A DNA stretch of 64,000 nucleotides from Aequorivita capsosiphonis DSM 23843 (GTDB taxonomy: Bacteria > Bacteroidota > Bacteroidia > Flavobacteriales > Flavobacteriaceae). Location: assembly GCF_000429125.1 (NCBI RefSeq), contig NZ_KE386850.1, positions 83,940-147,939 on the forward strand, in the 5' to 3' direction. Shown piece by piece: positions 1 to 64,000 of the stretch (its first letter is position 1; every line of letters begins with the position of its first letter). The notes below the pieces were generated by a model. The model saw only the letters and a program-made list of their open reading frames with translations. It was not told the DNA's origin and ran no database searches. Position numbers and translations under genes: made by a program.

Positions 1-1833
1 ATTGTAAACAGCCGGATTGCCGGTGCCAATTATGCCGATGTAATTAAAAAGAAAACTGACGTCACTGCCAATTATTTTTACTCTGGAAGTAGTTCGTATA
101 GTGATTCCAAAATAGAGCGGGAAAATATTTTGCCAGATCGTAGCTATTTTACCGATATCGACAAAACTAGCGATAGTGAAACAGACAGTCATACAGTCAA
201 CTTAGGTTTTGATATTAAAATTGACTCCACATTTCTTATCAATATAAAACCGACGCTTTCCTATAATAAATTGAAGGGCAATAGGCAGAATGAATCGGCT
301 TCTATGGATGAAGATCGTGTGCTAACAAATTCCGCCAATGCAGAGAGCTCAAATGATATGGAGAGCCGAAAGTTTGAAAATATAATGGATTTTACAAAGA
401 AATACGGGAGTGGAGGTGGATTTGTCAAGTTTAATTTCACTAATGAATGGAACAATACGGAAGCGGCGGATTATCTTTTAAGTGAAACCCTAATTTATGG
501 AGAAACACCTTCAGCGGAGATAAGAGATCAATATACCGATTCCAAAAATGATGCTACTAAATATGTTGCGAGTGTCACTTATAGAACGCCACTTTTCCCT
601 GAGAAATTATTTATGGATTTAAAATATCACTATGATTTTAAACAGAATCTAAATACTAAAACGGTTTTTGATTTTGACGAATCAAGGCAGAACTATTCCC
701 TTTTCAATACCACTTTGAGTACGGATTATACTTTTAAAAATACTAGAAGTATCCCGTATGCCTCGCTTGTTTTTAAAGCTGAAAAAATCTCATTGGAAGG
801 AGGTGTGGGGTATGTTTTTCAAAAACTTGAAGGAAAGGATGGGTTGCGACCTGAGTTGAAAGTGGACAACCGGTTTGAAGCATTCCAAATGTACGCGCGC
901 GGAAATGTTAACTTTTCTTCAACGGCTCGGCTATATTTGGGCTACACGCTTCGCAATGAAGCACCGCAAATTGAGCAGTTGCTTCCAAGTACCGATGTGT
1001 CTGACCCACTCAACATTATTACCGGAAATCCTGATTTAAAGCCGGTAAACTCACATTCCCTCTATCTGAATTTCAATAATTATAACTTCCAAAAAGGCGT
1101 AGGCTATTACGCATATTTAAATGCTGAAATTGATGAAAACGCCGTGGTGTCGCAGACTATTGTTGATGAAAATAACATTCGACAAACTACTTATGCCAAT
1201 GTAAAAGGTGCGTATAACATTTCGGGAAGTCTTTCTGCAAATAGAAAATTTGACTTGGACAGTTTAGTGAGTATCAAGCCTAGAATTGGGGTTTGGAGCA
1301 ATTATTCCCAAGACATCAATTTTAGCAATGGAATTGAATACCAAAGCCACAACTACTCTATAACCCCAAATATGGGACTAAGCTTATCTTGGCAGAAAAT
1401 TTTGGATATTAGAACAAGTTATTCAGTTAGAATCGGTAAAAACAGTTTTGAAAACAATCTTTTCGAGGATCGAAACTACATAAGTCATTTCGCAAAACTT
1501 GGAACGAGCCTATTTGTGCCAAAGAATTTTGAATGGAGAAACGATATCGATTTCAGTTATAATCCCGATATAGCTGAAGGTTTCCAGAAGAGTGCTTGGT
1601 TTTGGAACAGCACGCTGGCCTATTCAATGTTGAAGGAACAAGGAACCTTGACGTTGAAAATTTACGATTTGCTAAACCAAAATACCAATGCCCGCAGAAC
1701 GTCTTCAGAAAACTTTATTCAGGATAGCCAAAGCACGGTTTTGCAACAATATTTTATGTTGAGTTTTAGCTATAAGTTTAATACTTTGGGAAGTAAAGGC
1801 GATACAGGAGGTAGTCCTTTTCATTTTGATTAG
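1..1833 (+). CDS. Outer-membrane beta-barrel/TonB-dependent receptor-like protein, 5' truncated
   Basis: The frame is open from base 1, so the gene begins outside the window; about 610 C-terminal residues are visible. They consist of alternating amphipathic strands rich in Tyr, Asn and Ser, as in outer-membrane barrels. The segment with GNPDLKP near the middle, followed by a strand on NFNNYNF, is typical of the C-terminal barrel of the flavobacterial OMP_b-brl_3/TonB-receptor family. The protein ends in strands after a YDLLNQNTNA segment, again usual for this family. The plug and carboxypeptidase-like N-terminus would lie upstream. The substrate cannot be told. The TTG at 130 is not a real start because the same frame continues upstream without a stop. 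Confidence 0.8.
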   Translation: MVNSRIAGANYADVIKKKTDVTANYFYSGSSSYSDSKIERENILPDRSYFTDIDKTSDSETDSHTVNLGFDIKIDSTFLINIKPTLSYNKLKGNRQNESASMDEDRVLTNSANAESSNDMESRKFENIMDFTKKYGSGGGFVKFNFTNEWNNTEAADYLLSETLIYGETPSAEIRDQYTDSKNDATKYVASVTYRTPLFPEKLFMDLKYHYDFKQNLNTKTVFDFDESRQNYSLFNTTLSTDYTFKNTRSIPYASLVFKAEKISLEGGVGYVFQKLEGKDGLRPELKVDNRFEAFQMYARGNVNFSSTARLYLGYTLRNEAPQIEQLLPSTDVSDPLNIITGNPDLKPVNSHSLYLNFNNYNFQKGVGYYAYLNAEIDENAVVSQTIVDENNIRQTTYANVKGAYNISGSLSANRKFDLDSLVSIKPRIGVWSNYSQDINFSNGIEYQSHNYSITPNMGLSLSWQKILDIRTSYSVRIGKNSFENNLFEDRNYISHFAKLGTSLFVPKNFEWRNDIDFSYNPDIAEGFQKSAWFWNSTLAYSMLKEQGTLTLKIYDLLNQNTNARRTSSENFIQDSQSTVLQQYFMLSFSYKFNTLGSKGDTGGSPFHFD

Positions 1834-2044
1834 AAATCGTTGACTTTGGCTTTTTACAATACACTTTTAAATACGCTGAAAAACCTGCTTCTGTACGTGA
1901 TCTTCATTCCTGAATACTGCTCTCGCTTTCTATTGGCTATTATAAGGTAATTCCATATTTTTTCGCTACTTTGGATACTGACAAATTCAAAAGTCTCTTG
2001 TCTTTTGAGAAAGAATGTCTATAAACTCTTTAAGGTTCAGCATT

Positions 2045-3007
2045 ATGCCTTATATAAATAATTCATCTTACGAAACTGATTTGATTTTCCATAATGGTCA
2101 TATTTCTACTATTTATGCGGGAATCATTAGAAAATTAGACGCTCCAGACTATAAGCGAAAGCGATTGCTTTTACCTGACGGCGATTTTTTATTGTTGGAC
2201 TATGTGGTGAAGGATCCAAAAAAAGCGATTATAATCTGCCACGGTTTGGAAGGGGATTCACGTAAAAACTACAACAATGCCTGCGCCAATTTTTTTATTG
2301 AAAAGGGCTATTCGGTATTTGCTTGGAACAATCGTAGTTGCGGGGGTGAAATGAATTTGCTGCCTAATTTATACCACCATGGTTCCATTGGCGATTTGGA
2401 AGCTGTAATAGATCACGTAATAGCAGAAGATGTTGACGATATTTTCCTAGTTGGGTTTTCCTTGGGAGGAGATCAAATCCTGAATTATCTGGGCCGAAAA
2501 AATGCTTCTGATAAAGTAAAAGCAGCTGTAGCAATTTCTGCACCTTTTCAATTAAAATCCAGTGCCGAGAAAATCCAGAGTGGGATCAGTAAAATTTATT
2601 TAAGCCGTTTTATTCGAAAGATAAGAACGAAAATCCAGTATAAATCACATCAATTTCCAGGTTTGGTTTCACAAGATGTGTCAAAAAACATTAGAAGTTT
2701 TGAAGATGTAATTGATCGGTTTATAATTCCTATTCACGGAGGATATACCGATCTCGCAGATTATTATAAAAAGGCTTCTCCAGTATATTCTGTGGATGGC
2801 ATAGAAATTCCCGTTTTGGTAATCAATGCGTGGGATGACCCCATTTTAGGGACGGAAGATCATCCTGTTGCCATGGCCAAAGAGCATAAGTATCTATTTC
2901 TAGAAACACCCCATCACGGAGGTCATTGTGCCTTCCCCTTGAAAATTTCTAAACATCCATATTCCGTAGTTCGAGCATTTGAATTTTTTGAGGAAATGAG
3001 AAATTAG
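2045..3007 (+). CDS. YheT-like alpha/beta-fold hydrolase
   Basis: About 320 residues with the layout of the YheT/COG0429 hydrolases. There is an N-terminal FHNGHISTIYAG segment (family pattern NGHxxTIY), an oxyanion-loop CHGLEGDS, the nucleophile elbow GFSLGGD with Ser139, a late NAWDDP acid, and the catalytic His in PHHGGHCAF. It is probably a cytosolic esterase; the substrate is unknown. An in-frame ATG at 2015 would add ten residues, but family members usually start MPxI close to the NGH motif, so 2045 is preferred. It stands alone, on the same strand as the receptor upstream and convergent with the TPM block. Confidence 0.85.
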   Translation: MPYINNSSYETDLIFHNGHISTIYAGIIRKLDAPDYKRKRLLLPDGDFLLLDYVVKDPKKAIIICHGLEGDSRKNYNNACANFFIEKGYSVFAWNNRSCGGEMNLLPNLYHHGSIGDLEAVIDHVIAEDVDDIFLVGFSLGGDQILNYLGRKNASDKVKAAVAISAPFQLKSSAEKIQSGISKIYLSRFIRKIRTKIQYKSHQFPGLVSQDVSKNIRSFEDVIDRFIIPIHGGYTDLADYYKKASPVYSVDGIEIPVLVINAWDDPILGTEDHPVAMAKEHKYLFLETPHHGGHCAFPLKISKHPYSVVRAFEFFEEMRN

Positions 3008-3090
3008 GACTCTAAATAGTGCCGTTATTGCGTTATTTCAGACCTGCAAAAACCTTAGAACCCTTGTAGGAAGAATTTCTTTAGAACGGT

Positions 3091-3122
3091 CTACTGAATA
3101 CTGATCACTGACTACTGTATAC
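3091..3122. repeat. Heptamer-periodic spacer (nnACTGA type)
   Basis: Four consecutive 7-mers CTACTGA, ATACTGA, TCACTGA and CTACTGT lie between the hydrolase and the TPM protein. It is one of many heptamer-periodic spacers in the window. Confidence 0.7.
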
Positions 3123-3128
3123 TTTTTT

Positions 3129-3929
3129 CTACCAGCCTCCAGAAGCACCACCTCCACCAAAGCCGCCGCCACCGAAACCACCGCCGAAGCCGCCACCGCC
3201 TCCGCCGAAACTTCCGCCGCCGCCAAAGCTGCCGCCACCTCCGCCAAAGCCACCACGGCCAAGGCTACTGAGCACAATCATATCTAGCAGACTCCCACCT
3301 CCTCCACCTTTTCCGCCTTTACCACCTTTTTTTATTAGGGCGATAATAATCATGATAAAGATGAAAATGATAAAAAACGGTATACGTGTCTCTTCCTTTT
3401 TTCCAAAATCACGGTCTTCTTTGAATTCACCTTTTAAGGCAGCGAAAATAGCATCGCTTCCCTTGTCAAGGCCAGCGTAGTAATTGTCTTGTTTGAATTC
3501 GGGAATCATAATTCGATTTATGATTCGCTCAGACATTAAATCGGTAATTCGATATTCAATTCCGTAACCAGTGTTTATGTCTACTTTTCTATCGTCTTTG
3601 GCAAGGGTTATTAGAATTCCATTGTCTTCCCCTTTTTGGCCAATTCCCCATTTCTGACCCCATTCTGCACCCAGCATCGAGATGTCTTCCCCATTTGTAG
3701 AACCAATAATGATACAAACAATTTGAGTGGAAGTAGAATCTGCATAACGAATCAATTTACCTTCCAACGCAGTTTTTTGCGTAGGTGTAAGCAAGTTTAA
3801 ATAATCATAAACTGAAGTTTCCTTTGATGGTTTTGGCGGAATTTCATACTGTGCCGAAACACTTTGGGAAATAAGTGTTACTGCAATTAATAAAAATAGA
3901 ATTTTATGTTTCAGAAAGAAATGTTTCAT
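3129..3929 (-). CDS. YgcG-like secreted TPM-domain protein with glycine-rich tail
   Basis: 266 residues. An N-terminal signal peptide (hydrophobic LFLLIAVTLI, then SVSAQ) is followed by a TPM domain at about residues 35-165 (VYDYLNLLTP, QKWGIGQKGEDNGILI, GYGIEYRITD) and one membrane helix at about 187-202 (FFIIFIFIMIII). A tail of 60 or more residues is almost only Gly, Phe and Ser. This order, signal-TPM-TM-Gly-rich tail, is that of the YgcG family. TPM proteins have been linked to acid phosphatase activity and to thylakoid repair in plants; the bacterial role is unclear. It forms a minus-strand block with another TPM gene and lemA, a common pairing in Bacteroidota that suggests a shared envelope function. 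Confidence 0.87.
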   Translation of the reverse strand: MKHFFLKHKILFLLIAVTLISQSVSAQYEIPPKPSKETSVYDYLNLLTPTQKTALEGKLIRYADSTSTQIVCIIIGSTNGEDISMLGAEWGQKWGIGQKGEDNGILITLAKDDRKVDINTGYGIEYRITDLMSERIINRIMIPEFKQDNYYAGLDKGSDAIFAALKGEFKEDRDFGKKEETRIPFFIIFIFIMIIIALIKKGGKGGKGGGGGSLLDMIVLSSLGRGGFGGGGGSFGGGGSFGGGGGGFGGGFGGGGFGGGGASGGW

Positions 3930-3953
3930 TGAAATTATTTACTGGATACTGCT

Positions 3954-3988
3954 ACTGAACACTGAACACTGAACACTGAGCACTGAAT
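3954..3988. repeat. Heptamer tandem array ACTGAAC
   Basis: Five head-to-tail 7-bp units: three exact ACTGAAC copies, then ACTGAGC, then ACTGAAT. The array sits in the short spacer between the two TPM genes and touches the stop codon of the upstream one. Confidence 0.85.
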
Positions 3989-4449
3989 CATCCTACCGAA
4001 ATATCATCTGGCAGTTCATTTTTATCGTCTTTTTGATAAGGGAAATGCTTTTTTAACTTTTCCCCAGCCTTCAAAATTCCGTCCACCAAACCTTGTTTCA
4101 TATCTCCATTTTTAAAATGCTTGATAATAGTATCTTTGGTGCTTTCCCAGAAATTTTGACCTACAACATCATTGATGCCTTTGTCGCCCATTATTACGAG
4201 CGTTCGGTCTTCAACAGCCACATAGATTAGCACGCCGTTACTCTCTTTTGTGTTGTTCATATGAAGTACATCAAAAACTTCAGCGGCGCGATCAAAAGCA
4301 TCTATTTGCTTCTTTGGCTCTTCCGTAGAAATCGAATTAGCTTCTAGATGTACGCGTATTTCTCCTGAAGTGTTTTTTTCAGAAATACGAATAGCTTCAA
4401 CAATAGCAGTCTCTTCTTCCGAAGTAAGAAAATCTTCAACTTTAGACAT
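3988..4449 (-). CDS. TPM-domain protein (short, no signal peptide)
   Basis: 153 residues, nearly all TPM domain: LTSEEETAIVEAIRISEKNTSGEIRVHLE at the N-terminus, then a NGVLIYVAVEDRTLVIMGDKGIND core and a helical end (GILKAGEKLKKHFP). No signal peptide or membrane helix is visible, so it may be cytosolic or membrane-associated through partners. It lies between the YgcG-like gene and lemA on the same strand, and the three probably share an operon. The biochemical role is not established. Confidence 0.82.
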   Translation of the reverse strand: MSKVEDFLTSEEETAIVEAIRISEKNTSGEIRVHLEANSISTEEPKKQIDAFDRAAEVFDVLHMNNTKESNGVLIYVAVEDRTLVIMGDKGINDVVGQNFWESTKDTIIKHFKNGDMKQGLVDGILKAGEKLKKHFPYQKDDKNELPDDISVG

Positions 4450-4500
4450 GTTTATACTTTTTTAAAATATTCTTGAGCTGAACATACTGCCAACTGCAAC

Positions 4501-4518
4501 TCCCGATAGCTATCGGGA
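4501..4518. repeat. 18-bp perfect palindrome
   Basis: TCCCGATAGCTATCGGGA is its own reverse complement. It lies 5 bp beyond the lemA stop (lemA is on the minus strand), between lemA and the TPM gene. It could be a protein-binding site or an mRNA hairpin; there is no T-run to make a standard terminator. Confidence 0.8.
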
Positions 4519-4522
4519 CTGA

Positions 4523-5134
4523 TTACTTATTCTCGTCTTTTCCGAAGTCAAAATCTACTTTCGGAGCGTTTTCACTACCTGCATCTGCTTTGAAATAAGC
4601 TTTTTCGTGGAAGCCTAACATTCCTGCAAACAGTTTGGTGGGGAACTGATTTAATTTCGTGTTCAATTCTTTTGCTGCGCCATTAAATCTGTTACGCTCC
4701 ACGTTTATACGGTTTTCGGTACGCTCCAGTTCGTTGATTAATTCCTTAAAATTTTCGTTTGCTTTTAAATCTGGATACCTTTCAAAAACGGCTAACAAGC
4801 GTGAGAGAGCAGAAGTAACGCCAGCCTGGGCTTGTTGAAATTGAGCTAATTGTTCTGGGGTAATATTAGAAGGATCAATATTAATAGAAGTAGCTTTACT
4901 TCTAGCTTCCGTTACAGCGACCAAAGTTGATTGTTCAAATTCGGCATAACCTTTTGCGGTACTTACGATATTTGGGATAAGATCTGCACGACGTTGATAC
5001 GAGCTTTCTACATTTGCCCATTGCGCTGTGGCATTTTGATCAAGTACTACAAGTTTGTTGTTCAGGCTGGCCATATAGGCGCCGATTAGTAAAATAATAC
5101 CGAGAATAATAATTATGGGTAACCATTTTTTCAT
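4523..5134 (-). CDS. lemA: LemA family protein
   Basis: 203 residues, a normal LemA length. One N-terminal membrane anchor at about residues 4-24 (WLPIIIILGIILLIGAYM) precedes a long helical domain with LemA signatures: NQNATAQWANVESSYQRR-type N-terminal helix, RADLIPNIVSTAKGYA, and SRLLAVFERYPDLKANENF. LemA proteins are membrane-anchored four-helix proteins of uncertain role, often encoded next to TPM proteins as here. It follows the MerR gene by 13 bp, so the two may be cotranscribed. Confidence 0.93.
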   Translation of the reverse strand: MKKWLPIIIILGIILLIGAYMASLNNKLVVLDQNATAQWANVESSYQRRADLIPNIVSTAKGYAEFEQSTLVAVTEARSKATSINIDPSNITPEQLAQFQQAQAGVTSALSRLLAVFERYPDLKANENFKELINELERTENRINVERNRFNGAAKELNTKLNQFPTKLFAGMLGFHEKAYFKADAGSENAPKVDFDFGKDENK

Positions 5135-5147
5135 GATGAGGTTGATT

Positions 5148-5477
5148 TTAGAGTTGTTCTTTTATTTTTAAAAGTTCTGCTTTTACAGATTCCAATTTAC
5201 GGATAATCTCAAATTGGTCCAGTGTTTTTTGTTTGTTTTCCTTTAAATGAATTTTTGCGCCTTCCAGTGTAAAACCGCGCTCTTTTACAAGGTGATAGAT
5301 AAGTTCCAGGTTTTTTATGTCCTGAGGTGTGAACTTCCGGTTGCCCTTGGCGTTTTTTTTAGGCTTTATTGCGTCAAATTCCTTTTCCCAAAAACGTATC
5401 AGCGAAGTATTCACACCGAAAGCTTCGGCTACTTCACCAATACCATAATATAATTTTTCGGGTAAGTCTATGTGCAT
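5148..5477 (-). CDS. MerR-family transcriptional regulator
   Basis: 109 residues. The N-terminal winged helix-turn-helix reads YYGIGEVAEAFGVNTSLIRFWEKEFD, then KKNAKGNRKFTPQDI and LELIYHLVKERGFTLEGAKIHL, the usual MerR recognition and wing pattern. A short coiled-coil end follows (LDQFEIIRKLESVKAELLKIKEQL), with no ligand-binding domain or metal-binding cysteines. It lies just upstream of lemA and downstream of an M23 peptidase gene on the same strand. Its targets are unknown; a role in envelope gene control is only suggested by context. Confidence 0.88.
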   Translation of the reverse strand: MHIDLPEKLYYGIGEVAEAFGVNTSLIRFWEKEFDAIKPKKNAKGNRKFTPQDIKNLELIYHLVKERGFTLEGAKIHLKENKQKTLDQFEIIRKLESVKAELLKIKEQL

Positions 5478-5543
5478 TTTTAATAATTATAAATTCAGAA
5501 TCATTAGCTGTCCTCAATATTCTCTACTACGCTAGATTCTGAA

Positions 5544-6521
5544 TTAATCCATAGATTGGTTTTCTTGTTGTGATATTTTCAACATTTCGGCAAATTCTTC
5601 TGCCGACAAACTTCCATAATAAAAGTTTATTGGGTTAATACGCTCACCATCCTTAAAAACTTCATAGTGGCAATGCGGCCCCTCACTTCTTCCAGTGCTG
5701 CCTACAAAGCCAATAACATCGCCACGTTGCACTTTTTGTCCGCGTCGAACATTGTATTTATACATATGCCCGTAAAGACTTTCATAACCGTAACCGTGAT
5801 CTATCACCACGTGGTTTCCGTATCCTGTTGCAGTATTGTCTGCACGTGTAACCACGCCATCCCCAGTGGCATAAATTGGAGTTCCTCGCGGGGCGGTAAA
5901 ATCCATGCCGTAATGAAACTTTTTAGCCTTGGTGAAAGGGTCGGTTCGATAACCGTAACCTGATGCAACACGCGTCAAATCTTCATTATTTACTGGTTGT
6001 ATTGCTGGAATCGCGACCAGAAGTTTTTCTTTTTCTTCCGCAAGTTTAGCAATTTCATCTAAAGATTTCGATTGAACCACAATCTGTTTTGTCAAAATAT
6101 CGAGGTTGCGAGAAGCACTTATAATAAGTTTTGAATTTTCGAAGCCTTCTAAATCCTTATATCGATTGATACCTCCAAAACCTGCTTTTCGCTGTTCATC
6201 TGGAATTGGGTTTGTTTCAAAATAGACACGGTACAAGTTATTATCTCGATCTTCCACTTCAGAAAGAACTGCCTGAGCTTGCTCCATTTTTCTGTTTAAA
6301 AGATCAAACTGCAACTGCATATTATTTAGCTCCCGCTGTAAAGATAACTCTTTGGGCGTTTGTACTGAGGGAAGGTTTATATAAACCAATAGCAACAAAA
6401 AGCCACTCAGGAACATGCCCAAAAGGCTTAAGGCGAAGATCTTTAATTTTCTTCCCTTTTTCTTTTCAATTTTTTTATACGAAAGTGTTTCACTATCGTA
6501 GTAATATTTAAGCTTAGACAT
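5544..6521 (-). CDS. M23-family membrane-anchored metallopeptidase
   Basis: 325 residues. A basic cytoplasmic N-terminus is followed by one membrane helix (about 28-48), a coiled-coil stretch (about 60-110, LQRELNNMQLQFDLLNRKMEQAQ), and a C-terminal LytM/M23 domain at about 185-300. Zinc ligands are visible in FHYGMDF (HxxxD) and GPHCHYEV (HxH). Such proteins cleave peptide cross-links in peptidoglycan or, if inactive, regulate other hydrolases; the ligands are intact here. It is the first gene of the minus-strand block and is divergent from alaS, with a 258-bp spacer between them. Confidence 0.9.
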   Translation of the reverse strand: MSKLKYYYDSETLSYKKIEKKKGRKLKIFALSLLGMFLSGFLLLLVYINLPSVQTPKELSLQRELNNMQLQFDLLNRKMEQAQAVLSEVEDRDNNLYRVYFETNPIPDEQRKAGFGGINRYKDLEGFENSKLIISASRNLDILTKQIVVQSKSLDEIAKLAEEKEKLLVAIPAIQPVNNEDLTRVASGYGYRTDPFTKAKKFHYGMDFTAPRGTPIYATGDGVVTRADNTATGYGNHVVIDHGYGYESLYGHMYKYNVRRGQKVQRGDVIGFVGSTGRSEGPHCHYEVFKDGERINPINFYYGSLSAEEFAEMLKISQQENQSMD

Positions 6522-6779
6522 GCGTTAAAAAATTGCTATTTTTGCGCCTTGCTAGTTTGCGCAAGGTAAAGGTAACGTTTTACAAATATAGAAATTGTTT
6601 ACTACTGTGCCCAAACCTTTATTTTAGCATAAATTTATAATAATTGAAAAATCCTTTTATGAACCTGACAGTTACAGGGGAATGTTTACAAAGGATGTTT
6701 TAGGCCAGTACTGCCGTTCTCCGGACTTTTTGCTGAACGCTGTAAATGCAAGATCATAAAAAAATAATACTATAAACAC
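6522..6779. other. Divergent spacer between the M23 peptidase gene and alaS
   Basis: Gene-free 258 bp. A TATTTTTG box (6537-6544) resembles a Bacteroidota -7 element pointing toward alaS, and a small inverted repeat CCTTGC/GCAAGG lies at 6547-6566. I see no convincing -33 element or RNA gene. Confidence 0.4.
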
Positions 6780-9392
6780 ATGAAGTCAAAGGAAATACGT
6801 TCCCAATTTTTAGAGTTTTTTAAGTCGAAACAGCATCTTATCGTTCCGTCGGCGCCCATGGTTGTAAAAAATGATCCCACATTAATGTTCATAAATAGCG
6901 GAATGGCGCCATTTAAAGAATATTTCTTAGGAAATGGAAAGCCAAAAAGCAAGCGTATTACCGATTCGCAGAAATGTCTTCGCGTTAGTGGAAAGCACAA
7001 TGATCTTGAAGAAGTGGGGATGGACACCTACCACCACACCATGTTTGAAATGCTCGGAAACTGGAGTTTTGGCGATTATTTTAAAAAGGATGCAATCGAG
7101 TGGGCGTGGGAACTCTTGACTGAAGTTTATAAAATAGATAAAGACATTCTCTACGTTACCATTTTTGAAGGTGATGAAAGTGAAGGTCTAGAGCGCGATA
7201 CGGAAGCTTATGATCTTTGGAAAAAATTTATTCCCGAAGACAGAATCTTAAACGGTAATAAAAGTGATAATTTCTGGGAAATGGGCGATCAAGGCCCATG
7301 CGGACCTTGTAGTGAGATTCACGTAGATATTCGTTCTGCCGAAGAAAAAGCTAAGATTCCAGGAAAAGATTTAATAAATAATGACCATCCGCAAGTTGTG
7401 GAAGTTTGGAATTTGGTTTTTATGCAGTTCAACCGAAAGGCCAACGGTAGTCTTGAAAAATTAGCTGCGCAGCATGTTGATACGGGAATGGGCTTTGAGC
7501 GCTTGGCTACGGTTTTACAAGATAAGCAGAGCAATTATGACACAGATGTTTTTACGCCGCTAATTCGAGAAATTGAAGCGATATCCAATTCAAAATACGG
7601 AAAAGACGAAAAGAAGGACATTGCAATCCGTGTTATTGCGGACCACGTTCGTGCGGTTGCTTTTTCAATTGCCGACGGTCAATTGCCGAGCAACACTGGC
7701 GCTGGTTATGTAATACGAAGAATTTTAAGAAGGGCAATTCGTTATGGATTTACATTTTTAGATAAAAAGGAGCCATTCATTTATAAATTGATTGAAACCC
7801 TTAGCGCGCAAATGGGCGAGGCTTTCCCAGAGTTGATTACTGAAAAAAATCTGATTACAAACGTAATTCGCGAAGAGGAACAATCTTTTTTACGTACACT
7901 GGATCAAGGTTTGGTGTTACTGGGAAATATTATTGAAGCTGCCGATTCAAAAGAGATTTCTGGTAAAAAAGCCTTTGAACTTTATGATACTTTCGGTTTC
8001 CCCATAGATTTAACTGCTTTAATTCTTCGGGAACGCGGATATTCCTTGAATGAGAAAGAATTTGATAAAGAACTTCAGAAACAAAAAGAACGTTCCCGAG
8101 CCGCGACTAAAGTGGAAACGGGAGATTGGATTGTTTTGGAAGAAGACGATATAGAGGAATTTGTGGGCTATGATACTTTAGAGACGCATGTGCGGATTAC
8201 GCGCTACCGAAAAGTAGAAAGTCAAAAGGATGGCGAAATGTTCCAGCTTGTTTTTAACTTGACTCCCTTTTATCCCGAAGGTGGAGGTCAAGTAGGCGAT
8301 AAGGGTTATTTGAAAGCTGCAGATGGAGGTGTGACTTATATTGTTGACACCAAAAAAGAAAATAATTTAATAATCCATTTTACAAAGACACTACCGCGAA
8401 ATCTCGAAAATACTTTTCTAGCTGTAGTTGATGAAAAACAGCGAAATAGAACTGCTTCAAACCACACCGCAACACATTTATTGCACCAAGGTTTGCGAAA
8501 TATTCTTGGCGAGCACGTTGCGCAAAAAGGAAGCATGGTCCACAGTCGTAATTTGCGTTTTGATTTTTCACATTTTGCGAGAGTTACGGATGATCAACTA
8601 AAAGAAGTAGAGGATTTCGTAAACGCACGAATTCGCGAAGGAATTTCTTTAGAAGAAAGGAGAAATATTCCGTTTCAGCAAGCTATAGATGAAGGGGCCG
8701 TTGCACTTTTCGGAGAAAAATATGGCGATGCCGTTCGAACCATTAAATATGGAAAATCAATGGAACTATGCGGTGGAACGCACGTGCCCAATACAAATGA
8801 TATTTGGCATTTCATTATTACTTCCGAAGGAGCCGTTGCATCCGGGATTAGAAGAATTGAGGCAATAACTGGAGATGCTGCAAAACAGTATTTTGTTGAT
8901 AGAAGCGAATCTTTTGCATCCCTTCAAAAAGCGCTTAACAATGCGAAAGATCCCGTGAAAGCTGTAGAAAGTTTACAAGAGGAGAACAGCAGTCTGCAAA
9001 AACAAATTCAGCAGTTGTTAAAAGACAAAGCAAAGAATTTAAAAGGCGATCTAAAAGCTGAAATCGAGCAAATAAACGGTGTGAATTTCTTAGCTAAAAA
9101 AATAGATTTAGATGCTGGAGGAATGAAAGATTTAGCTTTTGAAATGGGAGGTGAAACTGAAAATCTATTCTTGGTTTTTGGAGCCGAGCACGATGGAAAA
9201 GCTTTATTAGCTTGCTATATTTCAAAAGAATTGGCGGCTGAAAAAGATTTTAATGCCGGAAAAATTATTCGTGAACTGGGCAAATATATCCAAGGCGGCG
9301 GCGGCGGACAAGCTTTCTTCGCAACGGCTGGAGGTAAAAACCCCGCAGGAATTGATGAGGCTTTAAATATAGCTAAGGACTTTTTGAATTAA
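6780..9392 (+). CDS. alaS: Alanyl-tRNA synthetase
   Basis: 870 residues, full length for bacterial AlaRS. It charges tRNA-Ala. The class II catalytic core starts at the N-terminus ([31 protein letters not shown], the [13 protein letters not shown] and [17 protein letters not shown] motifs). The editing domain follows, with zinc ligands in HTATH (from His562) and CGGTH (Cys664), then a coiled coil and a C-Ala domain with a [14 protein letters not shown] loop. The ATG at 6780 directly precedes the conserved KSKEIRSQF start. It appears monocistronic, ending before a palindromic repeat. Confidence 0.98.
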
Positions 9393-9453
9393 CTCTGTGC
9401 CCTCTGTGTCTCTGTGGTAAATATTGCACCACAAAGGCACTGAGAACACGGAG
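9393..9453. repeat. Palindromic repeat with 26-nt arms (family B), copy 1
   Basis: Two imperfectly complementary arms, 9393-9418 (ending in CTCTGTGGT) and 9428-9453 (starting ACCACAAAGGC), are separated by 9 nt. The arms align with those at 22244-22306 and 24463-24524. The transcript would form a long hairpin between alaS and the GSCFA gene. Confidence 0.8.
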
Positions 9454-9469
9454 ATTTGTAAGAAAAACC

Positions 9470-10477
9470 ATGAAACTCCAAACCGAAATACCTTTATCTC
9501 CCGAAGAAAATCAAATAGATTACTCTTCAAAAATCCTGTTGCTTGGAAGTTGTTTTTCAGAGAATATTGGAGCGAAGTTGGATTATTTTAAGTTTCAGAA
9601 TATTCAAAATCCATTTGGAGTTATTTTTAATCCGGTGTCTATTGAAAAATTGATAGTTAGAGCGATTGACAAGAATTCTTTTTCCGAAGAAGACATCTTT
9701 CAACATAATGGAATTTGGAAATGTTTTGAAGCGCACTCAGAGCTTTCTTCATTGGATAAAAATGAATTTTTAGAGAATTTAAATTCTGCTTTAAAAAACC
9801 TTCGAGAAGCACTTTTCTCTTCCACTCATATTATATTCACTTTTGGGACTTCTTGGGTTTATAAGAATTTGGATGCTTCGGCTCCGCTCGGCAACCGTGC
9901 CTCGGCTTCGCTCGGCAACCGTATTTCGGCTCCGCATAGCAATCAAAAAATAGTAGCCAATTGTCATAAACTTCCACAGAAAAATTTTCAAAAGGAATTG
10001 CTTTCCATTGAAACCATTTCAAAAAGTCTTCAAAATATATTCGATAAAACTTCAGAAGTAAACGCGAAGGCTGTTATAATAAATACTGTTTCGCCAGTTA
10101 GGCATGTTAAAGATGGTTTTGTTGAAAATACACTGAGTAAAGCGCATCTTTTTTCTGCAATCCACGACTTTAAAAATCCGCGATCCTTCTATTTTCCTTC
10201 TTATGAAATCGTGATGGACGAGTTACGCGATTATCGTTATTATTCAGAGGATCTACTTCATCCCAATAAAACTGCTATTGAAATTATTTGGCAGAAATTT
10301 TCAAAAGTGTGGATTTCTTCTGAAACAGAATCCTTTCAGAAAGAAATTGCTTCTATTCAAAGAGGTTTGCTTCACAAACCTTTCAATCCTGAAAGTGAGG
10401 AGCATATTCAGTTTGCAAAAACACTTCAAAAGAAAATTGCTGTGATTCAGCAGCATTTCCAGGATATTAAATTTTAG
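9470..10477 (+). CDS. GSCFA-family protein with an in-frame repeat insertion
   Basis: 335 residues. The family signature LLGSCFSENIG lies near the N-terminus (Gly26-Ser27-Cys28), followed by NPFGVIFNPVSI, FTFGTSWVY, IVANCHKLPQ, NTVSPVRHV and HPNKTAIEIIW, all typical of GSCFA proteins, a group related to SGNH hydrolases. The last motif probably supplies the catalytic Asp-His pair; the substrate is unknown. Residues 136-159 consist of three 8-residue units (ASAPLGNR, ASASLGNR, ISAPHSNQ), encoded by three 24-bp DNA repeats, inserted between the WVY strand and the VANCHK loop. The frame is kept and the rest of the family pattern is intact, so the protein may still work. Confidence 0.88.
   Translation: MKLQTEIPLSPEENQIDYSSKILLLGSCFSENIGAKLDYFKFQNIQNPFGVIFNPVSIEKLIVRAIDKNSFSEEDIFQHNGIWKCFEAHSELSSLDKNEFLENLNSALKNLREALFSSTHIIFTFGTSWVYKNLDASAPLGNRASASLGNRISAPHSNQKIVANCHKLPQKNFQKELLSIETISKSLQNIFDKTSEVNAKAVIINTVSPVRHVKDGFVENTLSKAHLFSAIHDFKNPRSFYFPSYEIVMDELRDYRYYSEDLLHPNKTAIEIIWQKFSKVWISSETESFQKEIASIQRGLLHKPFNPESEEHIQFAKTLQKKIAVIQQHFQDIKF
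9875..9946. repeat. Three 24-bp tandem repeats inside a CDS
   Basis: Units at 9875-9898, 9899-9922 and 9923-9946 share TCGGCTYCGC and end in GGCAACCGT in the first two; the third is more diverged. They are in phase with the codons and encode 8-residue units. They are GC-richer than the surrounding gene. Confidence 0.9.
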
Positions 10478-10484
10478 AATCTCA

Positions 10485-10508
10485 TACCCCCTTTGCGGGC
10501 TAGGGGGA
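10485..10508. repeat. C/G-rich CCCCC...GGGGG repeat (family C)
   Basis: A short inverted repeat, TACCCCCTTTGCGGG followed by CTAGGGGGA, lies just after the GSCFA gene. It belongs with the copies at 24374, 26595, 27254 and 27351. Confidence 0.65.
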
Positions 10509-10513
10509 AAAAT

Positions 10514-10559
10514 ACGTCAATTGCCCTATTGTTAACTGTTTGGTTTTGGGGCAATTTTG
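10514..10559 (+). promoter_or_regulatory. Shared ACGTCAATTGCCCTATT motif and -7-like box, copy 1
   Basis: The 17-nt motif at 10514-10530 matches 16 of 17 positions of the copy at 13517-13533 and 14 of 17 of the copy at 11354-11370. A CAATTTTG -7-like box lies at 10552-10559. The lipoprotein ATG is at 10609. The motif may be an operator for the response regulator encoded at 13592. Confidence 0.5.
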
Positions 10560-10608
10560 TTTTCAATAACAATCGAAACCCAAAAAGGGTGACTAAAAAC
10601 CAAATATT

Positions 10609-11133
10609 ATGAAAATATTCAACAAAACAATTTTAGTGTTAATGGCAGTAGTTGCCATGAGTTTTACTTCTTGTAGCAAAGATGATGATGGAGGTTCGGA
10701 TCCAGATGGCGGAACGGGTACTTTTTCAGCTAAAGTAAACGGAGATTCTTTTATTTCATTGGATGGAACAGTTACTGGCCAGATTACACAAGCTGGTCCA
10801 ACAAAAGTTTTTGCTATTAGTGCGGGAACTATGCAATCTGAGAATTTGCAGATGGTTGTTACCACTTTTGATGGGGTAGGAACGTACGATCTGAATTTTA
10901 CAAATGTTGGAACCTATAGCTATTTACCGGATCCTAGCAATCCAGATCCAAGTACAGTAGTGATTTTTAGTACTGGCAACGGTCAAGCCTCTAACGGACA
11001 GCTTAAAGTTTCGAGTTTTGAAGGTAATATTGCAAAAGGAACCTTTAGCTTCTCTGCCTATAACTTAGAGAACCCGTCACAATCAACTTCGGTAACAGAT
11101 GGAGAATTTAATATAGAAATGACTATGAATTAA
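10609..11133 (+). CDS. Secreted lipoprotein, unknown function
   Basis: 174 residues. A lipoprotein signal ends at a Cys around residue 21 (MSFTSCSKDDDGG). The run of Asp directly after the Cys is the kind of lipoprotein export signal that sends Bacteroidota lipoproteins to the cell surface. The mature part is a small beta-rich domain starting FSAKVNGDSFISLDG and ending DGEFNIEM, a pattern seen in DUF6252-like flavobacterial lipoproteins. The promoter region has the motif shared with the neighbouring two-component genes, so it may be a target of that system. No enzyme motif is visible. Confidence 0.8.
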   Translation: MKIFNKTILVLMAVVAMSFTSCSKDDDGGSDPDGGTGTFSAKVNGDSFISLDGTVTGQITQAGPTKVFAISAGTMQSENLQMVVTTFDGVGTYDLNFTNVGTYSYLPDPSNPDPSTVVIFSTGNGQASNGQLKVSSFEGNIAKGTFSFSAYNLENPSQSTSVTDGEFNIEMTMN

Positions 11134-11312
11134 ATCCATCTTTATCAATAAAGAGAAAAATATTAATTTGGGTTTTTTTAGAGTAGAGGAATTCTTTATG
11201 ACAAAGCAGACAGCTATTCATATTTGTCTATGATCTTAAGATCTAAAAAAATCTGCTACCTCAATATTTTTTCAGACCCCAAATGAAGTGAGGAGCATTT
11301 GTGGTACCTAAG

Positions 11313-11347
11313 ACCCCATTGTTCAACTTTGGGGTTTTTGATTTTTT
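11313..11347 (+). terminator. Probable rho-independent terminator
   Basis: ACCCCA (11313-11318) can pair with TGGGGT (11330-11335), followed by a T-rich run to 11347. It lies between the lipoprotein gene and the two-component genes. Confidence 0.55.
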
Positions 11348-11353
11348 ATAAAT

Positions 11354-11399
11354 AAGGCAATTGCCCTATTTGACCGAAGATGAAATAGAATTATCTTTA
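11354..11399 (+). promoter_or_regulatory. Shared TTGCCCTATT motif and -7 box, copy 2
   Basis: The motif at 11354-11370 contains the palindrome GGCAATTGCC (11356-11365) and ends in TTGCCCTATT. A TATCTTTA -7-like box lies at 11392-11399. The ATG of the small membrane protein follows at 11422. Confidence 0.5.
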
Positions 11400-11421
11400 A
11401 GCGTTTAAACTAAGTCCAAAA

Positions 11422-11658
11422 ATGTATTTAGAAATTATCATAGCCCTAATTCTAGTGCTGTCTGTCTTGGGGATTTGGTTATGGTTTTTTAAGAAAAATG
11501 GAGCCTTACTTTATCTTCATAACCAAAATATTTTGGATTTAGAAAGTAAAATTTCCAAGAACCGTTTTCAGATTAATAGTAGAAACTCAAATCTTAGCAA
11601 ATATCACTTTTTAAAATACAACTTAAATGAGGCTTTGGTTCGTCAAATGGAAATCTAG
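11422..11658 (+). CDS. Small single-pass membrane protein of unknown function
   Basis: 78 residues. One membrane helix (about 3-24, EIIIALILVLSVLGIWLWFF) is followed by a charged, probably helical segment (LHNQNILDLESKISKNRFQINSR). It resembles no family I know. It lies 9 bp upstream of the histidine kinase gene and behind the shared promoter motif, so it is likely the first gene of the kinase operon and could be an accessory to the kinase. Its reality is supported by operon position and composition rather than by homology. Confidence 0.6.
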   Translation: MYLEIIIALILVLSVLGIWLWFFKKNGALLYLHNQNILDLESKISKNRFQINSRNSNLSKYHFLKYNLNEALVRQMEI

Positions 11659-11667
11659 GTATAAATT

Positions 11668-13443
11668 ATGAAACGATTTCTGCTCCAAATAGTTGTTTTT
11701 CTTATTTTCACGATTTCCTTTTCACAGGAAAAAAAAGTGATTGATTCCATTAATAATCTTTATGTTCAAGGGCTTAACATACCCCAAGACTCCATTGTTT
11801 CTTTGTTTCAAAGAAATTTAAACAATGCTGAAAAAATCTCATACGAACTTGGAATGGCAGATGCATATTCCCAGCTCAGCTTGGTTTATGGATACCAAGG
11901 AAAATATGAAGAGAGTACTAAAAATTCGATTAAAGGAATTAAGCTGTATGAAAAACTGAATCAACTGGACAGGGTTGCAGACTATTATGCCGAAATGGGA
12001 TATGCAATGAAATACCGCGATTTAGAACTGGGCCTTTATTATATGCAGAAAGGGAAAAATATAGCGGAGGCCAATGATTTTAAAAATGAGCTTAAGGATA
12101 TTTATAACAACTACGGCGTTTTAAAAGAAATTAATAACGAGTTAGACAGTGCGCTGTTTTACTTTAACAAAGGCTTAGATATAAAACTGAAATTGAACGA
12201 TACCATTGGTGTTCCATATAGTTGGAGCAATATGGCTGGTGTGTATGGATTACAAGAAAATTTTTCAAAATCGAGAGAGTTTTTCAATAAATCACTTCAA
12301 CGAAGATTAGTTTGGGCAGATTCGTTGGGAATCGCTGAAAATTACACCCAATTGGGGGAGGTTTTTATGGCAGAGAAAAAATGGAAAAATGCCATCCCGC
12401 TCATGCACAAATCACTTCCGATCTCATTGAAAAAGCGATATCAAAATCTGACGCAGTATAACTATAAAATGCTTTCAGATATTTATAAAAAACTAAGGAA
12501 TACCGATTCGGCTTTGTATTATTTTGAGCAATATTCTGTTGTAAAAGATAGCGTTCACGGTATAAGAGTACAAGAAAAAATTGCAGCGCTAAACATTGAG
12601 TTTGAAACAGAAAAGAAGCAAAATGAAATTCTTTTACAGAAAACAGCATTGGCAGAAAAGGATCTGGAAGTAAGACGAAAGAACACTATTATATTTGGTA
12701 GTTTGGGACTGGCTTTAGTTCTTGGGCTTTTGGGGTATCTGCTTTATAATCAACAAAAACTAAAAAACCGACAGCTTCAGAAAGAGAGCGAGTTAAAATC
12801 GGCCTTGGCAAAAATTGAAATACAGAATAAACTGCAGGAGCAACGTTTAAGGATTTCCAGAGATTTGCACGATAATATTGGAGCACAACTCACTTTTATC
12901 ATATCCAGTATTGACAATCTTAAATACGGATTTTCAGATATTGGTGAAAAACTTGGAAACAAACTTAGTAGTATCAGTACTTTCACTTCACAAACTATTT
13001 ATGAATTGCGGGACACTATTTGGGCAATGAATAAGGAAAGCATCACTTTTGAAGATTTGCAGGCTAGAATTGCTAATTTTATTGAACACGCAAAGAACGC
13101 TTCCGATTCAACGGAGTTTTCATTTAATATTGATGAAAGTGTAAATGTTGCGCAGGTTTTTACTTCTGTTGAAGGGATGAATATTTACAGAATTATTCAA
13201 GAAGCTGTAAATAATACATTAAAATACGCTTCCGCAGATGAAATTGAAGTCAATATTTCAGAAAAACAAAATCAATATCTTATCGAAATTATTGACAATG
13301 GGATTGGTTTTGATCAAGATTCCGTTGAAATGGGTAATGGTCTTAACAATATAAAAAAACGCGCCCGAGAAATTAGAGGAACACTTGAAATTATTTCGAT
13401 ATTGAGTAAGGGGACGAGAATAATTCTATATGTTCCAAAATAG
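11668..13443 (+). CDS. TPR-containing sensor histidine kinase (HisKA_3 type)
   Basis: 591 residues. A signal peptide (about 1-20, ending FSQ) leads into TPR-like repeats (about 30-280, e.g. ALFYFNKGLDIKLKLND and DSALYYFEQYSVVKD), a coiled coil, one membrane helix (about 336-358) and a cytoplasmic kinase. The phosphoacceptor is His401 in SRDLHDNIGAQL, the HisKA_3 motif. ATPase boxes are QEAVNNTLKYA and DNGIGFD. The periplasmic TPR part should sense or bind a partner. The LuxR-type regulator at 13592 is the natural cognate. This architecture is common in Bacteroidota; the signal is unknown. Confidence 0.93.
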   Translation: MKRFLLQIVVFLIFTISFSQEKKVIDSINNLYVQGLNIPQDSIVSLFQRNLNNAEKISYELGMADAYSQLSLVYGYQGKYEESTKNSIKGIKLYEKLNQLDRVADYYAEMGYAMKYRDLELGLYYMQKGKNIAEANDFKNELKDIYNNYGVLKEINNELDSALFYFNKGLDIKLKLNDTIGVPYSWSNMAGVYGLQENFSKSREFFNKSLQRRLVWADSLGIAENYTQLGEVFMAEKKWKNAIPLMHKSLPISLKKRYQNLTQYNYKMLSDIYKKLRNTDSALYYFEQYSVVKDSVHGIRVQEKIAALNIEFETEKKQNEILLQKTALAEKDLEVRRKNTIIFGSLGLALVLGLLGYLLYNQQKLKNRQLQKESELKSALAKIEIQNKLQEQRLRISRDLHDNIGAQLTFIISSIDNLKYGFSDIGEKLGNKLSSISTFTSQTIYELRDTIWAMNKESITFEDLQARIANFIEHAKNASDSTEFSFNIDESVNVAQVFTSVEGMNIYRIIQEAVNNTLKYASADEIEVNISEKQNQYLIEIIDNGIGFDQDSVEMGNGLNNIKKRAREIRGTLEIISILSKGTRIILYVPK

Positions 13444-13516
13444 TCATCCGTACTGAACTTCCGTCTTCCGTCATCAAGCATTTTGCTTTGTTCTTTTTTC
13501 TTGCGTCTATAATTAT

Positions 13517-13571
13517 ACGTCATTTGCCCTATTTCAGCTATAATTCTTAAATTGTATTTTTAGTATCTTTA
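13517..13571 (+). promoter_or_regulatory. Shared ACGTCATTTGCCCTATT motif and -7 box, copy 3
   Basis: The motif at 13517-13533 differs by one base from the copy at 10514. A TATCTTTA box at 13564-13571 lies 20 bp before the ATG of the response regulator. The regulator therefore has its own promoter, although the kinase gene is just upstream. Confidence 0.5.
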
Positions 13572-13591
13572 ACTAATCTAACCAAACTGAA

Positions 13592-14239
13592 ATGTTACAT
13601 ATCGCAATTGTAGATGATAACAGTTTCTTAATTCACGCCATCAAGGAAAAACTCTCTTTTTTTGAAGATGTTTCAGTAAAACACACTTCATTAAACGGTA
13701 GTGAACTCCTCACAAAATTAGGCGAAAATCACAACTTGGATTTAATTTTGATGGATATTGAAATGCCCGTTCTCAATGGCATTGAAACCACACAAATTGT
13801 AAAACAGAAATATCCACACATCAAAATAATTATGCTTACGGCTTTTGATAATGATGAGCATATTTTCAATGCGATAAAGGCCGGTGCTGATGGTTATTTA
13901 TTGAAAGAAATCAATCCAAAGGATCTGTATAATGGAATACGAGAGACCTTAAATGGCGGGGCGGCCATGAACCCATCTATTGCAATGAAAACTTTAAAAC
14001 TGTTAAGAAATCCTATTGATATCCAAAATTTACGTGATAAAGAAGAAATTTCACTTTCCAATCGTGAAGTTGAGGTTTTGGAACAATTGAGCAAAGGTTT
14101 GAGCTATACTTTAATTGCCAAACATCTCTTTCTTTCACCCAGCACCGTCCGCAAGCACATTGAAAATATCTATAGAAAATTACAAGTTCACAGTAAGATC
14201 GAAGCGGTGCAAAAGGCAAAAAATCACAATATAATTTAG
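13592..14239 (+). CDS. LuxR/NarL-family response regulator
   Basis: 215 residues. The receiver domain (about 1-120) has the acidic pair IVDDN (Asp8, Asp9), the phosphoacceptor Asp55 in LILMDIEMPVLNG and the conserved Lys in GYLLKEI. The C-terminal LuxR helix-turn-helix (about 148-205) reads LSNREVEVLEQLSKGLSYTLIAKHLFLSPSTVRKHIENIYRKL. It should be phosphorylated by the kinase encoded at 11668. A near-identical 17-nt motif stands before this gene and before the lipoprotein gene at 10609, with a related copy before the kinase operon, which fits autoregulation. Confidence 0.94.
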   Translation: MLHIAIVDDNSFLIHAIKEKLSFFEDVSVKHTSLNGSELLTKLGENHNLDLILMDIEMPVLNGIETTQIVKQKYPHIKIIMLTAFDNDEHIFNAIKAGADGYLLKEINPKDLYNGIRETLNGGAAMNPSIAMKTLKLLRNPIDIQNLRDKEEISLSNREVEVLEQLSKGLSYTLIAKHLFLSPSTVRKHIENIYRKLQVHSKIEAVQKAKNHNII

Positions 14240-14412
14240 TCACCGTCGATTGTATCCCAATTTCGAACTGAAATTTTTTGGGTATGGAAATCTTGTTTCG
14301 AATTAAGCATTCGTGTATTCGTGGTTTGCTTAGAAAACTTTTCTTACTCAAAAAATATAGTGTAATTTTACTTTTCACTTCATATTAATTCTATTACATC
14401 AAACCCCACATT

Positions 14413-15963
14413 ATGAAAAAACTATTTGCGTTTAGTCTCGCCTTTCTTTTTATTTCTACATCTTCAATTTTTTCACAAGAAAAAAATCAAGTCGTTGATG
14501 GAATTGTGAAGGAAGCTTATGAAAACTCACATCTCAAAAATCTTGCTCACGAATTAATGGACGATATAGGTCCACGATTAGTTGGTACACCTCAAATGCA
14601 AAAAGCAAATGATTGGGCGGTAGCCAAATATAAATCTTGGGGCATTTCTGCGGAAAATCAACAATGGGGCGAATGGAAAGGCTGGGAGCGAGGCGTTACC
14701 CATATTGATATGGTTTACCCAAGAGTACAAACTTTAGATGGAACGCAGTTAGCTTGGAATCCTGGAACTTCTTCAAAAGGAGTAACTGCAGAGTTAGTTG
14801 TGCTTCCAGAGGTTAAAAATGCAGATGAATTTAATAAATGGCTTCCTACAGTTAAAGGGAAGTTCGTTATGATTGGAATGAAAGAAGAAACCGGTAGACC
14901 GGATTACAACTGGAAAGAATGGGCAACGCCAGAATCGTTTCAGAAAATGAAAGATGAGCGAACTGCACAAGTTAATGCTTGGAATGCTAATATGAGAAAT
15001 ATGGGCTATACCAAAAAGAGTATTGTTGAAGTCCTCGAAAAAGCAGGTGCAGCAGGAATTGTAGATTCATATTGGTCTAAAGGTTTTGGAGTAAATAAAA
15101 TATTTGGTGCACAAACCAAAAAAATTCCCACTGTAGATATTGAATTGGAAGATTACACGATGCTTTACAGAATGGTAGAACACGGAGACAAACCGAAAAT
15201 ACACGTGGTTGCAGAATCTAAAGATCTAGGCATAGTACCCACCTTTAACACGATTGCTGAAATTAAAGGAACTGAAAAGCCAGAAGAATATATAATTCTT
15301 TCTGCGCATTTTGATTCTTGGGATGGTGGAACCGGTGCTACCGATAATGGAACTGGAACTTTGGTTATGATGGAAACTATGCGAATCTTGAAAAAATTAT
15401 ATCCGAATCCTAAACGTACAATTATCGCCGGACATTGGGGCAGTGAGGAGCAAGGTTTAAATGGTTCTTTGGCTTTTGTAGAAGATCATCCCGAAATTGT
15501 AAAAAACATTCAAGCAGTATTTAATCAGGACAATGGTACCGGACGAGTTGTAAAAATCAATGGTGCAGGTTTTTTACATTCTTATGATTATATTTCACGC
15601 TGGCTATCTGCCGTTCCAGATACAGTAAGCAGACATATTGAAACTACTTTCCCAGGATCACCGGCCAGTGGCGGATCAGATAATGCTTCTTTCGTTATGG
15701 CTGGAGCTCCAGCTTTTGGTTTAAGTTCTTTAAGTTGGGATTATTGGAACTACACTTGGCATACCAACCGCGATACCTACGACAAGATAATTTTTGACGA
15801 TGTACAAAACAACGTTATTCTAACCGCGGTAATGACGTATATGGCTTCGGAAGATGAAGCATCAACATCGAAGGAGCAGATTATTTTGCCGATTGATAAG
15901 AAAACAGGAGAACCTGGTAAATGGCCAACACCTAGATCTCCAGAGCGTAAGGGTGGAATGTAA
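14413..15963 (+). CDS. Secreted M28-family zinc aminopeptidase
   Basis: 516 residues with a signal peptide (about 1-21, ending IFSQE). A PA-like segment lies in the first half (about 120-270) and the M28 catalytic domain in the second. Zinc ligands and catalytic residues are visible in SAHFDSWDGG, GATDNGTGT, GSEEQGLNG, NQDNGTG and YTWHTNRDTYD. It probably trims peptides in the periplasm or outside the cell. The C-terminus is short and has no T9SS sorting domain. The gene is monocistronic and ends at a strong terminator shared with metK. Confidence 0.92.
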   Translation: MKKLFAFSLAFLFISTSSIFSQEKNQVVDGIVKEAYENSHLKNLAHELMDDIGPRLVGTPQMQKANDWAVAKYKSWGISAENQQWGEWKGWERGVTHIDMVYPRVQTLDGTQLAWNPGTSSKGVTAELVVLPEVKNADEFNKWLPTVKGKFVMIGMKEETGRPDYNWKEWATPESFQKMKDERTAQVNAWNANMRNMGYTKKSIVEVLEKAGAAGIVDSYWSKGFGVNKIFGAQTKKIPTVDIELEDYTMLYRMVEHGDKPKIHVVAESKDLGIVPTFNTIAEIKGTEKPEEYIILSAHFDSWDGGTGATDNGTGTLVMMETMRILKKLYPNPKRTIIAGHWGSEEQGLNGSLAFVEDHPEIVKNIQAVFNQDNGTGRVVKINGAGFLHSYDYISRWLSAVPDTVSRHIETTFPGSPASGGSDNASFVMAGAPAFGLSSLSWDYWNYTWHTNRDTYDKIIFDDVQNNVILTAVMTYMASEDEASTSKEQIILPIDKKTGEPGKWPTPRSPERKGGM

Positions 15964-15976
15964 GTAAGGTTAATCA

Positions 15977-16037
15977 CCAAAAAACAAATCCCAAATTCCA
16001 AAAGGTTATTTTTTGGAATTTGGGATTTGTTTTTTGG
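15977..16037. terminator. Bidirectional terminator hairpin, 27-bp perfect stem
   Basis: Arms 15977-16003 and 16011-16037 are perfectly complementary, with a 7-nt loop and T/A-rich ends on both strands. It lies between the convergent M28 and metK genes. The arm also has a roughly 7-bp period (CAAATCC, CAAATTC, CAAAA). Confidence 0.88.
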
Positions 16038-16065
16038 TATTTATTTGATGATTGGTAATTGTAAT

Positions 16066-17319
16066 TTATAGCCCAAAAGCTTTTTTCACTTCGTCAAGCC
16101 TATCCAATTTCTCCCAAGTGAAAAGCTCGACTTCTTTTGTAATTTGGCCATTATATGGACTTTCAAAAGTTTTTGTAATCACTTCTGGATTTCTACCCAT
16201 ATGGCCGTAAGCTGCTGTTTCAGAATAAATGGGATTTCGAAGTTTTAATCTTTTTTCAATCGCGGCAGGGCGCATATTGAATATTTCCGAAACCTTTTTG
16301 GCAATTTCACCATCAGAAAGATTTACATTTTTAGAATTGTATGTATTTACCAAGATAGACGTGGGTTCCACAACGCCAATTGCGTAGGAGACCTGCACCA
16401 AAATCTCATCTGCAACACCTGCCGCAACAAGATTTTTGGCGATGTGTCTAGCGGCATAAGCCGCACTTCTATCAACTTTACTTGGATCCTTACCACTAAA
16501 GGCACCACCACCGTGAGCTCCTTTTCCGCCGTAAGTATCTACAATAATCTTTCTGCCCGTTAATCCCGTATCTCCGTGTGGCCCGCCGATCACAAACTTT
16601 CCTGTTGGGTTTATATGATAAACAATGGCATCATTAAACAATTTCTGAACGTAATCTGGAAGTAGCTTTTTTACCCTTGGAATTAAAATTTCTTCAATGT
16701 CTTTTTTGATTTTTTTCAGCATTGGTTCATCTTCATCAAAATCGTCGTGTTGGGTTGAAACCACAATCGCAACAATTTTCTGAGGCACATTATCGTCGCT
16801 GTATTCTATGGTCACCTGACTTTTTGAATCTGGGCGCAGGTATTTTATTTCGTCGTCCTCTCTTCGAAGGGACGCCAATTCAATCATTATTTTATGCGAA
16901 ATATCCAAAGCCAAAGGCATATAATTTTCGGTTTCCTTTGTGGCGTAACCGAACATCATTCCTTGATCTCCTGCTCCTTGTTCCTCCTTGTTTTCACGGT
17001 CAACACCTTGGTTGATGTCTTGCGATTGCTCGTGGATAAGTGAAATGACGCCGCAAGAATCACCGCTGAATTTATAGGCACCTTTTGTGTAACCTATCTT
17101 GTTGATTACGTCGCGCGCAATAGTTTGTACGTCAAGGTAGGTATTGCTTTTCACTTCGCCAGCTAGAACAACCTGTCCAGTGGTTACCAAAGTTTCGCAA
17201 GCTACTTTTGATTCAGGATCGAAAGCTAAAAAATTATCTAAAAGCGCATCGCTAATTTGATCCGCAACTTTATCTGGGTGTCCTTCAGAAACACTTTCCG
17301 AAGTAAATAAATAGGCCAT
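16066..17319 (-). CDS. metK: S-adenosylmethionine synthetase
   Basis: 417 residues. It makes SAM from methionine and ATP. Signatures include [20 protein letters not shown] at the N-terminus, [10 protein letters not shown], the phosphate-binding [20 protein letters not shown], and [19 protein letters not shown]. The sequence is somewhat longer than the usual 380-400 residues because of an insertion around residues 185-205 ([18 protein letters not shown]), as in many Bacteroidota. It diverges from metY across a 655-bp spacer. Its product is the ligand of the riboswitch in that spacer, although the riboswitch points toward metY, not metK. Confidence 0.98.
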
Positions 17320-17355
17320 AAACTGTGTTTAAAATTTTGTAAAAACTGTACACGA

Positions 17356-17445
17356 CCTAAGACGAAATGACTTAAGACGTACGACTAAAAAAAATTCAAA
17401 AAGTATTTAGTCTTAAGTCCTACGTCAAGCAGTCGTAAGTCATTT
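17356..17445. repeat. Heptamer-periodic hairpin (GACTTAA type)
   Basis: GACTTAAGAC (17369-17378) pairs exactly with GTCTTAAGTC (17410-17419), and the flanks carry further GACCTAAGACG and GTCGTAAGTC variants. The unit is GAC plus nTAA, period 7. Similar hairpins lie at 21463 and 41011. Confidence 0.8.
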
Positions 17446-17694
17446 TTAAGAAGATTTGACGGTCGCGATCAAGGGAAGTTTTCACTGCCTTTAGCATTTT
17501 TATCCCGTTTTTTCGATCGTTGAGTGGAGTCGAAGCGGTGGGATCTCATCCTCGGTAATTCCGATTCTGAAGAGGTTGCAATCAGTCAAATCTTTCCTCT
17601 TAAATTGTCTTGGCAAAAGTAGAAAAATTAAATGAAATTCAATTTTATTTAAAGTTTTTTGACAAAACATTAGGTTATTAAATTTTTCTGACGC

Positions 17695-17702
17695 TATATT
17701 TG
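17695..17702 (+). promoter_or_regulatory. metY: -7 promoter box for metY
   Basis: TATATTTG matches the Bacteroidota TAnnTTTG element and lies 30 bp before the riboswitch. A clear -33 element at standard spacing is not seen. Confidence 0.5.
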
Positions 17703-17732
17703 CACTCACAAAGTTCAAACCTTTATTGAAAT

Positions 17733-17850
17733 GTTATCAAGAAAGGCCGAGGGATTAGACCCTATGACGCCTTAGCAACCCTTTCTCCGGAATGAAGGTG
17801 CTACATTCTACAACAATTCTGATTTTTTTTTAGAATTGACGATAGATAAC
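17733..17850 (+). promoter_or_regulatory. SAM-I (S-box) riboswitch
   Basis: P1 is GTTATC (17733-17738) with GATAAC (17845-17850). The core reads AAGAAAGGCCGAGGG, ACCCTATGACGCC and TTAGCAACC, then GGAATGAAGGTGCTACATTC, which has the S-box AAGGTGCTA element in P3, and a P4 hairpin CAATTCT/AGAATTG (17814-17838). The order and motifs are those of the SAM-I class. It precedes metY by 124 bp, so it should reduce metY expression when SAM is plentiful. Confidence 0.93.
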
Positions 17851-17857
17851 GACAAGA

Positions 17858-17896
17858 CAATTTCTTTTCTGAAATTGCTTTTCATTTATTCTTTTT
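17858..17896 (+). terminator. Possible riboswitch expression-platform terminator
   Basis: CAATTTC (17858-17864) pairs with GAAATTG (17871-17877), followed by a T-rich stretch. GAATTG (17833-17838) in the riboswitch could compete for CAATTT, giving an antiterminator. The stem is weak, so this is tentative. Confidence 0.4.
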
Positions 17897-17974
17897 AACA
17901 TTTTTCTATTTTTTCGCTGCGGCGGATTGATCTTTTGTTTTAATCTTTTTTATTAACTCAAAAAAACTAGAAAA

Positions 17975-19270
17975 ATGAGTACACAAAACAATTTCGCAAC
18001 AAACTTGTTGCACGCAGGACACGATGTAACCGCTACCGGAGGCACCCGAGCGGTGCCAATTTACCAAACTTCAAGTTACGTTTTTAAAAACAGCGACCAC
18101 GCTGCAAACGTGTTCAATCTTTCGGAGCCCGGATTTATCTATTCACGCCTAAACAATCCAACTTGTGATATTTTGGAAAAACGTTTGGCAGCTTTGGAAG
18201 GAGGTATCGGTGCCGTTACTACAGCCTCTGGCGCATCTGCTATTTCCACTGCATTGTTGACATTACTTCGCGCTGGCGATCACATTGTAGCATCCAGCAG
18301 TTTATATGGCGGAACTTTCAATTTACTGAATGTTACTTTACCGCGTTTGGGAATTACAACCACGTTTGTAGACGGTTCCGATCCCGAGAATTTTGGAAAA
18401 GCCGTTAAAGAAAATACCCGCGCCATTTTTATCGAATCTCTTGGAAACCCGAAGTTGGACGTTTTGGATATTGAAGGAATTGCCACTGAAGCGAAAGAAA
18501 ATAAAATTCCGCTAATTGTTGACAATACAGTCGCTTCGCCCGCTTTGTTGAATCCAATTGCTTATGGTGCAAACATTGTAATCCATTCGCTTACAAAGTA
18601 CATCAACGGAAACGGTACAACTCTTGGCGGCGCAATTATTGACGCTGGCAATTTTGATTGGACCAATGGAAAATTCCCTGAATTCACCGAACCTTCCGCT
18701 GGCTATCACGGACTGGTTTATTCCGAAGTCTTAAAGGGAGCCGCTTTCATCGCAAAAGTACGTCTTGAAGGACTTCGCGATTTTGGTGCGGCATTGAGTC
18801 CGTTTAGTGCTTTTCAAATTATTCAAGGTTTAGAGACTTTGGAAATTCGAATTAAAAAACACAGTGAAAACGCCTTGAAATTCGCTAAATGGCTTCAGGG
18901 TCGTGAAGAAGTGGCTTGGGTAAATTATCCTGGTTTAGAAGATAATCCATATTTCAGCGTTGCGCAAAAATACCTTCCCGAAGGACAAAGCGGTCTGGTT
19001 ACTTTCGGTGTTAAAGGTGGTTTTGAAACTGCTAAAAAAGTAGTTGATAACGTGAAATTATTTTCACTTCTGGCAAATATCGGAGATACAAAATCCCTGA
19101 TAATTCATCCCGCAAGTACTACGCACCAACAATTGAGTGAAACTGCTCAAGCTGCCGCAGGTGTGAGTCAGGATTTGATACGGCTTTCTATCGGACTAGA
19201 AAATATTGAAGATCTAACTTCAGATTTGGAACAAGCTTTCAAAAGTGTTTTTAAGGAACAGCTGGTTTAA
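17975..19270 (+). CDS. metY: O-acetylhomoserine sulfhydrylase (PLP)
   Basis: 431 residues of the Cys/Met-metabolism PLP family. It makes homocysteine from O-acetylhomoserine and sulfide. Signs are TNLLHAGHD at the N-terminus, YQTSSYVF, SRLNNPTCDILEKRLAALEGG, the PLP Lys208 in HSLTKYINGNGTTLGG, and a C-terminal HPASTTHQQLS with LIRLSIGLENIEDL. The length and the long GYHGLVYSE region fit MetY rather than cystathionine enzymes. It is controlled by the SAM riboswitch and leads the metY-metX-hom run. Confidence 0.95.
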   Translation: MSTQNNFATNLLHAGHDVTATGGTRAVPIYQTSSYVFKNSDHAANVFNLSEPGFIYSRLNNPTCDILEKRLAALEGGIGAVTTASGASAISTALLTLLRAGDHIVASSSLYGGTFNLLNVTLPRLGITTTFVDGSDPENFGKAVKENTRAIFIESLGNPKLDVLDIEGIATEAKENKIPLIVDNTVASPALLNPIAYGANIVIHSLTKYINGNGTTLGGAIIDAGNFDWTNGKFPEFTEPSAGYHGLVYSEVLKGAAFIAKVRLEGLRDFGAALSPFSAFQIIQGLETLEIRIKKHSENALKFAKWLQGREEVAWVNYPGLEDNPYFSVAQKYLPEGQSGLVTFGVKGGFETAKKVVDNVKLFSLLANIGDTKSLIIHPASTTHQQLSETAQAAAGVSQDLIRLSIGLENIEDLTSDLEQAFKSVFKEQLV

Positions 19271-19281
19271 TATAGAATTTT

Positions 19282-19328
19282 GTCTCACGTCTCATCTCTA
19301 AAAAAATGTCTCACATCTCAAGTCTAAC
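19282..19328. repeat. Heptamer-periodic spacer (GTCTCAC type) overlapping the metX start
   Basis: GTCTCAC, GTCTCAT, then after a short gap GTCTCAC, ATCTCAA, GTCTAAC. The last units lie within the first codons of the gene at 19306. Confidence 0.65.
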
Positions 19329-20334
19329 AATACCAGATTACACCACCCAAAGTGGCTTCCAATTCAAAAATCTACCATTAACTTATCAAATTTTTGGGAA
19401 GGAATTGGGTACGGCTCCCGTGGTTTTGGTAACGCACGCGCTTACTGGAAACAGCAATGTATGTGGCGAAAATGGCTGGTGGAAATCTTTGATTGACTCT
19501 GAAAAGTGCATTGATCTTGATCGATATACCATTCTTTCTTTCAATGTTCCGGGAAATGGCTGCGATGGTTTTCTAATTGAAAATTACGAAGACATTAGTA
19601 TTTATGATGTGGCACAATGGTTTTTGATTGGGTTGGAACAACTTGAAATACCGTCGGTTTTTACGGCAATCGGCGGTTCATTAGGGGGAAGCATTCTTTG
19701 GCAAATGGCAGTTTTGAAACCTAATCTGTTTCAGAATTTTATTCCTATTGCAACTGATTGGAAAGCTACAGATTGGGTAATCGCTCAATGTAGAGTCCAA
19801 AAGCAGATTTTAAATAATTCTGAAAATCCTGTTCACGATGCTCGTGTTCATGCAATGACTTTCTATAGAACGCCGCAATCTTTTAAGCAGAAATTTAATA
19901 GAAGTTTGAAGCAACTTGAGAATATTTATAATGTAGAAAGTTGGTTGCTTTATCACGGCGAAACATTGAATAAGCGCTTTAAGTTACAAGCCTATAAATT
20001 GATGAATCACTTACTGATGACCGCAGATTTTGAGACCGAAAATCACTTTTATGATTTAGCCTCAAAAATTGAAGGAAATATCTACTTAATAGGAATCGAT
20101 AGCGATGGATTTTATTTAAATGAAGAGATAAAAGAGACTTATTCATTATTAAAACCTAGAAAAAACAACGTGCATTTTGCCGAAATAAATTCCATTCACG
20201 GACACGATGCATTTTTAATAGAATATAAACAATTGGCGGGAATTCTGAACCCCATTTTTAATTCAGAAATCGTACCTGCTGATTGGCAGGAAATTACAAA
20301 AACAACAGAATATGAGCACGCAAGTATTAGATAA
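19306..20334 (+). CDS. metX: Homoserine O-acetyltransferase-like alpha/beta hydrolase
   Basis: 342 residues. The MetX pattern is visible: VVLVTHALTGNSN, ENGWWKSLI, the nucleophile Ser125 in GGSLGGSILWQMA, the acid in IGIDSDGFY, and the catalytic His in SIHGHDAFLIEY. It transfers an acetyl group to homoserine and supplies MetY, the gene before it (35-bp gap). It overlaps hom by 23 bp, suggesting translational coupling. The start lies in heptamer-repeat DNA, so the first residues (MSHISSL) may be repeat-derived. The acyl group (acetyl or succinyl) is inferred from the partner MetY. Confidence 0.9.
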   Translation: MSHISSLTIPDYTTQSGFQFKNLPLTYQIFGKELGTAPVVLVTHALTGNSNVCGENGWWKSLIDSEKCIDLDRYTILSFNVPGNGCDGFLIENYEDISIYDVAQWFLIGLEQLEIPSVFTAIGGSLGGSILWQMAVLKPNLFQNFIPIATDWKATDWVIAQCRVQKQILNNSENPVHDARVHAMTFYRTPQSFKQKFNRSLKQLENIYNVESWLLYHGETLNKRFKLQAYKLMNHLLMTADFETENHFYDLASKIEGNIYLIGIDSDGFYLNEEIKETYSLLKPRKNNVHFAEINSIHGHDAFLIEYKQLAGILNPIFNSEIVPADWQEITKTTEYEHASIR

Positions 20335-21454
20335 TCCGGTTTTAAGCCGAATTGACTTAAATAATATAAAAAAGAAAAAAATAAACATCGCCATTTTCGG
20401 TCACGGAAATGTGGGCAGGCATCTGGTAGATCAAATAATCTCTTCAAAGGAGGAAATCTCAAGAAGACGCGATTTAGACTTGAATATTTTCGCGATTGCA
20501 AATTCAAAAACCGTGTTGCTTCAGCAAAAGGGGTTAAAGAAAGATTGGCTGGAAGAAAAGGCCGAATCTGGACAGTCGTATAATGTGCAGGAAGTAATCT
20601 CTTTTGCTAAAACCAAAAACCTTCAAAACCTGATTTTGGTAGATAACACTGCGGATGCTGACTTTGTCCACAATTATTCAACTTTTGTTGAAAACGGGTT
20701 TCACTTGGTTTCTTCCAATAAAATCGCCAACACTTTGGATTTGGGATTCTATAAGGATCTTCGCGAAAAACTGACTTTAAAAAAACGTCAGTATTTATAT
20801 GAAACAAATGTTGGCGCAGGGCTTCCGTTGATAGATACGATCAAGCTTTTACACCTTTCGGGAGAAAACATTACACGGATTCGAGGTGTGTTTTCAGGAT
20901 CTTTGAGTTATATTTTTAATACTTTTTCTGCAGAAGATAGATCGTTTAGTTCCGTTTTAAGAACTGCAATTGATAAAGGATTTACAGAGCCAGACCCGCG
21001 CGAAGACCTTTGTGGTAATGACGTTGGACGCAAATTGCTTATCTTGGCTCGTGAATTGGATTTGCACAATGAGTTAGCAGATATTTCCATTCAAAACTTG
21101 ATTCCAAAAGATTTACGCAATGTTTCCAAAGAGGAGTTTTTGGAGCGTTTAAAGGAATTGGACGTTCCATTTCAAATCAAAAAGAAGAACCAAGCAAAGG
21201 ACTCTGTTTTTCGCTATGTTGCAGATTTGCACGGCGATTTGTCTAAAGAAACAGGTGCGCTTTTAGATGTTTGTTTAGTGTCTGTTCCAAAAAACAGTAT
21301 GTTGGGCGCTTTAAAAGGTAGCGATTCTATTTTTGAAATATACACTGAATGTTATGGCGATAATCCAATCGTTATCCAAGGAGCCGGCGCGGGAGCAGCG
21401 GTTACTGCTCGCGGAGTGTTTGGAGATATTTTGAGAATAAGCGACAAAGATTAA
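20312..21454 (+). CDS. hom: Homoserine dehydrogenase (no aspartokinase domain)
   Basis: 380 residues. The NAD(P)-binding motif FGHGNVGRHLVDQI starts near residue 29; VDNTADADFV, VSSNKIAN, YETNVGAGLPLIDT, RGVFSGSLSYIFNTF and FTEPDPREDLCGNDVGRK follow, all characteristic of the dehydrogenase part of ThrA/MetL. It reduces aspartate semialdehyde to homoserine. The aspartokinase half is absent and the protein starts with a short leader. Placement after metX makes it a methionine-dedicated homoserine source. Confidence 0.94.
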   Translation: MSTQVLDNPVLSRIDLNNIKKKKINIAIFGHGNVGRHLVDQIISSKEEISRRRDLDLNIFAIANSKTVLLQQKGLKKDWLEEKAESGQSYNVQEVISFAKTKNLQNLILVDNTADADFVHNYSTFVENGFHLVSSNKIANTLDLGFYKDLREKLTLKKRQYLYETNVGAGLPLIDTIKLLHLSGENITRIRGVFSGSLSYIFNTFSAEDRSFSSVLRTAIDKGFTEPDPREDLCGNDVGRKLLILARELDLHNELADISIQNLIPKDLRNVSKEEFLERLKELDVPFQIKKKNQAKDSVFRYVADLHGDLSKETGALLDVCLVSVPKNSMLGALKGSDSIFEIYTECYGDNPIVIQGAGAGAAVTARGVFGDILRISDKD

Positions 21455-21462
21455 AACAAATG

Positions 21463-21565
21463 AGACTTAAGACCGCTGCGCTATAGGACGTAAGACATAA
21501 GACAAGAAAATTTAAAAATATTAATTAGTCCTACGTCTTATGTCCTACCGTCTTAGGTCATTTTT
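21463..21565. repeat. Heptamer-periodic hairpin (GACATAA type)
   Basis: GACATAAGAC (21494-21503) pairs exactly with GTCTTATGTC (21535-21544); further GACTTAAGACC and GTCTTAGGTC units flank it. The unit GAC-nTAA has a 7-bp period. The region lies between hom and the OsmC gene. Confidence 0.85.
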
Positions 21566-21632
21566 TTAATGGACGCTCTATACATTACCGTTCTACGTCA
21601 TTCCAAAAATAATTTTAAAAAAACATATAACT

Positions 21633-22067
21633 ATGAAAGTTAACTTAGAAAGAAAAAACGACAAGTATCTATTTGAAGCCAAAGGCGCATCTGGTGTTCC
21701 AGTCTTAATAGATAATAAAACCGACGAAGCTTCAAGAGGAGCAAGTCCAATGGAATTAATATTAATGGGCGTTGGGGGTTGTAGCGCCATAGATGTTGTT
21801 TCAATATTAAAAAAGCAACGTCAGGAAATTACTTCCTATAAAATGGAAGTGGAAGGCCAAAGAAAAGATACCGGGGATGCAAAACCTTTTGAAGCAATTC
21901 ACGTAAACCTTCATCTGGAAGGTGAAATTGATGAAGCAAAAGCTATCCGTGCAGCAGCTTTGAGTTTTGAGAAATACTGCTCTGTTTCAATAACAATGCA
22001 GGCTTCGGTAAAAGTTACGTATAGTATTGTTCTCAACGGAAAGTCTTTAAATGTATTGGATATATAA
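21633..22067 (+). CDS. OsmC-family protein
   Basis: 144 residues. The two redox cysteines of OsmC/Ohr-type peroxidases are present: Cys50 in GVGGCSAIDVVSIL and Cys116 in FEKYCSVSITM. The N-terminal beta strands KVNLERKNDKYLFEAKG and the SPMELILMGVGG segment are typical of the YhfA-like OsmC group. It may reduce organic hydroperoxides in the cytosol. It lies between hom and metH in the methionine region, separated on both sides by repeat-rich spacers, so operon membership is uncertain. Confidence 0.92.
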   Translation: MKVNLERKNDKYLFEAKGASGVPVLIDNKTDEASRGASPMELILMGVGGCSAIDVVSILKKQRQEITSYKMEVEGQRKDTGDAKPFEAIHVNLHLEGEIDEAKAIRAAALSFEKYCSVSITMQASVKVTYSIVLNGKSLNVLDI

Positions 22068-22097
22068 GAAAAGACCTAAGACTTAAGACCGCTGGCT

Positions 22098-22146
22098 CCT
22101 CCGCTAGCCTACTACGCCGAAGTGGCTACGAAGGCCGTAAAGCTTC
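22098..22146 (+). repeat. 49-bp dispersed repeat, copy 1
   Basis: The 49 bases are an exact match to the reverse complement of 50347-50395. They include CTAGCCTACTACGCCGAAG and GGCTACGAAGGCCGTAAAGC. Confidence 0.95.
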
Positions 22147-22243
22147 TGAGGCACGCGGACGCTTTAAGACGTAAGACGCTGACTCGGGTCCGTCTGAGAT
22201 TGCGAACCTTATCTACCCTTACCTTTATGAAAGCGCCCTTTTT

Positions 22244-22306
22244 CTTTGCGAACTCTGCGCCTCAGCGGTGAGCTTTTTACCGCCAAGGCGCAAAGAACGC
22301 AGAGTT
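22244..22306. repeat. Palindromic repeat with 26-nt arms (family B), copy 2
   Basis: Arms begin CTTTGCGAACTCTGCG and ACCGCCAAGGCGCAAAG and pair imperfectly around a short T-rich loop. It aligns with 9393-9453 and 24463-24524. Confidence 0.85.
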
Positions 22307-22422
22307 TTAAGAGTTTTTAATTTAGTTAGACAATGGACAAAAAATTAGTCCTACGTCATCCTGATAAATAAAAAACAGAGATCTTTTGGAATACCTTATA
22401 GTTCTATCAAAATATCAAAACA

Positions 22423-23436
22423 ATGAATACAATTCAAAAAGCATTACAAGACCGAATACTAATCCTTGATGGTGCAATGGGCACGATGTTGCAGCGTTAT
22501 AAATTTTCAGAGGAAGATTTTCGTGGCGAGCGCTTTAAAGATTTTCATAAATCGGTGAAAGGGAACAACGATTTAATTTCACTTACACAACCGCAGGCAA
22601 TCGCTGAAATTCATTCAAAATACTTTGCGGCTGGCGCTGATATTGCAGAAACCAATACGTTCTCTAGCACCACGATAGCAATGGCAGATTATGATATGCA
22701 GGATTTGGTTTACGAATTAAATTACGAATCCGCCAGAATCGCAAAAAAAGTAGCTGAGGAATTCACGAAAAAGGAACCGAACAAACCTCGTTTTGTAGCC
22801 GGTGCAATGGGCCCTACCAACAAAACGGCAAGTATGAGTCCTGATGTAAACGATCCTGGGTTTCGTGCTATTTCCTTTGAGCAATTACGGGTTGCATACA
22901 GACAACAAGCTGAAGCTTTGATTGATGGTGGCGTGGATCTTCTCTTGGTTGAAACCATTTTTGATACGTTGAACGCCAAAGCAGCACTTTTTGCAATTGA
23001 CGAAATAAAGGAAGAGCGAAACCTCGATATCCCGATAATGATAAGCGGAACAATAACCGATGCTTCGGGAAGAACCCTTTCTGGACAAACGGCCGAAGCA
23101 TTTTTGATTTCAATTTCACATATTCCACTGTTGAGCGTAGGTTTCAATTGTGCTTTGGGCGCCAAACAACTCACGCCCCATTTGGAAGTGATAGCAAACC
23201 GCACCAATCTTGCCGTGAGCGCCTATCCAAATGCCGGATTACCAAACGCTTTTGGAGAATATGATGAAAGTCCGGCGCAAATGGCAGAGCAGGTAAAAGA
23301 ATATTTAGAAAAGCAGTTGGTAAACATAATCGGTGGATGTTGCGGTACAACCCCCGAACATATAAAAGCCATTGCGGAAATCGCTTCCCAATATAAACCA
23401 AGATCTGTTTTTCAAACTAAAAATCTAGCAGTATGA
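22423..23436 (+). CDS. metH: Methionine synthase, homocysteine-binding module (split MetH, part 1)
   Basis: 337 residues covering only the N-terminal homocysteine methyltransferase barrel of MetH. ILDGAMGTMLQRYKFSEEDF opens the domain; zinc ligands are Cys in SVGFNCALGAKQL and the Cys pair in IIGGCCGTTPEHI. It activates homocysteine for methylation by the B12 module encoded at 24538. Splitting of MetH at this domain boundary is known in Bacteroidota. The stop overlaps the start of the dehydratase gene (ATGA). The protein is complete for its domain, so this is not a frameshift. Confidence 0.95.
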   Translation: MNTIQKALQDRILILDGAMGTMLQRYKFSEEDFRGERFKDFHKSVKGNNDLISLTQPQAIAEIHSKYFAAGADIAETNTFSSTTIAMADYDMQDLVYELNYESARIAKKVAEEFTKKEPNKPRFVAGAMGPTNKTASMSPDVNDPGFRAISFEQLRVAYRQQAEALIDGGVDLLLVETIFDTLNAKAALFAIDEIKEERNLDIPIMISGTITDASGRTLSGQTAEAFLISISHIPLLSVGFNCALGAKQLTPHLEVIANRTNLAVSAYPNAGLPNAFGEYDESPAQMAEQVKEYLEKQLVNIIGGCCGTTPEHIKAIAEIASQYKPRSVFQTKNLAV

Positions 23437-24374
23437 TTCCCACAAAAAGAGAAGTTGAAGCAGCTTGTAACCGCGTAAAACCTTATGTTCACAATACTCC
23501 GGTTTTAAAATCATCTTATTTAAATGAACTTTCTGGCGCCGAAATTTTCTTTAAATGTGAGAACTTTCAAAAAATGGGAGCTTTTAAAATGCGTGGCGCA
23601 ACAAATGCTATTTTACAGCTTTCCGAAGCCCAGAAAAGGGCCGGAGTTGTAACACATTCCTCAGGAAATTTTGCGCAAGCCTTGTCCTTAGCGGCGAGAA
23701 ATCTGGGTGTAAAAGCGTACATCGTAATGCCTGAAAATGCACCGCAAGTAAAGAAAGATGCTGTTAAAGGTTACGGTGGGATTATTACTGAATCGGAATC
23801 CACGTCAACCGCTCGTGAACAAGAAGCTGAGCGAATCCAAAAAGAAACTGGGGCAACTTTTATTCATCCGTCCAACGATAAAAATGTGATTCTTGGCAAT
23901 GCAACTTCGGCAGCAGAATTGCTTGAATCGCATCCCGATTTAGATTATGTTTTTACTCCTGTTGGTGGCGGCGGATTACTTGCTGGAACTTCACTTTCAG
24001 TAAAGTATTTCGGTGCTAGTTGTAAAACTATTGGAGGTGAACCTTTTGAAGTTGATGATGCTTTCCGAAGTCTTCAATCTGGAAAAATAGAATTAAACGA
24101 CACTGCAAACACCATTGCCGACGGGTTAAAAACCTTCCTGGGCGATATCAATTTTCCAATAATAAGAGAATTGGTTTCAGAAATAATTAGGGTTGAAGAA
24201 ACTGAAATTATTGCGGCAATGAAACTCATTTGGGAACGGATGAAAATAATTGTAGAGCCTAGTAGCGCGGTCGCCTTAGCAGCTTTACTTCGAGATAAAG
24301 AAAGATTTAAAAATAAAAAAGTAGGAATAATCCTTTCCGGTGGAAATGTGGATTTGAAGAATTTACCGTTTTGA
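23433..24374 (+). CDS. PLP-dependent threonine/serine dehydratase or serine racemase-like enzyme
   Basis: 313 residues, fold type II PLP family. Lys52 in GAFKMRGATNAI binds PLP; SSGNFAQALSLAA and the tetraglycine-type VGGGGLLAG loop hold the cofactor phosphate, and SGGNVD closes the domain. There is no C-terminal ACT regulatory domain, so it is the catabolic/racemase-like type rather than biosynthetic IlvA. It overlaps metH part 1 by 4 bp and lies between the two metH genes. It could remove or isomerise serine or threonine, which feed one-carbon units or compete with methionine synthesis. Substrate not determinable here. Confidence 0.9.
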   Translation: MIPTKREVEAACNRVKPYVHNTPVLKSSYLNELSGAEIFFKCENFQKMGAFKMRGATNAILQLSEAQKRAGVVTHSSGNFAQALSLAARNLGVKAYIVMPENAPQVKKDAVKGYGGIITESESTSTAREQEAERIQKETGATFIHPSNDKNVILGNATSAAELLESHPDLDYVFTPVGGGGLLAGTSLSVKYFGASCKTIGGEPFEVDDAFRSLQSGKIELNDTANTIADGLKTFLGDINFPIIRELVSEIIRVEETEIIAAMKLIWERMKIIVEPSSAVALAALLRDKERFKNKKVGIILSGGNVDLKNLPF

Positions 24375-24424
24375 CCCCCAGCTTCTAGAGGGGAACTTCA
24401 AATAGTCCCTTTAGGGTTGGGTAA
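24374..24424. repeat. C/G-rich repeat (family C)
   Basis: ACCCCCAGCTTCTAGAGGGGA followed by a TCCCTTTAGGGTTGGG part. It directly follows the dehydratase stop codon. Confidence 0.6.
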
Positions 24425-24462
24425 TAAAGAAAATTGGTCTTATAGAAATTACCATTCTAAAA

Positions 24463-24524
24463 CTTTGCGTTATCTGCGCCTTTGCGGTGGAATAATTTAC
24501 CGGAAAGGTGCAAAGAACGCAGAG
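24463..24524. repeat. Palindromic repeat with 26-nt arms (family B), copy 3
   Basis: Arms start CTTTGCGTTATCTGCG and ACCGGAAAGGTGCAAAG. It ends 13 bp before the ATG of metH part 2, so the hairpin lies next to the translation start. Confidence 0.85.
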
Positions 24525-24537
24525 AGAAAAATATACA

Positions 24538-27264
24538 ATGAAAAACAAAAATTATCTAAAATTATCAGGCTTAGAGCCGCTTATCATAACTCCTGAAAGC
24601 AATTTCATAAACGTGGGAGAGCGCACTAATGTTGCTGGTTCAAAGAAATTCCTTCGGCTTATAAAAGACAGAAATTTTGAAGAAGCCCTTTCCGTGGCTC
24701 GGGAGCAGGTTGAAAATGGCGCGCAGATCATCGACATAAATATGGACGATGGATTGATTGATGGGAAAGAGGCGATGGTGAAATTCCTGAATCTCGTAAT
24801 TGCAGAACCGGATATTTCTCGAGTTCCAATTATGATCGATAGTTCTAAGTGGGAAATAATTGAAGCCGGATTACAGGTGGTGCAAGGCAAATGTGTGGTG
24901 AATTCTATTAGTTTAAAAGAGGGTGAAGAGGAATTCATCCATCACGCAAAATTGATAAGGCGCTATGGCGCTGCTGTGATTGTAATGGCTTTTGATGAAA
25001 CAGGACAAGCTGATAATCTTAAACGCAGAATTGAAATCGCCAAGCGTTCGTATGATATTTTGGTGAATCAAGTGAAATTTGCGCCAGAAGATATCATTTT
25101 CGATTTAAACATTTTTCCTATTGCAACGGGAATGGATGAACATCGAAAGAATGCAATCGATTTTATTGAGGCCACGCGTTGGGTTCGTGAAAATCTACCG
25201 TATGTGAGCGTGAGTGGTGGAGTTAGTAACGTTTCTTTTAGTTTCCGTGGGAATGACCCAGTTCGGGAGGCGATGCATTCCGTTTTTTTATATCACGCAA
25301 TTCAGGCTGGAATGAATATGGGCATTGTCAATCCTACTATGTTGGAGATTTACGATAATATTCCAAAGAATTTGTTGGAGCACGTTGAAGACGTAATGTT
25401 CGACCGCCGTGATGATGCCACAGAGCGTTTGCTGGATTTTGCCGAATCAGTAAAAGGAAGTGCGAAGGAAAGTAAAAAAGATCTTTCCTGGCGGGAGGAA
25501 CCTTTACAAAATCGAATAACTAGAGCCTTGGTAAAGGGAGTGGATGAATTCATTCTTGAAGACATTGAAGAAGCTCGCCAACTTGCCCCCAAGCCTATTG
25601 AAGTAATAGAAGTGAACCTAATGACCGGAATGAATGTGGTTGGCGATCTTTTTGGAAGTGGAAAAATGTTTTTGCCACAAGTTGTGAAGAGTGCGAGGGT
25701 GATGAAAAAAGCGGTGGCATATTTACTTCCGTTCATTGAAGAGGAGAAATTGAAGAATCCGCAAGTTGATGATTCAATAAACGCTGGCCGGATATTAATG
25801 GCTACTGTAAAAGGAGATGTTCACGACATAGGAAAAAACATTGTAGGCGTTGTTTTGGCTTGCAACAATTATGAAATCATAGACTTGGGCGTGATGGTTC
25901 CGCCAGAAAAAATAATTGCAACTGCGAAAGAACGAAATGTGGATGCCATTGGATTAAGTGGGTTGATAACGCCTTCCTTGGACGAAATGGTTTTTTTGGC
26001 AAAAGAAATGCAGCGACAAAATTTTAAGGTTCCTTTATTAATTGGAGGCGCAACAACTAGTAGAGCGCATACGGCAGTAAAAATTGATCCGGAGTACGAA
26101 TGTGCGGTTGTTCATATAAACGATGCTTCACGTGCGGTGACAGTTGTTGGAGATTTGCTTAAAAAGGAAACTTCAGGAGCTTATAAAGAAAACTTAAAAA
26201 AGGAATATGACGATTTCCGAGTAAATTTCCTAAAACGTCAAAAAGTAAAAACCTACTTGCCTATTTCAGAAGCAAGGAAAAACAAGTTTCAAATTGATTG
26301 GAAAACGTCTGAAATTACAAAACCGAAACAATTGGGTGTTCACAGCCTGAAAGATTTCGATTTAAACCTCTTACGCGATTATTTAGACTGGACCCCATTT
26401 TTTAGAAGTTGGGAGTTACACGGAAAATATCCAGGCATACTGACAGATGAAGTGGTGGGCGAACAAGCCACCGAATTGTTTGAGGAGGCGAAACAAATGC
26501 TCGATAAATTAATTTCAGAAAAACTATTAACAGCTCGTGCGGTTTTTGGAATTTTTGAAGCCAATACCGTAAATGATGATGATGTAGAAGTAAGCCTCCC
26601 AGCCCCCAAAAGGGGAGCTCATTTCACAAAGAATCTCTCAACAGTTGGGGACGGGGAGATTTTCAGAACTCTCCGCCAACAATCCCAAAAAGCAAAAGGT
26701 AAACCCAATATTGCTTTAGCAGATTTTATTGCGCCTAAGGAAACAGGAATTCAGGATTATATGGGCTGTTTCTGTGTGAGTACCGGTTTTGGAACTGCGG
26801 AATTAGCGACCAAATATGTGGAGAATCACGACGACTATAATGCTATTATGGTTAAAGCGCTGGCGGACCGCTTGGCGGAGGCTTTTGCAGAATATTTGCA
26901 CAAGCAAGTACGAACAGAATATTGGGGCTATGCTACCGAAGAAAATCTTTCTAACGAAGATCTCATTTCAGAAAAATACAAAGGAATCCGTCCCGCACCT
27001 GGGTATCCTGCTTGTCCCGATCATTTGGAGAAACAAACTATTTGGGAGCTTTTAAAAGTAAAAGAAACCATAGATGTAGAACTAACAGAAAGTATGGCTA
27101 TGTGGCCAGCGGCATCTGTTTCAGGATATTATTTTGGCAATCCGGAAGCGCGTTATTTTGGCGTTGGAAAAATTAAGACAGACCAAATTGAAGATTTCGC
27201 AAAGCGGAAAAATATGAATTTAGATGAAGCCACAAATTGGCTGAAACCAAACTTAGCCCCCTAA
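24538..27264 (+). CDS. metH: Methionine synthase, folate/B12/activation module (split MetH, part 2)
   Basis: 908 residues. Order: pterin-binding domain (about 1-280; [23 protein letters not shown]), cobalamin cap (about 320-410), B12-binding domain with the base-off motif DVHDIG (Asp427, His429, Gly432), and the SAM-dependent activation domain to the end ([27 protein letters not shown]). It moves the methyl from methyl-THF to homocysteine. ATG 24538 is chosen; the GTG at 24508 lies inside a repeat. Around residues 687-708 a family C repeat adds extra residues ([14 protein letters not shown]...), and the last residues and stop also come from such a repeat. Confidence 0.96.
26595..26662. repeat. 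Family C repeat inside metH
   Basis: CCTCCCAGCCCCCAAAAGGGG at its 5' end and AGTTGGGGACGGGGAG toward its 3' end form the C/G-rich pattern of the intergenic copies, in frame within the activation domain just before RTLRQQS. Confidence 0.75.
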
Positions 27265-27283
27265 ATCCCCCGAAGGGGGACTT
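27254..27283. repeat. Family C repeat covering the metH stop codon
   Basis: TAGCCCCCTAAATCCCCCG then AAGGGGGACTT. The TAA stop of metH (27262-27264) lies in the repeat and the last two residues (Ala-Pro) are repeat-encoded. Confidence 0.8.
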
Positions 27284-27350
27284 TTATAAACGGAATGAAA
27301 ATAAAGATAAAATGATAAGGAAATTAAAATTCAAAAGTTTAACCGCCACT

Positions 27351-27403
27351 ATTCCCCCTTCGGGGGCCAGGGGGCTATTCCTCCTTCGGGGGCTAAGGAG
27401 CCT
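27351..27403. repeat. Family C repeats, double copy abutting the metF ATG
   Basis: TTCCCCCTTCGGGGGCCAGG and TTCCTCCTTCGGGGGCTAAG follow each other and end directly at the metF start codon, in the reverse sense to the copy at 27254. Confidence 0.8.
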
Positions 27404-28360
27404 ATGAAAGTTACAGAACACATAAAAAACGGCAACGGGAAAACACAATTTTCGTTCGAGATTTTACCGCCTTTAAAGGGTGAAAATATACATTCCATTT
27501 TTGAAAATATTGATCCATTGATGGAGTTTAAGCCACCTCATATCAATGTTACTTATCATCGTGAGGAATACATTTATAAGGAATTAAAAAACGGTCTGCT
27601 TGAAAAGAAGATTGTCAGAAAACGACCAGGAACCGTTGGGATTTGTGCCGCAATCCAAAACCGATATCAGGTGGATGCCATTCCTCATATTCTCTGTGGA
27701 GGTTTTACTAAAGAAGAAACAGAGAATTTTTTGATAGACCTTCAGTTTTTGGGAATCCAAAACGTTATGGCTTTAAGAGGTGACGCTGTTAGAAGTGAAA
27801 CCTATTTCACCCCTGAAAAGAACGGTCATAAATACGCTGGCGACTTGGTTTCGCAAATAAACTTTATGAACAAAGGTTGCTATCTTGAAGAGGAACTTCA
27901 AAATACATTTCCAACAGATTTTTGTGTGGGTGTTGCGGGATATCCCGAAAAGCATATGGAAGCGCCAAGCAGTGAAAGTGATATCCATTTCCTGAAGAAT
28001 AAAATAAAAAATGGAGCGGAATATATTGTGACACAGATGTTTTTCGACAACGAAAAGTATTTCAAATTTGTGGAAAAATGTAGGGCAGAAGGCATTAATG
28101 TTCCCATCATCCCGGGTTTAAAACCAATTGCAGTGAAGTCTCACCTCAATTTAATTCCGCATAGATTTAAGGTAGATTTGCCGGATGCTTTGGTTAAAGA
28201 GGTGGTAAAGGCAAAAGACAACAAAGCCGTTCGGCAAATTGGAATTGACTGGTGCGTGCAGCAAAGCAAGGAACTCACAAAAGCTGGAGTGCCGTTTCTG
28301 CATTATTATTCAATGGGAAAAAGCAGCAATATTAAAAAAATTGCATCCCAAGTATTTTAA
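27404..28360 (+). CDS. metF: 5,10-methylenetetrahydrofolate reductase
   Basis: 318 residues. It reduces methylene-THF to the methyl-THF used by MetH; FAD enzyme of the one-carbon pathway. Signatures are FSFEILPPLKGENI, PPHINVTYHRE, PHILCGGFTKEE, the FAD/folate-binding NVMALRGDAVRS, DFCVGVAGYPEKH and GAEYIVTQMFFDN, and VPIIPGLKPI. It is complete. It follows metH part 2 by 140 bp, a spacer almost filled with repeats; the start codon touches the repeat, so no ordinary ribosome-binding site is visible. The pairing with metH makes functional sense. Confidence 0.97.
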   Translation: MKVTEHIKNGNGKTQFSFEILPPLKGENIHSIFENIDPLMEFKPPHINVTYHREEYIYKELKNGLLEKKIVRKRPGTVGICAAIQNRYQVDAIPHILCGGFTKEETENFLIDLQFLGIQNVMALRGDAVRSETYFTPEKNGHKYAGDLVSQINFMNKGCYLEEELQNTFPTDFCVGVAGYPEKHMEAPSSESDIHFLKNKIKNGAEYIVTQMFFDNEKYFKFVEKCRAEGINVPIIPGLKPIAVKSHLNLIPHRFKVDLPDALVKEVVKAKDNKAVRQIGIDWCVQQSKELTKAGVPFLHYYSMGKSSNIKKIASQVF

Positions 28361-28431
28361 TTGGAAAAGAAAATAAGTGCTTTCCAACAATGTTTCGAGA
28401 TTAGTTTATCTTTACCGCCGTTGAAAAAAAT

Positions 28432-29541
28432 ATGAAGCACTTTCTTTTTCTATTCACAGCATTCCTTTTAAGTTTTCCACTCTTTTCGCAGGAAAAGGAA
28501 CTGAAACCTGTTTCCCTTGAAGCAGATTTTTTCTATGGAAGTATTTTGGAACACAATCCGGATATTCAGCATTTAATTACTGGGCATCCTACCGGGCTTA
28601 TTCTTTCATATAACAGAAAGTCTTATGGCTTTAATGAATGGCAGCGACGCTATAATAATCCTGATTGGGGTTTTACTATGGCATTTCAAAATTTGCACAA
28701 TGAGTTTTTGGGGACGGCCGTGAGTGCTTATGGTCACTATAACTGGTATTTTCTAAAAAGGCACCTAATGCTTCGTGTTGGCCAAGGAATAGCCTATGTT
28801 GACAGTCCTTTTGATACAGATACCAACTATAATAACAACGCATACGGAAGTCATTTTTTAAGTTCCACCTTTTTAAAGGGAAATTTTGTACGTGAGAATT
28901 TGTGGAAAGGTTTAGGCTTTCATGCGGGGTTTACTATTATCCATTACAGTAATGCAAATTTTAAGGCGCCAAACAACAGCACTAATACCTTTGCGCTGAA
29001 TGCTGGACTTAGCTATCAATTGGATTATAAAGAATTTCCTGAAATTATTCAAAAGGAAGATTCTCTTAGTAGAACGCACGCGGAAAGATTTAAATATAAC
29101 CTTGCTTTTAGAACCGGGATAAACGAAAGCGATGTCGTTGGTCTAGGCCAAGAACCCTTTTATGTGATTTCGGCTTTTGTTGATAAACGTATAAATTATA
29201 AAAGCACCTTCACTGCTGGGGTAGATGTTTTTTTCTCCACATTTTTAAAGGAATTAATCACGTATCGCTCCATTGCCTATCCAGAAGATGGACTTTCGGG
29301 CGACGAAGATTATAAACGGGTTGGTGTTTTTGTAGGTCATGAATGGCGTTTTAATAAAGTTGCATTTGTTAGCCAACTGGGTTATTATGTGTATTGGCCC
29401 TATGCTTTTGAAAACAGGGTTTACAATCGTTTGGGACTGAAACGCTATTTCTTTAACGACAAGATATTTGCAGCCATAACCGTACATGCGCATTGGGCAA
29501 AGGCGGAAGCAGTAGAGTTTGGAATTGGATACAGATTGTAA
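28432..29541 (+). CDS. Outer-membrane acyloxyacyl hydrolase (PagL-like)
   Basis: 369 residues with a signal peptide (about 1-20, ending LFSQ) and a beta-barrel-like pattern. The segment FTIIHYSNANFKAPN contains the His-x-Ser pair used by lipid A 3-O-deacylase PagL, and the flanking strands fit this flavobacterial acyloxyacyl hydrolase family. It probably removes an acyl chain from lipid A in the outer membrane. It starts 71 bp after metF and likely has its own promoter (TATCTTTA at 28407-28414). Activity is inferred from family only. Confidence 0.82.
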   Translation: MKHFLFLFTAFLLSFPLFSQEKELKPVSLEADFFYGSILEHNPDIQHLITGHPTGLILSYNRKSYGFNEWQRRYNNPDWGFTMAFQNLHNEFLGTAVSAYGHYNWYFLKRHLMLRVGQGIAYVDSPFDTDTNYNNNAYGSHFLSSTFLKGNFVRENLWKGLGFHAGFTIIHYSNANFKAPNNSTNTFALNAGLSYQLDYKEFPEIIQKEDSLSRTHAERFKYNLAFRTGINESDVVGLGQEPFYVISAFVDKRINYKSTFTAGVDVFFSTFLKELITYRSIAYPEDGLSGDEDYKRVGVFVGHEWRFNKVAFVSQLGYYVYWPYAFENRVYNRLGLKRYFFNDKIFAAITVHAHWAKAEAVEFGIGYRL

Positions 29542-29542
29542 G

Positions 29543-29585
29543 TTCCCCTCGATCTCTTCCTACGGCAGCAAGCCCAACGGGGGAA
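29543..29585. repeat. C/G-flanked repeat (family C-like)
   Basis: TTCCCCTCGATCTC at the left and CCCAACGGGGGAA at the right bracket a TACGGCAGC segment. It fills the gap between the PagL-like gene and the lipoprotein gene. Confidence 0.55.
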
Positions 29586-29600
29586 TATGAAATTTTTGAT

Positions 29601-30353
29601 ATGATGAAAAATATAGTTTACGTTGCGTTTATCTTTCTTTTTCTAGGATGTAGTTCTGACAAGAGTTGGGATTGTGTCCAAAAAGCCGGGAATATTGTGC
29701 AAACGGAAATTTCCGTTCCTGAATTCACAAAAATCCTAGTTTGGGAACGCACAAAACTTTTTGTACAACAAGGCGATGTACAAAAGGTGGTAATTGAATC
29801 TGGTGAGAACTTAATGAGCGATATTGAGGTTTCAGTTATGGATGGTCTGCTAGAAATTCATAATAATAACGCCTGCAATCTCGTTCGCGATTATGGCTTG
29901 ACAAAGGTTTATGTAACAACACCGAACATTACAGATATTCGCAGTAGTACTGGATTGGCTGTGGAAAGTATAGGTGTATTACGTTTTCCAAGTCTTAGCA
30001 TAACTTCCGAAGATTCTCAGATTGAGGATCAGTATCACGTTGATGGTGATTTCAGACTTAATTTAGAGGTGGAGAACTTAACAGTGACAGCCAATGGACT
30101 TTCTAAAATCTATTTAGAAGGAAGTGCAACCAATGCTGTAATGGGGCTATATTCTGGTGATTGCAGAATATACTCCGAAGACTTGATTGTCCAAGATTTA
30201 ATGCTTTACCATAGAAGTACTGGTCCTATGGTTGTTAATCCACAGCAATCCATTAAAGGAGAAATAGTGAGCCTGGGGAATGTGATTTCAAAAAACAAAC
30301 CGGCAATTATTGAGGTAGAGGAATTATATCGCGGGAGACTTATTTTTGAATAG
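29601..30353 (+). CDS. GIN-domain (DUF2807) lipoprotein
   Basis: About 251 residues. The start at 29601 gives a clean lipoprotein signal, MMKNIVYVAFIFLFLGCSSDK; the frame is open upstream to 29493 but that part is repeat-derived and overlaps the previous gene. The mature part is a right-handed beta-helix-like GIN domain: repeating short strands such as VQKVVIESGENLMSDIEVSVMDGLLEIHNN and ITDIRSSTGLAVESIG. DUF2807 proteins are thought to be adhesive or scaffold-like envelope proteins; the role is unknown. Its end overlaps gldA by 14 bp, tail to tail. Confidence 0.88.
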   Translation: MMKNIVYVAFIFLFLGCSSDKSWDCVQKAGNIVQTEISVPEFTKILVWERTKLFVQQGDVQKVVIESGENLMSDIEVSVMDGLLEIHNNNACNLVRDYGLTKVYVTTPNITDIRSSTGLAVESIGVLRFPSLSITSEDSQIEDQYHVDGDFRLNLEVENLTVTANGLSKIYLEGSATNAVMGLYSGDCRIYSEDLIVQDLMLYHRSTGPMVVNPQQSIKGEIVSLGNVISKNKPAIIEVEELYRGRLIFE

Positions 30354-31260
30354 TCAGTTCAGAAAACAACTTCTCCAGGGTAGTATTCTTTTGATGGAGC
30401 TGAAGAATTTTTAATCCATTATCGTGAGCGAAATCGAAAACTTTCCCTCTCATATCCTGTTCCGTTTGAAAATATAATTGGTAAACAAAACCCACAGAGT
30501 TTTCCACTTTATCAATTTTAGGAAGTCTTTGTAGTGCAATTTCTTCTACTCGGTAATCAAACTCCACTTCAATAATTTGCTGCTTGTTGTTTTTTAGCTC
30601 AGAAAGCTTTTTGTCCAGAACAATTTCGCCTTTGTTTATAATTATTACGCGGTCGCAAATAGCTTCCACTTCCTGCATAATATGTGTAGAAAGCAGGACC
30701 GTTTTTCCTGCCTGCCCGTTTGGAAGGTCCTTTCCTACGTCTTTGATTAATTGCCTAATTTCAATCAACTGATTTGGATCTAAACCTGTCGTAGGCTCAT
30801 CAAGAATCAATACTTCTGGATCGTGCAGAAGCGCATTTGCAAGCCCAACACGTTGGCGATACCCTTTGGAAAGTTGCCCTATTTTCTTGTTTGCTTCAGA
30901 CGATAGTCCGGTTTTTTCTATCACGTCTTCAACTTCAGATTTCGGAATATTATAAATTCCTGCATTGAAAAGTAAATATTCCCGCACGTACATATCTAGA
31001 TAAAGCGGATTGTGTTCAGGCAGATATCCAACGCTACTCTTTACGTCAATGGCTTCCTTAGTAACATCATAACCATTTACAATAGCAATCCCTTCCGAAG
31101 CGGGAAGAAAAGTGGTCAAAATCTTCATCATGGTTGATTTTCCGGCACCGTTAGGACCTAGAAAGCCAACGATCTCTCCTTTCTCAATTGTAAAGGAGAC
31201 ATTGTTTAATGCTTTTTGATCACCGTAAGTTTTAGTGATGTTTTCTACGTGTATTGACAT
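30340..31260 (-). CDS. gldA: Gliding-motility ABC transporter ATPase GldA
   Basis: 306 residues. Walker A GPNGAGKST (about 35-43), signature LSKGYRQRVGLA, Walker B VLILDEPTTGLD, and the switch His in LLSTHIMQEVEAICDRV. The N-terminus (MSIHVENITKTYGDQKALNNVSF) and the C-terminal extension fit GldA, partner of GldF and GldG, which are not in the window. A nine-residue insertion, DLPNGQAGK, lies between the D-loop region and the switch strand; the DNA shows 27 extra bases flanked by GGAAR copies. The insertion is in a surface loop before TVLLSTH and may be tolerated. Confidence 0.9.
   Translation of the reverse strand: MSIHVENITKTYGDQKALNNVSFTIEKGEIVGFLGPNGAGKSTMMKILTTFLPASEGIAIVNGYDVTKEAIDVKSSVGYLPEHNPLYLDMYVREYLLFNAGIYNIPKSEVEDVIEKTGLSSEANKKIGQLSKGYRQRVGLANALLHDPEVLILDEPTTGLDPNQLIEIRQLIKDVGKDLPNGQAGKTVLLSTHIMQEVEAICDRVIIINKGEIVLDKKLSELKNNKQQIIEVEFDYRVEEIALQRLPKIDKVENSVGFVYQLYFQTEQDMRGKVFDFAHDNGLKILQLHQKNTTLEKLFSELTIQK
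30703..30733. repeat. 27-bp repeat-like insertion in gldA
   Basis: On the coding strand GGAAAGGACC, then TTCCAAACGGG and CAGGCAGGAAAA. Removing the 27 bases between the GGAAR copies would restore a plain VGKTV junction. Confidence 0.65.
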
Positions 31261-31331
31261 ATTTTCAGAAGTTGAACAAAGTTAAGCAAATAAAAAAATG
31301 AAAAAAGTCTTTTCGGTTTTTAATAAATGTT

Positions 31332-31339
31332 TACATTAG
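31332..31339 (+). promoter_or_regulatory. Possible -7 box of the aromatic operon
   Basis: TACATTAG differs at one position from TAnnTTTG and lies 18 bp before the leader peptide ATG. It is a weak match on its own. Confidence 0.35.
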
Positions 31340-31357
31340 CAATCTATTAATATCACA

Positions 31358-31429
31358 ATGAGCACAATTTTTACTTTTAACAACTTTTGGTTTTTCTATT
31401 TTAAAGATAGAACCGGGATTGTTATATAG
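31358..31429 (+). CDS. Phe-rich leader peptide (pheA attenuator)
   Basis: A 23-codon ORF (ATG at 31358, TAG at 31427-31429) encodes a peptide whose residues 5-15 include six Phe plus Trp and Tyr (FTFNNFWFFYF). It is followed 22 nt later by a terminator and then by pheA, whose product belongs to phenylalanine synthesis. The last sense codons (ACC GGG ATT) contain CCGGGA, which can pair with TCCCGG of the terminator's first arm. This is the classical layout of translation-coupled attenuation. No protein function is expected beyond regulation. Confidence 0.88.
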   Translation: MSTIFTFNNFWFFYFKDRTGIVI

Positions 31430-31451
31430 TTAATCGAACCATAAAACATTT

Positions 31452-31487
31452 AAAGTCCCGGAAATTTTTTCCGGGACTTTTTTTTTA
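31452..31487 (+). terminator. Attenuator terminator before pheA
   Basis: AAAGTCCCGGAAA (31452-31464) and TTTCCGGGACTTT (31468-31480) form a 13-bp stem with a 3-nt loop, followed by a T-run. The alternative antiterminator pairs 31413-31418 with 31456-31461. Confidence 0.92.
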
Positions 31488-31505
31488 ACCTAAATCTTCA
31501 ATACT

Positions 31506-32378
31506 ATGAGCATTAAAATAGCTATTCAAGGAATAGAATCTTCCTTTCATCACCTTGCCGTACAGAAACTTTTCCCAAACAACAACGTAACCTTGATGCC
31601 TTGTGATAGTTTTGATAAAGTAACAGGAACTATCACAGATTTAAGTGCAGATTTTGGAGTGATTGCCATTGAAAACTCGATCGCAGGTTCCATTTTGCCA
31701 AACTATACTTTGATAGATCGTGAAGATCTTCAGATTTTGGATGAGGTTTATCTAAACATCGATATGTATGTTATGGCTTTGGAGGGCGAAACCCTTCATA
31801 CCATAGACGAAATCCATTCCCACCCCGTGGCGTTGCAACAATGTAAAGATTATTTAATGCGCGTTCAGCCACATTGTAAGATCGTGGAGGGTAAAGACAC
31901 TGCTTCTGAAGCGAGAAGAATTAAGGAAGGAAATCTAAAAGGAGTGGCTACAATCGCCGGGAAACAGGTTGCCGAACGCTACGGACTAAAAATACTTGAC
32001 AGTCATGTGCAAAGTTTGAAAGAAGATAAAACAAGATTTGTGGTTTTGGGCAGAAAAACTGAAGCTTCGCCTATTGAGGCCAATAAAGCTTCCCTAAAGT
32101 TTATCTTGGACCATGAGGTTGGCAGTCTGTCTAACGTCTTGCAACTGCTCAATACTTTCGGTATTAACTTGACTAAAATTCAATCGCTGCCCATTCCTGA
32201 AAAGCCGTGGGAATATGCTTTCTTTGTAGATGTTCTTTTTGAGGACCAGGAACTTTTTTCTGAAGTAATCTCGATGCTTGGCAAAACCGTAAAAGAATTA
32301 AAGATTTTAGGCGTTTACAAACAGAACCTTGAAAACACACCTAGTAATCTTTCTAAAAATTTAGTGAATGGAAAATAG
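31506..32378 (+). CDS. pheA: Prephenate dehydratase
   Basis: 290 residues. It converts prephenate to phenylpyruvate. The catalytic region (about 1-180) includes IAIQGIESSFHHLA, DFGVIAIENSIAGSI, HPVALQQCKDYL, DTASEAR and the active-site DKTRFVVLG; the C-terminal ACT domain (about 195-275) starts SLKFILDHEVGSLSNVLQLL and binds phenylalanine in family members. There is no fused mutase; that activity is in the next gene, which overlaps by 11 bp. Expression is probably set by the Phe leader and attenuator just upstream. Confidence 0.96.
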   Translation: MSIKIAIQGIESSFHHLAVQKLFPNNNVTLMPCDSFDKVTGTITDLSADFGVIAIENSIAGSILPNYTLIDREDLQILDEVYLNIDMYVMALEGETLHTIDEIHSHPVALQQCKDYLMRVQPHCKIVEGKDTASEARRIKEGNLKGVATIAGKQVAERYGLKILDSHVQSLKEDKTRFVVLGRKTEASPIEANKASLKFILDHEVGSLSNVLQLLNTFGINLTKIQSLPIPEKPWEYAFFVDVLFEDQELFSEVISMLGKTVKELKILGVYKQNLENTPSNLSKNLVNGK

Positions 32379-33450
32379 TAAATCATTAGGCAATTGGCTC
32401 AATACCATGAAGCTTGCACACCCTTTGGTTATTGCAGGACCTTGCAGCGCAGAAACGGAGGAGCAAGTATTAAAAATAGCACATCAGCTTAAAGAAACCG
32501 ATGCTACAGTTTTACGTGCCGGAATCTGGAAACCAAGAACACGTCCTGGGAATTTTGAAGGCGTAGGTGCTTTGGGATTGAAATGGCTTCAAAAAGCAAA
32601 ACAGGAAACTGGATTGATGATTGCAACCGAAGTTGCAAACGCAAATCACGTAGATCTAGCCTTAAAACACGATATTGATATTCTATGGATTGGCGCCCGC
32701 ACAACTGTTTCACCTTTTATAGTGCAGGAAATTGCAGATGCCTTAAAGGGAACTGACAAAATTGTATTGGTCAAAAATCCAGTGAATCCTGATTTAGCAT
32801 TGTGGTTGGGAGCTGTGGAACGATTTTATGAATGTGATATAAAAAACTTGGGCGTAATTCACAGAGGTTTTTCCACCTATGAAAAAACGCGATACCGCAA
32901 CAATCCCGAATGGCAGATCCCGATTGATCTTCAGAATAAATTTCCAGATTTGCCGCTTATTTTAGATCCCTCACACATTGCGGGACGAAGGGATATCATT
33001 TTTGATCTGTGCCAAACCGCACTCGATCTAAACTATGACGGGTTGATGGTAGAAACACATTTTGATCCAGATAACGCCTGGAGTGATGCTGCACAACAGA
33101 TCACGCCTGAGACATTAGATCAAATGACGGTAGATTTAAGAATTAGAAAGCAAGAAGGGGATGCGGTTGAGTTTAAAAACAAGCTAAGCACTTTGCGAAC
33201 TAGAATTGATGTTTTAGATCATCAATTGATTGATTCTTTGGGGAAACGTATGAAAATAGCCGATGATATTGGTGCGCTGAAAAAGAAGAACAACGTCGCC
33301 ATTCTGCAAACAAAACGATGGAACGAGATTTTAGGGAAAATGATTTTGGAAGGAGATGAAAACAAACTGAGCGAAGAATTTATTTTGAAGATTTTTAAAG
33401 CAATCCATCAGGAATCTATTAGTCATCAGAAAAAGGTGATTAATGATTAG
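32368..33450 (+). CDS. Bifunctional DAHP synthase / chorismate mutase
   Basis: 360 residues. The N-terminal 265 residues are a class I DAHP synthase (VIAGPCSAETEEQ, VLRAGIWKPRTRPGNFEG, IGARTTVSPF, LVKNPVNPD, DPSHIAGRR, VETHFDP). The last 85 residues are an AroQ-type chorismate mutase (RTRIDVLDHQLIDSLGKRMK, KKKNNVAI). It catalyses the first shikimate step and the step before prephenate, so with pheA it brackets the phenylalanine branch. In many flavobacteria an aminotransferase and prephenate dehydrogenase lie between pheA and this gene; here they do not. Confidence 0.95.
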   Translation: MENSKSLGNWLNTMKLAHPLVIAGPCSAETEEQVLKIAHQLKETDATVLRAGIWKPRTRPGNFEGVGALGLKWLQKAKQETGLMIATEVANANHVDLALKHDIDILWIGARTTVSPFIVQEIADALKGTDKIVLVKNPVNPDLALWLGAVERFYECDIKNLGVIHRGFSTYEKTRYRNNPEWQIPIDLQNKFPDLPLILDPSHIAGRRDIIFDLCQTALDLNYDGLMVETHFDPDNAWSDAAQQITPETLDQMTVDLRIRKQEGDAVEFKNKLSTLRTRIDVLDHQLIDSLGKRMKIADDIGALKKKNNVAILQTKRWNEILGKMILEGDENKLSEEFILKIFKAIHQESISHQKKVIND

Positions 33451-33482
33451 AGTCAAAAGTATTATTAAGTACTTTCGTAATT

Positions 33483-33510
33483 CTTGAAACTTTGAACATT
33501 GAACTTTAAA
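33483..33510. repeat. Heptamer-periodic spacer (TTGAAAC type)
   Basis: Units TTGAAAC, TTTGAAC, ATTGAAC, TTTAAAT lie just before the rsgA start codon. Confidence 0.65.
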
Positions 33511-33515
33511 TTAAA

Positions 33516-34463
33516 ATGAAAGGTCTTGTCTATAAATCTACCGGAAGCTGGTATTCCGTTAAAGCTGAAAATGGAACTTTTTACGAATGTCGTATAAAAG
33601 GAAAATTCCGAATGGGTGGTATTAAAAGTACGAACCCTGTAGCGGTGGGAGATCACGTAGATTTCGACATTGATAAAAAAGGCGATGACACTGTTGGGGT
33701 TATTAAACATATTGATCCGCGCGATAACTACATCATCCGGAAATCTGTGAATCTTTCTAAACAGACCCACATCATTGCGGCAAATATAGATGTGGCTTTT
33801 ATGTTGGTCACTTTAAACAATCCGCCAACATTTACCACTTTTATCGATCGATTTCTGATTACAGCGGAAGCATATCATATTAAAGCAGTTTTACTATTTA
33901 ATAAAATTGACACGTATAATGAAGATGAACTCCTAGAAATAAAATTTCTTGCTGCTACCTATCGAAAAATCGGGTACGAATGTATCGGTATTTCTGCTAT
34001 TACAGGAAAAAATATTGATAAAGTAAAGCTCTTGATGAAAGATAAGGTTACCATGTTTTCAGGCCATAGCGGCGTGGGAAAATCTACCTTGGTAAATATC
34101 ATTGAACCGGGCTTAGATCTAAAAACCTCGAAAATTTCTGATCAGCATTCACAGGGACAACACACAACCACTTTTGCCGAAATGTACGATCTCTCCTTTG
34201 GCGGACAAATTATAGATACGCCGGGAATCAAAGGTTTTGGTGTGGTGGAAATAGACAAAGAGGAACTGGGGGATTATTTCCCTGAATTTTTTGAGCTAAA
34301 GGAACATTGCAAATTCAATAATTGTCTGCATTTGGAAGAACCCCAATGTGCAATAAAGGAAGCGCTGGAAAATGAAGAAATAGCTTGGTCCCGCTACAAA
34401 AGTTATTTGCAGATTTTAGCAGGGGAGGAAGAACATTTTCGGAAGGATATATATGAGAAATAG
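33516..34463 (+). CDS. rsgA: Ribosome small-subunit-dependent GTPase A
   Basis: 315 residues. An N-terminal OB fold (about 1-70) is followed by a circularly permuted GTPase: NKID first, then the P-loop GHSGVGKST (Lys189), then DTPGIKGFG. A C-terminal zinc knuckle has Cys, Cys, His and Cys in EHCKFNNCLHLEEPQC. RsgA checks late 30S ribosome assembly. It follows the aromatic genes in the same direction with a 65-bp gap and precedes dtd. Confidence 0.97.
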   Translation: MKGLVYKSTGSWYSVKAENGTFYECRIKGKFRMGGIKSTNPVAVGDHVDFDIDKKGDDTVGVIKHIDPRDNYIIRKSVNLSKQTHIIAANIDVAFMLVTLNNPPTFTTFIDRFLITAEAYHIKAVLLFNKIDTYNEDELLEIKFLAATYRKIGYECIGISAITGKNIDKVKLLMKDKVTMFSGHSGVGKSTLVNIIEPGLDLKTSKISDQHSQGQHTTTFAEMYDLSFGGQIIDTPGIKGFGVVEIDKEELGDYFPEFFELKEHCKFNNCLHLEEPQCAIKEALENEEIAWSRYKSYLQILAGEEEHFRKDIYEK

Positions 34464-34552
34464 AAACCAAATCTCAAATAATAAATCCCAAATTTCTGAA
34501 ATTGAGTTTGTTAATACCACAATAAGCAATCGCCAATAAATAATAATTCCAG
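34464..34552. other. rsgA-dtd spacer with AAATCCCAAAT-type repeats
   Basis: AAATCTCAAAT, AAATCCCAAAT and related units recall the arms of the terminator at 15977-16037. No gene is present. Confidence 0.4.
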
Positions 34553-35005
34553 ATGCGAGCATTAATCCAAAGAGTAAAAGAAGCATCCGTAACTATAGAT
34601 AGAAGAATCTATTCCGAAATAGGACAGGGACTGCTCATTTTATTGGGAATTGAGGCTGAAGATACCCAAGAAGACATTAACTGGTTGGCGGGAAAAATAG
34701 CTCGTTTACGGATATTTTCTGATGAAAACGATGCGATGAATCTTTCCGTGCAGGATATTGATGGAGACTGCATGGTTGTAAGCCAATTTACACTTCACGC
34801 AAGCACAAAAAAAGGAAACCGTCCTTCATTCATCCATGCTGCAAAGCCCGAAATTGCTATTCCTCTTTATGAAAAGCTTCTACTTCAAATTGAAAATGAA
34901 ACAAATAAGAAGGTTAAAACAGGATGTTTTGGAGCCATGATGGATGTGGCTTTAATCAATGACGGACCCGTTACCATTTGGATAGATTCAAAAAAGAGGG
35001 AATAA
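34553..35005 (+). CDS. dtd: D-aminoacyl-tRNA deacylase
   Basis: 150 residues, standard Dtd length. It removes D-amino acids (and glycine mischarged on tRNA-Ala) from tRNAs. The N-terminal MRALIQRVKEASVTID and the active-site motifs VVSQFTLHAS and NDGPVTIWID (the S-Q-x-x-x and NxGPVT motifs) are intact. It lies between rsgA and two DUF3857 genes. It also fits functionally with alaS elsewhere in the window, though not as an operon. Confidence 0.97.
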   Translation: MRALIQRVKEASVTIDRRIYSEIGQGLLILLGIEAEDTQEDINWLAGKIARLRIFSDENDAMNLSVQDIDGDCMVVSQFTLHASTKKGNRPSFIHAAKPEIAIPLYEKLLLQIENETNKKVKTGCFGAMMDVALINDGPVTIWIDSKKRE

Positions 35006-35067
35006 TCTCTTAACTTTTTTTTAACCTTTCGAAATTTTTATATCTTGTGAAGCGATAAATAGATTTC

Positions 35068-36969
35068 ATGAACAAGATTTTTTGCTTGGCATTTCTACTT
35101 TGCTCAGCTCCTATATTTGCCCAAAAGGACTATTCTTTAACTTCTATAAATAAGGAGCTAAAGGAAAATTCCAATAGTATTTTGATTGATGAATTGGTTG
35201 AGATAGACGTGAGCGACATCAATAAAATGAAAACTAAGACACATCGTGTAGTGGCAGTTCTCAACAAAATGGGTGACGGTGATACCAATCTTTTCGAATT
35301 TTATGACACCAACTCTCGTGTTAAAAATGTTGAGGTTCGTGTTTACAATGTCTTTGGTAAAGAAATAGACCGCTTCAAGAAGAAAAATTTTTTGGATGTA
35401 AGCCGTACGGGTAATAATATGTACGTAGATTCCAGAATGCTTTACCTAAATTATACACCAACAACCTATCCGTATATTGTAGTTTTTGACAGTGAAACTG
35501 AAACTGGTGATTCCGCTCACATCAGTCCTTGGTATCCTCTTGGCGGTTATGCAGAGAGCACTCAGAAAAGTGTTTTAAAAGTAACATTTGATCCTGCCAA
35601 CAAACCGAAATACAAAGCTCAGAATCTAGAAGGTCATGACATCAGTATCTCTGAAACACCAGAAGATATAACCTTTAGCGCTTCTAACCTTAAGGCAATA
35701 AGATACGAAGAACACAGCCCTTCAAAAAGCAAAATTCTTCCTCATGTAACGGTGGCTCTTAATTCCTTTAAACTAAAAGGAACTTTAGGTTCTGGCAAGG
35801 ATTGGCAAGAATTTGGAAGTTGGATGAATACGAGTCTACTTTCAAATGTAAATGAGCTTCCCCAAGGTACAGTTTTAAGAGTAAAAAGCTTGGTTGCCAA
35901 CGAAACCACCAACGAGGCGAAAGCGCGAAAAATTTATCAATTTGTACAAGATAAGGTTCGTTACATCAGTATTCAAATTGGCATTGGTGGTTGGAAACCT
36001 ATGCTCGCTACAGATGTGGATAAATTGAGTTATGGCGATTGCAAAGCCTTGACGAACTATACAAAATCGCTGTTGGACGTAGTTGGCGTTCCTTCCTATT
36101 ACACTGTTTTGTACGGTAGTCATGCGGAAAGAGATATAATTTCAGACTTTACTTCTTTACAGGGAAATCACGTTATTCTGGGGATTCCTGATGGCGATGA
36201 AATAACCTGGCTGGAATGTACAAGTCAAGACACACCCTATGGCTATATCGGTAGTTTTACAGATGATAGAGATGTTTTGATTATAACCCCAGAAGGAGGA
36301 AAGATTTCACACACAAAAATCTATAAGACAGAAGAAAGCCTACAAAATAATGCTTCAAAAGTAAAAGTTAATGCGGATGGAAGTGTGACTGCTATTTTCG
36401 AAAGTATTTCTGAAGGACTTCAATATGAAGATAAGTATTTACTTCCGAAGAAAAAGAGGGAAGAAGTGGACGAGTACTACAAAAACCGCTGGAGCCATAT
36501 CAATGGGTTTTCAGTTGACAATTTTGAATTTAAGGACGACCGGGAAAATATTTCTTTTTCTGAAAAGGTGGTATTAACGATACCGAATTATGCAAACCCT
36601 GTTGGCGAAGATTATCTTTTTTGCGCAAATATCTATAGTCAGAACATCTACATTCCACCGCGAATTGAAAACAGAAAGCAAAATCTTTATATAGGTTATG
36701 GATATTTGGATATCGACAGAGTTGAAGTCGAGATTCCTGAAAACTTTTCCATAGAGACGCTGCCAGAGTCAAAGGTTTTGGAAAATAAATTCGGAAAATA
36801 TGAAATTACCTTTAGCAAAACTTCTGACAACATAATGACTTACAGTCGAAAACTTCGTATGGAAAAAGGCGAATACCCACCAGAGGAATATGAAAATTAC
36901 CGTGATTTCTTACGGTCAATTTCACGGCTTGACAAAACGAAGATTCTCTTAAAACAAAACGTACAATAA
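35068..36969 (+). CDS. Secreted DUF3857 and transglutaminase-like protein (paralog 1)
   Basis: 633 residues. A signal peptide (about 1-18, ending IFAQ) leads to a DUF3857 domain (about 50-220) and a transglutaminase-like domain (about 270-370) with LSYGDCKALTNYTKSLLDVVGVPSYYTVLYG, in which the Cys and later His (GNHVILGIP) and Asp positions are plausible catalytic residues. A beta-rich C-terminus follows. Function is unknown; such pairs are common in Bacteroidota envelopes. It is followed after 10 bp by a second protein of the same architecture. Confidence 0.87.
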   Translation: MNKIFCLAFLLCSAPIFAQKDYSLTSINKELKENSNSILIDELVEIDVSDINKMKTKTHRVVAVLNKMGDGDTNLFEFYDTNSRVKNVEVRVYNVFGKEIDRFKKKNFLDVSRTGNNMYVDSRMLYLNYTPTTYPYIVVFDSETETGDSAHISPWYPLGGYAESTQKSVLKVTFDPANKPKYKAQNLEGHDISISETPEDITFSASNLKAIRYEEHSPSKSKILPHVTVALNSFKLKGTLGSGKDWQEFGSWMNTSLLSNVNELPQGTVLRVKSLVANETTNEAKARKIYQFVQDKVRYISIQIGIGGWKPMLATDVDKLSYGDCKALTNYTKSLLDVVGVPSYYTVLYGSHAERDIISDFTSLQGNHVILGIPDGDEITWLECTSQDTPYGYIGSFTDDRDVLIITPEGGKISHTKIYKTEESLQNNASKVKVNADGSVTAIFESISEGLQYEDKYLLPKKKREEVDEYYKNRWSHINGFSVDNFEFKDDRENISFSEKVVLTIPNYANPVGEDYLFCANIYSQNIYIPPRIENRKQNLYIGYGYLDIDRVEVEIPENFSIETLPESKVLENKFGKYEITFSKTSDNIMTYSRKLRMEKGEYPPEEYENYRDFLRSISRLDKTKILLKQNVQ

Positions 36970-36979
36970 ATAACCATTA

Positions 36980-38998
36980 ATGATGAAAACGAACATACTT
37001 ACAGTAATTATAATTTTATGTTTTGCAAATGTTTCCGTAGCACAAAAATATAAATTTGGAAAAGTCTCCAAAGCCGAATTAATTGAAAAAGAACACGCTA
37101 CAGACCCAGAAGCTAATGCAGCCGTACTTTATAGAGAAATTAAAACATCTTTTGATTATAATAGTGGCGAAGGCTTTTATTTGACCACCGATGTGTTCGA
37201 ACGAATAAAAATTTACAATAAGGAAGGTTTTGAATGGGCCACCCAAGAGATAGACTTATACCAATCTACTAGTGGTCCAAGTGATGATGTCGCTGGACTT
37301 AAAGGATATACCTATTATCTGGACAATGATGGGAAGATGCAAGAGGTGAAATTAAAAAATGATGGAGTTTTTGATGTTGTTGCCAACAAATATTTGCGCA
37401 AAACTAAGTTTACTATGCCAGGTTTGCGTGAAGGTTGCGTCATTGAATTCAAGTACACAGTAAAATCACCTTTTATTGGTAATATTGACGAATTTAAATT
37501 CCAGGAAACCATTCCTGTAGATAAAGTAAGTGTGCGGTTTTCCGCACCGGAGTATTTTTACTTTCAAACCTACCAAAACGGCTGGATTCCGTATAATATT
37601 GAGAAAGGTAGTAAAGAACGCCGCATTATTTTGGGCATGGAAGGTAAATTTACGGGCAGTGGAATTAGGACCAATCGAAAGGTAAAAACAAAAGAGATCA
37701 CTTTCCAAGAGAATATTTTTAATATAGATATTGAAAATGTTCCCGCACTAAAAGAGGAGGCTTATGCCGGTAATATCAACAATTACGCAACTTCAATAAG
37801 ATTTGAACTCTCCTATACAGATTTTCCCGGATCAACCATGGATGTCTATTCCACTACTTGGGAAGCGGTTTCAAAAACCACTTATAACAACCTTGAAGAT
37901 GATTTGGATAGAAAGGGCTATTTCGAAAGTGAGCTGGCAACCGCAACCAAAGACGCTAAAACGCAAGACGAAAAAATACTGGCCATCTATAATTTCGTTA
38001 AAAATAAAATGAATTGGAACGGTAATGGCGGCTATTATTCCCGCGACGGTGTAAAAGATGCCTATAAAAAAGAAGTTGGCAATGCCGCAGATATCAACTT
38101 AATGCTAATTGGGATGCTTCGTCAGGCAGGGTTAAACGCCAACCCCGTTCTGTTGAGCACCAAGACTCACGGAATTCCCTTATTTCCAACCCGAAATGGG
38201 TTCAATTACGTTATTGCGGCAGTAGAGCGCTCAAACGATGTCGTGCTTCTTGACGCTACCGATAAAAATGCAGCTATAGGAATTTTAAATCCGCAGTTAA
38301 TCAATTGGCAAGGAAGATTAATACGTAAAGATCGAAGTTCTGATTGGGTGCCGTTAACACCAAGTGCCCCTGCTACGCAAAGCTCGTTAGTCAATATTGA
38401 TTTTAAGGATGATTTCTCTATTTCCGGTAATTCACAAAATAGATTTACAGGACATTACGCGTGGAAATATCGTAAAAATTATACGGATTTGAACGCTGAT
38501 TCAGCCAGAAAAGAGTTGGAGAAGGAAATGCCACAAACCGAATTATCTGAAGTTAGCTTTGAAAATTTAGAGAAAAGTCAACAGCCTGTCACCTTAATTT
38601 ATAACTTTGAAGCATTTGATATGGCAGAAGATGTAAGCGGTAAAATTTATTTTTCACCTATGGTATTTTTATCTGAAAAGGAAAATCCGTTTAAACTGGA
38701 AGAACGATTATACCCTGTAGATTTTAGCTATGCCCGAAAAGACCGATATATTGTAACAATCAATATTCCGGAAGGATATAGCGTAGCGTCATTGCCCGAA
38801 AACGCAGTGTTTAATTTGGGTGAAAATACTGGAAGTTTTCGTTATCTTATCTCACAAGCTGGTAATAAAGTGCAGCTTTCGGTGGAATTTGCAATTAACA
38901 AAGCATATATCACAGCCGATGAATATACCGACCTTAAAAAATTCTATGAACTTTTAATAGCGAAGGAACAAGAAAAAGTTGTACTTTCAAAAGCATAA
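36980..38998 (+). CDS. Secreted DUF3857 protein (paralog 2)
   Basis: 672 residues with a signal peptide (about 1-21). The DUF3857 domain covers about residues 50-230 (LREGCVIEFKYTVKSPFIGNIDEF is typical). A transglutaminase-like region follows (KILAIYNFVKNKMNWNGNGGYYSRDGV), but the usual Cys position reads GNAADINLMLIGMLRQAGL, with Ala-Asp in place of the Asp-Cys of paralog 1, so this copy is probably not a cysteine enzyme. The two adjacent proteins may work together, one active and one not. The stop overlaps the next ATG by 1 bp. Confidence 0.86.
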   Translation: MMKTNILTVIIILCFANVSVAQKYKFGKVSKAELIEKEHATDPEANAAVLYREIKTSFDYNSGEGFYLTTDVFERIKIYNKEGFEWATQEIDLYQSTSGPSDDVAGLKGYTYYLDNDGKMQEVKLKNDGVFDVVANKYLRKTKFTMPGLREGCVIEFKYTVKSPFIGNIDEFKFQETIPVDKVSVRFSAPEYFYFQTYQNGWIPYNIEKGSKERRIILGMEGKFTGSGIRTNRKVKTKEITFQENIFNIDIENVPALKEEAYAGNINNYATSIRFELSYTDFPGSTMDVYSTTWEAVSKTTYNNLEDDLDRKGYFESELATATKDAKTQDEKILAIYNFVKNKMNWNGNGGYYSRDGVKDAYKKEVGNAADINLMLIGMLRQAGLNANPVLLSTKTHGIPLFPTRNGFNYVIAAVERSNDVVLLDATDKNAAIGILNPQLINWQGRLIRKDRSSDWVPLTPSAPATQSSLVNIDFKDDFSISGNSQNRFTGHYAWKYRKNYTDLNADSARKELEKEMPQTELSEVSFENLEKSQQPVTLIYNFEAFDMAEDVSGKIYFSPMVFLSEKENPFKLEERLYPVDFSYARKDRYIVTINIPEGYSVASLPENAVFNLGENTGSFRYLISQAGNKVQLSVEFAINKAYITADEYTDLKKFYELLIAKEQEKVVLSKA

Positions 38999-39324
38999 TG
39001 GATATAAAAAACGCACAAGAAGCAGTTGATGCTTGGATACAGGAACACGGAGTTCGTTATTTTAACGAACTCACCAATATGGCCCAGCTCACAGAGGAAG
39101 TTGGTGAGGTGGCCCGAATAATCGCGCGCCGATATGGTGAACAAAGCGAAAAAGAAAGTGATAAAAATAAAGATTTGGGGGAGGAGCTTGCAGATGTTAT
39201 TTTTGTCGTGCTTTGTCTAGCCAATCAAACAGGTATTAATCTTGAAGAAGCTTTTGAAAAAAAATTGGATCTCAAGACGAAACGTGATCACGATAGGCAT
39301 CACAACAACAAAAAACTTAAGTAA
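38998..39324 (+). CDS. MazG-like nucleotide pyrophosphohydrolase
   Basis: 108 residues. The all-alpha NTP pyrophosphatase pattern is present: MAQLTEEVGEVARII (ExxE) and LGEELADVIFVVLCLANQTGI (ExxD), which bind magnesium. It hydrolyses nucleoside triphosphates or similar compounds to monophosphates. The start shares one base with the preceding stop, and the next gene begins directly after its stop, so it is part of a tight operon running into aroA. Confidence 0.92.
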   Translation: MDIKNAQEAVDAWIQEHGVRYFNELTNMAQLTEEVGEVARIIARRYGEQSEKESDKNKDLGEELADVIFVVLCLANQTGINLEEAFEKKLDLKTKRDHDRHHNNKKLK

Positions 39325-39567
39325 ATGTTTAAAAAAGTAATTAATACTAAGGGGTTTTGGAAATCGGTAATCTCATTGGCGCTTTCATTCGCTATTCTTT
39401 TTGCTTTTATAAAATTTGCCATTGAAGGTTTTAAACTTGCCTATTTCACTGAAAGAAATCCGCTACTTTTTATCCTCACACTTCTTGGGGCTGGTTTTGT
39501 TTATGGCTTTTTTGTTAGCTTCGGAAAATTTAGGGCGAAGTTGAAGGAAAAAGAGTCCAGACAATGA
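39325..39567 (+). CDS. Small two-helix membrane protein
   Basis: 80 residues. Two hydrophobic helices (about 14-32, VISLALSFAILFAFIKFAI, and 46-66, PLLFILTLLGAGFVYGFFVSF) end in a basic tail (KFRAKLKEKESRQ). It has no recognised catalytic motif. It sits between the MazG-like gene and aroA with no gap before and a 4-bp ATGA overlap after, so it is certainly translated with them. Similar short proteins occur at this place in other flavobacteria; the role is unknown. Confidence 0.82.
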   Translation: MFKKVINTKGFWKSVISLALSFAILFAFIKFAIEGFKLAYFTERNPLLFILTLLGAGFVYGFFVSFGKFRAKLKEKESRQ

Positions 39568-40838
39568 AAGTTATTCTTAAACGAGGTGCTTTTCCGAAGA
39601 AGAACGTGAAAATCAATATCGGCGGTTCTAAAAGTGAATCGAATAGATTATTGATTCTTCAGGCGCAATTCCCGGATATTTTCATTGAAAATCTTTCGGA
39701 CAGTGATGATACTAAAGTGCTTCAAGAGGGTCTCAAAATTTCAGATGGAATTGTTCACGTTCACCATGCAGGAACCGCAATGCGCTTTCTTACCGCATAC
39801 TTTTCAGCAAAAGATGGCGTGGAAATCACCCTTAACGGAAGTAAGCGAATGCAAGAGCGACCTATTTCGATTTTAGTAGATGCCTTAAAAAATTTAGGTG
39901 CCGACATTGAATATCTTAAAAACGAAGGTTTTCCGCCGTTAAAAATAAAGGGTAGAAATCTTCAGGAGAAAGAAGTTGAAATAAACGCGCATGTTAGCAG
40001 TCAATATATTTCGGCATTAATGCTCATTGCGCCCATGCTTCCTGAAGGTTTAAAAATCACTTTAAAAGGGGAGGCTACTTCGGTTCCTTATATAAAAATG
40101 ACACTTTCACTTTTAGAGAACTTAGGAATTGAGGGAGTTTTTAAGAAAAATACTATAACAGTTTCCAACCTGCCGCAAGGCAAGACTTCAGTAGAAAAAA
40201 TTCAGAACACCAAATTAACAGTAGAATCTGATTGGAGTTCGGCTTCCTATTTTTACAGTTTAGTAGCACTTTCTGAAAATTGCGAAATGACTTTAGGTAA
40301 GTTTTCCGAAGCCGTTTCCGCTGGCAGCCAGGAAAGTTTACAGGGGGATTCTGCTTTGGTGCAGATTTATGATGCTTTGGGAGTGAAGACTGTGTTTGAC
40401 GCTTCTGATAAAACCATTTCACTTTCAAAAAAGAATATACAATTGCCAGATTCTTTACTCCTCGATTTATCGAATACTCCAGATTTGGCGCAAACAATTG
40501 CTGTAACCTGTTTCGGCTTGGGAATAGGTTGCAAACTTACCGGATTACACACATTGAAAATTAAGGAAACGGACAGGCTTTTGGCTTTAAAAAATGAATT
40601 GGAGAAGTTGGGCGCTACAATTCAAGTGGATCTAAATTCCTTACATCTTGAGAAATCTTCGCAGATAAAGTCTGAACAAATTATTGAAACCTACCAAGAT
40701 CATAGAATGGCGATGGCTTTTGCGCCACTTTCCTTAAAGGCAAACCTCATCATTAATGATGCAGAAGTGGTTTCAAAATCATATCCAAATTTCTGGAAAG
40801 ATATAGAAAAAACAGGTGTTGCTTGTGAATTCTCTTAA
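39564..40838 (+). CDS. aroA: 3-phosphoshikimate 1-carboxyvinyltransferase (EPSP synthase)
   Basis: 424 residues. It joins shikimate-3-phosphate and PEP. Motifs: GGSKSESNRLLIL (substrate Lys), HAGTAMRFLTAYFSA, LNGSKRMQERPI, SSQYISALMLIAPML, DWSSASYFY, and the C-terminal KIKETDRLLALKNEL and YQDHRMAMAFAPLSL. The N-terminal motif differs slightly from the common PSKS form, as usual in Bacteroidota. It is the last gene of the run that began with the MazG-like gene and links with the DAHP synthase and pheA upstream. Confidence 0.96.
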   Translation: MKVILKRGAFPKKNVKINIGGSKSESNRLLILQAQFPDIFIENLSDSDDTKVLQEGLKISDGIVHVHHAGTAMRFLTAYFSAKDGVEITLNGSKRMQERPISILVDALKNLGADIEYLKNEGFPPLKIKGRNLQEKEVEINAHVSSQYISALMLIAPMLPEGLKITLKGEATSVPYIKMTLSLLENLGIEGVFKKNTITVSNLPQGKTSVEKIQNTKLTVESDWSSASYFYSLVALSENCEMTLGKFSEAVSAGSQESLQGDSALVQIYDALGVKTVFDASDKTISLSKKNIQLPDSLLLDLSNTPDLAQTIAVTCFGLGIGCKLTGLHTLKIKETDRLLALKNELEKLGATIQVDLNSLHLEKSSQIKSEQIIETYQDHRMAMAFAPLSLKANLIINDAEVVSKSYPNFWKDIEKTGVACEFS

Positions 40839-40928
40839 AAACTATCTTTAATAAGCACAGTAAAATAGACTGTTAAATGAATGAAACTTGCGCTTTGAAC
40901 GATAAGGAGAAAATAAACCCTCATTTAC

Positions 40929-40960
40929 TTGACAACGCCTATCTCCAAGTTGTATCTTTG
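40929..40960 (+). promoter_or_regulatory. queA: Consensus Bacteroidota promoter for queA
   Basis: TTG (40929-40931), 21 bp, then TATCTTTG (40953-40960) match the -33/-7 consensus TTTG and TAnnTTTG. Transcription would begin near 40966. Confidence 0.75.
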
Positions 40961-41010
40961 CAGCCGCGTACGCCGAAGCCTTTGGTGAAGGTGAGCCTTT
41001 AAAAAATGAC

Positions 41011-41110
41011 TTAGGACTTTATGACCTAAGACATAAGATAAAATATTTTGGAATAGGTTTCTTTAGAAATCGTGTATGTTCTACATCTTATGTCTTTTCG
41101 TCTTATGTCG
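41011..41110. repeat. Heptamer-periodic hairpin (GACATAA type) in the queA leader
   Basis: AGACATAAGAT (41029-41039) pairs with ATCTTATGTCT (41085-41095), and a second GTCTTATGTC lies at 41100. Units are GACCTAA, GACATAA and GATAAAA. Confidence 0.85.
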
Positions 41111-41158
41111 GATTTTAAGTTATTTAAGAACAATCTTTTAATACACACAAGACTAATT

Positions 41159-42214
41159 ATGGGAAAAAAACTTTCAAATTTCAGCTTTGACCTTCCACAG
41201 GAATTATTGGCGGAATATCCGGCACCAAACCGTGATGAAGCCCGCTTAATGGTGCTGAATCGAAAAACCAAGACTATCGAGCATAAAATGTTCAAAGATA
41301 TCATTGATTATTTTGAAGAGGACGATGTTTTGATAACCAACAATACCAAAGTTTTTCCAGCCCGTTTATTCGGAAACAAGGAAAAAACAGGTGCGCGTAT
41401 TGAGGTTTTTCTTTTGAGAGAATTAAACCCAGAAACCCGTCTTTGGGATGTTTTGGTAGATCCCGCACGAAAAATTAGAATTGGTAACAAATTGTATTTT
41501 GGTGATGACGAAACATTGGTTGCTGAGGTGATAGACAATACAACTTCTCGTGGAAGAACGCTACGTTTTCTTTTTGATGGATCGTATGAAGAATTCCGCA
41601 ACAAATTGACAGAATTGGGCGAAACGCCACTTCCAAAGTATATAAAAAGAGAGGTTGAGCCAGAGGATGCTGAGCGCTATCAAACCGTTTTTGCCAAGAT
41701 AGAAGGAGCCGTAGCAGCACCTACAGCAGGCTTGCACTTCTCAAAGCATCTTTTAAAGAGACTTGAGATTAAAGGTGTAAAAACGGCTGAAGTAACCCTT
41801 CACGTGGGCTTAGGAACTTTTAGCGCCGTTGAGGTTGAGGATCTTTCAAAACACAAGATGGATTCTGAGGAAATGAGTATTGAGCAACCTGCGGTAGATA
41901 TTATTAACACAGGTATAAAAAACAAAAAACGTGTTTGCGCCGTTGGAACAACTGCTATGCGCGCAGTGGAAAGTTCGGTTTCTACAAACCATACACTAAA
42001 CGCTTATACGGGGTGGACCAATAAATTCATTTTTCCACCTTACGATTTCAGTATTGCAAACGCTATGATAACAAACTTTCATACGCCTAAATCTACCTTG
42101 TTGATGATGGCTTCTGCTTTTGCAGGACATGAATTTATCAAGGAAGCCTATGCTGAGGCGATTAAAGAAAAATACAGATTTTATACTTACGGTGACGCCA
42201 TGTTGATCATCTAA
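41159..42214 (+). CDS. queA: tRNA preQ1(34) S-adenosylmethionine ribosyltransferase-isomerase
   Basis: 351 residues from the ATG at 41159. It adds the epoxycyclopentane ring to preQ1 in tRNA for queuosine. Motifs: [39 protein letters not shown], the central [42 protein letters not shown] and [19 protein letters not shown]. The open frame continues upstream to 41072, but that part is hairpin repeat DNA, and family proteins start shortly before FDLP. It has its own promoter and ends at a terminator. Confidence 0.97.
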
Positions 42215-42237
42215 GAAACTTTTACATAAAACCATAA

Positions 42238-42263
42238 AAATCCTGATGCGAATCAGGATTTTT
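42238..42263 (+). terminator. Rho-independent terminator after queA
   Basis: AAATCCTGAT and ATCAGGATTT form a 10-bp stem with a 4-nt loop and a T-run. Confidence 0.9.
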
Positions 42264-42400
42264 TATTTTAAATTCTTTACAGTTTTAAAACCCTAATTAC
42301 ATAGGATGATAAAACGTAGGATTTAAGACAGCATAGTATATTAATATTTTTAAAAAAACCAATCTGGTCGCTGTCACGGGAATCAAGACTTTTGTTTTTT

Positions 42401-42421
42401 TCTCACGTCTCACGTCTCACC
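42401..42421. repeat. Heptamer tandem units TCTCACG
   Basis: TCTCACG, TCTCACG, TCTCACC in tandem, then CTTCAAGTCTC. It resembles the spacer before metX (19282-19328). Confidence 0.7.
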
Positions 42422-42551
42422 ACTTCAAGTCTCTTCTTCTTTAATTTAATTCGTTCTAGGTGGTAATAGAAATTTTAAGCCTTTGGTTTTCACATGTCAA
42501 AATAAAAAATTACCTTAGACATCCTTAAAGTAATTCCAATCAGCTGTTTGA

Positions 42552-44210
42552 ATGAAAAAAATTACACTTTTCTTCATAGTTTTTTTTATCTGTTTTACCA
42601 CCTTTTCTCAAGGAGGTGGCGGTGATATACCTGAAAGCTGGGATTTGAATTTAGAAGTATTACCGGCCGTTGTAAGTCTTCCCCCTTTAAATTTTGAAGC
42701 AATAATTCATCAAGATAGCATTAATGATCTTGATAAAAGCATGCCCTGGCGTTACGGGATTGAAAGAACAGTAGATCTCGATATGCAAAGTGGTGGTCTG
42801 TGGACCGATTTGCCTAACGGCGGAAAAATTTGGCAAGCGACGATCCAATCACCAGAAGCCTTGAATTTAAGTGTAAATTTTGATGATTTCTTCCTGCCTG
42901 CAGGATCACGACTTCAATTATTCAATAATGATCGCACCGATATTACTTCAACATTTACCAGCAAGCAGAATAGAGAAGAAAGACAATTGGGCACTTGGTT
43001 TGTAGAAGGTGATATTATTTGGATAGAATATTATCAGCCCCCAAGAACGCAAGTTTCGCCGCGGCTTCATTTAACCAGTGTGATCCACGGTTATAGAATG
43101 GGAAGGATAAATGCAATATTTAATGCGCAGCGGGGTTTTGAAACTTCTGGGGATTGTAATTATGATGTTAACTGCCCCATTGGAGATGATTTTGACCAAA
43201 AGAAAAATTTATTGAAGAAAGCCGTTGCGTTGCTCAACCTTGGCAATGGTCATTTGTGTTCCGCAGCGCTAATTAACAACGCTTTAAACAATAAAACCCC
43301 CTATCTTTTAACCGCAAACCATTGTTTGGAAAACAGCAATCCCGCGCTTTGGAACGTTCGCTTTAATTGGGTAAGCCCTACGCCTGTATGTGGCACGGGA
43401 GAAGATAGTGGCGATTTACAAACAAATTTTACCATGAGCGGCGCAACCTTAAAAGCAAAGAATAGCTTGAGTGATTTTGCATTGGTAGAGCTGTTTGAAC
43501 CTATCCCCGAATCTTGGGATGTCGCTTTTGCCGGATGGGACAATTCTGATGTTAATCCGTTATTTGAAGTGGGAATCCATCATCCAAACGGCGATATTAT
43601 GAAAATATGCCGTGATGATTCCGGAGCAGAAAAAATAGATGCCAACGGTACCAAGGTTTGGCTTATCGGTGGCGGGGCACACGGAACTGGAAATGGATGG
43701 GAGGTAGGCACTACGGAAAGTGGCTCTTCGGGATCTCCTCTTTTTAATGAGCAAGGAAAAATTATCGGACAATTATACGCGGGCCAATCTGCCTGTGTTG
43801 GTTTGGAAAATAATCACGATTATGATATTTATGGAAGGTTTGGCGTTTCCTGGAATAGTGGAAACTCCCCCGAAACCCGCTTAATGGATTGGCTGGATCC
43901 TGCAAATACAGGAATTACTCATATTGAAACCCTTCAGAATTTATTGAACGTTCCAAACTTTCAACTTATTGGGGAGCTTAAAATCTATCCCAATCCCGCG
44001 AGTACCATAATCACAGTTATGAACAATAGATACCCTCATTTATCTTATGTGTTTTCAAACGTAATGGGCCAACGAATCCATTCCGGTTCGCTTTCTAACA
44101 CCATGAATACCATTCCCGTTGATAATCTTTCGGAAGGAGTTTATTTTCTCCATTTAACAGATGAAGACAGTCAGGATTCCATTACAAAAAAGATATTGAT
44201 TAAAAGATAA
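42552..44210 (+). CDS. Secreted lysyl-endopeptidase-like serine protease with T9SS sorting domain
   Basis: 552 residues. A signal peptide (about 1-20, ending TFSQ) is followed by a propeptide-like N-terminal region and a trypsin-fold domain. The catalytic triad is visible: His257 in LLTANHCLEN, Asp308 in SDFALVELF and Ser395 in SGSSGSPLF. The Cys and GHLCSAALINN context resemble lysyl endopeptidases. The C-terminus (LKIYPNPASTIITVMNN...GVYFLHL...KKILIKR) is a type A T9SS sorting domain, so the protein should be exported across the outer membrane and attached or released. Cleavage specificity is not determined. Confidence 0.92.
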   Translation: MKKITLFFIVFFICFTTFSQGGGGDIPESWDLNLEVLPAVVSLPPLNFEAIIHQDSINDLDKSMPWRYGIERTVDLDMQSGGLWTDLPNGGKIWQATIQSPEALNLSVNFDDFFLPAGSRLQLFNNDRTDITSTFTSKQNREERQLGTWFVEGDIIWIEYYQPPRTQVSPRLHLTSVIHGYRMGRINAIFNAQRGFETSGDCNYDVNCPIGDDFDQKKNLLKKAVALLNLGNGHLCSAALINNALNNKTPYLLTANHCLENSNPALWNVRFNWVSPTPVCGTGEDSGDLQTNFTMSGATLKAKNSLSDFALVELFEPIPESWDVAFAGWDNSDVNPLFEVGIHHPNGDIMKICRDDSGAEKIDANGTKVWLIGGGAHGTGNGWEVGTTESGSSGSPLFNEQGKIIGQLYAGQSACVGLENNHDYDIYGRFGVSWNSGNSPETRLMDWLDPANTGITHIETLQNLLNVPNFQLIGELKIYPNPASTIITVMNNRYPHLSYVFSNVMGQRIHSGSLSNTMNTIPVDNLSEGVYFLHLTDEDSQDSITKKILIKR

Positions 44211-44232
44211 ACAGCATAGCTATTCTAAACCT

Positions 44233-44267
44233 AAAGCGTCTATTCTAACCCAGAAAGGCGCTTTTTT
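44233..44267 (+). terminator. Rho-independent terminator after the protease gene
   Basis: AAAGCGTCT pairs with AGGCGCTTT (one G-U), followed by T residues. It lies directly upstream of the rlmN promoter box. Confidence 0.8.
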
Positions 44268-44281
44268 ACTTTTAAATAAAG

Positions 44282-44289
44282 TAATTTTG
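44282..44289 (+). promoter_or_regulatory. rlmN: -7 box directly before rlmN (possibly leaderless)
   Basis: TAATTTTG ends 4 bp before the ATG at 44294, so transcription should begin at or next to the start codon. Confidence 0.6.
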
Positions 44290-44293
44290 CAGC

Positions 44294-45334
44294 ATGATTT
44301 CAGATAAAAAAGACATACGCGCCCTTTCAAAAGAAGAACTTCGAAGCTTTTTTGTTGGCATTGGGGATAAGGCTTTCCGCGGAACGCAGGTCTATGAATG
44401 GTTATGGAGCAAAGGCAGTCATAGTTTTGACGATATGACCAATATCTCTAAGGAAACACGGGCGCATCTAGATGAAAACTTTGTTATAAACCATATTAAG
44501 GTGGACCACTTTCAGAAGAGTAGTGATGGTACAATCAAAAATGCCGTAAAGCTCTTCGATGATTTCGTAGTGGAATCGGTTTTGATTCCTACCAAAAAAA
44601 GAACCACAGCTTGCGTATCATCCCAAGTAGGTTGTAGTTTGGACTGCACATTCTGCGCCACCGCAAAGTTGAAACGAATGCGAAACCTAAACCCAGACGA
44701 AATCTATGACCAAGTAGTTACCATAGACAGGGAAAGTCGTTTATATCACGATAAGCCGCTTTCTAATATTGTTTTTATGGGCATGGGTGAACCTTTGATG
44801 AACTATAAAAACGTTTTGGCTTCCATAGAGAAAATCACTTCAGATGAAGGATTGGGTATGTCTCCAAAACGAATTACGGTTTCCACTTCCGGAGTGCCAA
44901 AAATGATTAAAAAATTAGCCGATGATGCAGTGAAATTCCATCTGGCTGTTTCCCTTCACTCCGCAATTCAGGAAACAAGGGAACAGATTATGCCGTTTGC
45001 CAAAAACTTTACTTTAGTTGATCTTCGGGAAGCATTGGAATATTGGTACAGTAAAACCAATCGAAAGATAACTTACGAATATATTGTCTGGAAAGGGATA
45101 AATGATACGTGGAAAGACATTGAGGCATTAGTCACTTTTTGTAAATATGTGCCCTGCAAAATAAATATTATAGAGTACAATCCAATTGACGACGGCCATT
45201 TCCAGCAAGCCTCCACAACAGCGATTGATGATTATATAGAAGCCTTAGAACACAATCGTATTCCAGTTACCGTACGTAGAAGTAGAGGGAAAGATATTGA
45301 TGCTGCCTGTGGCCAGTTGGCTAACAAACAATAA
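44294..45334 (+). CDS. rlmN: 23S rRNA/tRNA adenine-C2 methyltransferase RlmN
   Basis: 346 residues, radical SAM. The cluster motif CxxxCxxC is Cys114-Cys118-Cys121 (GCSLDCTFCATAK). The methyl-carrying Cys is Cys339 in AACGQLANK. Other signs are GMGEPLMNYKNV, RITVSTSGVPKMI, AVSLHSA and YNPID. It methylates A2503 of 23S rRNA and A37 of some tRNAs. The N-terminal accessory domain (about 1-90) is present, so the gene is full length. It is monocistronic between two terminators. Confidence 0.97.
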   Translation: MISDKKDIRALSKEELRSFFVGIGDKAFRGTQVYEWLWSKGSHSFDDMTNISKETRAHLDENFVINHIKVDHFQKSSDGTIKNAVKLFDDFVVESVLIPTKKRTTACVSSQVGCSLDCTFCATAKLKRMRNLNPDEIYDQVVTIDRESRLYHDKPLSNIVFMGMGEPLMNYKNVLASIEKITSDEGLGMSPKRITVSTSGVPKMIKKLADDAVKFHLAVSLHSAIQETREQIMPFAKNFTLVDLREALEYWYSKTNRKITYEYIVWKGINDTWKDIEALVTFCKYVPCKINIIEYNPIDDGHFQQASTTAIDDYIEALEHNRIPVTVRRSRGKDIDAACGQLANKQ

Positions 45335-45339
45335 AAAAA

Positions 45340-45363
45340 GAGCGGCCAAAAGCCGCTCTTTTC
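45340..45363. terminator. Bidirectional terminator
   Basis: AGAGCGGC (45340-45347) pairs with GCCGCTCT (45352-45359), with T/A runs on both sides. It serves rlmN and the convergent gene at 45387. Confidence 0.9.
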
Positions 45364-45386
45364 AATTCAATATTAAAAAACTTAAA

Positions 45387-46193
45387 TTAGTTTTTTACGA
45401 TTTTAAAACTTTTAACAGCACCTTCTATAGAAACAGTAGCGATGTAAACGCCAGACTGAAGTCCAGAAATATTAAGAGATTCGTTATTGCTATTTAGTTT
45501 TTGGGAAACAACTTGTTGTCCCAACATATTGTAAAGAGCAATTTTTTCCATTGAAGTATTTGAAGAAAGAATCAATTGGTTGTTTGAAACAAAATGTTTG
45601 AAGCCTTTGAATTCATTAGTTCCAACAGCCAAAACTCCTGATACCATAACATCATCTATAGAAAGGTAGTCCATATCAGTTACATCATGATGTCTGAAAG
45701 CTATATAAATGGTCTCACCACTTAGGCTTGAAAGATCTAATTCACGTTCAAATTGAGTTCCCATGTCACTCGGATCATCGTAAACTTCAGTAAAAGTAAC
45801 GGTAGCATCTTCTAAGTCAGCAATATCACTGCTTGTGCCAACGTAAACACTGTAATTTTCATTATCCCATTCCGCGGCTGCAGCTTGAACCTTCCAAGAT
45901 AATTGAACATTGCCACTAGCAGTTGTTAAATCAATTGCAGGAGAAACAATCCAGTTATCTGGAGTTAATGGGGCGGTTTGCCAAGATCTTGAAATTAAAG
46001 AAATTGGAGTAACTGGATTTCCGCTAGCATCTGTAACAGCGAAAACATCAGCCCAGTTATTACCGTCACCATCCTCGTCGTAAAGAGTCCAATCTGAAAC
46101 ATCTTCTTCATTAAAATCATCTGAAAAGAAGACTGTTTGTGCACTCATAGCAAAGCCAGCAAATAATGCGGCCAAAAATGTAATTTTTTTCAT
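45387..46193 (-). CDS. Secreted T9SS cargo protein, choice-of-anchor J-type domain
   Basis: 268 residues. A signal peptide (about 1-18, MKKITFLAALFAGFAMSAQ) precedes a beta-sandwich domain (about 20-185) with FFSDDFNEEDVSDWTLYDEDGDGNNW and YLSIDDVMVSG, the pattern of choice-of-anchor J/cleaved-adhesin domains that bind sugars or other ligands. The C-terminal 70 residues (LYNMLGQQVVSQ...GVYIATVS...KSFKIVKN) are a type A T9SS sorting domain. Its ligand is unknown. It has its own promoter on the minus strand. Confidence 0.9.
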   Translation of the reverse strand: MKKITFLAALFAGFAMSAQTVFFSDDFNEEDVSDWTLYDEDGDGNNWADVFAVTDASGNPVTPISLISRSWQTAPLTPDNWIVSPAIDLTTASGNVQLSWKVQAAAAEWDNENYSVYVGTSSDIADLEDATVTFTEVYDDPSDMGTQFERELDLSSLSGETIYIAFRHHDVTDMDYLSIDDVMVSGVLAVGTNEFKGFKHFVSNNQLILSSNTSMEKIALYNMLGQQVVSQKLNSNNESLNISGLQSGVYIATVSIEGAVKSFKIVKN

Positions 46194-46226
46194 TTTAATA
46201 ATTATTAGGGGTTAAAAATATATTTC

Positions 46227-46234
46227 CAAAAATA
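46227..46234 (-). promoter_or_regulatory. -7 box for the T9SS cargo gene
   Basis: On the minus strand this reads TATTTTTG, matching TAnnTTTG, 34 bp before the ATG. No clear -33 element was found. Confidence 0.5.
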
Positions 46235-46497
46235 GAGTTTAGTCTTGATTATGATGTTGTTTCTCTAGAGTTTAACGCGTTTTTTGATATTCCCAGAAAT
46301 ATTTAAAAACGCTAAGAGACTCTTGCTTTTATTATCTGCTTTTTTAACGAAATTCATTTTCTTTCTTGAGTTTATTTGCATATTATCCAATTATACCCAA
46401 AAACGCTGTTCGTAAAGTTCTCTTAAACTCTTTATATTTTGTTGAAATCAATCTATTCTACTTTCATACTTGCTTAAATCTATCACTCAAATTTAAC

Positions 46498-46505
46498 TAT
46501 CTTTG
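46498..46505 (+). promoter_or_regulatory. -7 box directly before the polyprenyl synthase gene
   Basis: TATCTTTG ends 7 bp before the ATG at 46513, implying a leader of only a few nucleotides. Confidence 0.6.
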
Positions 46506-46512
46506 AACCTTT

Positions 46513-47490
46513 ATGAAGATAGTTTCACGCATCAAACTTCCCATTGAAAAAGAAATGGAGCTTTTTGAAAAAAAGTTCTCTGCTTCCATGTCTTCAAAAG
46601 TTTCTTTGCTGAACAGAATCACGCATTATGTTGTAAACCGAAAGGGTAAACAGATGCGCCCTATGTTCGTCTTTCTCATCGCAAAAATGACTGGAAATGG
46701 CGAAGTAAACGAACGCACCTACCGCGGAGCTTCGGTTATCGAACTGATACACACAGCGACATTAGTGCATGACGATGTAGTGGACGACAGTGATCGGCGT
46801 CGCGGCTTCTTCTCCATCAACGCACTTTGGAAAAACAAAATCGCCGTGCTTGTTGGCGATTATTTACTTTCAAAAGGATTGCTGCTTTCCATAGATAACG
46901 ACGATTTCGATCTTCTGAAAATAATCTCAGTTGCCGTTCGTGAAATGAGTGAAGGCGAATTGCTTCAAATTGAAAAAGCCAGAAGATTAGATATTACCGA
47001 AGAAGTCTATTTTGAAATAATCCGTCAAAAAACCGCGACGCTTATTGCCGCGTGTTGTGCCATGGGGGCTCGCTCAGTAATGGCTCCAGATGAAGAGGTT
47101 GAAAAAATGCGAAAGTTCGGTGAGCTTATCGGTACGGCTTTTCAGATAAAAGATGATCTTTTTGACTACGGAAACGAACACATTGGGAAACCTACCGGCA
47201 TCGATATCAAGGAACAAAAAATGACGCTACCTTTAATATATGCGCTCAATAATTGTACTTCCGAAGAAAAAAAGTGGATTATCAATTCCGTTAAAAACCA
47301 TAACAAGGACAAGAAACGCGTTAATGAAGTTATTGCTTTTGTAAAAAATAATGGCGGTCTGGATTATGCGGTTCAAAAGATGAAGGAATATCAACAGGAA
47401 GCGCTTGTTCTTCTGGAAAACCATCCCGCTTCGCCTTATAAGGATTCACTGGAGCTAATGGTGAATTACGTTATCGACAGGAAAAAATAG
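46513..47490 (+). CDS. Polyprenyl diphosphate synthase
   Basis: 325 residues of the trans-prenyltransferase family. The two Asp-rich motifs are LVHDDVVDDSDRRRG and FQIKDDLFDYG; RKGKQMRPMFVFL at the N-terminus binds IPP. It extends isoprenoid diphosphates, most likely making the side chain of menaquinone (octaprenyl/solanesyl-type). Chain length cannot be set from the sequence alone. The gene is monocistronic, with a promoter box almost touching the ATG. Confidence 0.94.
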   Translation: MKIVSRIKLPIEKEMELFEKKFSASMSSKVSLLNRITHYVVNRKGKQMRPMFVFLIAKMTGNGEVNERTYRGASVIELIHTATLVHDDVVDDSDRRRGFFSINALWKNKIAVLVGDYLLSKGLLLSIDNDDFDLLKIISVAVREMSEGELLQIEKARRLDITEEVYFEIIRQKTATLIAACCAMGARSVMAPDEEVEKMRKFGELIGTAFQIKDDLFDYGNEHIGKPTGIDIKEQKMTLPLIYALNNCTSEEKKWIINSVKNHNKDKKRVNEVIAFVKNNGGLDYAVQKMKEYQQEALVLLENHPASPYKDSLELMVNYVIDRKK

Positions 47491-47491
47491 T

Positions 47492-47527
47492 GTTCAGTAT
47501 TCAGTGGTCAGTATTCAGTGTTTTATC
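47492..47527. repeat. Heptamer-periodic spacer (TCAGTAT type)
   Basis: Units TCAGTAT, TCAGTGG, TCAGTAT, TCAGTGT follow the polyprenyl synthase stop. A second set (ACCTGAA, ACTTGAA) lies near 47650, and a CCGCCGAAGC repeat-like element near 47675. Confidence 0.65.
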
Positions 47528-47778
47528 ATTCAATATTGAGCAATTTAATTCCAATCAATGGTTGCTGTCATTATTCCGCGTTTCTCAACCGTTTGCTGCG
47601 AAGTAAGTTCGTGATCCGTAAAATTGAGACTTGAATGATTTTAACCACAACCTGAAACTTGAAACCTTTGTCCGCCGAAGCTTAAGCGTAGGTGGATGAA
47701 ACTTTTTTCTTTTCCAGACAACCATTTCTTAAAAGTCTGCGTCTATATAAATAGAAGCGTCTAACAGCGAAGCCTATT

Positions 47779-48345
47779 TTGAAAATTATATCACTACATA
47801 AAAACTATTCAAAACTTATTGAGAAAGCATCCAAAGGCGATCGCCGGGCGCAACATCAGTTGTTTGAAATGTTTTCGCCAAAAATGCTGGGCGTTTGCAG
47901 ACAGTATCTGAAAAACAATGATTTGGCCGAGGAAGTGATGCTTTCAGGATTTCTGAAAATGTTTAAGAATTTAAACAATTTTAAAAACGAGGGCAGTTTT
48001 GAAGGATGGATACGAAGAATAATGGTGAATGAATCTATTTCACAACTTCGGAAAGATAAAAAGCTGCATTTCATTTCAGAAACTGAAATAGAAAACACGC
48101 AAGAACATTCCGCATACATTGAAACCGAACTGGAAGTAAATGAAATACAGAAAATGATTGATTCCCTTCCAGATGGTTACAAAACGATTTTTGTGCTCTA
48201 TGCAATAGAAGGTTATAAGCACAGCGAAATTGGCGAGATGCTTCAGATAAGCGAAAACACTTCAAAATCACAACTTTTTAAAGCACGAAAAATGCTTCAA
48301 AACAGAGTTAAACAACAAAATAATATTAGTTATGGCTCCTTATAA
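47779..48345 (+). CDS. ECF-type RNA polymerase sigma factor (TTG start)
   Basis: 188 residues. Region 2 (about 20-90) includes RRAQHQLFEMFSPKMLGVCRQYL and FKNEGSFEGWIRRIMVNESISQLR; region 4 (about 125-180) includes IDSLPDGYKTIFVLYAIEGYKHSEIGEMLQISENTSKSQLFKARKML, a typical helix-turn-helix. No ATG is available before region 2, so the TTG at 47779 is taken as start. It overlaps the next gene by 14 bp. The operon (sigma, membrane protein, outer-membrane protein) suggests envelope stress control, with the membrane protein as a candidate regulator. Confidence 0.93.
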   Translation: MKIISLHKNYSKLIEKASKGDRRAQHQLFEMFSPKMLGVCRQYLKNNDLAEEVMLSGFLKMFKNLNNFKNEGSFEGWIRRIMVNESISQLRKDKKLHFISETEIENTQEHSAYIETELEVNEIQKMIDSLPDGYKTIFVLYAIEGYKHSEIGEMLQISENTSKSQLFKARKMLQNRVKQQNNISYGSL

Positions 48346-49105
48346 ATTAGAAGATAACATACGCGAAAAGCTGGAGGCGAGGGAAATTAAACCTTCTGCA
48401 GGGGCTTGGGAGAAATTGGAAACAAAATTGAACGCTGAACAGCCTAAAAAGAAAAATGTGGGCTGGTATTATATGGCTGCAAGTTTTGTGGGAATCTTAA
48501 TCTTGGCTTCTGTCTTCTTTAGCCAAACCCCTGATGAACCAAAATCTCAAATAGTAAAGGAAACTATTGAACTGAAAACCCCTGAAAGTAAATCTGAAAT
48601 AGTTACTGAGAATTCTGAAGTTGTAGATATTCTTTCTGAAGAAAACAATGCAGAGAAAGATAATACCGAAGCTAAGAAAAACGATAACAGGAATCCGTTA
48701 AAACCAGTTCCACAGAAAAAAAGTCCGGTGGAGCGAAAGTATGAAAGGGATAAAGTCATTGCCAAAACTACGGATCAAGAAAAGCAGTCTCCAGATTCAG
48801 AAACGCAAATCGCGAACGAGGAAGACGCACTTTTCAATCAAAAAATAGACGAAGTAGTAGCCTCCGTAAAGAATCTTCAAGAAAATAACAATGAAGTAAC
48901 AGCAAGAGAAGTGGAGCAACTACTTACCGATGCTCGCCGTGATATTCAAGCCCAACGGATTCTTAAAACCCCGAAGGTAGATGCAACTGCACTCCTCCAG
49001 GATGTGGAATGGGAACTCGAAAAAAGCTTTAGAGATAAGGTTTTCGATGCGCTAGGTGAAGGATTTAGGAAAATAAGAACTGCCGTTATCGAAAGAAACG
49101 AATAG
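48332..49105 (+). CDS. Single-pass membrane protein, possible anti-sigma partner
   Basis: 257 residues. A short cytoplasmic N-terminal segment (IREKLEAREIKPSAGAWEKLE) is followed by one membrane helix (about 49-66, YYMAASFVGILILASVFF), a long charged, low-complexity stretch (about 70-160) and a helical C-terminal part (VEQLLTDARRDIQAQRILK). It lacks a ZAS zinc motif, but its place just after, and overlapping, the sigma gene is where anti-sigma factors usually are. Similar proteins occur behind ECF sigma genes in other flavobacteria. The function is inferred from context only. Confidence 0.7.
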   Translation: MAPYKLEDNIREKLEAREIKPSAGAWEKLETKLNAEQPKKKNVGWYYMAASFVGILILASVFFSQTPDEPKSQIVKETIELKTPESKSEIVTENSEVVDILSEENNAEKDNTEAKKNDNRNPLKPVPQKKSPVERKYERDKVIAKTTDQEKQSPDSETQIANEEDALFNQKIDEVVASVKNLQENNNEVTAREVEQLLTDARRDIQAQRILKTPKVDATALLQDVEWELEKSFRDKVFDALGEGFRKIRTAVIERNE

Positions 49106-49134
49106 GGATTTTTCAATGTTCAATAATCACTTTT

Positions 49135-49155
49135 CAATAAACAATAAACAATAAA
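49135..49155. repeat. Heptamer tandem units CAATAAA
   Basis: Three exact CAATAAA copies, preceded by less exact TTCAATG and TTCAATA units and followed by a short CAT microsatellite. Confidence 0.7.
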
Positions 49156-49188
49156 CATTCATCATCATCAATCAAAAATCGAACACTT

Positions 49189-50271
49189 ATGAAAACATTA
49201 ATCACGTTATGTTCAGTTCTTACAATTTGGGTATTATCTAGCACTTATGTCTATGCACAGAAATACCCCGATTGGACAAAAGCTGAGATTGAAAAGCTTG
49301 ATTCTTTAAAGGAAAATATAGTTCTAGAAGAAAAATCCAGTCTAAAGGATAAAGTCGAAAGTATAAACGTCCGTTTACAAAGCGGTGCACTTTCAGAAGC
49401 CGAGGCCGAAACCTTAAAACAGGAAGCGGCAGAAAAACATGCTCTTAACATTGAAAACCGCATGGCAATCGTGAATAATCAACTGGCTTTAATAGAACGG
49501 AATGGCATAGACTCTACCAAAATTCACGGGAGTAGTATTATCATCGGTTTGGGTGATAAAGATTTAAATAATTCTCGATTATGGGGAGTGCAGGTAAAGG
49601 AAGGCTCTGTTAAAAAAAATGTAAAATATGATAGACGTACTACTTCTGGAGCAGTGGTTGCATTTGGGCTTAACAACGCAATTACAAAAGGTGAGTCCTT
49701 GGAAGATTCCGACTTTAAAGTAGCAGGAAGTCGTTTCTTTGAGATGGGTTGGGCTTGGAAAACACGCGTTTTCAAAAACTCGAACTGGTTGCGGGTTAAA
49801 TACGGCATAGCTCTTCAGTTTAATGGTCTGAAGCCAACGGATAATCGTTATTTTGTAGATGCTGGTGAAGCAACCGAACTGCAAACCTATCCGCTAAATC
49901 TTAAAAAGTCAAAATTACGAATGGATAATCTGGTTATCCCTATCCATTTTGAATTTGGTCCTTCAAGAAAGAACGAAACTGAAGAATATTTCAGATATTC
50001 AACTGACAATCATTTTAAAGTAGGGATAGGAGGATATGCCGGTATTAATTTAGGTGCGCGCCAAAAACTGAAGTTTAAAGAAGACGGCGAAAATCAAAAA
50101 CAAAAACTGAAAGCCAACTATAACACCAACAATTTTATTTATGGTCTTAGCGCTTATGTGGGATGGGGAGCCGCTTCACTTTATGCAAAATACGATCTAA
50201 ACACTATTTTTAAAAATAATCCAATAGACCAACGAAACATTTCTCTCGGTGTCCGTTTTGATATAGATTAG
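49189..50271 (+). CDS. Predicted outer-membrane beta-barrel protein
   Basis: 360 residues with a signal peptide (about 1-23, ending VYAQ). A coiled-coil region (about 30-110, rich in Glu, Lys and Ala) is followed by beta strands typical of a porin-like domain (FFEMGWAWKTRVFKNSNWLRVKYGIALQFNGL, YFRYSTDNHFKVGIGGYAGINLG, ASLYAKYDLNTIF, NISLGVRFDID). I cannot assign a known family with certainty. It lies third in the sigma factor operon region (84-bp gap) and may be regulated by that sigma factor. Confidence 0.75.
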   Translation: MKTLITLCSVLTIWVLSSTYVYAQKYPDWTKAEIEKLDSLKENIVLEEKSSLKDKVESINVRLQSGALSEAEAETLKQEAAEKHALNIENRMAIVNNQLALIERNGIDSTKIHGSSIIIGLGDKDLNNSRLWGVQVKEGSVKKNVKYDRRTTSGAVVAFGLNNAITKGESLEDSDFKVAGSRFFEMGWAWKTRVFKNSNWLRVKYGIALQFNGLKPTDNRYFVDAGEATELQTYPLNLKKSKLRMDNLVIPIHFEFGPSRKNETEEYFRYSTDNHFKVGIGGYAGINLGARQKLKFKEDGENQKQKLKANYNTNNFIYGLSAYVGWGAASLYAKYDLNTIFKNNPIDQRNISLGVRFDID

Positions 50272-50346
50272 CCAAAAATCCATTCATTATTCGTTTGTTT
50301 ATTTAACCTGCAAGGTTTCCCCTTCGTCCTTAGACCGCGTGTCGCT

Positions 50347-50395
50347 GAAGCTTTACGGCCTTCGTAGCCACTTCGGCGTAGTAGGCTAGCGGAGG
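50347..50395 (-). repeat. 49-bp dispersed repeat, copy 2
   Basis: Exact reverse complement of 22098-22146. It lies between the outer-membrane protein gene and dnaG. Confidence 0.95.
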
Positions 50396-50452
50396 CACAA
50401 GCTTTTTTCTGCGAAGAAGGAAAACTTGTGGGTTTTTCGTTTTTAATATTCC

Positions 50453-50460
50453 TATTTTTG
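50453..50460 (+). promoter_or_regulatory. dnaG: -7 box for dnaG
   Basis: TATTTTTG, 44 bp before the TTG start of dnaG; a TTG at 50426-50428 is a possible -33 element with somewhat long spacing (24 bp). Confidence 0.6.
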
Positions 50461-50504
50461 CAAAACGAATATCAGATAAACACAAATCCTGAACTTAGCA
50501 TAAT

Positions 50505-52463
50505 TTGATCTCCAGAACAACCATAGACAACGTTTTTGAAACCGCTCGCGTTGAGGAGGTGATAGGCGATTTTGTACAGCTAAAGAAATCTGGAAGCAAC
50601 TACAAAGGCCTCAGCCCATTTACGGATGAGCGCTCCCCGAGTTTTATGGTTTCTCCTGTTAAGCAAATCTGGAAGGATTTTAGTAGCGGAAAAGGAGGGA
50701 ATGTGGTTTCTTTCTTAATGGAACACGAACATTTCACATATCCAGAAGCCATAAAATTCCTAGCAAAAAAATACGGAATTGAAATAGAGGAAACGGAGCA
50801 AACCCCTGAGGATAAGGAGCAGGCAAACGAACGTGAAAGTCTTTATTTAGTTAGTGAATTTGCAAAGGATTATTTCCACAACACCTTGCTAAAAACAGAG
50901 GAAGGAAAAGCAATTGGTCTTTCCTATTTTAAAGAGCGCGGTTTTACTGAGGAAACCGTCAAGAAATTTGAGCTCGGTTATTCCCCAGATTCTTGGGATG
51001 CATTTACCAGTCACGCAATTAAAAAGGCCTATAAACTGGAGTTTCTTGAAAAAACGGGATTGTCCATTGTAAAAGCGGAAAAACAATTTGACCGTTTTAA
51101 AGGAAGGGTGATGTTCCCAATTCGTAGTATGAGCGGACGAACCTTGGGTTTTGGCGGACGAATTTTAACTTCAGATAAAAAAGCGGCGAAGTATCTAAAC
51201 TCTCCTGAGAGCGATATTTATCATAAAAGCAAAGTTCTCTATGGAATTTTTCACGCCAAACAAAGCATTGCTAAAGAAGACAATTGCTATTTGGTGGAAG
51301 GCTATACTGATGTTATCCAATTTCATCAAACAGGCATACACAATGTGGTTTCCTCTTCTGGAACGGCTTTAACCTCGGAACAGATTCGTTTAATAAATCG
51401 GCTTACCAAAAATATCACCGTTCTTTTTGATGGCGATGCTGCCGGACTTCGTGCATCTCTACGAGGAATAGACCTGATTTTGGAACAGGGAATGAATGTG
51501 AAAATTTGCACCTTCCCAGTGGGGGAGGATCCCGACAGTTTTTCGCGTAAAAATTCCTTGGAAGAACTGACGCTATATTTAGAAGAAAACGCCAAAGATT
51601 TTATCACCTTTAAAGCTTCTTTGTTAGCTTCCGAAGCAAAAAACGATCCTATAAAAAAAACGGAGACCATTCACGACATGGTCAATAGCATCGCAAAAAT
51701 TCCAGATGTAATAAAGCGGGAGGTTTATGTGAAGGAATGTTCCCGAATTATGGATATTTCGGAGCAGGTACTTTTTAATACGCTTGCCCAAATATTTCAG
51801 AAAGATAAAAAAGAGGCTTCTAAAAAAGATGCTGCACCACAAGAGGCATTTCAGATTGTTCCTTCAGAAAAAAAGGTTGAAAAAGTAGATGTTCAATTTC
51901 AACTAGAGCAAAAAATAATAGAATTGCTATTGCTTTATGGTGGTTTGGAAGAGAATTTTGAAGAATTAATCATGGATGTCGACGAAAAGGGAGAAATCAT
52001 CTTTAATCCTGAAAAACATAAGGCGCGCGTTTATGAAAAAATTTACCTCGATCTTCAGGACGACGAAATTGAGTTTACCAATACAGAATTTAAAGGGCTT
52101 TATCTTGAACTGATTTCTCGTTTCAACCTAGACCCAGAGGCGAAAGCTGAAAATTTTATAAATGATCTTGAGCCGGAGATGGCTTCTGCCGTTACAAATG
52201 TTTTGATGGAAGAGGAGCGTTATCTGCTTCACGATTGGGAACGCATGGAAATCTATGTAAAAGTAAAAAAACAGACGATCGCCCAAATAGTGAGCGAAAC
52301 AATATTAAGCCTTCGGCGACATCTTGTTTCACAAAAAATAAATGAACTTTCTGAAACGATTCGGCTGGATGGGGCTATTGAAAAAGAGTTAATTTTACAG
52401 GAAATAATTGACTACATTAGTCTAAAAAAAGTGCTTTCTAACCAGTTGAACCGGGTTCTTTAG
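50505..52463 (+). CDS. dnaG: DNA primase without zinc-binding residues (TTG start)
   Basis: 652 residues. DnaG makes RNA primers at the replication fork. The N-terminal zinc-binding domain is present as a fold (YKGLSPFTDERSPSFMVSP...SSGKGGNVVSFL), but the four ligand positions are Ser37, Thr40, Asp58 and Ser61 instead of Cys, His, Cys, Cys. The catalytic TOPRIM core (EGYTDVIQFHQTG, FDGDAAGLRAS) and the C-terminal helicase-binding part are normal. The same loss is, to my knowledge, common in flavobacterial primases. A TTG at 50505 is the only reasonable start. It ends exactly where the convergent gene ends. Confidence 0.96.
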   Translation: MISRTTIDNVFETARVEEVIGDFVQLKKSGSNYKGLSPFTDERSPSFMVSPVKQIWKDFSSGKGGNVVSFLMEHEHFTYPEAIKFLAKKYGIEIEETEQTPEDKEQANERESLYLVSEFAKDYFHNTLLKTEEGKAIGLSYFKERGFTEETVKKFELGYSPDSWDAFTSHAIKKAYKLEFLEKTGLSIVKAEKQFDRFKGRVMFPIRSMSGRTLGFGGRILTSDKKAAKYLNSPESDIYHKSKVLYGIFHAKQSIAKEDNCYLVEGYTDVIQFHQTGIHNVVSSSGTALTSEQIRLINRLTKNITVLFDGDAAGLRASLRGIDLILEQGMNVKICTFPVGEDPDSFSRKNSLEELTLYLEENAKDFITFKASLLASEAKNDPIKKTETIHDMVNSIAKIPDVIKREVYVKECSRIMDISEQVLFNTLAQIFQKDKKEASKKDAAPQEAFQIVPSEKKVEKVDVQFQLEQKIIELLLLYGGLEENFEELIMDVDEKGEIIFNPEKHKARVYEKIYLDLQDDEIEFTNTEFKGLYLELISRFNLDPEAKAENFINDLEPEMASAVTNVLMEEERYLLHDWERMEIYVKVKKQTIAQIVSETILSLRRHLVSQKINELSETIRLDGAIEKELILQEIIDYISLKKVLSNQLNRVL

Positions 52464-53093
52464 TTAAAATTGAAACATACGCGCCTGATTGAGCAATTCG
52501 GCCAAACTGTTTGCATTTAATTTTTTTAGAAGTCTTGTTTTATAAGTGCTCACGGTCTTTTCATTTATCTCTAATAAGACTGAGATATCTTTATTCCGTT
52601 TGCCACTGGATAGTAAATTAAGAACCTCGATTTCTCTTGAAGATAATTTTTTATAGCTCCCCACAAGGCTCTTATCATTTATTGAATTGCTGTTAAGAGC
52701 AAGAGCTAGTTTCTCATCTAAATATACTCCGCCTAAAGCGATTCGTTTTATGGCTTGGAGAAATACTTCCTTTGTTGCTGTTTTTGAGATATAGCCAGCA
52801 GCTCCTGATTTTATGGAACGCAGGGCATAGATCTCCTCTGGATGCGTTGAAAATATAGCGATTCGAGTTCTAGGAAATTCTTCACGTATCTTTTTTAGCG
52901 TTTGAAAAACTGTTATATTGGGTATATTAATTTCCAAAATCAGAATGTCTGGGCCCTCTTTTTGTAGACAGGACTCTATTTCAGGCCCACGACCTACTTT
53001 TCCCACTACTAAATATTCATTTGTACTTTTAAGCAAAACTTCCACGCCATTTGCTGTCAAAGGATGATGATCAGCAATTACAACTTTTTTCAT
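52464..53093 (-). CDS. Orphan NarL/LuxR-type response regulator with Glu at the phosphoacceptor site
   Basis: 209 residues. The receiver domain (about 1-120) starts KKVVIADHHPL; the phosphoacceptor position is Glu54 (DILILEINIP, codon GAA) instead of Asp. The usual LPxxxG after it is also changed (IPNITVF), while the Lys of AAGYISK is kept. The LuxR helix-turn-helix (about 146-205) reads LSSREIEVLNLLSSGKRNKDISVLLEINEKTVSTYKTRLLKKL. Glu there often mimics the phosphorylated state, so the protein may be always active or regulated in another way. No kinase gene is nearby. It abuts dnaG tail to tail. Confidence 0.93.
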   Translation of the reverse strand: MKKVVIADHHPLTANGVEVLLKSTNEYLVVGKVGRGPEIESCLQKEGPDILILEINIPNITVFQTLKKIREEFPRTRIAIFSTHPEEIYALRSIKSGAAGYISKTATKEVFLQAIKRIALGGVYLDEKLALALNSNSINDKSLVGSYKKLSSREIEVLNLLSSGKRNKDISVLLEINEKTVSTYKTRLLKKLNANSLAELLNQARMFQF

Positions 53094-53295
53094 CTTAATG
53101 ATTTTAAAATATTAATTTAAAAATCGGAGCTACGATTTCCAATCACAAGAAGAAATTGCTCTTGAAATTTGATTTTAGGTAACCAATTTGTTTGGAAAAT
53201 GTAATATTAAGACTAGGTTTTGAATTAATGAAATTTTAAGTTGAAGAATACTTAATCTTTCGCTTAAGAGTTAAAAATTTCGATAAATGACAATT

Positions 53296-54084
53296 TTACT
53301 TTAATTCCTCTGGAATGTTGCAAACTGGAATTGGAGCTACTTTATGCTGGTTAGCTTTATTGAGTCTGATGTAAATATCAAAAACTTCTTTCTTTTTTCC
53401 TGTAAAGTCTGTCGTAGATTTTCCCTGTTCACTCATTTTCATTGCCCATTCCAGTTCGTTATAGCTTGCGCCAAGCTGGTCTTCATCTGACCGGCTATCT
53501 CCAAATAAGCCGTCTGTTGGGGCGGCTTTCATGATTGAGTCTATAATGCCAAGTGCTTCTCCAAGTTGATATACTTCGCTTTTCATTAAATCGGCAATGG
53601 GGCTTAAATCTACTCCGCCGTCGCCGTATTTTGTAAAAAAACCGACGCCAAAATCTTCAATTTTATTTCCAGTTCCAGCCACGAGATATTTATGTAAACC
53701 TGCAAAATAGTACAGCGTCGTCATTCGTAAACGGGCGCGGGTATTCGCTAAGGACAGATCTAGAAAACTATCGTCGGTGGTTTGTGGTACTTGTGTTCTA
53801 AATTGTTCAAAGACGGAGGTCAAGTTTACCTCTGCATTGCTAACGTTAGAAAAATGTTCCTTTAAATGATTTATATGCGCCTTCCCTCTTGATACCTGAT
53901 TTTCTGCTTGATGAATTGGCATTTCAACGCAAAGGGTTCGCAAACCTGTTTTAGCGCAAAGTGCTGAAACCACTGCCGAATCTATTCCGCCGCTAATCCC
54001 AATCACAAAACCATCCATCCCTGCTTGAATGCTGTAGGTTTTTAACCAATCTACAATGTGATCAATAACTTTTTCTGTTTTCAT
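53296..54084 (-). CDS. nadE: NAD+ synthase (ammonia-dependent)
   Basis: 262 residues. It amidates deamido-NAD with ATP. The PP-loop motif is VIGISGGIDSAVVSAL, and AGTGNKIEDFGVGFFTKYGDGGVDLSPIADLMKSEV and KAAPTDGLFGDSRSDEDQLG are the substrate motifs. There is no N-terminal glutaminase domain, so ammonia is the nitrogen source. It is divergent from gldB. The neighbourhood nadE-gldB-gldC is common in flavobacteria. Confidence 0.97.
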   Translation of the reverse strand: MKTEKVIDHIVDWLKTYSIQAGMDGFVIGISGGIDSAVVSALCAKTGLRTLCVEMPIHQAENQVSRGKAHINHLKEHFSNVSNAEVNLTSVFEQFRTQVPQTTDDSFLDLSLANTRARLRMTTLYYFAGLHKYLVAGTGNKIEDFGVGFFTKYGDGGVDLSPIADLMKSEVYQLGEALGIIDSIMKAAPTDGLFGDSRSDEDQLGASYNELEWAMKMSEQGKSTTDFTGKKKEVFDIYIRLNKANQHKVAPIPVCNIPEELK

Positions 54085-54163
54085 TTTTACCTATAGTGTT
54101 AAAGAATTGTGAATATAAATATGCTCGCAAAGACGCCAAGTCGCTAGGTTTTTTTAATTTTCT

Positions 54164-54233
54164 CTAAACTCTAAACTCTAAACTCTAAACTCTAAACTCT
54201 AAACTCTAAACTCTAAACTCTAAACTCTAAACT
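54164..54233. repeat. Ten exact tandem copies of CTAAACT
   Basis: Ten uninterrupted 7-bp copies, the longest array in the window, followed by diverged units to about 54300. Exactness suggests recent expansion or ongoing slippage. Confidence 0.95.
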
Positions 54234-54315
54234 CCAAACCCTCCTTACGGCAGCCAAGCTTCTAAACTTCCAAACTTTTAAACCCATAAACTTTTTAACT
54301 CAATGCGCAAAAAAG

Positions 54316-54323
54316 TACCTTTG
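54316..54323 (+). promoter_or_regulatory. gldB: -7 box for gldB-gldC
   Basis: TACCTTTG matches TAnnTTTG exactly. Transcription should begin near 54329. The -33 region overlaps the degenerate end of the heptamer array. Confidence 0.65.
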
Positions 54324-54395
54324 CAGCGCAAAAGTTGTTAAAGATAAAATTAATAAAAGGGAATGGCGTTAACCAACAATAACATTTTTTCTGCT

Positions 54396-55352
54396 ATGAG
54401 ATATATTGTGTTCGTTTTTCTTGGACTTCTACTTTTTTCCTGCAACAATTCTAACGATGTTGAAAAGGAAATTGATAAAATCCCTATGAATGTCGAAATA
54501 ATTCGATTCGACAAGGAATTTGCCATGACCAAACCGAAAGATCTACCGAAATTAAAATCGGAGTTCCCTGCTTTTTTTCCAAAGCAATATAACGACAGTA
54601 TTTGGATTGAAAAGTTGACTGATACGCTTCAGAATCAACTGGAAAATGAAGTGCTAAAAACCTTTCCTGAAGATAATTCTTTGATAGATATCCTTGTTCC
54701 ACTATTTCAGCACATAAAATATTATTTTCCAGAATTTGAGACTCCAGTAGTGGTTACAACTACCTCAGATGTTGATTACCGCAATAAAGTTATTCTTACC
54801 GATAGTCTATTGGTGTTAGGTTTGGACAATTATTTGGGGAGCGACCATAAGTTTTATCAAGGGATTGATAAATATATTAGCAAAGAGATGAAACCTTCTC
54901 AAATGGGTCCTGACGTTGCAAAAATCTATGCGAAACAATTCGTAAAACCACCAAACAGGAGTTCTTTTCTTGGGCAGATAATTTATTACGGAAAACAGCT
55001 TTACCTGGAAGACTTATGGCTTCCAGATGCTACCGATGCTGAAAAAATAGGCTATACCGAAGACGAATACGCTTGGGCAGAAGAGAACGAAGAATACATA
55101 TGGAGGTATTTTGTAGAAAAGGAATTGCTCTACAGTACCAATCCAAAACTGGGAGCCCGATTTATTAGTCCAGCGCCTTTTTCGAAATTTTATTTAGAAA
55201 TAGATAACGAATCTCCTGGAATGCTAGGTCGCTATTTGGGCTGGAAAATAGTTCGAGCTTATATGGAAAGAAATAAAACAGATGTTCAGCGATTAATGAT
55301 TCTGGATGCTGACGAAATATTTAAAAATTCAAAATACAAACCAAAGAAATAA
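54396..55352 (+). CDS. gldB: Gliding-motility lipoprotein GldB
   Basis: About 318 residues from the ATG at 54396 (MRYIVFVFLGLLLFSC is a lipoprotein signal); an in-frame ATG at 54363 would add 11 residues. GldB features: IDKIPMNVEIIRFDKEFA, FFPKQYNDSIWIEKLTDTLQ, the LGLDNYLGSDHKFYQGIDKYI segment and ENEEYIWRYFVEKELLYST. GldB is a membrane lipoprotein needed for gliding and associated with T9SS function. It overlaps gldC by 1 bp. Confidence 0.95.
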   Translation: MRYIVFVFLGLLLFSCNNSNDVEKEIDKIPMNVEIIRFDKEFAMTKPKDLPKLKSEFPAFFPKQYNDSIWIEKLTDTLQNQLENEVLKTFPEDNSLIDILVPLFQHIKYYFPEFETPVVVTTTSDVDYRNKVILTDSLLVLGLDNYLGSDHKFYQGIDKYISKEMKPSQMGPDVAKIYAKQFVKPPNRSSFLGQIIYYGKQLYLEDLWLPDATDAEKIGYTEDEYAWAEENEEYIWRYFVEKELLYSTNPKLGARFISPAPFSKFYLEIDNESPGMLGRYLGWKIVRAYMERNKTDVQRLMILDADEIFKNSKYKPKK

Positions 55353-55693
55353 TGGCAATAAAACATACTTCCGAAATAAAGTTAAACATCGGGCTCGATG
55401 AAAATAAAATTCCCGAAACCATACAATGGACCGCAGAAGATGGCGGGATCACTAATGAAGAAACTAAGGCGGTAATGCTTTCTGTTTGGGACAATAAAAA
55501 AAAGGAATCACTTAGAATTGATCTTTGGACCAAAGATATGCCCGTAGATGAGATGAAGATTTTCTTTCACCAAACTTTGAGCGCTATGGCCGATACTTTT
55601 GAGCGCGCCACAGACGACAAGAAAATGAGCGCTACCATGCGTGATTTCTGTGAATATTTTGCGGAGAAATTGGAGCTAAAAAGAGAAGACTAG
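55352..55693 (+). CDS. gldC: Gliding-motility protein GldC
   Basis: 113 residues, the usual GldC length. Family pattern: TSEIKLNIGLDENKIPETIQWTAEDGGI, ETKAVMLSVWDNKKKESLRIDLWTKDMPVDEMKIFFHQTL. In other flavobacteria GldC supports gliding but is not strictly essential. It starts at the last base of the gldB stop and ends before the convergent engB. Confidence 0.96.
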   Translation: MAIKHTSEIKLNIGLDENKIPETIQWTAEDGGITNEETKAVMLSVWDNKKKESLRIDLWTKDMPVDEMKIFFHQTLSAMADTFERATDDKKMSATMRDFCEYFAEKLELKRED

Positions 55694-55723
55694 TTTAAGA
55701 AGCTAACAAAGCAGCAGGTCTTT

Positions 55724-56329
55724 TTAAAGGCCTGTTAGATTTTTGCTTATTTCTTCAATATAATTTAAAACCTCGTCTCTTCCTTCAGAATTACTGGCAG
55801 AGGTAACGAAGTATTTGGGCATTGCTTCCCAAGTTTCAAGCATTTTATTGGAATAAACCTCGATGTTTCTTTCCAAAGCTTTCGGTTTTAACTTGTCAGC
55901 TTTTGTAAAAATAATATTAAAAGGAATTCCGTTTTCGCCCATCCATTGCATAAATTCAAGATCAATGGGTTGCGGTTCATGCCGACAATCGACTAAAACA
56001 AAAGCGAGTATCATTTGTTCCCTTAGTTCAAAATAACTGGTGATGAATTTTTGAAATGTTTTTTTACTACTTTTTGAAACACGAGCATATCCATAGCCTG
56101 GTAAATCCACTAGATACCAATTTTTGTTGATAAGAAAATGATTTATAAGCTGTGTTTTTCCGGGTCTTCCAGAAGTTTTTGCTAGATTTTTTCGCAACAT
56201 CAGCATATTAATTAGCGAAGATTTCCCCACGTTACTGCGGCCAATAAAAGCGTATTCTGGCATACGGTCTTTTGGGCATTTAGCGACATCGCTATTGCTC
56301 ATTACAAATTCCGCGGATTTAATGTGCAT
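55724..56329 (-). CDS. engB: Ribosome biogenesis GTPase EngB/YsxC
   Basis: 201 residues. GTPase motifs: G1 [14 protein letters not shown]2 region [11 protein letters not shown]3 [11 protein letters not shown]4 TKADK, G5 TSAS. EngB takes part in 50S subunit assembly and is essential in many bacteria. It is convergent with gldC and lies 105 bp downstream of the hydrolase gene on the same strand, separated by a CAACCTG heptamer spacer. Confidence 0.96.
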
Positions 56330-56407
56330 TGTTTAAGATTTAAGCCCGCCTGCTGGAGGAGAGTTGTGAGTTATGATTTGTGAATGATAAAAAAAATGCA
56401 TCATTAG

Positions 56408-56428
56408 CAACCTGCAACCTGTAATCAG
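56408..56428. repeat. Heptamer units CAACCTG
   Basis: Two exact CAACCTG copies and a diverged TAATCAG lie between engB and the hydrolase gene. Confidence 0.5.
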
Positions 56429-56434
56429 AACTCC

Positions 56435-57214
56435 TTAGAATCCTCGTTTCTCTAACCAAGCATTGAGTAGTTGGTTAAATTCATCTGGATGTTCCATCAT
56501 GGCGGCGTGGCCACATTTGTCAATCCAAAAAAGTTCTGAATCTGGCAAAAGTCGGTCAAATTCCACGGCAACATCTGGAGGTGTAACCTTGTCATTTCTG
56601 CCCCAGATTATACATGTTGGAGTATGCATTTTAGGTAGGTCTTTCGCCATGTTGTGACGTATGGCGCTTTTGGCTATGGCAAGGGTTCTAATTAGTTTAT
56701 TTCTGTCGTTTACGGTTGTGTAAACATCATCTACAATTTCCTTGGTAGCAACTGCTGGGTCGTGAAAAACGTCTTCAGCTTTTTTCTTAATATACTCGTA
56801 GTCACCACGCTTTGGGTAGCTTTCACCCATGGCACTTTCATAGAGACCTGAACTGCCCGTTATCACTAATGCCTTTACCTTTTCAGGATACATTTTTGTG
56901 CAAAGCAAACCAATATGGCCTCCAAGGGAATTTCCAAGTAATATTACTTCATCGTATCCTAAATGATCGATAAACTGCGCCACATATTTAGCAAAGTTCT
57001 TAACATTAGTGCGTAACAAGGTCATTTTATAGATGGGCAATTCTGGCAGTAGAATTTTGTAACCCTTTGGAGGGAAGAAATCTGCCACACCATCAAAATT
57101 GCTCAAACCGCCCATGAGTCCGTGAAGGATAACGATAGGGGTGCCTTCGCCTATTTCTAAATATGAAAATTTTCCTTCTTTTTTTAAGTTTTCTGACATG
57201 CTTGTTTTCTGCAA
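56435..57214 (-). CDS. Alpha/beta-fold hydrolase
   Basis: 259 residues. The oxyanion region is VILHGLMGGLSNFDG, the nucleophile elbow LLGNSLGGHIGLL, the acid IIWGRNDKVTPP and the catalytic His CGHAAMMEHPDEFN. It is a soluble esterase/lipase-like or C-C hydrolase-like protein; the substrate is unknown. The start at 57214 gives MQKTSMSENLKKEGK, and a later in-frame ATG six codons on (MSENLKK) is equally possible. It is divergent from the dcw cluster. Confidence 0.9.
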   Translation of the reverse strand: MQKTSMSENLKKEGKFSYLEIGEGTPIVILHGLMGGLSNFDGVADFFPPKGYKILLPELPIYKMTLLRTNVKNFAKYVAQFIDHLGYDEVILLGNSLGGHIGLLCTKMYPEKVKALVITGSSGLYESAMGESYPKRGDYEYIKKKAEDVFHDPAVATKEIVDDVYTTVNDRNKLIRTLAIAKSAIRHNMAKDLPKMHTPTCIIWGRNDKVTPPDVAVEFDRLLPDSELFWIDKCGHAAMMEHPDEFNQLLNAWLEKRGF

Positions 57215-57304
57215 TTTAGAATGACAAAAGTAAACAAAATTATTTCATACAGTCTATATAAAATAAGGCTTTGTTATTCAGTAATTTGAATTCTTGTAGT
57301 TTCT

Positions 57305-57371
57305 AAAGTGGTGAAACTTATTAACAAAGTGGTAGAATGTGGTAAATTGTGGTAAAAGTTATTTATATTTG
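57305..57371 (+). promoter_or_regulatory. mraZ: mraZ promoter with phased MraZ-type boxes
   Basis: AAAGTGG (57305), AAAGTGG (57326), AATGTGG (57336) and ATTGTGG (57346) are in direct orientation, spaced 21, 10 and 10 bp. A TATATTTG -7 box lies at 57364-57371, 32 bp before the ATG. MraZ binds repeated GTGG/TGGG-type boxes before its own gene in E. coli and Mycoplasma, so this is probably its operator. Confidence 0.75.
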
Positions 57372-57403
57372 AATCAACAAATTGCAAATCGGTAATTTTC
57401 ACA

Positions 57404-57877
57404 ATGCTCAATCTAATAGGCACATACGAATGTAAAGCAGACGTAAAGGGACGCGTCATGGTCCCTGCGCCGTTGAAAAAACAGTTGGCTCCGTTTATGG
57501 CCGATGGTTTTGTGGTAAAGCGTGCCGTCTTTCAGCCTTGCTTGGAAATATACCCTATGAAAGAATGGGATGCCTTGATGCGAAAAATGGGCGATCTCAA
57601 CAGGTTCACTCGAAAAAATAATGATTTCATCAGAAGGTTTACCGCTGGTGTAAAGATAGTTGAACTTGATGCAACGGGGCGTTTATTGATACCGAAAGAT
57701 CTGCTCTCGTTTGCTGGAATAAGTAAAGAACTAGTTGTTTCATCCGCAATAAATATTGTGGAAATATGGGACAAAGATAGATACGAACAGGCTATTGATG
57801 ATGCGGCAGATGACTTTGCTGATTTAGCTGAAGAAGTAATGGGGGATAAAAGCGATGGAGCTAATGGAATATCATAA
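57404..57877 (+). CDS. mraZ: Transcriptional regulator MraZ
   Basis: 157 residues, two AbrB-like half-domains: GTYECKADVKGRVMVPAPLKKQL at the N-terminus and VKIVELDATGRLLIPKDLLSFAGI in the second half. MraZ forms a ring and represses or modulates the dcw cluster from repeated boxes in front of its gene, which are visible here. It overlaps rsmH by 14-23 bp depending on the start. Confidence 0.96.
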   Translation: MLNLIGTYECKADVKGRVMVPAPLKKQLAPFMADGFVVKRAVFQPCLEIYPMKEWDALMRKMGDLNRFTRKNNDFIRRFTAGVKIVELDATGRLLIPKDLLSFAGISKELVVSSAINIVEIWDKDRYEQAIDDAADDFADLAEEVMGDKSDGANGIS

Positions 57878-58760
57878 TCCAGTTTTGCTAAAAGAAACTG
57901 TTTCGGGGCTAAATATAAAGTCAGATGGAGTTTACGTAGACGTAACCTTCGGTGGTGGCGGACACTCGCGTGAGATTTTGGCGCAATTGGGTCCAGAAGG
58001 AAAGCTTATAGCATTTGATCAAGACAAGGATGCTTTGGTAAATGCTATTGACGATCCTAGATTTTTATTGATCAATCAGAATTTTCGTCTTATGAAGAAG
58101 TTCTTGCGCTTTCATGGATATAAAACGGTTGATGGTATTTTAGGTGACTTTGGGGTTTCGTCACACCAATTTGACGTTGCTGAACGAGGGTTTTCAACAC
58201 GCTTTGAAGCTGAATTAGATATGCGTATGAACCGCGATAGCCGATTTTCTGCATATACGGTTGTCAACAAATATGAAGAGGTGGAGTTGAGAAATGTGCT
58301 TTCAAATTATGGTGAATTGAGAACTGCATCCGGAATGGCTCGTGCCATTGTTGAAGCGCGAGAAGAAGAAAAAATAAAAACAAGCGAACAGCTTAAAAAG
58401 GTATTACGAAGATTTTTGCCGGCTCATAGAGAGAATAAGATCTTGGCCCAAATTTATCAAGCTATTCGCATTGAAGTGAACCAAGAGTTGGAGGCTTTAA
58501 AAGAATTCTTATTACAAACCGAAGCGGTTTTAGAGACTGGGGGCAGAATAAGTTTGATAAGCTATCATTCTTTGGAAGATAGATTGGTAAAGCGTTACAT
58601 CCGAAATGGAATGTTTGAGGGGGAGCCAGAAAAAGATGTTTTTGGAAATTTTGAAGTTCCTTTTAAAGCGGTTGGAAAATTCATTATTCCTTCCAAGAAA
58701 GAAATAAAGGAGAACAATCGTGCTAGAAGTGCTAAACTTCGCATTGCTGAGAAAATATAG
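57864..58760 (+). CDS. rsmH: 16S rRNA (cytosine-N4) methyltransferase RsmH
   Basis: About 298 residues. It methylates C1402 of 16S rRNA. Family motifs: MEYHNPVLLKETVSGL at the start (ATG 57864; an ATG at 57855 would add three residues), VDVTFGGGGHSREIL (SAM site), GILGDFGVSSHQFD, RGFSTRFEAELDMRM, QIYQAIRIEVNQELE and ISLISYHSLEDRLVKRYIR. It overlaps mraZ, showing translational coupling. Confidence 0.97.
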   Translation: MEYHNPVLLKETVSGLNIKSDGVYVDVTFGGGGHSREILAQLGPEGKLIAFDQDKDALVNAIDDPRFLLINQNFRLMKKFLRFHGYKTVDGILGDFGVSSHQFDVAERGFSTRFEAELDMRMNRDSRFSAYTVVNKYEEVELRNVLSNYGELRTASGMARAIVEAREEEKIKTSEQLKKVLRRFLPAHRENKILAQIYQAIRIEVNQELEALKEFLLQTEAVLETGGRISLISYHSLEDRLVKRYIRNGMFEGEPEKDVFGNFEVPFKAVGKFIIPSKKEIKENNRARSAKLRIAEKI

Positions 58761-58767
58761 ATTTTCT

Positions 58768-58828
58768 GAAAAAGAGAGATGAGAATAAAGAGAAGAAAGT
58801 AAAGAATAAAGAATAAAGAGAAAAAGGA
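58768..58828. repeat. Heptamer-periodic spacer (AAGAATA type)
   Basis: AAGAATA, AAGAATA, AAGAGAA units with less exact neighbours, between rsmH and ftsL; a related stretch lies at 59161-59205 between ftsL and ftsI. Both are purine-rich on the coding strand. Confidence 0.7.
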
Positions 58829-58835
58829 TAGCGGA

Positions 58836-59156
58836 TTGAAAGATGGTTTTTACAATATAATAAAAGGTAAGTTTTTAGTTAGTGATGACGCGCTCAAAAA
58901 TTGGCGTTTCATCATTTTTCTTTCACTATTAGCTTTGGTGATGATTGCCAGTTCCCACAATGCTGATAAAAAGGTTCATAGAATTTCGAAGCTAAATTCG
59001 GAAGTAAAAGAATTGAAAAGTGAATATGTAGATGTGAGAATGATATTGATGCAATCGCGAATGGAGAGCAAAATAATAGCGGCCATGGAAAACAGAGGTT
59101 TACAACCTTCCATAAACCCGCCTAAGCGAATTCGAATTATTGAGAAGGAAGAGTAG
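58836..59156 (+). CDS. ftsL: FtsL-like cell-division protein (TTG start)
   Basis: 106 residues. A short cytoplasmic part is followed by one membrane helix (about 25-41, FIIFLSLLALVMIASS) and a coiled coil (SKLNSEVKELKSEYVDVRMILMQSRMESKI) ending in a basic tail. Size, topology and position between rsmH and ftsI fit FtsL, which recruits FtsI/FtsW to the septum. No suitable ATG is present in frame before the helix, so TTG 58836 is the likely start. Sequence similarity in this family is always weak; the assignment rests on topology and position. Confidence 0.87.
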   Translation: MKDGFYNIIKGKFLVSDDALKNWRFIIFLSLLALVMIASSHNADKKVHRISKLNSEVKELKSEYVDVRMILMQSRMESKIIAAMENRGLQPSINPPKRIRIIEKEE

Positions 59157-59226
59157 CTTGATAGAAAGGGAATAAAGAGTAAATAATAAAGAGAAAAGAA
59201 GATACTGACCACTGCGTACTGAAATA

Positions 59227-61227
59227 ATGGCTATAGAAGAAAAGAACATAATGAACCGTTTATACATCGTTGCTGGATGTATGTTCCTGTTTGCGCTCGC
59301 CATAAGTATAAAGTTGATGAACATACAGTTTATTGATGGTGAAAAATATCGGGAGCTGGCCAAAACAAGCACGGTGAAAAATTTTACTATCCCCGCCAAT
59401 CGAGGTAATATTTATGCTGATGATGGCAGTCTTTTGGCTACTTCTGTTCCAAAATATGACATCCGTTTTGATGCTGTAACGATTTCTCCTGAAGATTTCA
59501 AAACAAATCTAAAGCCGCTATCTGAAGGTTTAAGTGCGATGTTCGGAAAGTCTGTTTCGCACTATCAAAATAAGCTCAGAAAAGCACGCGCTGACAAGAA
59601 TAGGTATCTATTAATAGTTAAGAACTTAGGTTATTCAGATTATATTAAGGTAAAAAACTTACCACTTTTTCGAAAAGGACCATACAGAGGTGGAATAATC
59701 GTAGAACAACGCACGGTTAGGGAACATCCTATTGGGAAAATAGCCAAACGCACCGTGGGCGATGAAGCTTACGACCGTCCAGGATATTATGCTGTTGGTT
59801 TGGAAGGCGCTTTTAATGATCTGTTAACCGGAAAGGAAGGGCACCGTCTAAAGCAAAAAATTGCACAGGGACAATGGAAACCGGTTTATGACGAAAACGA
59901 AATTGAACCACAGGATGGTTATGATATTATTTCAACAATAAATGTGAACATTCAAGATATTGCGCACCATGCCTTGTTAAAACAACTAGAATATTACGAA
60001 GCGGAGCACGGAACCGTAATCGTTATGGAGGTAGCAACAGGAGAAATTAAAGCCGTTTCAAATTTGGGAAGAACTTCTTCAGGAACGTATTATGAAAAAT
60101 TAAACTATGCTATTGGAGAGTCTCACGAGCCAGGGTCTACTTTTAAGGTTATGGCCTTAATGGCTGCATTGGAAGATAAAGTTATTGATACCAGTACAGT
60201 AATAGATACGGGAACTGGAAGAAAGGTTTTCTACGGAAAAGCAGTCAATGACTCACATCGTGGTGGTTTCGGTAAAATTTCGGCAGCGCGAGCATTGGAA
60301 GTTTCTTCAAATATTGGTTTGGCGACGATTATCGATGAACATTATGCTAAAAATCCTAATAAATTCCTAGATCGTTTAAAAAGTTGGCATTTAACCGAAA
60401 AGACCGGAGTTGCGATTAAAGGAGAGGGACAGCCATTTATACCACAGCCAGGTGGTAAAAACTGGAGTAAAAATGCACTGCCTTCTATGTCTTATGGTTA
60501 TGGTTTGCGCATCACTCCGCTACAAACTTTAAACTTTTATAATGCTATTGCCAATCATGGTGTCATGGTGAAACCTCGCTTTATTAAAGAGGTACGTGCT
60601 TGGAATGAAAAAGTTACTGTTTACGATACTAAAATCACCAATCCTAAAATCTGTTCAGATGAAACGTTGGGGGCAATTCATGAAATTCTTAAAAATACGG
60701 TAGAACGGGGGACCGGTAGGTCATTATATTCTCCGGATTTTTCGATGGCTGGAAAAACGGGAACTGCACAAACCGAATATTGGATGGCAGACTTTGCGAG
60801 CAACCGTCGTTATGTGTCTTCCTTCGCTGGATATTTCCCTGCAGAAAATCCTAAATATTCCTGTATTGTGATTGTCCATAAACCTAGTATTAAAAAGGGT
60901 TTCTACGGAGCTGACGTTTCTGGGCCAGTTTTTAAAAGAATTGCCCAAAAAATATTTACTGAATCTCGAAATATTGATGCGGTGGAAGGAATCGAAAAAA
61001 CAGATCCTGTTATCGAAAAAGACTTTGAACAGTATTATTCAAATCTGCAAAAACCAAGTGAAATCATCCCAAATGTTACTGGAATGGCTGGAATGGATGC
61101 AATTTCATTATTGGAAAACCTTGGGCTTAAAGTACAGATTGTAGGAAATGGAACAGTTTCCAAACAATCTATAAAATCTGGGGAAGCACTGAAAAAAGGA
61201 CAGCAAATAACATTAAACTTATCGTGA
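59227..61227 (+). CDS. ftsI: Division transpeptidase (penicillin-binding protein, FtsI-type) with PASTA domain
   Basis: 666 residues. An N-terminal membrane helix (about 14-33), a dimerisation domain (about 50-230) and a transpeptidase domain with Ser304 in EPGSTFKVM (SxxK), Ser360-Ser-Asn362 (SxN) and Lys510 in GKTGTAQ (KTG). One C-terminal PASTA repeat (about 603-665, IIPNVTGMAGMDAISLLENLGLK). It cross-links septal peptidoglycan. The stop shares bases with the GTG start of murE. Confidence 0.96.
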   Translation: MAIEEKNIMNRLYIVAGCMFLFALAISIKLMNIQFIDGEKYRELAKTSTVKNFTIPANRGNIYADDGSLLATSVPKYDIRFDAVTISPEDFKTNLKPLSEGLSAMFGKSVSHYQNKLRKARADKNRYLLIVKNLGYSDYIKVKNLPLFRKGPYRGGIIVEQRTVREHPIGKIAKRTVGDEAYDRPGYYAVGLEGAFNDLLTGKEGHRLKQKIAQGQWKPVYDENEIEPQDGYDIISTINVNIQDIAHHALLKQLEYYEAEHGTVIVMEVATGEIKAVSNLGRTSSGTYYEKLNYAIGESHEPGSTFKVMALMAALEDKVIDTSTVIDTGTGRKVFYGKAVNDSHRGGFGKISAARALEVSSNIGLATIIDEHYAKNPNKFLDRLKSWHLTEKTGVAIKGEGQPFIPQPGGKNWSKNALPSMSYGYGLRITPLQTLNFYNAIANHGVMVKPRFIKEVRAWNEKVTVYDTKITNPKICSDETLGAIHEILKNTVERGTGRSLYSPDFSMAGKTGTAQTEYWMADFASNRRYVSSFAGYFPAENPKYSCIVIVHKPSIKKGFYGADVSGPVFKRIAQKIFTESRNIDAVEGIEKTDPVIEKDFEQYYSNLQKPSEIIPNVTGMAGMDAISLLENLGLKVQIVGNGTVSKQSIKSGEALKKGQQITLNLS

Positions 61228-62687
61228 TTCTATTAAAAGACATACTCTATAAAGTTACTCTCGAAAAAGTCGTGGGAAGCACCTCTGTGGCCATTAATAA
61301 TCTAGAATTTGACTCAAGGAATGTTTCTTTAAACGATGTTTTTATAGCAATAAAGGGAACTGTTTCAGATGGGCATCAATTTATCAAAAAAGCTGCTGAT
61401 CAAGGTGCCTTGGCTATAATATGTGAAGAGTTGCCAGCGGATATTGTCAATGGAATTACTTACGTGCAGGTGGTTGATTCGCATAAGGCTTTGGCTATTA
61501 TGGCAGCGAATTTTTATGGCAACCCTTCCGAAGAATTAAAATTAGTTGGAATAACCGGAACCAACGGAAAAACTACTATTTCATCACTGCTGTATCAGCT
61601 TTTCAAAAAAGCAGGGATGAAAACTGGATTACTTTCCACTGTAAAGATAATGGTGGGCGACAGGGAGTATAAAACTTCACATACAACGCCAGACTCATTG
61701 ACGATCAACAAATATTTGCGTGAAATGGTTGATGCAGGTGTTGCGTTTTGTTTTATGGAAGTAAGCTCTCACGGAATTCATCAAAAGCGTACCGAAGCGC
61801 TTCAGTTTGTAGGAGGCATATTTACAAATTTATCGCACGATCATTTAGATTACCACAAAGACTTTGCGGAATACCGTGATGTAAAGAAATCATTTTTTGA
61901 CGAATTGCCTAAATCTGCTTTCGCGTTGGTAAACATAGATGATAAAAATGGATTGGTAATGCTTCAAAATACGAAAGCAACGAAATATACTTACGCTTTA
62001 AAAACCTATGCAGATTATAAAGCACAGGTTTTGGAAAGCCAGTTCACCGGGCAACTTCTGAAAATGAATAATCAAGATGTTTGGGTAAAGCTCATAGGTG
62101 GTTTTAATGCTTACAATTTATTGGCAATCTATGGCGCTGCCCAACTTTTAGGTTTGGAGGATCTTGAAATACTTCAAATAATGAGCACCTTGGATAGTGT
62201 TGACGGTAGATTTCAGTATTTGATTTCGGAGAAAAAAATCACCGCGATAGTCGATTACGCACATACACCAGATGCTCTGAAAAATGTTTTGGAAACTATT
62301 AATAGCATCCGAACCGGAAATGAAGAGGTTATTACGGTTGTTGGTTGTGGTGGTGATCGCGATGCGAAAAAACGTCCCGTGATGGGGAATATCGCCGCTT
62401 CGTTGAGTACCAAAGTGGTTTTTACTAGTGACAATCCGCGTACTGAAAACCCCGATACGATTATTGAGCAGATTGAAACTGGAGTATCTGCAGAAAATTA
62501 TAAAAAAACAATTTCAATAACAAACCGGAAGGAAGCTATTAAAGCAGCTTGCCAGATGGCGCAGGAAAATGATATCATATTAATAGCTGGAAAAGGTCAT
62601 GAAACCTATCAAGATATTAATGGGGAACGTATCGATTTTGATGATTTTAAAATAGTAAACCAACTTTTAACAGCCCTAAACAAGTAA
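61224..62687 (+). CDS. murE: UDP-MurNAc-tripeptide synthetase MurE (meso-DAP type; GTG start)
   Basis: 487 residues. The ATP site is VGITGTNGKTTIS (about 110-120); YAHTPDALKNVLE and GCGGDRDAKKRPVM are ligase motifs. The amino-acid specificity motif DNPRTE (Asp403 to Arg406) is the DNPR form found in enzymes that add meso-diaminopimelate. So the peptidoglycan should be the DAP type. GTG at 61224 overlaps the ftsI TGA by three bases and is the likely start. Confidence 0.97.
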   Translation: MILLKDILYKVTLEKVVGSTSVAINNLEFDSRNVSLNDVFIAIKGTVSDGHQFIKKAADQGALAIICEELPADIVNGITYVQVVDSHKALAIMAANFYGNPSEELKLVGITGTNGKTTISSLLYQLFKKAGMKTGLLSTVKIMVGDREYKTSHTTPDSLTINKYLREMVDAGVAFCFMEVSSHGIHQKRTEALQFVGGIFTNLSHDHLDYHKDFAEYRDVKKSFFDELPKSAFALVNIDDKNGLVMLQNTKATKYTYALKTYADYKAQVLESQFTGQLLKMNNQDVWVKLIGGFNAYNLLAIYGAAQLLGLEDLEILQIMSTLDSVDGRFQYLISEKKITAIVDYAHTPDALKNVLETINSIRTGNEEVITVVGCGGDRDAKKRPVMGNIAASLSTKVVFTSDNPRTENPDTIIEQIETGVSAENYKKTISITNRKEAIKAACQMAQENDIILIAGKGHETYQDINGERIDFDDFKIVNQLLTALNK

Positions 62688-62690
62688 CCC

Positions 62691-63923
62691 ATGTTGTATT
62701 ATCTTTTTGAATATCTGGATAAAACATACGATCTGCCAGGAACGGGTTTGTTTAATTTTATCACGTTTCGCGCGGCCTTGGCGGTTATATCATCACTTTT
62801 CATTGCTACTGTATATGGGAAGAAAATAATTGCTTACCTGCGGAAAAAACAAATTGGCGAATCTGTCCGTGATTTAGGTCTAGAAGGACAAAATGAAAAG
62901 GTGGGAACGCCAACAATGGGAGGAATTATAATCATTCTCGCAACATTGGTTCCTGTTTTGCTTTTTGCAAAACTTGAAAATATATATGTGATTCTGTTGA
63001 TTGTAACCACACTTTGGATGGGAGTAATCGGTTTTATTGATGATTATATCAAAAAGTTTAAAAACGACAAAGAAGGATTGCCGGGGAAGTTTAAGGTAAT
63101 TGGTCAAGTAGGTTTAGGACTTTTTGTTGGTGCTACTATGTTCTTTCATCCCGACATTGTTGTGCAGCGAAAAATTGACAATCCCGTTGCTCAAACCGAG
63201 ATAAATTCCAATACCCCAACTACTGAGCATTATGTTAGAGATAAGTCTATGCTCACAACCATACCTTTCGTAAAGGCTAATGAATTCAACTACTCCGAAC
63301 TTATAAGTTGGGCGGGAGAAAATTACAAGAGCTATGTGTGGTTGATTTTTATTCCAATTGTAATTTTCATTATTACTGCGGTTTCAAATGGCGCTAATCT
63401 TACTGATGGAATTGATGGGCTCGCGGCTGGAACTTCCGCAATTATAGGAATTACCCTCGCGCTGTTTGCGTGGGTTTCAGGCAACGTTATTTTTTCAGAC
63501 TATCTCAATATTATGTACATCCCCAACACGGGAGAAATGACCATATTTATTATGGCTTTTGTTGGTGCGCTTATTGGGTTTTTGTGGTACAACGCCTATC
63601 CAGCTCAAGTTTTTATGGGTGATACAGGAAGTTTAACCATTGGCGGAATTATCGCTGTAATAGCCATCGCCGTTCGAAAGGAATTGTTGATACCCATTCT
63701 CTGCGGCATCTTTTTAATGGAGAATCTATCCGTGGTTTTGCAGGTAGGCTGGTTTAAATACACGAAGAAAAAGTTTGGTGAAGGAAGGCGCATTTTTAGA
63801 ATGTCGCCACTACATCATCATTATCAAATAAAGGGCTTTCACGAAAGTAAGATTGTAACAAGGTTTTGGATTGTAGGAATATTTTTAGCAGTCATTACGA
63901 TTGTAACATTGAAAATTAGGTAA
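62691..63923 (+). CDS. mraY: Phospho-MurNAc-pentapeptide transferase MraY
   Basis: 410 residues, longer than the E. coli enzyme because of a periplasmic segment (about 155-205, around [16 protein letters not shown]) usual in Bacteroidota. About ten membrane helices. Active-site motifs: [32 protein letters not shown], and [15 protein letters not shown] with the later [13 protein letters not shown]. It makes lipid I at the inner membrane. It begins 3 bp after murE. The next dcw gene would normally be murD, but only 77 bases follow. Confidence 0.97.
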
Positions 63924-63929
63924 AAAAGT

Positions 63930-64000
63930 TGAAGCGTTTAGATATTTATGAACTTGCCCGCCTTAAAAGGGTTTATGAAAACACTTTCCGGCTTTTAGAC
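63930..64000 (+). other. Open frame after mraY running off the window
   Basis: From a TTG at 63930 the frame stays open to the end (LKRLDIYELARLKRVYENTF...). It does not look like the usual MurD start (KRLVILGGGESG), so it may be another gene or a spacer. Too little is visible to call. Confidence 0.25.

Follow-up and report, generated by a model that had tools for sequence, protein, structure and literature searches.

Intergenic heptanucleotide arrays of Aequorivita capsosiphonis and their usual direction relative to open reading frames

Introduction

The spacers of a 64,000-nt stretch of the Aequorivita capsosiphonis DSM 23843 genome (hereafter the window) carry repeats that share a 7-bp period and differ in unit from one spacer to the next. 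This raises the question of which process could hold the period constant while the unit changes, and whether the arrays obey any rule other than their length. The original prediction, made from the window alone, offered two answers: slippage with a preferred 7-bp step, or a protein that binds DNA in a 7-bp register.

Period-7 excess in spacers

The window has 39 spacers of 30 bp or longer, together 6603 bp. In these, seven lag-7 runs of at least 8 matched bases were found against 0.48 expected, and none of 200 shuffles gave more than 2; at each of the lags 4-6 and 8-12 there was at most one run. Tandem repetition of a 7-base unit is therefore above chance, and the window repeats are heptanucleotide microsatellites (LSSRs). 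An 864-kb sample, made up of the window and 40 stretches of 20 kb and covering about one-fifth of the genome, contained 42 exact intergenic tandem runs of period 7 with at least 10 matched bases. Periods 4, 5 and 6 gave 3, 2 and 9 such runs, periods 8 to 13 gave 3, 2, 1, 2, 5 and 0, and the 14 runs of period 14 are a harmonic of 7. Measured against periods 4-6 and 8-13, the excess grows with run length, from 434 versus 166-253 runs of at least 5 matched bases to 41 versus 0-8 of at least 10. The shared period that had been predicted is thus borne out, and period 7 exceeds periods 5, 6 and 8 in the intergenic DNA of this sample, the comparison on which the prediction had been staked. Coding DNA of the same sample held seven period-7 runs, alongside six, four and five at periods 6, 9 and 12; that the arrays are mainly intergenic is probably due to 7 not being divisible by 3.

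Relation to known heptamer repeats

STRRs are intergenic heptamer arrays of heterocystous cyanobacteria, a different phylum; the likeness to the present arrays lies in being heptamer arrays between genes. Heptamer dominance is already known, both for prokaryotes generally and for the genus Aequorivita. MacGregor noted it for prokaryotes generally (citing others), for Aequorivita and for two other Flavobacteriia, and described heptamer arrays in Elizabethkingia anophelis as well as in Gramella forsetii and Aequorivita sublithincola, where spacers with such arrays also contain other heptamers (MacGregor, 2015, PMC4679880). The belief that no account existed for Flavobacteriaceae was therefore wrong. 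Mrazek and colleagues (2007), as cited in PMC4679880 and PMC4692102, found heptamers to be the commonest LSSR class in most genomes and proposed polymerase-footprint slippage; as cited there, their account mentions no ORF direction, whereas the arrays described here tend to be directional.

TAACTGA direct repeats occur in Beggiatoaceae, Cyanobacteria and some Bacteroidetes, with Aequorivita listed (MacGregor, 2015, PMC4679880), and are mentioned further in PMC4853749. Like them, the present arrays have an ACTGANN core, are mostly intergenic and in many cases adjoin ORF starts. Unlike them, the arrays of A. capsosiphonis consist mainly of ACTGAAC, ACTGACC and ACTGACT, together with other unit families, and are equally common at stop codons. 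The ACTGATA (TAACTGA) unit was absent among the ACTGANN arrays listed for this genome; three other genomes (G001, G180 and G282) carry it. The GGGAATC and GGGGAYT heptamers of Xanthomonas and Nostoc share the 7-base unit and the mostly intergenic location (Rehm et al., 2015, PMC4692102). They differ in the G-quadruplex character of GGGNATC, as none of 69 arrays here had four GGG or CCC runs. In Xanthomonas the GGGAATC heptamers often form inverted pairs, the repeats have mean distances of 28 nt to the next 5' ORF and 160 nt to the ORF downstream, and the flanking genes are on either strand (PMC4692102). If 5' there refers to the G-rich strand, this spacing seems to follow the same direction rule as reported below.

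Unit families

The heptamer units are non-random. Of 28 Aequorivita genomes, 19 contain ACTGANC in three copies and none contains the reversed control. For ACTGANN the figures were 40 versus 19 of 149 genomes at the scale of the family (three copies) and 30 versus 18 of 247 at that of the phylum (four copies); the reversed-control matches listed in three Aequorivita genomes were mostly ACTGACT arrays, which fit both patterns. The vocabulary is also narrow, with 26 pairs of identical units where 3.9-6.3 would be expected. It is shared within the genus (19 identical pairs versus about 5, orthologous sites included) and perhaps, though not clearly, with other genera (20 pairs versus 7.5-19.2, depending on the null). 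The same families recur at unrelated sites. The original prediction had the units merely differing; they do vary, but some families recur and the better-sampled ones are directional relative to ORFs. Our literature searches turned up no statement of unit preference or polarity of this kind.

Several other properties of the units were considered and set aside. As putative stop-codon cassettes, 0.797 of units had a stop on some strand versus 0.699 +- 0.046 after shuffling, a weak difference that was absent in genomes from other genera. Units also have slightly fewer variable phases than chance would give (109 versus 116.9 +- 3.2 in this genome), as if certain positions were fixed anchors, but this is partly built in by detection. 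Inverted pairing as hairpin terminators was rejected, inverted exact 9-mers lying near 7 of 69 arrays where 7.2 would be expected; inverted exact 12-mers numbered 3 versus 1.4 expected, and same-word inverted pairs across spacer halves 2 of 436 versus 0.34 in this genome. True inverted array pairs exist, but they are no general property. As a separate observation, among exact non-ACTGA arrays T-leaders outnumber A-leaders, 11:3 and 15:9.

Direction relative to ORFs

Polarity was first noticed in the A. capsosiphonis genome and then tested elsewhere, with ORFs taken from a crude caller. Low-complexity arrays were dropped, and so were duplicates (which changed the count for this genome from 25:1 to 24:1), arrays with 60% or more of their length in a called ORF (8 of 106 ACTGANN, 6 of 24 CTTGAAN and 8 of 33 TTGAANN) and those without both neighbours (1 of 106). 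In the 97 ACTGANN arrays that were scored, ACTGA ran into the nearest ORF edge in 79 and away from it in 18. The bias is 64:9 within 40 bp and 5:6 past 100 bp, and it stands at 55:17 without the window's own genome. The direction described for TAACTGA repeats, toward an ORF start, is seen at starts (39:5, to versus away), but equally marks stops (40:13), where the arrays are as frequent. Lone ACTGA words have no orientation (292:282); doublets are oriented 32:8 and longer arrays 46:14 and 59:11.

Other families behave alike once base composition is considered. TTGAANN runs into ORFs (21:4), GACNTAN away from them (2:17), and TGACTNN, from another genus, likewise away (4:16); CTTGAAN (14:4), AAGACNT (3:11), TTAGANN (1:5), GTTANGA (1:5) and CTTTNNT (8:2) agree with the same rule, and two small families, AAATTCC (2:3) and AATAAAC (0:2), are contrary to it. 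Read 5' to 3', the C-richer strand usually enters the ORF and the G-richer strand leads away from it, within about 40 bp and at both start and stop ends, a rule worded after several families had been seen. Many genome sets were picked for carrying a given unit, so that counts from random samples are the fairer ones for this rule, and arrays that share spacers (five in L241, several in G133) make the counts partly non-independent. One set of genomes (G002, G003, G004 and G021) gave only 16:9, genome G133 gave 9:4 within 40 bp (p 0.055), and the window taken by itself gives 8:6, a skew with no clear direction.

The polarity might be secondary to selection on base composition, with G-poor leaders and few start codons, or to ORF calling, either acting on slippage that is itself neutral as to unit. 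We regard this as possible but unlikely. Array-free start-facing edges are already richer in C than in G (0.159 versus 0.112), ATG is under-represented in units (8, where shuffled units gave 17.2 and random spacer heptamers 13.6), and sense-open arrays may be absorbed by ORF calls, as the eight unique ACTGANN arrays in called ORFs suggest. Array-free stop-facing edges, however, have no background skew (C 0.154, G 0.160 in this genome), yet the arrays there are skewed, 34:5 in this genome, 37:13 in the genus and 32:15 in all random samples, although random sets from other genomes are even at stops (genus 6:6, other Flavobacteriaceae 7:5). Raising the minimum ORF length left the direction counts nearly unchanged, and lone GACNTA words, like lone ACTGA words, are non-polar.

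Selection for a regulatory role is less probable again. Here ACUGANN upstream of starts, and its complement UCAGUNN downstream of stops, would act in mRNA, perhaps by binding a translation regulator, as MacGregor proposed for TAACTGA, or as partners pairing in trans. The abutment of arrays on start and stop codons in a fixed direction favours such a role, and so do the BOGUAY TAACTGA sets, 147 of 170 of which run toward the start codon, the largest class ending 1 nt upstream (PMC4679880). Against it, unrelated units are directional too, lone ACTGA words are not, and arrays come and go in the spacers of sister species. Moreover, the sequence that the mRNA carries at the start of a gene is the opposite of the one at its end, and a single RNA-binding protein cannot account for both.

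Arrays of the window and their turnover between relatives

The intergenic or gene-end placement claimed for the listed sites agrees with our ORF calls. Tandem arrays were confirmed for those at 3954, 42401, 47492, 49135, 54164 and 58768, whereas those at 17369, 19282, 21494, 33483, 41029 and 56408 proved degenerate, marginal or of about two copies. A plus-strand (ACTGAAC)4.9 array at 3954-3987 is flanked by two minus-strand TPM-domain genes and lies 1 bp off the stop codon of 3988-4449; a degenerate plus-strand TACTGAN array at 3092-3123, 5 bp past the stop of the minus-strand gene 3129-3929, has its ACTGA strand directed at that gene. Plus-strand (TCTCACG)2.9 (42401-42420) is mid-spacer and preceded by a T run. 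On the minus strand, a TCAGTNT array at 47489-47522 (AGTATTC/TCAGTAT, 4.4 degenerate copies at 47489-47519) immediately follows the stop of a polyprenyl synthetase gene, and related heptads occur in some orthologous spacers.

Among the looser sites, GACNTAN heptads on the left and TTANGTC on the right form a degenerate inverted pair (17369-17426, GACTTAA near 17369) in the spacer of metK and an O-acetylhomoserine sulfhydrylase-like gene. A second set of GACNTAN heptads (21484-21559), followed by inverted TTANGTC heptads and a T run, lies behind a homoserine dehydrogenase-like gene; neither pair is assigned to a strand. GACATAA, at 21494 and 41029, has fewer than two exact copies inside looser GACNTAN heptads. 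Plus-strand GACCTAA/GACTTAA heptads at 22071-22090, 3 bp past the end of an OsmC-like gene, have a skew contrary to the direction rule (3:4). Position 19282 has two adjacent near-copies of GTCTCAC, and degenerate TTGAANN heptads (TTGAAAC; 33483-33510, plus strand) lie 5 bp ahead of an rsgA-like gene start.

The remaining sites bear on turnover. (CAATAAA)3.3 (49135-49157) sits within a longer degenerate plus-strand array (49112-49165), with ORFs at 6 and 23 bp and a skew contrary to the rule for the nearer; in the alignable orthologous spacers its three copies correspond to 6, 2, 2, 0 and 0. Plus-strand (CTCTAAA)11.1 (54162-54239; also readable as CTAAACT) occupies the nadE-gldB spacer, 77 bp from the nearer gene, and in four Aequorivita relatives that spacer is 75-76 bp long and array-free. 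Two GCAACCT copies and one degenerate unit (56407-56424, plus strand; as CAACCTG, a marginal 2.1 copies at 56407-56421) lie 10 bp off the stop of the minus-strand gene 56435-57214; the orthologous spacers hold a longer (GGAGTTA)n, a longer (GAAACTT)n, traces or no array. Behind rsmH, degenerate (AGAATAA)5.4 (58782-58819, plus strand; exact core 58800-58819) begins about 14 bases after the AAGAATA position first given, 58768, and its skew is contrary to the rule. The spacer there is 1 bp in four relatives and the outgroup, and A. todarodis has a different array. Just ahead of a penicillin-binding-protein gene start, GAATAAA heptads (degenerate or marginal as a tandem array at 59170-59200) are followed by TACTGACCACTGCGTACTGAA (59170-59220, plus strand). 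Four of five aligned Aequorivita relatives have ACTGANN-like heptads ahead of the same start codon, which speaks for the regulatory reading at this site; A. vitellina has one such word.

In the spacers of sister species, units and copy numbers thus vary by gain, loss and whole 7-bp steps. Whole-unit changes were seen at one aligned site and in one higher-order repeat, whose copies hold 4, 3, 4 and 6 ACTGA units. A slippage-type process fits such changes and a bound protein does not. A period-10 box within 57215-57403, which we take to be MraZ-type, is likely protein-bound; it keeps position and unit in all five of the Aequorivita relatives listed, as well as in the outgroup, whereas most heptad arrays do not.

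Origin of the arrays

The period counts and copy-number steps support a common 7-bp-step process with changing units, and the slippage that had been suggested is compatible with the spacer alignments. We consider it probable that the arrays arise by slippage with a 7-nt ruler and one-way reiteration, and that outward-facing copies survive beside ORFs. Slippage linked to replication or repair would duplicate a heptamer, the ruler being perhaps the polymerase footprint, and the copy would then be reiterated in one direction along the DNA. Reiteration may damage or overwrite sequence 3' of the G-strand, so that mainly outward-facing arrays would be left next to ORFs; otherwise they would be mostly neutral and decaying. 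Plain slippage does not predict the preference for ACTGANC over its reversed control. In-array variants were not clustered at one end (8 versus 14 arrays, p 0.29) and flank decay was equal on both sides, which lends directional growth no direct support; a test by array ends gave a weak 45:27 (p 0.03).

It is rather doubtful that the arrays are scars of telomere-like reiteration at 3' ends. On this view, a break or stall in a spacer would engage an enzyme with a 7-nt ruler, either a polymerase or a reverse transcriptase, which would reiterate the terminal heptamer in the direction away from the surviving gene, the G-richer strand 3'-ward on either side. Common machinery would give the same direction in Flavobacteriaceae, Beggiatoaceae and Xanthomonas, and units would differ as each end or lineage provides its own heptamer.

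Carriage by a mobile or dispersed element is very unlikely. The same units do occur at many sites, and several ACTGANN arrays have a T-rich left side, some with CGCAAAG-type sequence, but no two of ten ACTGANN arrays matched in their flanks at E 0.01, a T-rich side is no general feature (0.367 T versus 0.34 in random spacers of this genome) and no ends of an element were found. A protein that binds specific DNA sequences in a 7-bp register, the other mechanism first suggested, is scarcely credible as what maintains the arrays, the narrow vocabulary notwithstanding, given that many unrelated units have one period and that sister species, in the corresponding spacers, lack the arrays or have others.

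For the preference of long-unit bacterial microsatellites for seven, one guess was found in the published sources consulted, the polymerase footprint. A direction that is present from the second copy on, independent of gene strand, bound to ORF edges and seemingly in keeping with spacing published for another phylum strongly limits the mechanisms that can be proposed, and every complete genome offers a chance to look for it. If the arrays are footprints of break repair, they would be a legible record of spacer breaks in bacteria.

Period-7 repeats and their units

The first reading of the window (G000:C6:83940-147939 of a 4.04-Mb draft genome) noted a 7-bp period shared by spacers that use different heptamers. 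Tandem Repeats Finder and direct reading recovered about six good heptad arrays; the remainder of the listed set was degenerate or limited to about two copies. Exact lag-7 runs of at least 8 numbered seven in the window spacers, against a mean of 0.48 and a maximum of 2 in 200 shuffles. The proposed intergenic excess of period 7 over neighbouring periods is present in 864 kb of the same genome, where period 7 gave 42 intergenic runs of at least 10 and each of periods 4-6 and 8-13 between 0 and 9; the 14 runs at period 14 are a harmonic. Coding DNA gave seven runs at period 7 versus six at period 6. Small samples placed the peak in this genome, the named Aequorivita loci, Flavobacterium and the Gillisia group, and little signal in Aquimarina, Polaribacter/Lutibacter and other families of the order. 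Similarly small samples from three of four other Aequorivita genomes yielded just one or two period-7 runs per 100 kb, and in one of these (G017) period 8 outnumbers period 7.

The units are not random, as 69 arrays contain 26 identical unit pairs against 3.9-6.3 under two nulls. Three copies of ACTGANC occur in 19 of the 28 Aequorivita genomes (our genome plus 27 others labelled as the same genus), with 71 overlapping matches in our genome, while the reversed control of the same composition occurs in none of the 28. Triplicate CTTGAAN and AAGACNT were found in 13 and 19 of the 28, respectively, and the control of each also matches in some genomes. A comparison of the flanks of ten ACTGANN arrays found no match at E 0.01 linking any two.

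The window holds other repeats too. The 35-bp core of a GC-rich dispersed repeat is identical and inverted between 22112-22146 and 50347-50381, and has five copies genome-wide at up to three mismatches; a GACNTAN heptad array lies some 20 bp away from one copy. Period-8-like CGCAAAG/CTCTGTG sequences, some forming hairpins, occur at 9393-9469, ~22240-22305 and ~54120-54150; elsewhere in the genome, some ACTGANN arrays directly follow such sequence and a T-rich tract.

Turnover in orthologous spacers

As far as their loci extend, five Aequorivita relatives and an outgroup have most genes between 42 and 64 kb in the same order as the window, which allows the spacers to be compared. Among the nadE matches listed, from which very near records may be missing, A. 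todarodis is the closest named relative (81% identity). The nadE-gldB spacer holds 11 CTCTAAA copies in the window, and 75-76 bp without an array in four relatives. Downstream of rsmH, four relatives and the outgroup have a spacer of just 1 bp; the window and A. todarodis each carry heptamers there, of different sequence. Aligned spacers at 49106-49188 contain 3, 6, 2, 2, 0 and 0 CAATAAA copies. In another Aequorivita genome (locus L241, 2420-3010), ACTGANC and ATGAGTT heptads build a ~100-bp higher-order tandem repeat with 4, 3, 4 and 6 ACTGA units per copy, read by eye. Spacer arrays are thus gained and lost in steps of 7 bp. A period-10 GTGGTAAAAT box at 57215-57403, upstream of the gene at 57404-57877, is conserved in the compared sequences of five Aequorivita relatives and the outgroup; it resembles an MraZ-type box and is likely a protein-bound array.

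The gene at 45387-46193, between rlmN-like and polyprenyl synthetase genes, has homologues in four relatives (41-44% identity). Aequorivita todarodis has no counterpart, and an inverted pair of GACNTAN arrays occupies that spacer instead.

Array direction

ACTGANN polarity was first noticed in our genome, where a first count gave 25 arrays pointing ACTGA into the nearest ORF edge and one away (25:1); arrays from further genomes were fetched afterwards. Of 97 unique intergenic arrays, 79 point into the nearest ORF edge and 18 away (p 2.7e-10, arrays taken as independent): 24:1 in our genome, 33:14 in other Aequorivita and 22:3 in other genera. An early set (G002/3/4/21) gave just 16:9, and five additional Aequorivita arrays gave 5:0. 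Polarity was 64:9 within 40 bp of an ORF and 5:6 past 100 bp. It does not follow transcription, since it is present at stop ends (40:13) as well as start ends (39:5). Single ACTGA words are not oriented toward ORFs (292:282); doublets are polar already (32:8), as are longer arrays (46:14, 59:11). Within 40 bp of an ORF, TTGAA and GACNTA doublets each have their own direction (20:4 and 1:11), and their single words have none (464:530 and 84:89).

TTGAANN arrays point toward ORFs (21:4) and GACNTAN arrays away (2:17). A wording formulated after the fact covers these families: the C-richer strand usually runs 5' to 3' into the nearby ORF, the G-richer strand away. Within 40 bp, the C-richer strand enters the ORF at 50:8 in our genome, 67:20 in the genus and 33:13 in other Flavobacteriaceae; past 60 bp there is little or no skew (7:3, 22:13, 4:4). 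Random samples alone gave 32:15 at stop ends and 26:4 at start ends, or 23:7 and 17:2 without the ACTGA and TTGAA families. TGACTNN arrays, abundant in another genus and built mostly of units in which G equals or exceeds C, point away from the ORF (16:4), in agreement with the rule. However, the window's own arrays give only 8:6, stop ends are balanced in the random samples drawn outside our genome (6:6 and 7:5), and two small unit families do not fit. In the convergent-gene spacer 15985-16042, AAATTCC/GGAATTT heptads form hairpin arms, with a strand skew contrary to the rule.

PMC4679880 describes TAACTGA arrays from Beggiatoaceae, from cyanobacteria and from five Bacteroidetes, one of which is A. 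sublithincola; in two Flavobacteriaceae, further heptamers share spacers with these arrays. In BOGUAY the TAACTGA arrays mostly aim at a start codon, the largest class stopping 1 nt upstream. PMC4692102 gives the average distance of Xanthomonas GGGAATC arrays as 28 nt to the next 5' ORF and 160 nt to the ORF downstream, beside genes on either strand; we take 5' as that of the G-rich strand. Taken jointly, the published placements and the present counts look like one rule. Searches of an open-access library for such repeats in this lineage turned up no statement of a common direction rule.

The arrays belong to a known class, the heptanucleotide microsatellites; what is new is their direction, from the second copy on and regardless of gene strand. 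Selection on messages or composition is a possible source of this direction. At array-free edges in our genome, C and G are 0.154 and 0.160 facing stops, and 0.159 and 0.112 facing starts. The onset at the second copy and the indifference to gene strand speak for a mutational process that is itself directional, with ORFs acting as a filter, as the probable source of the polarity.
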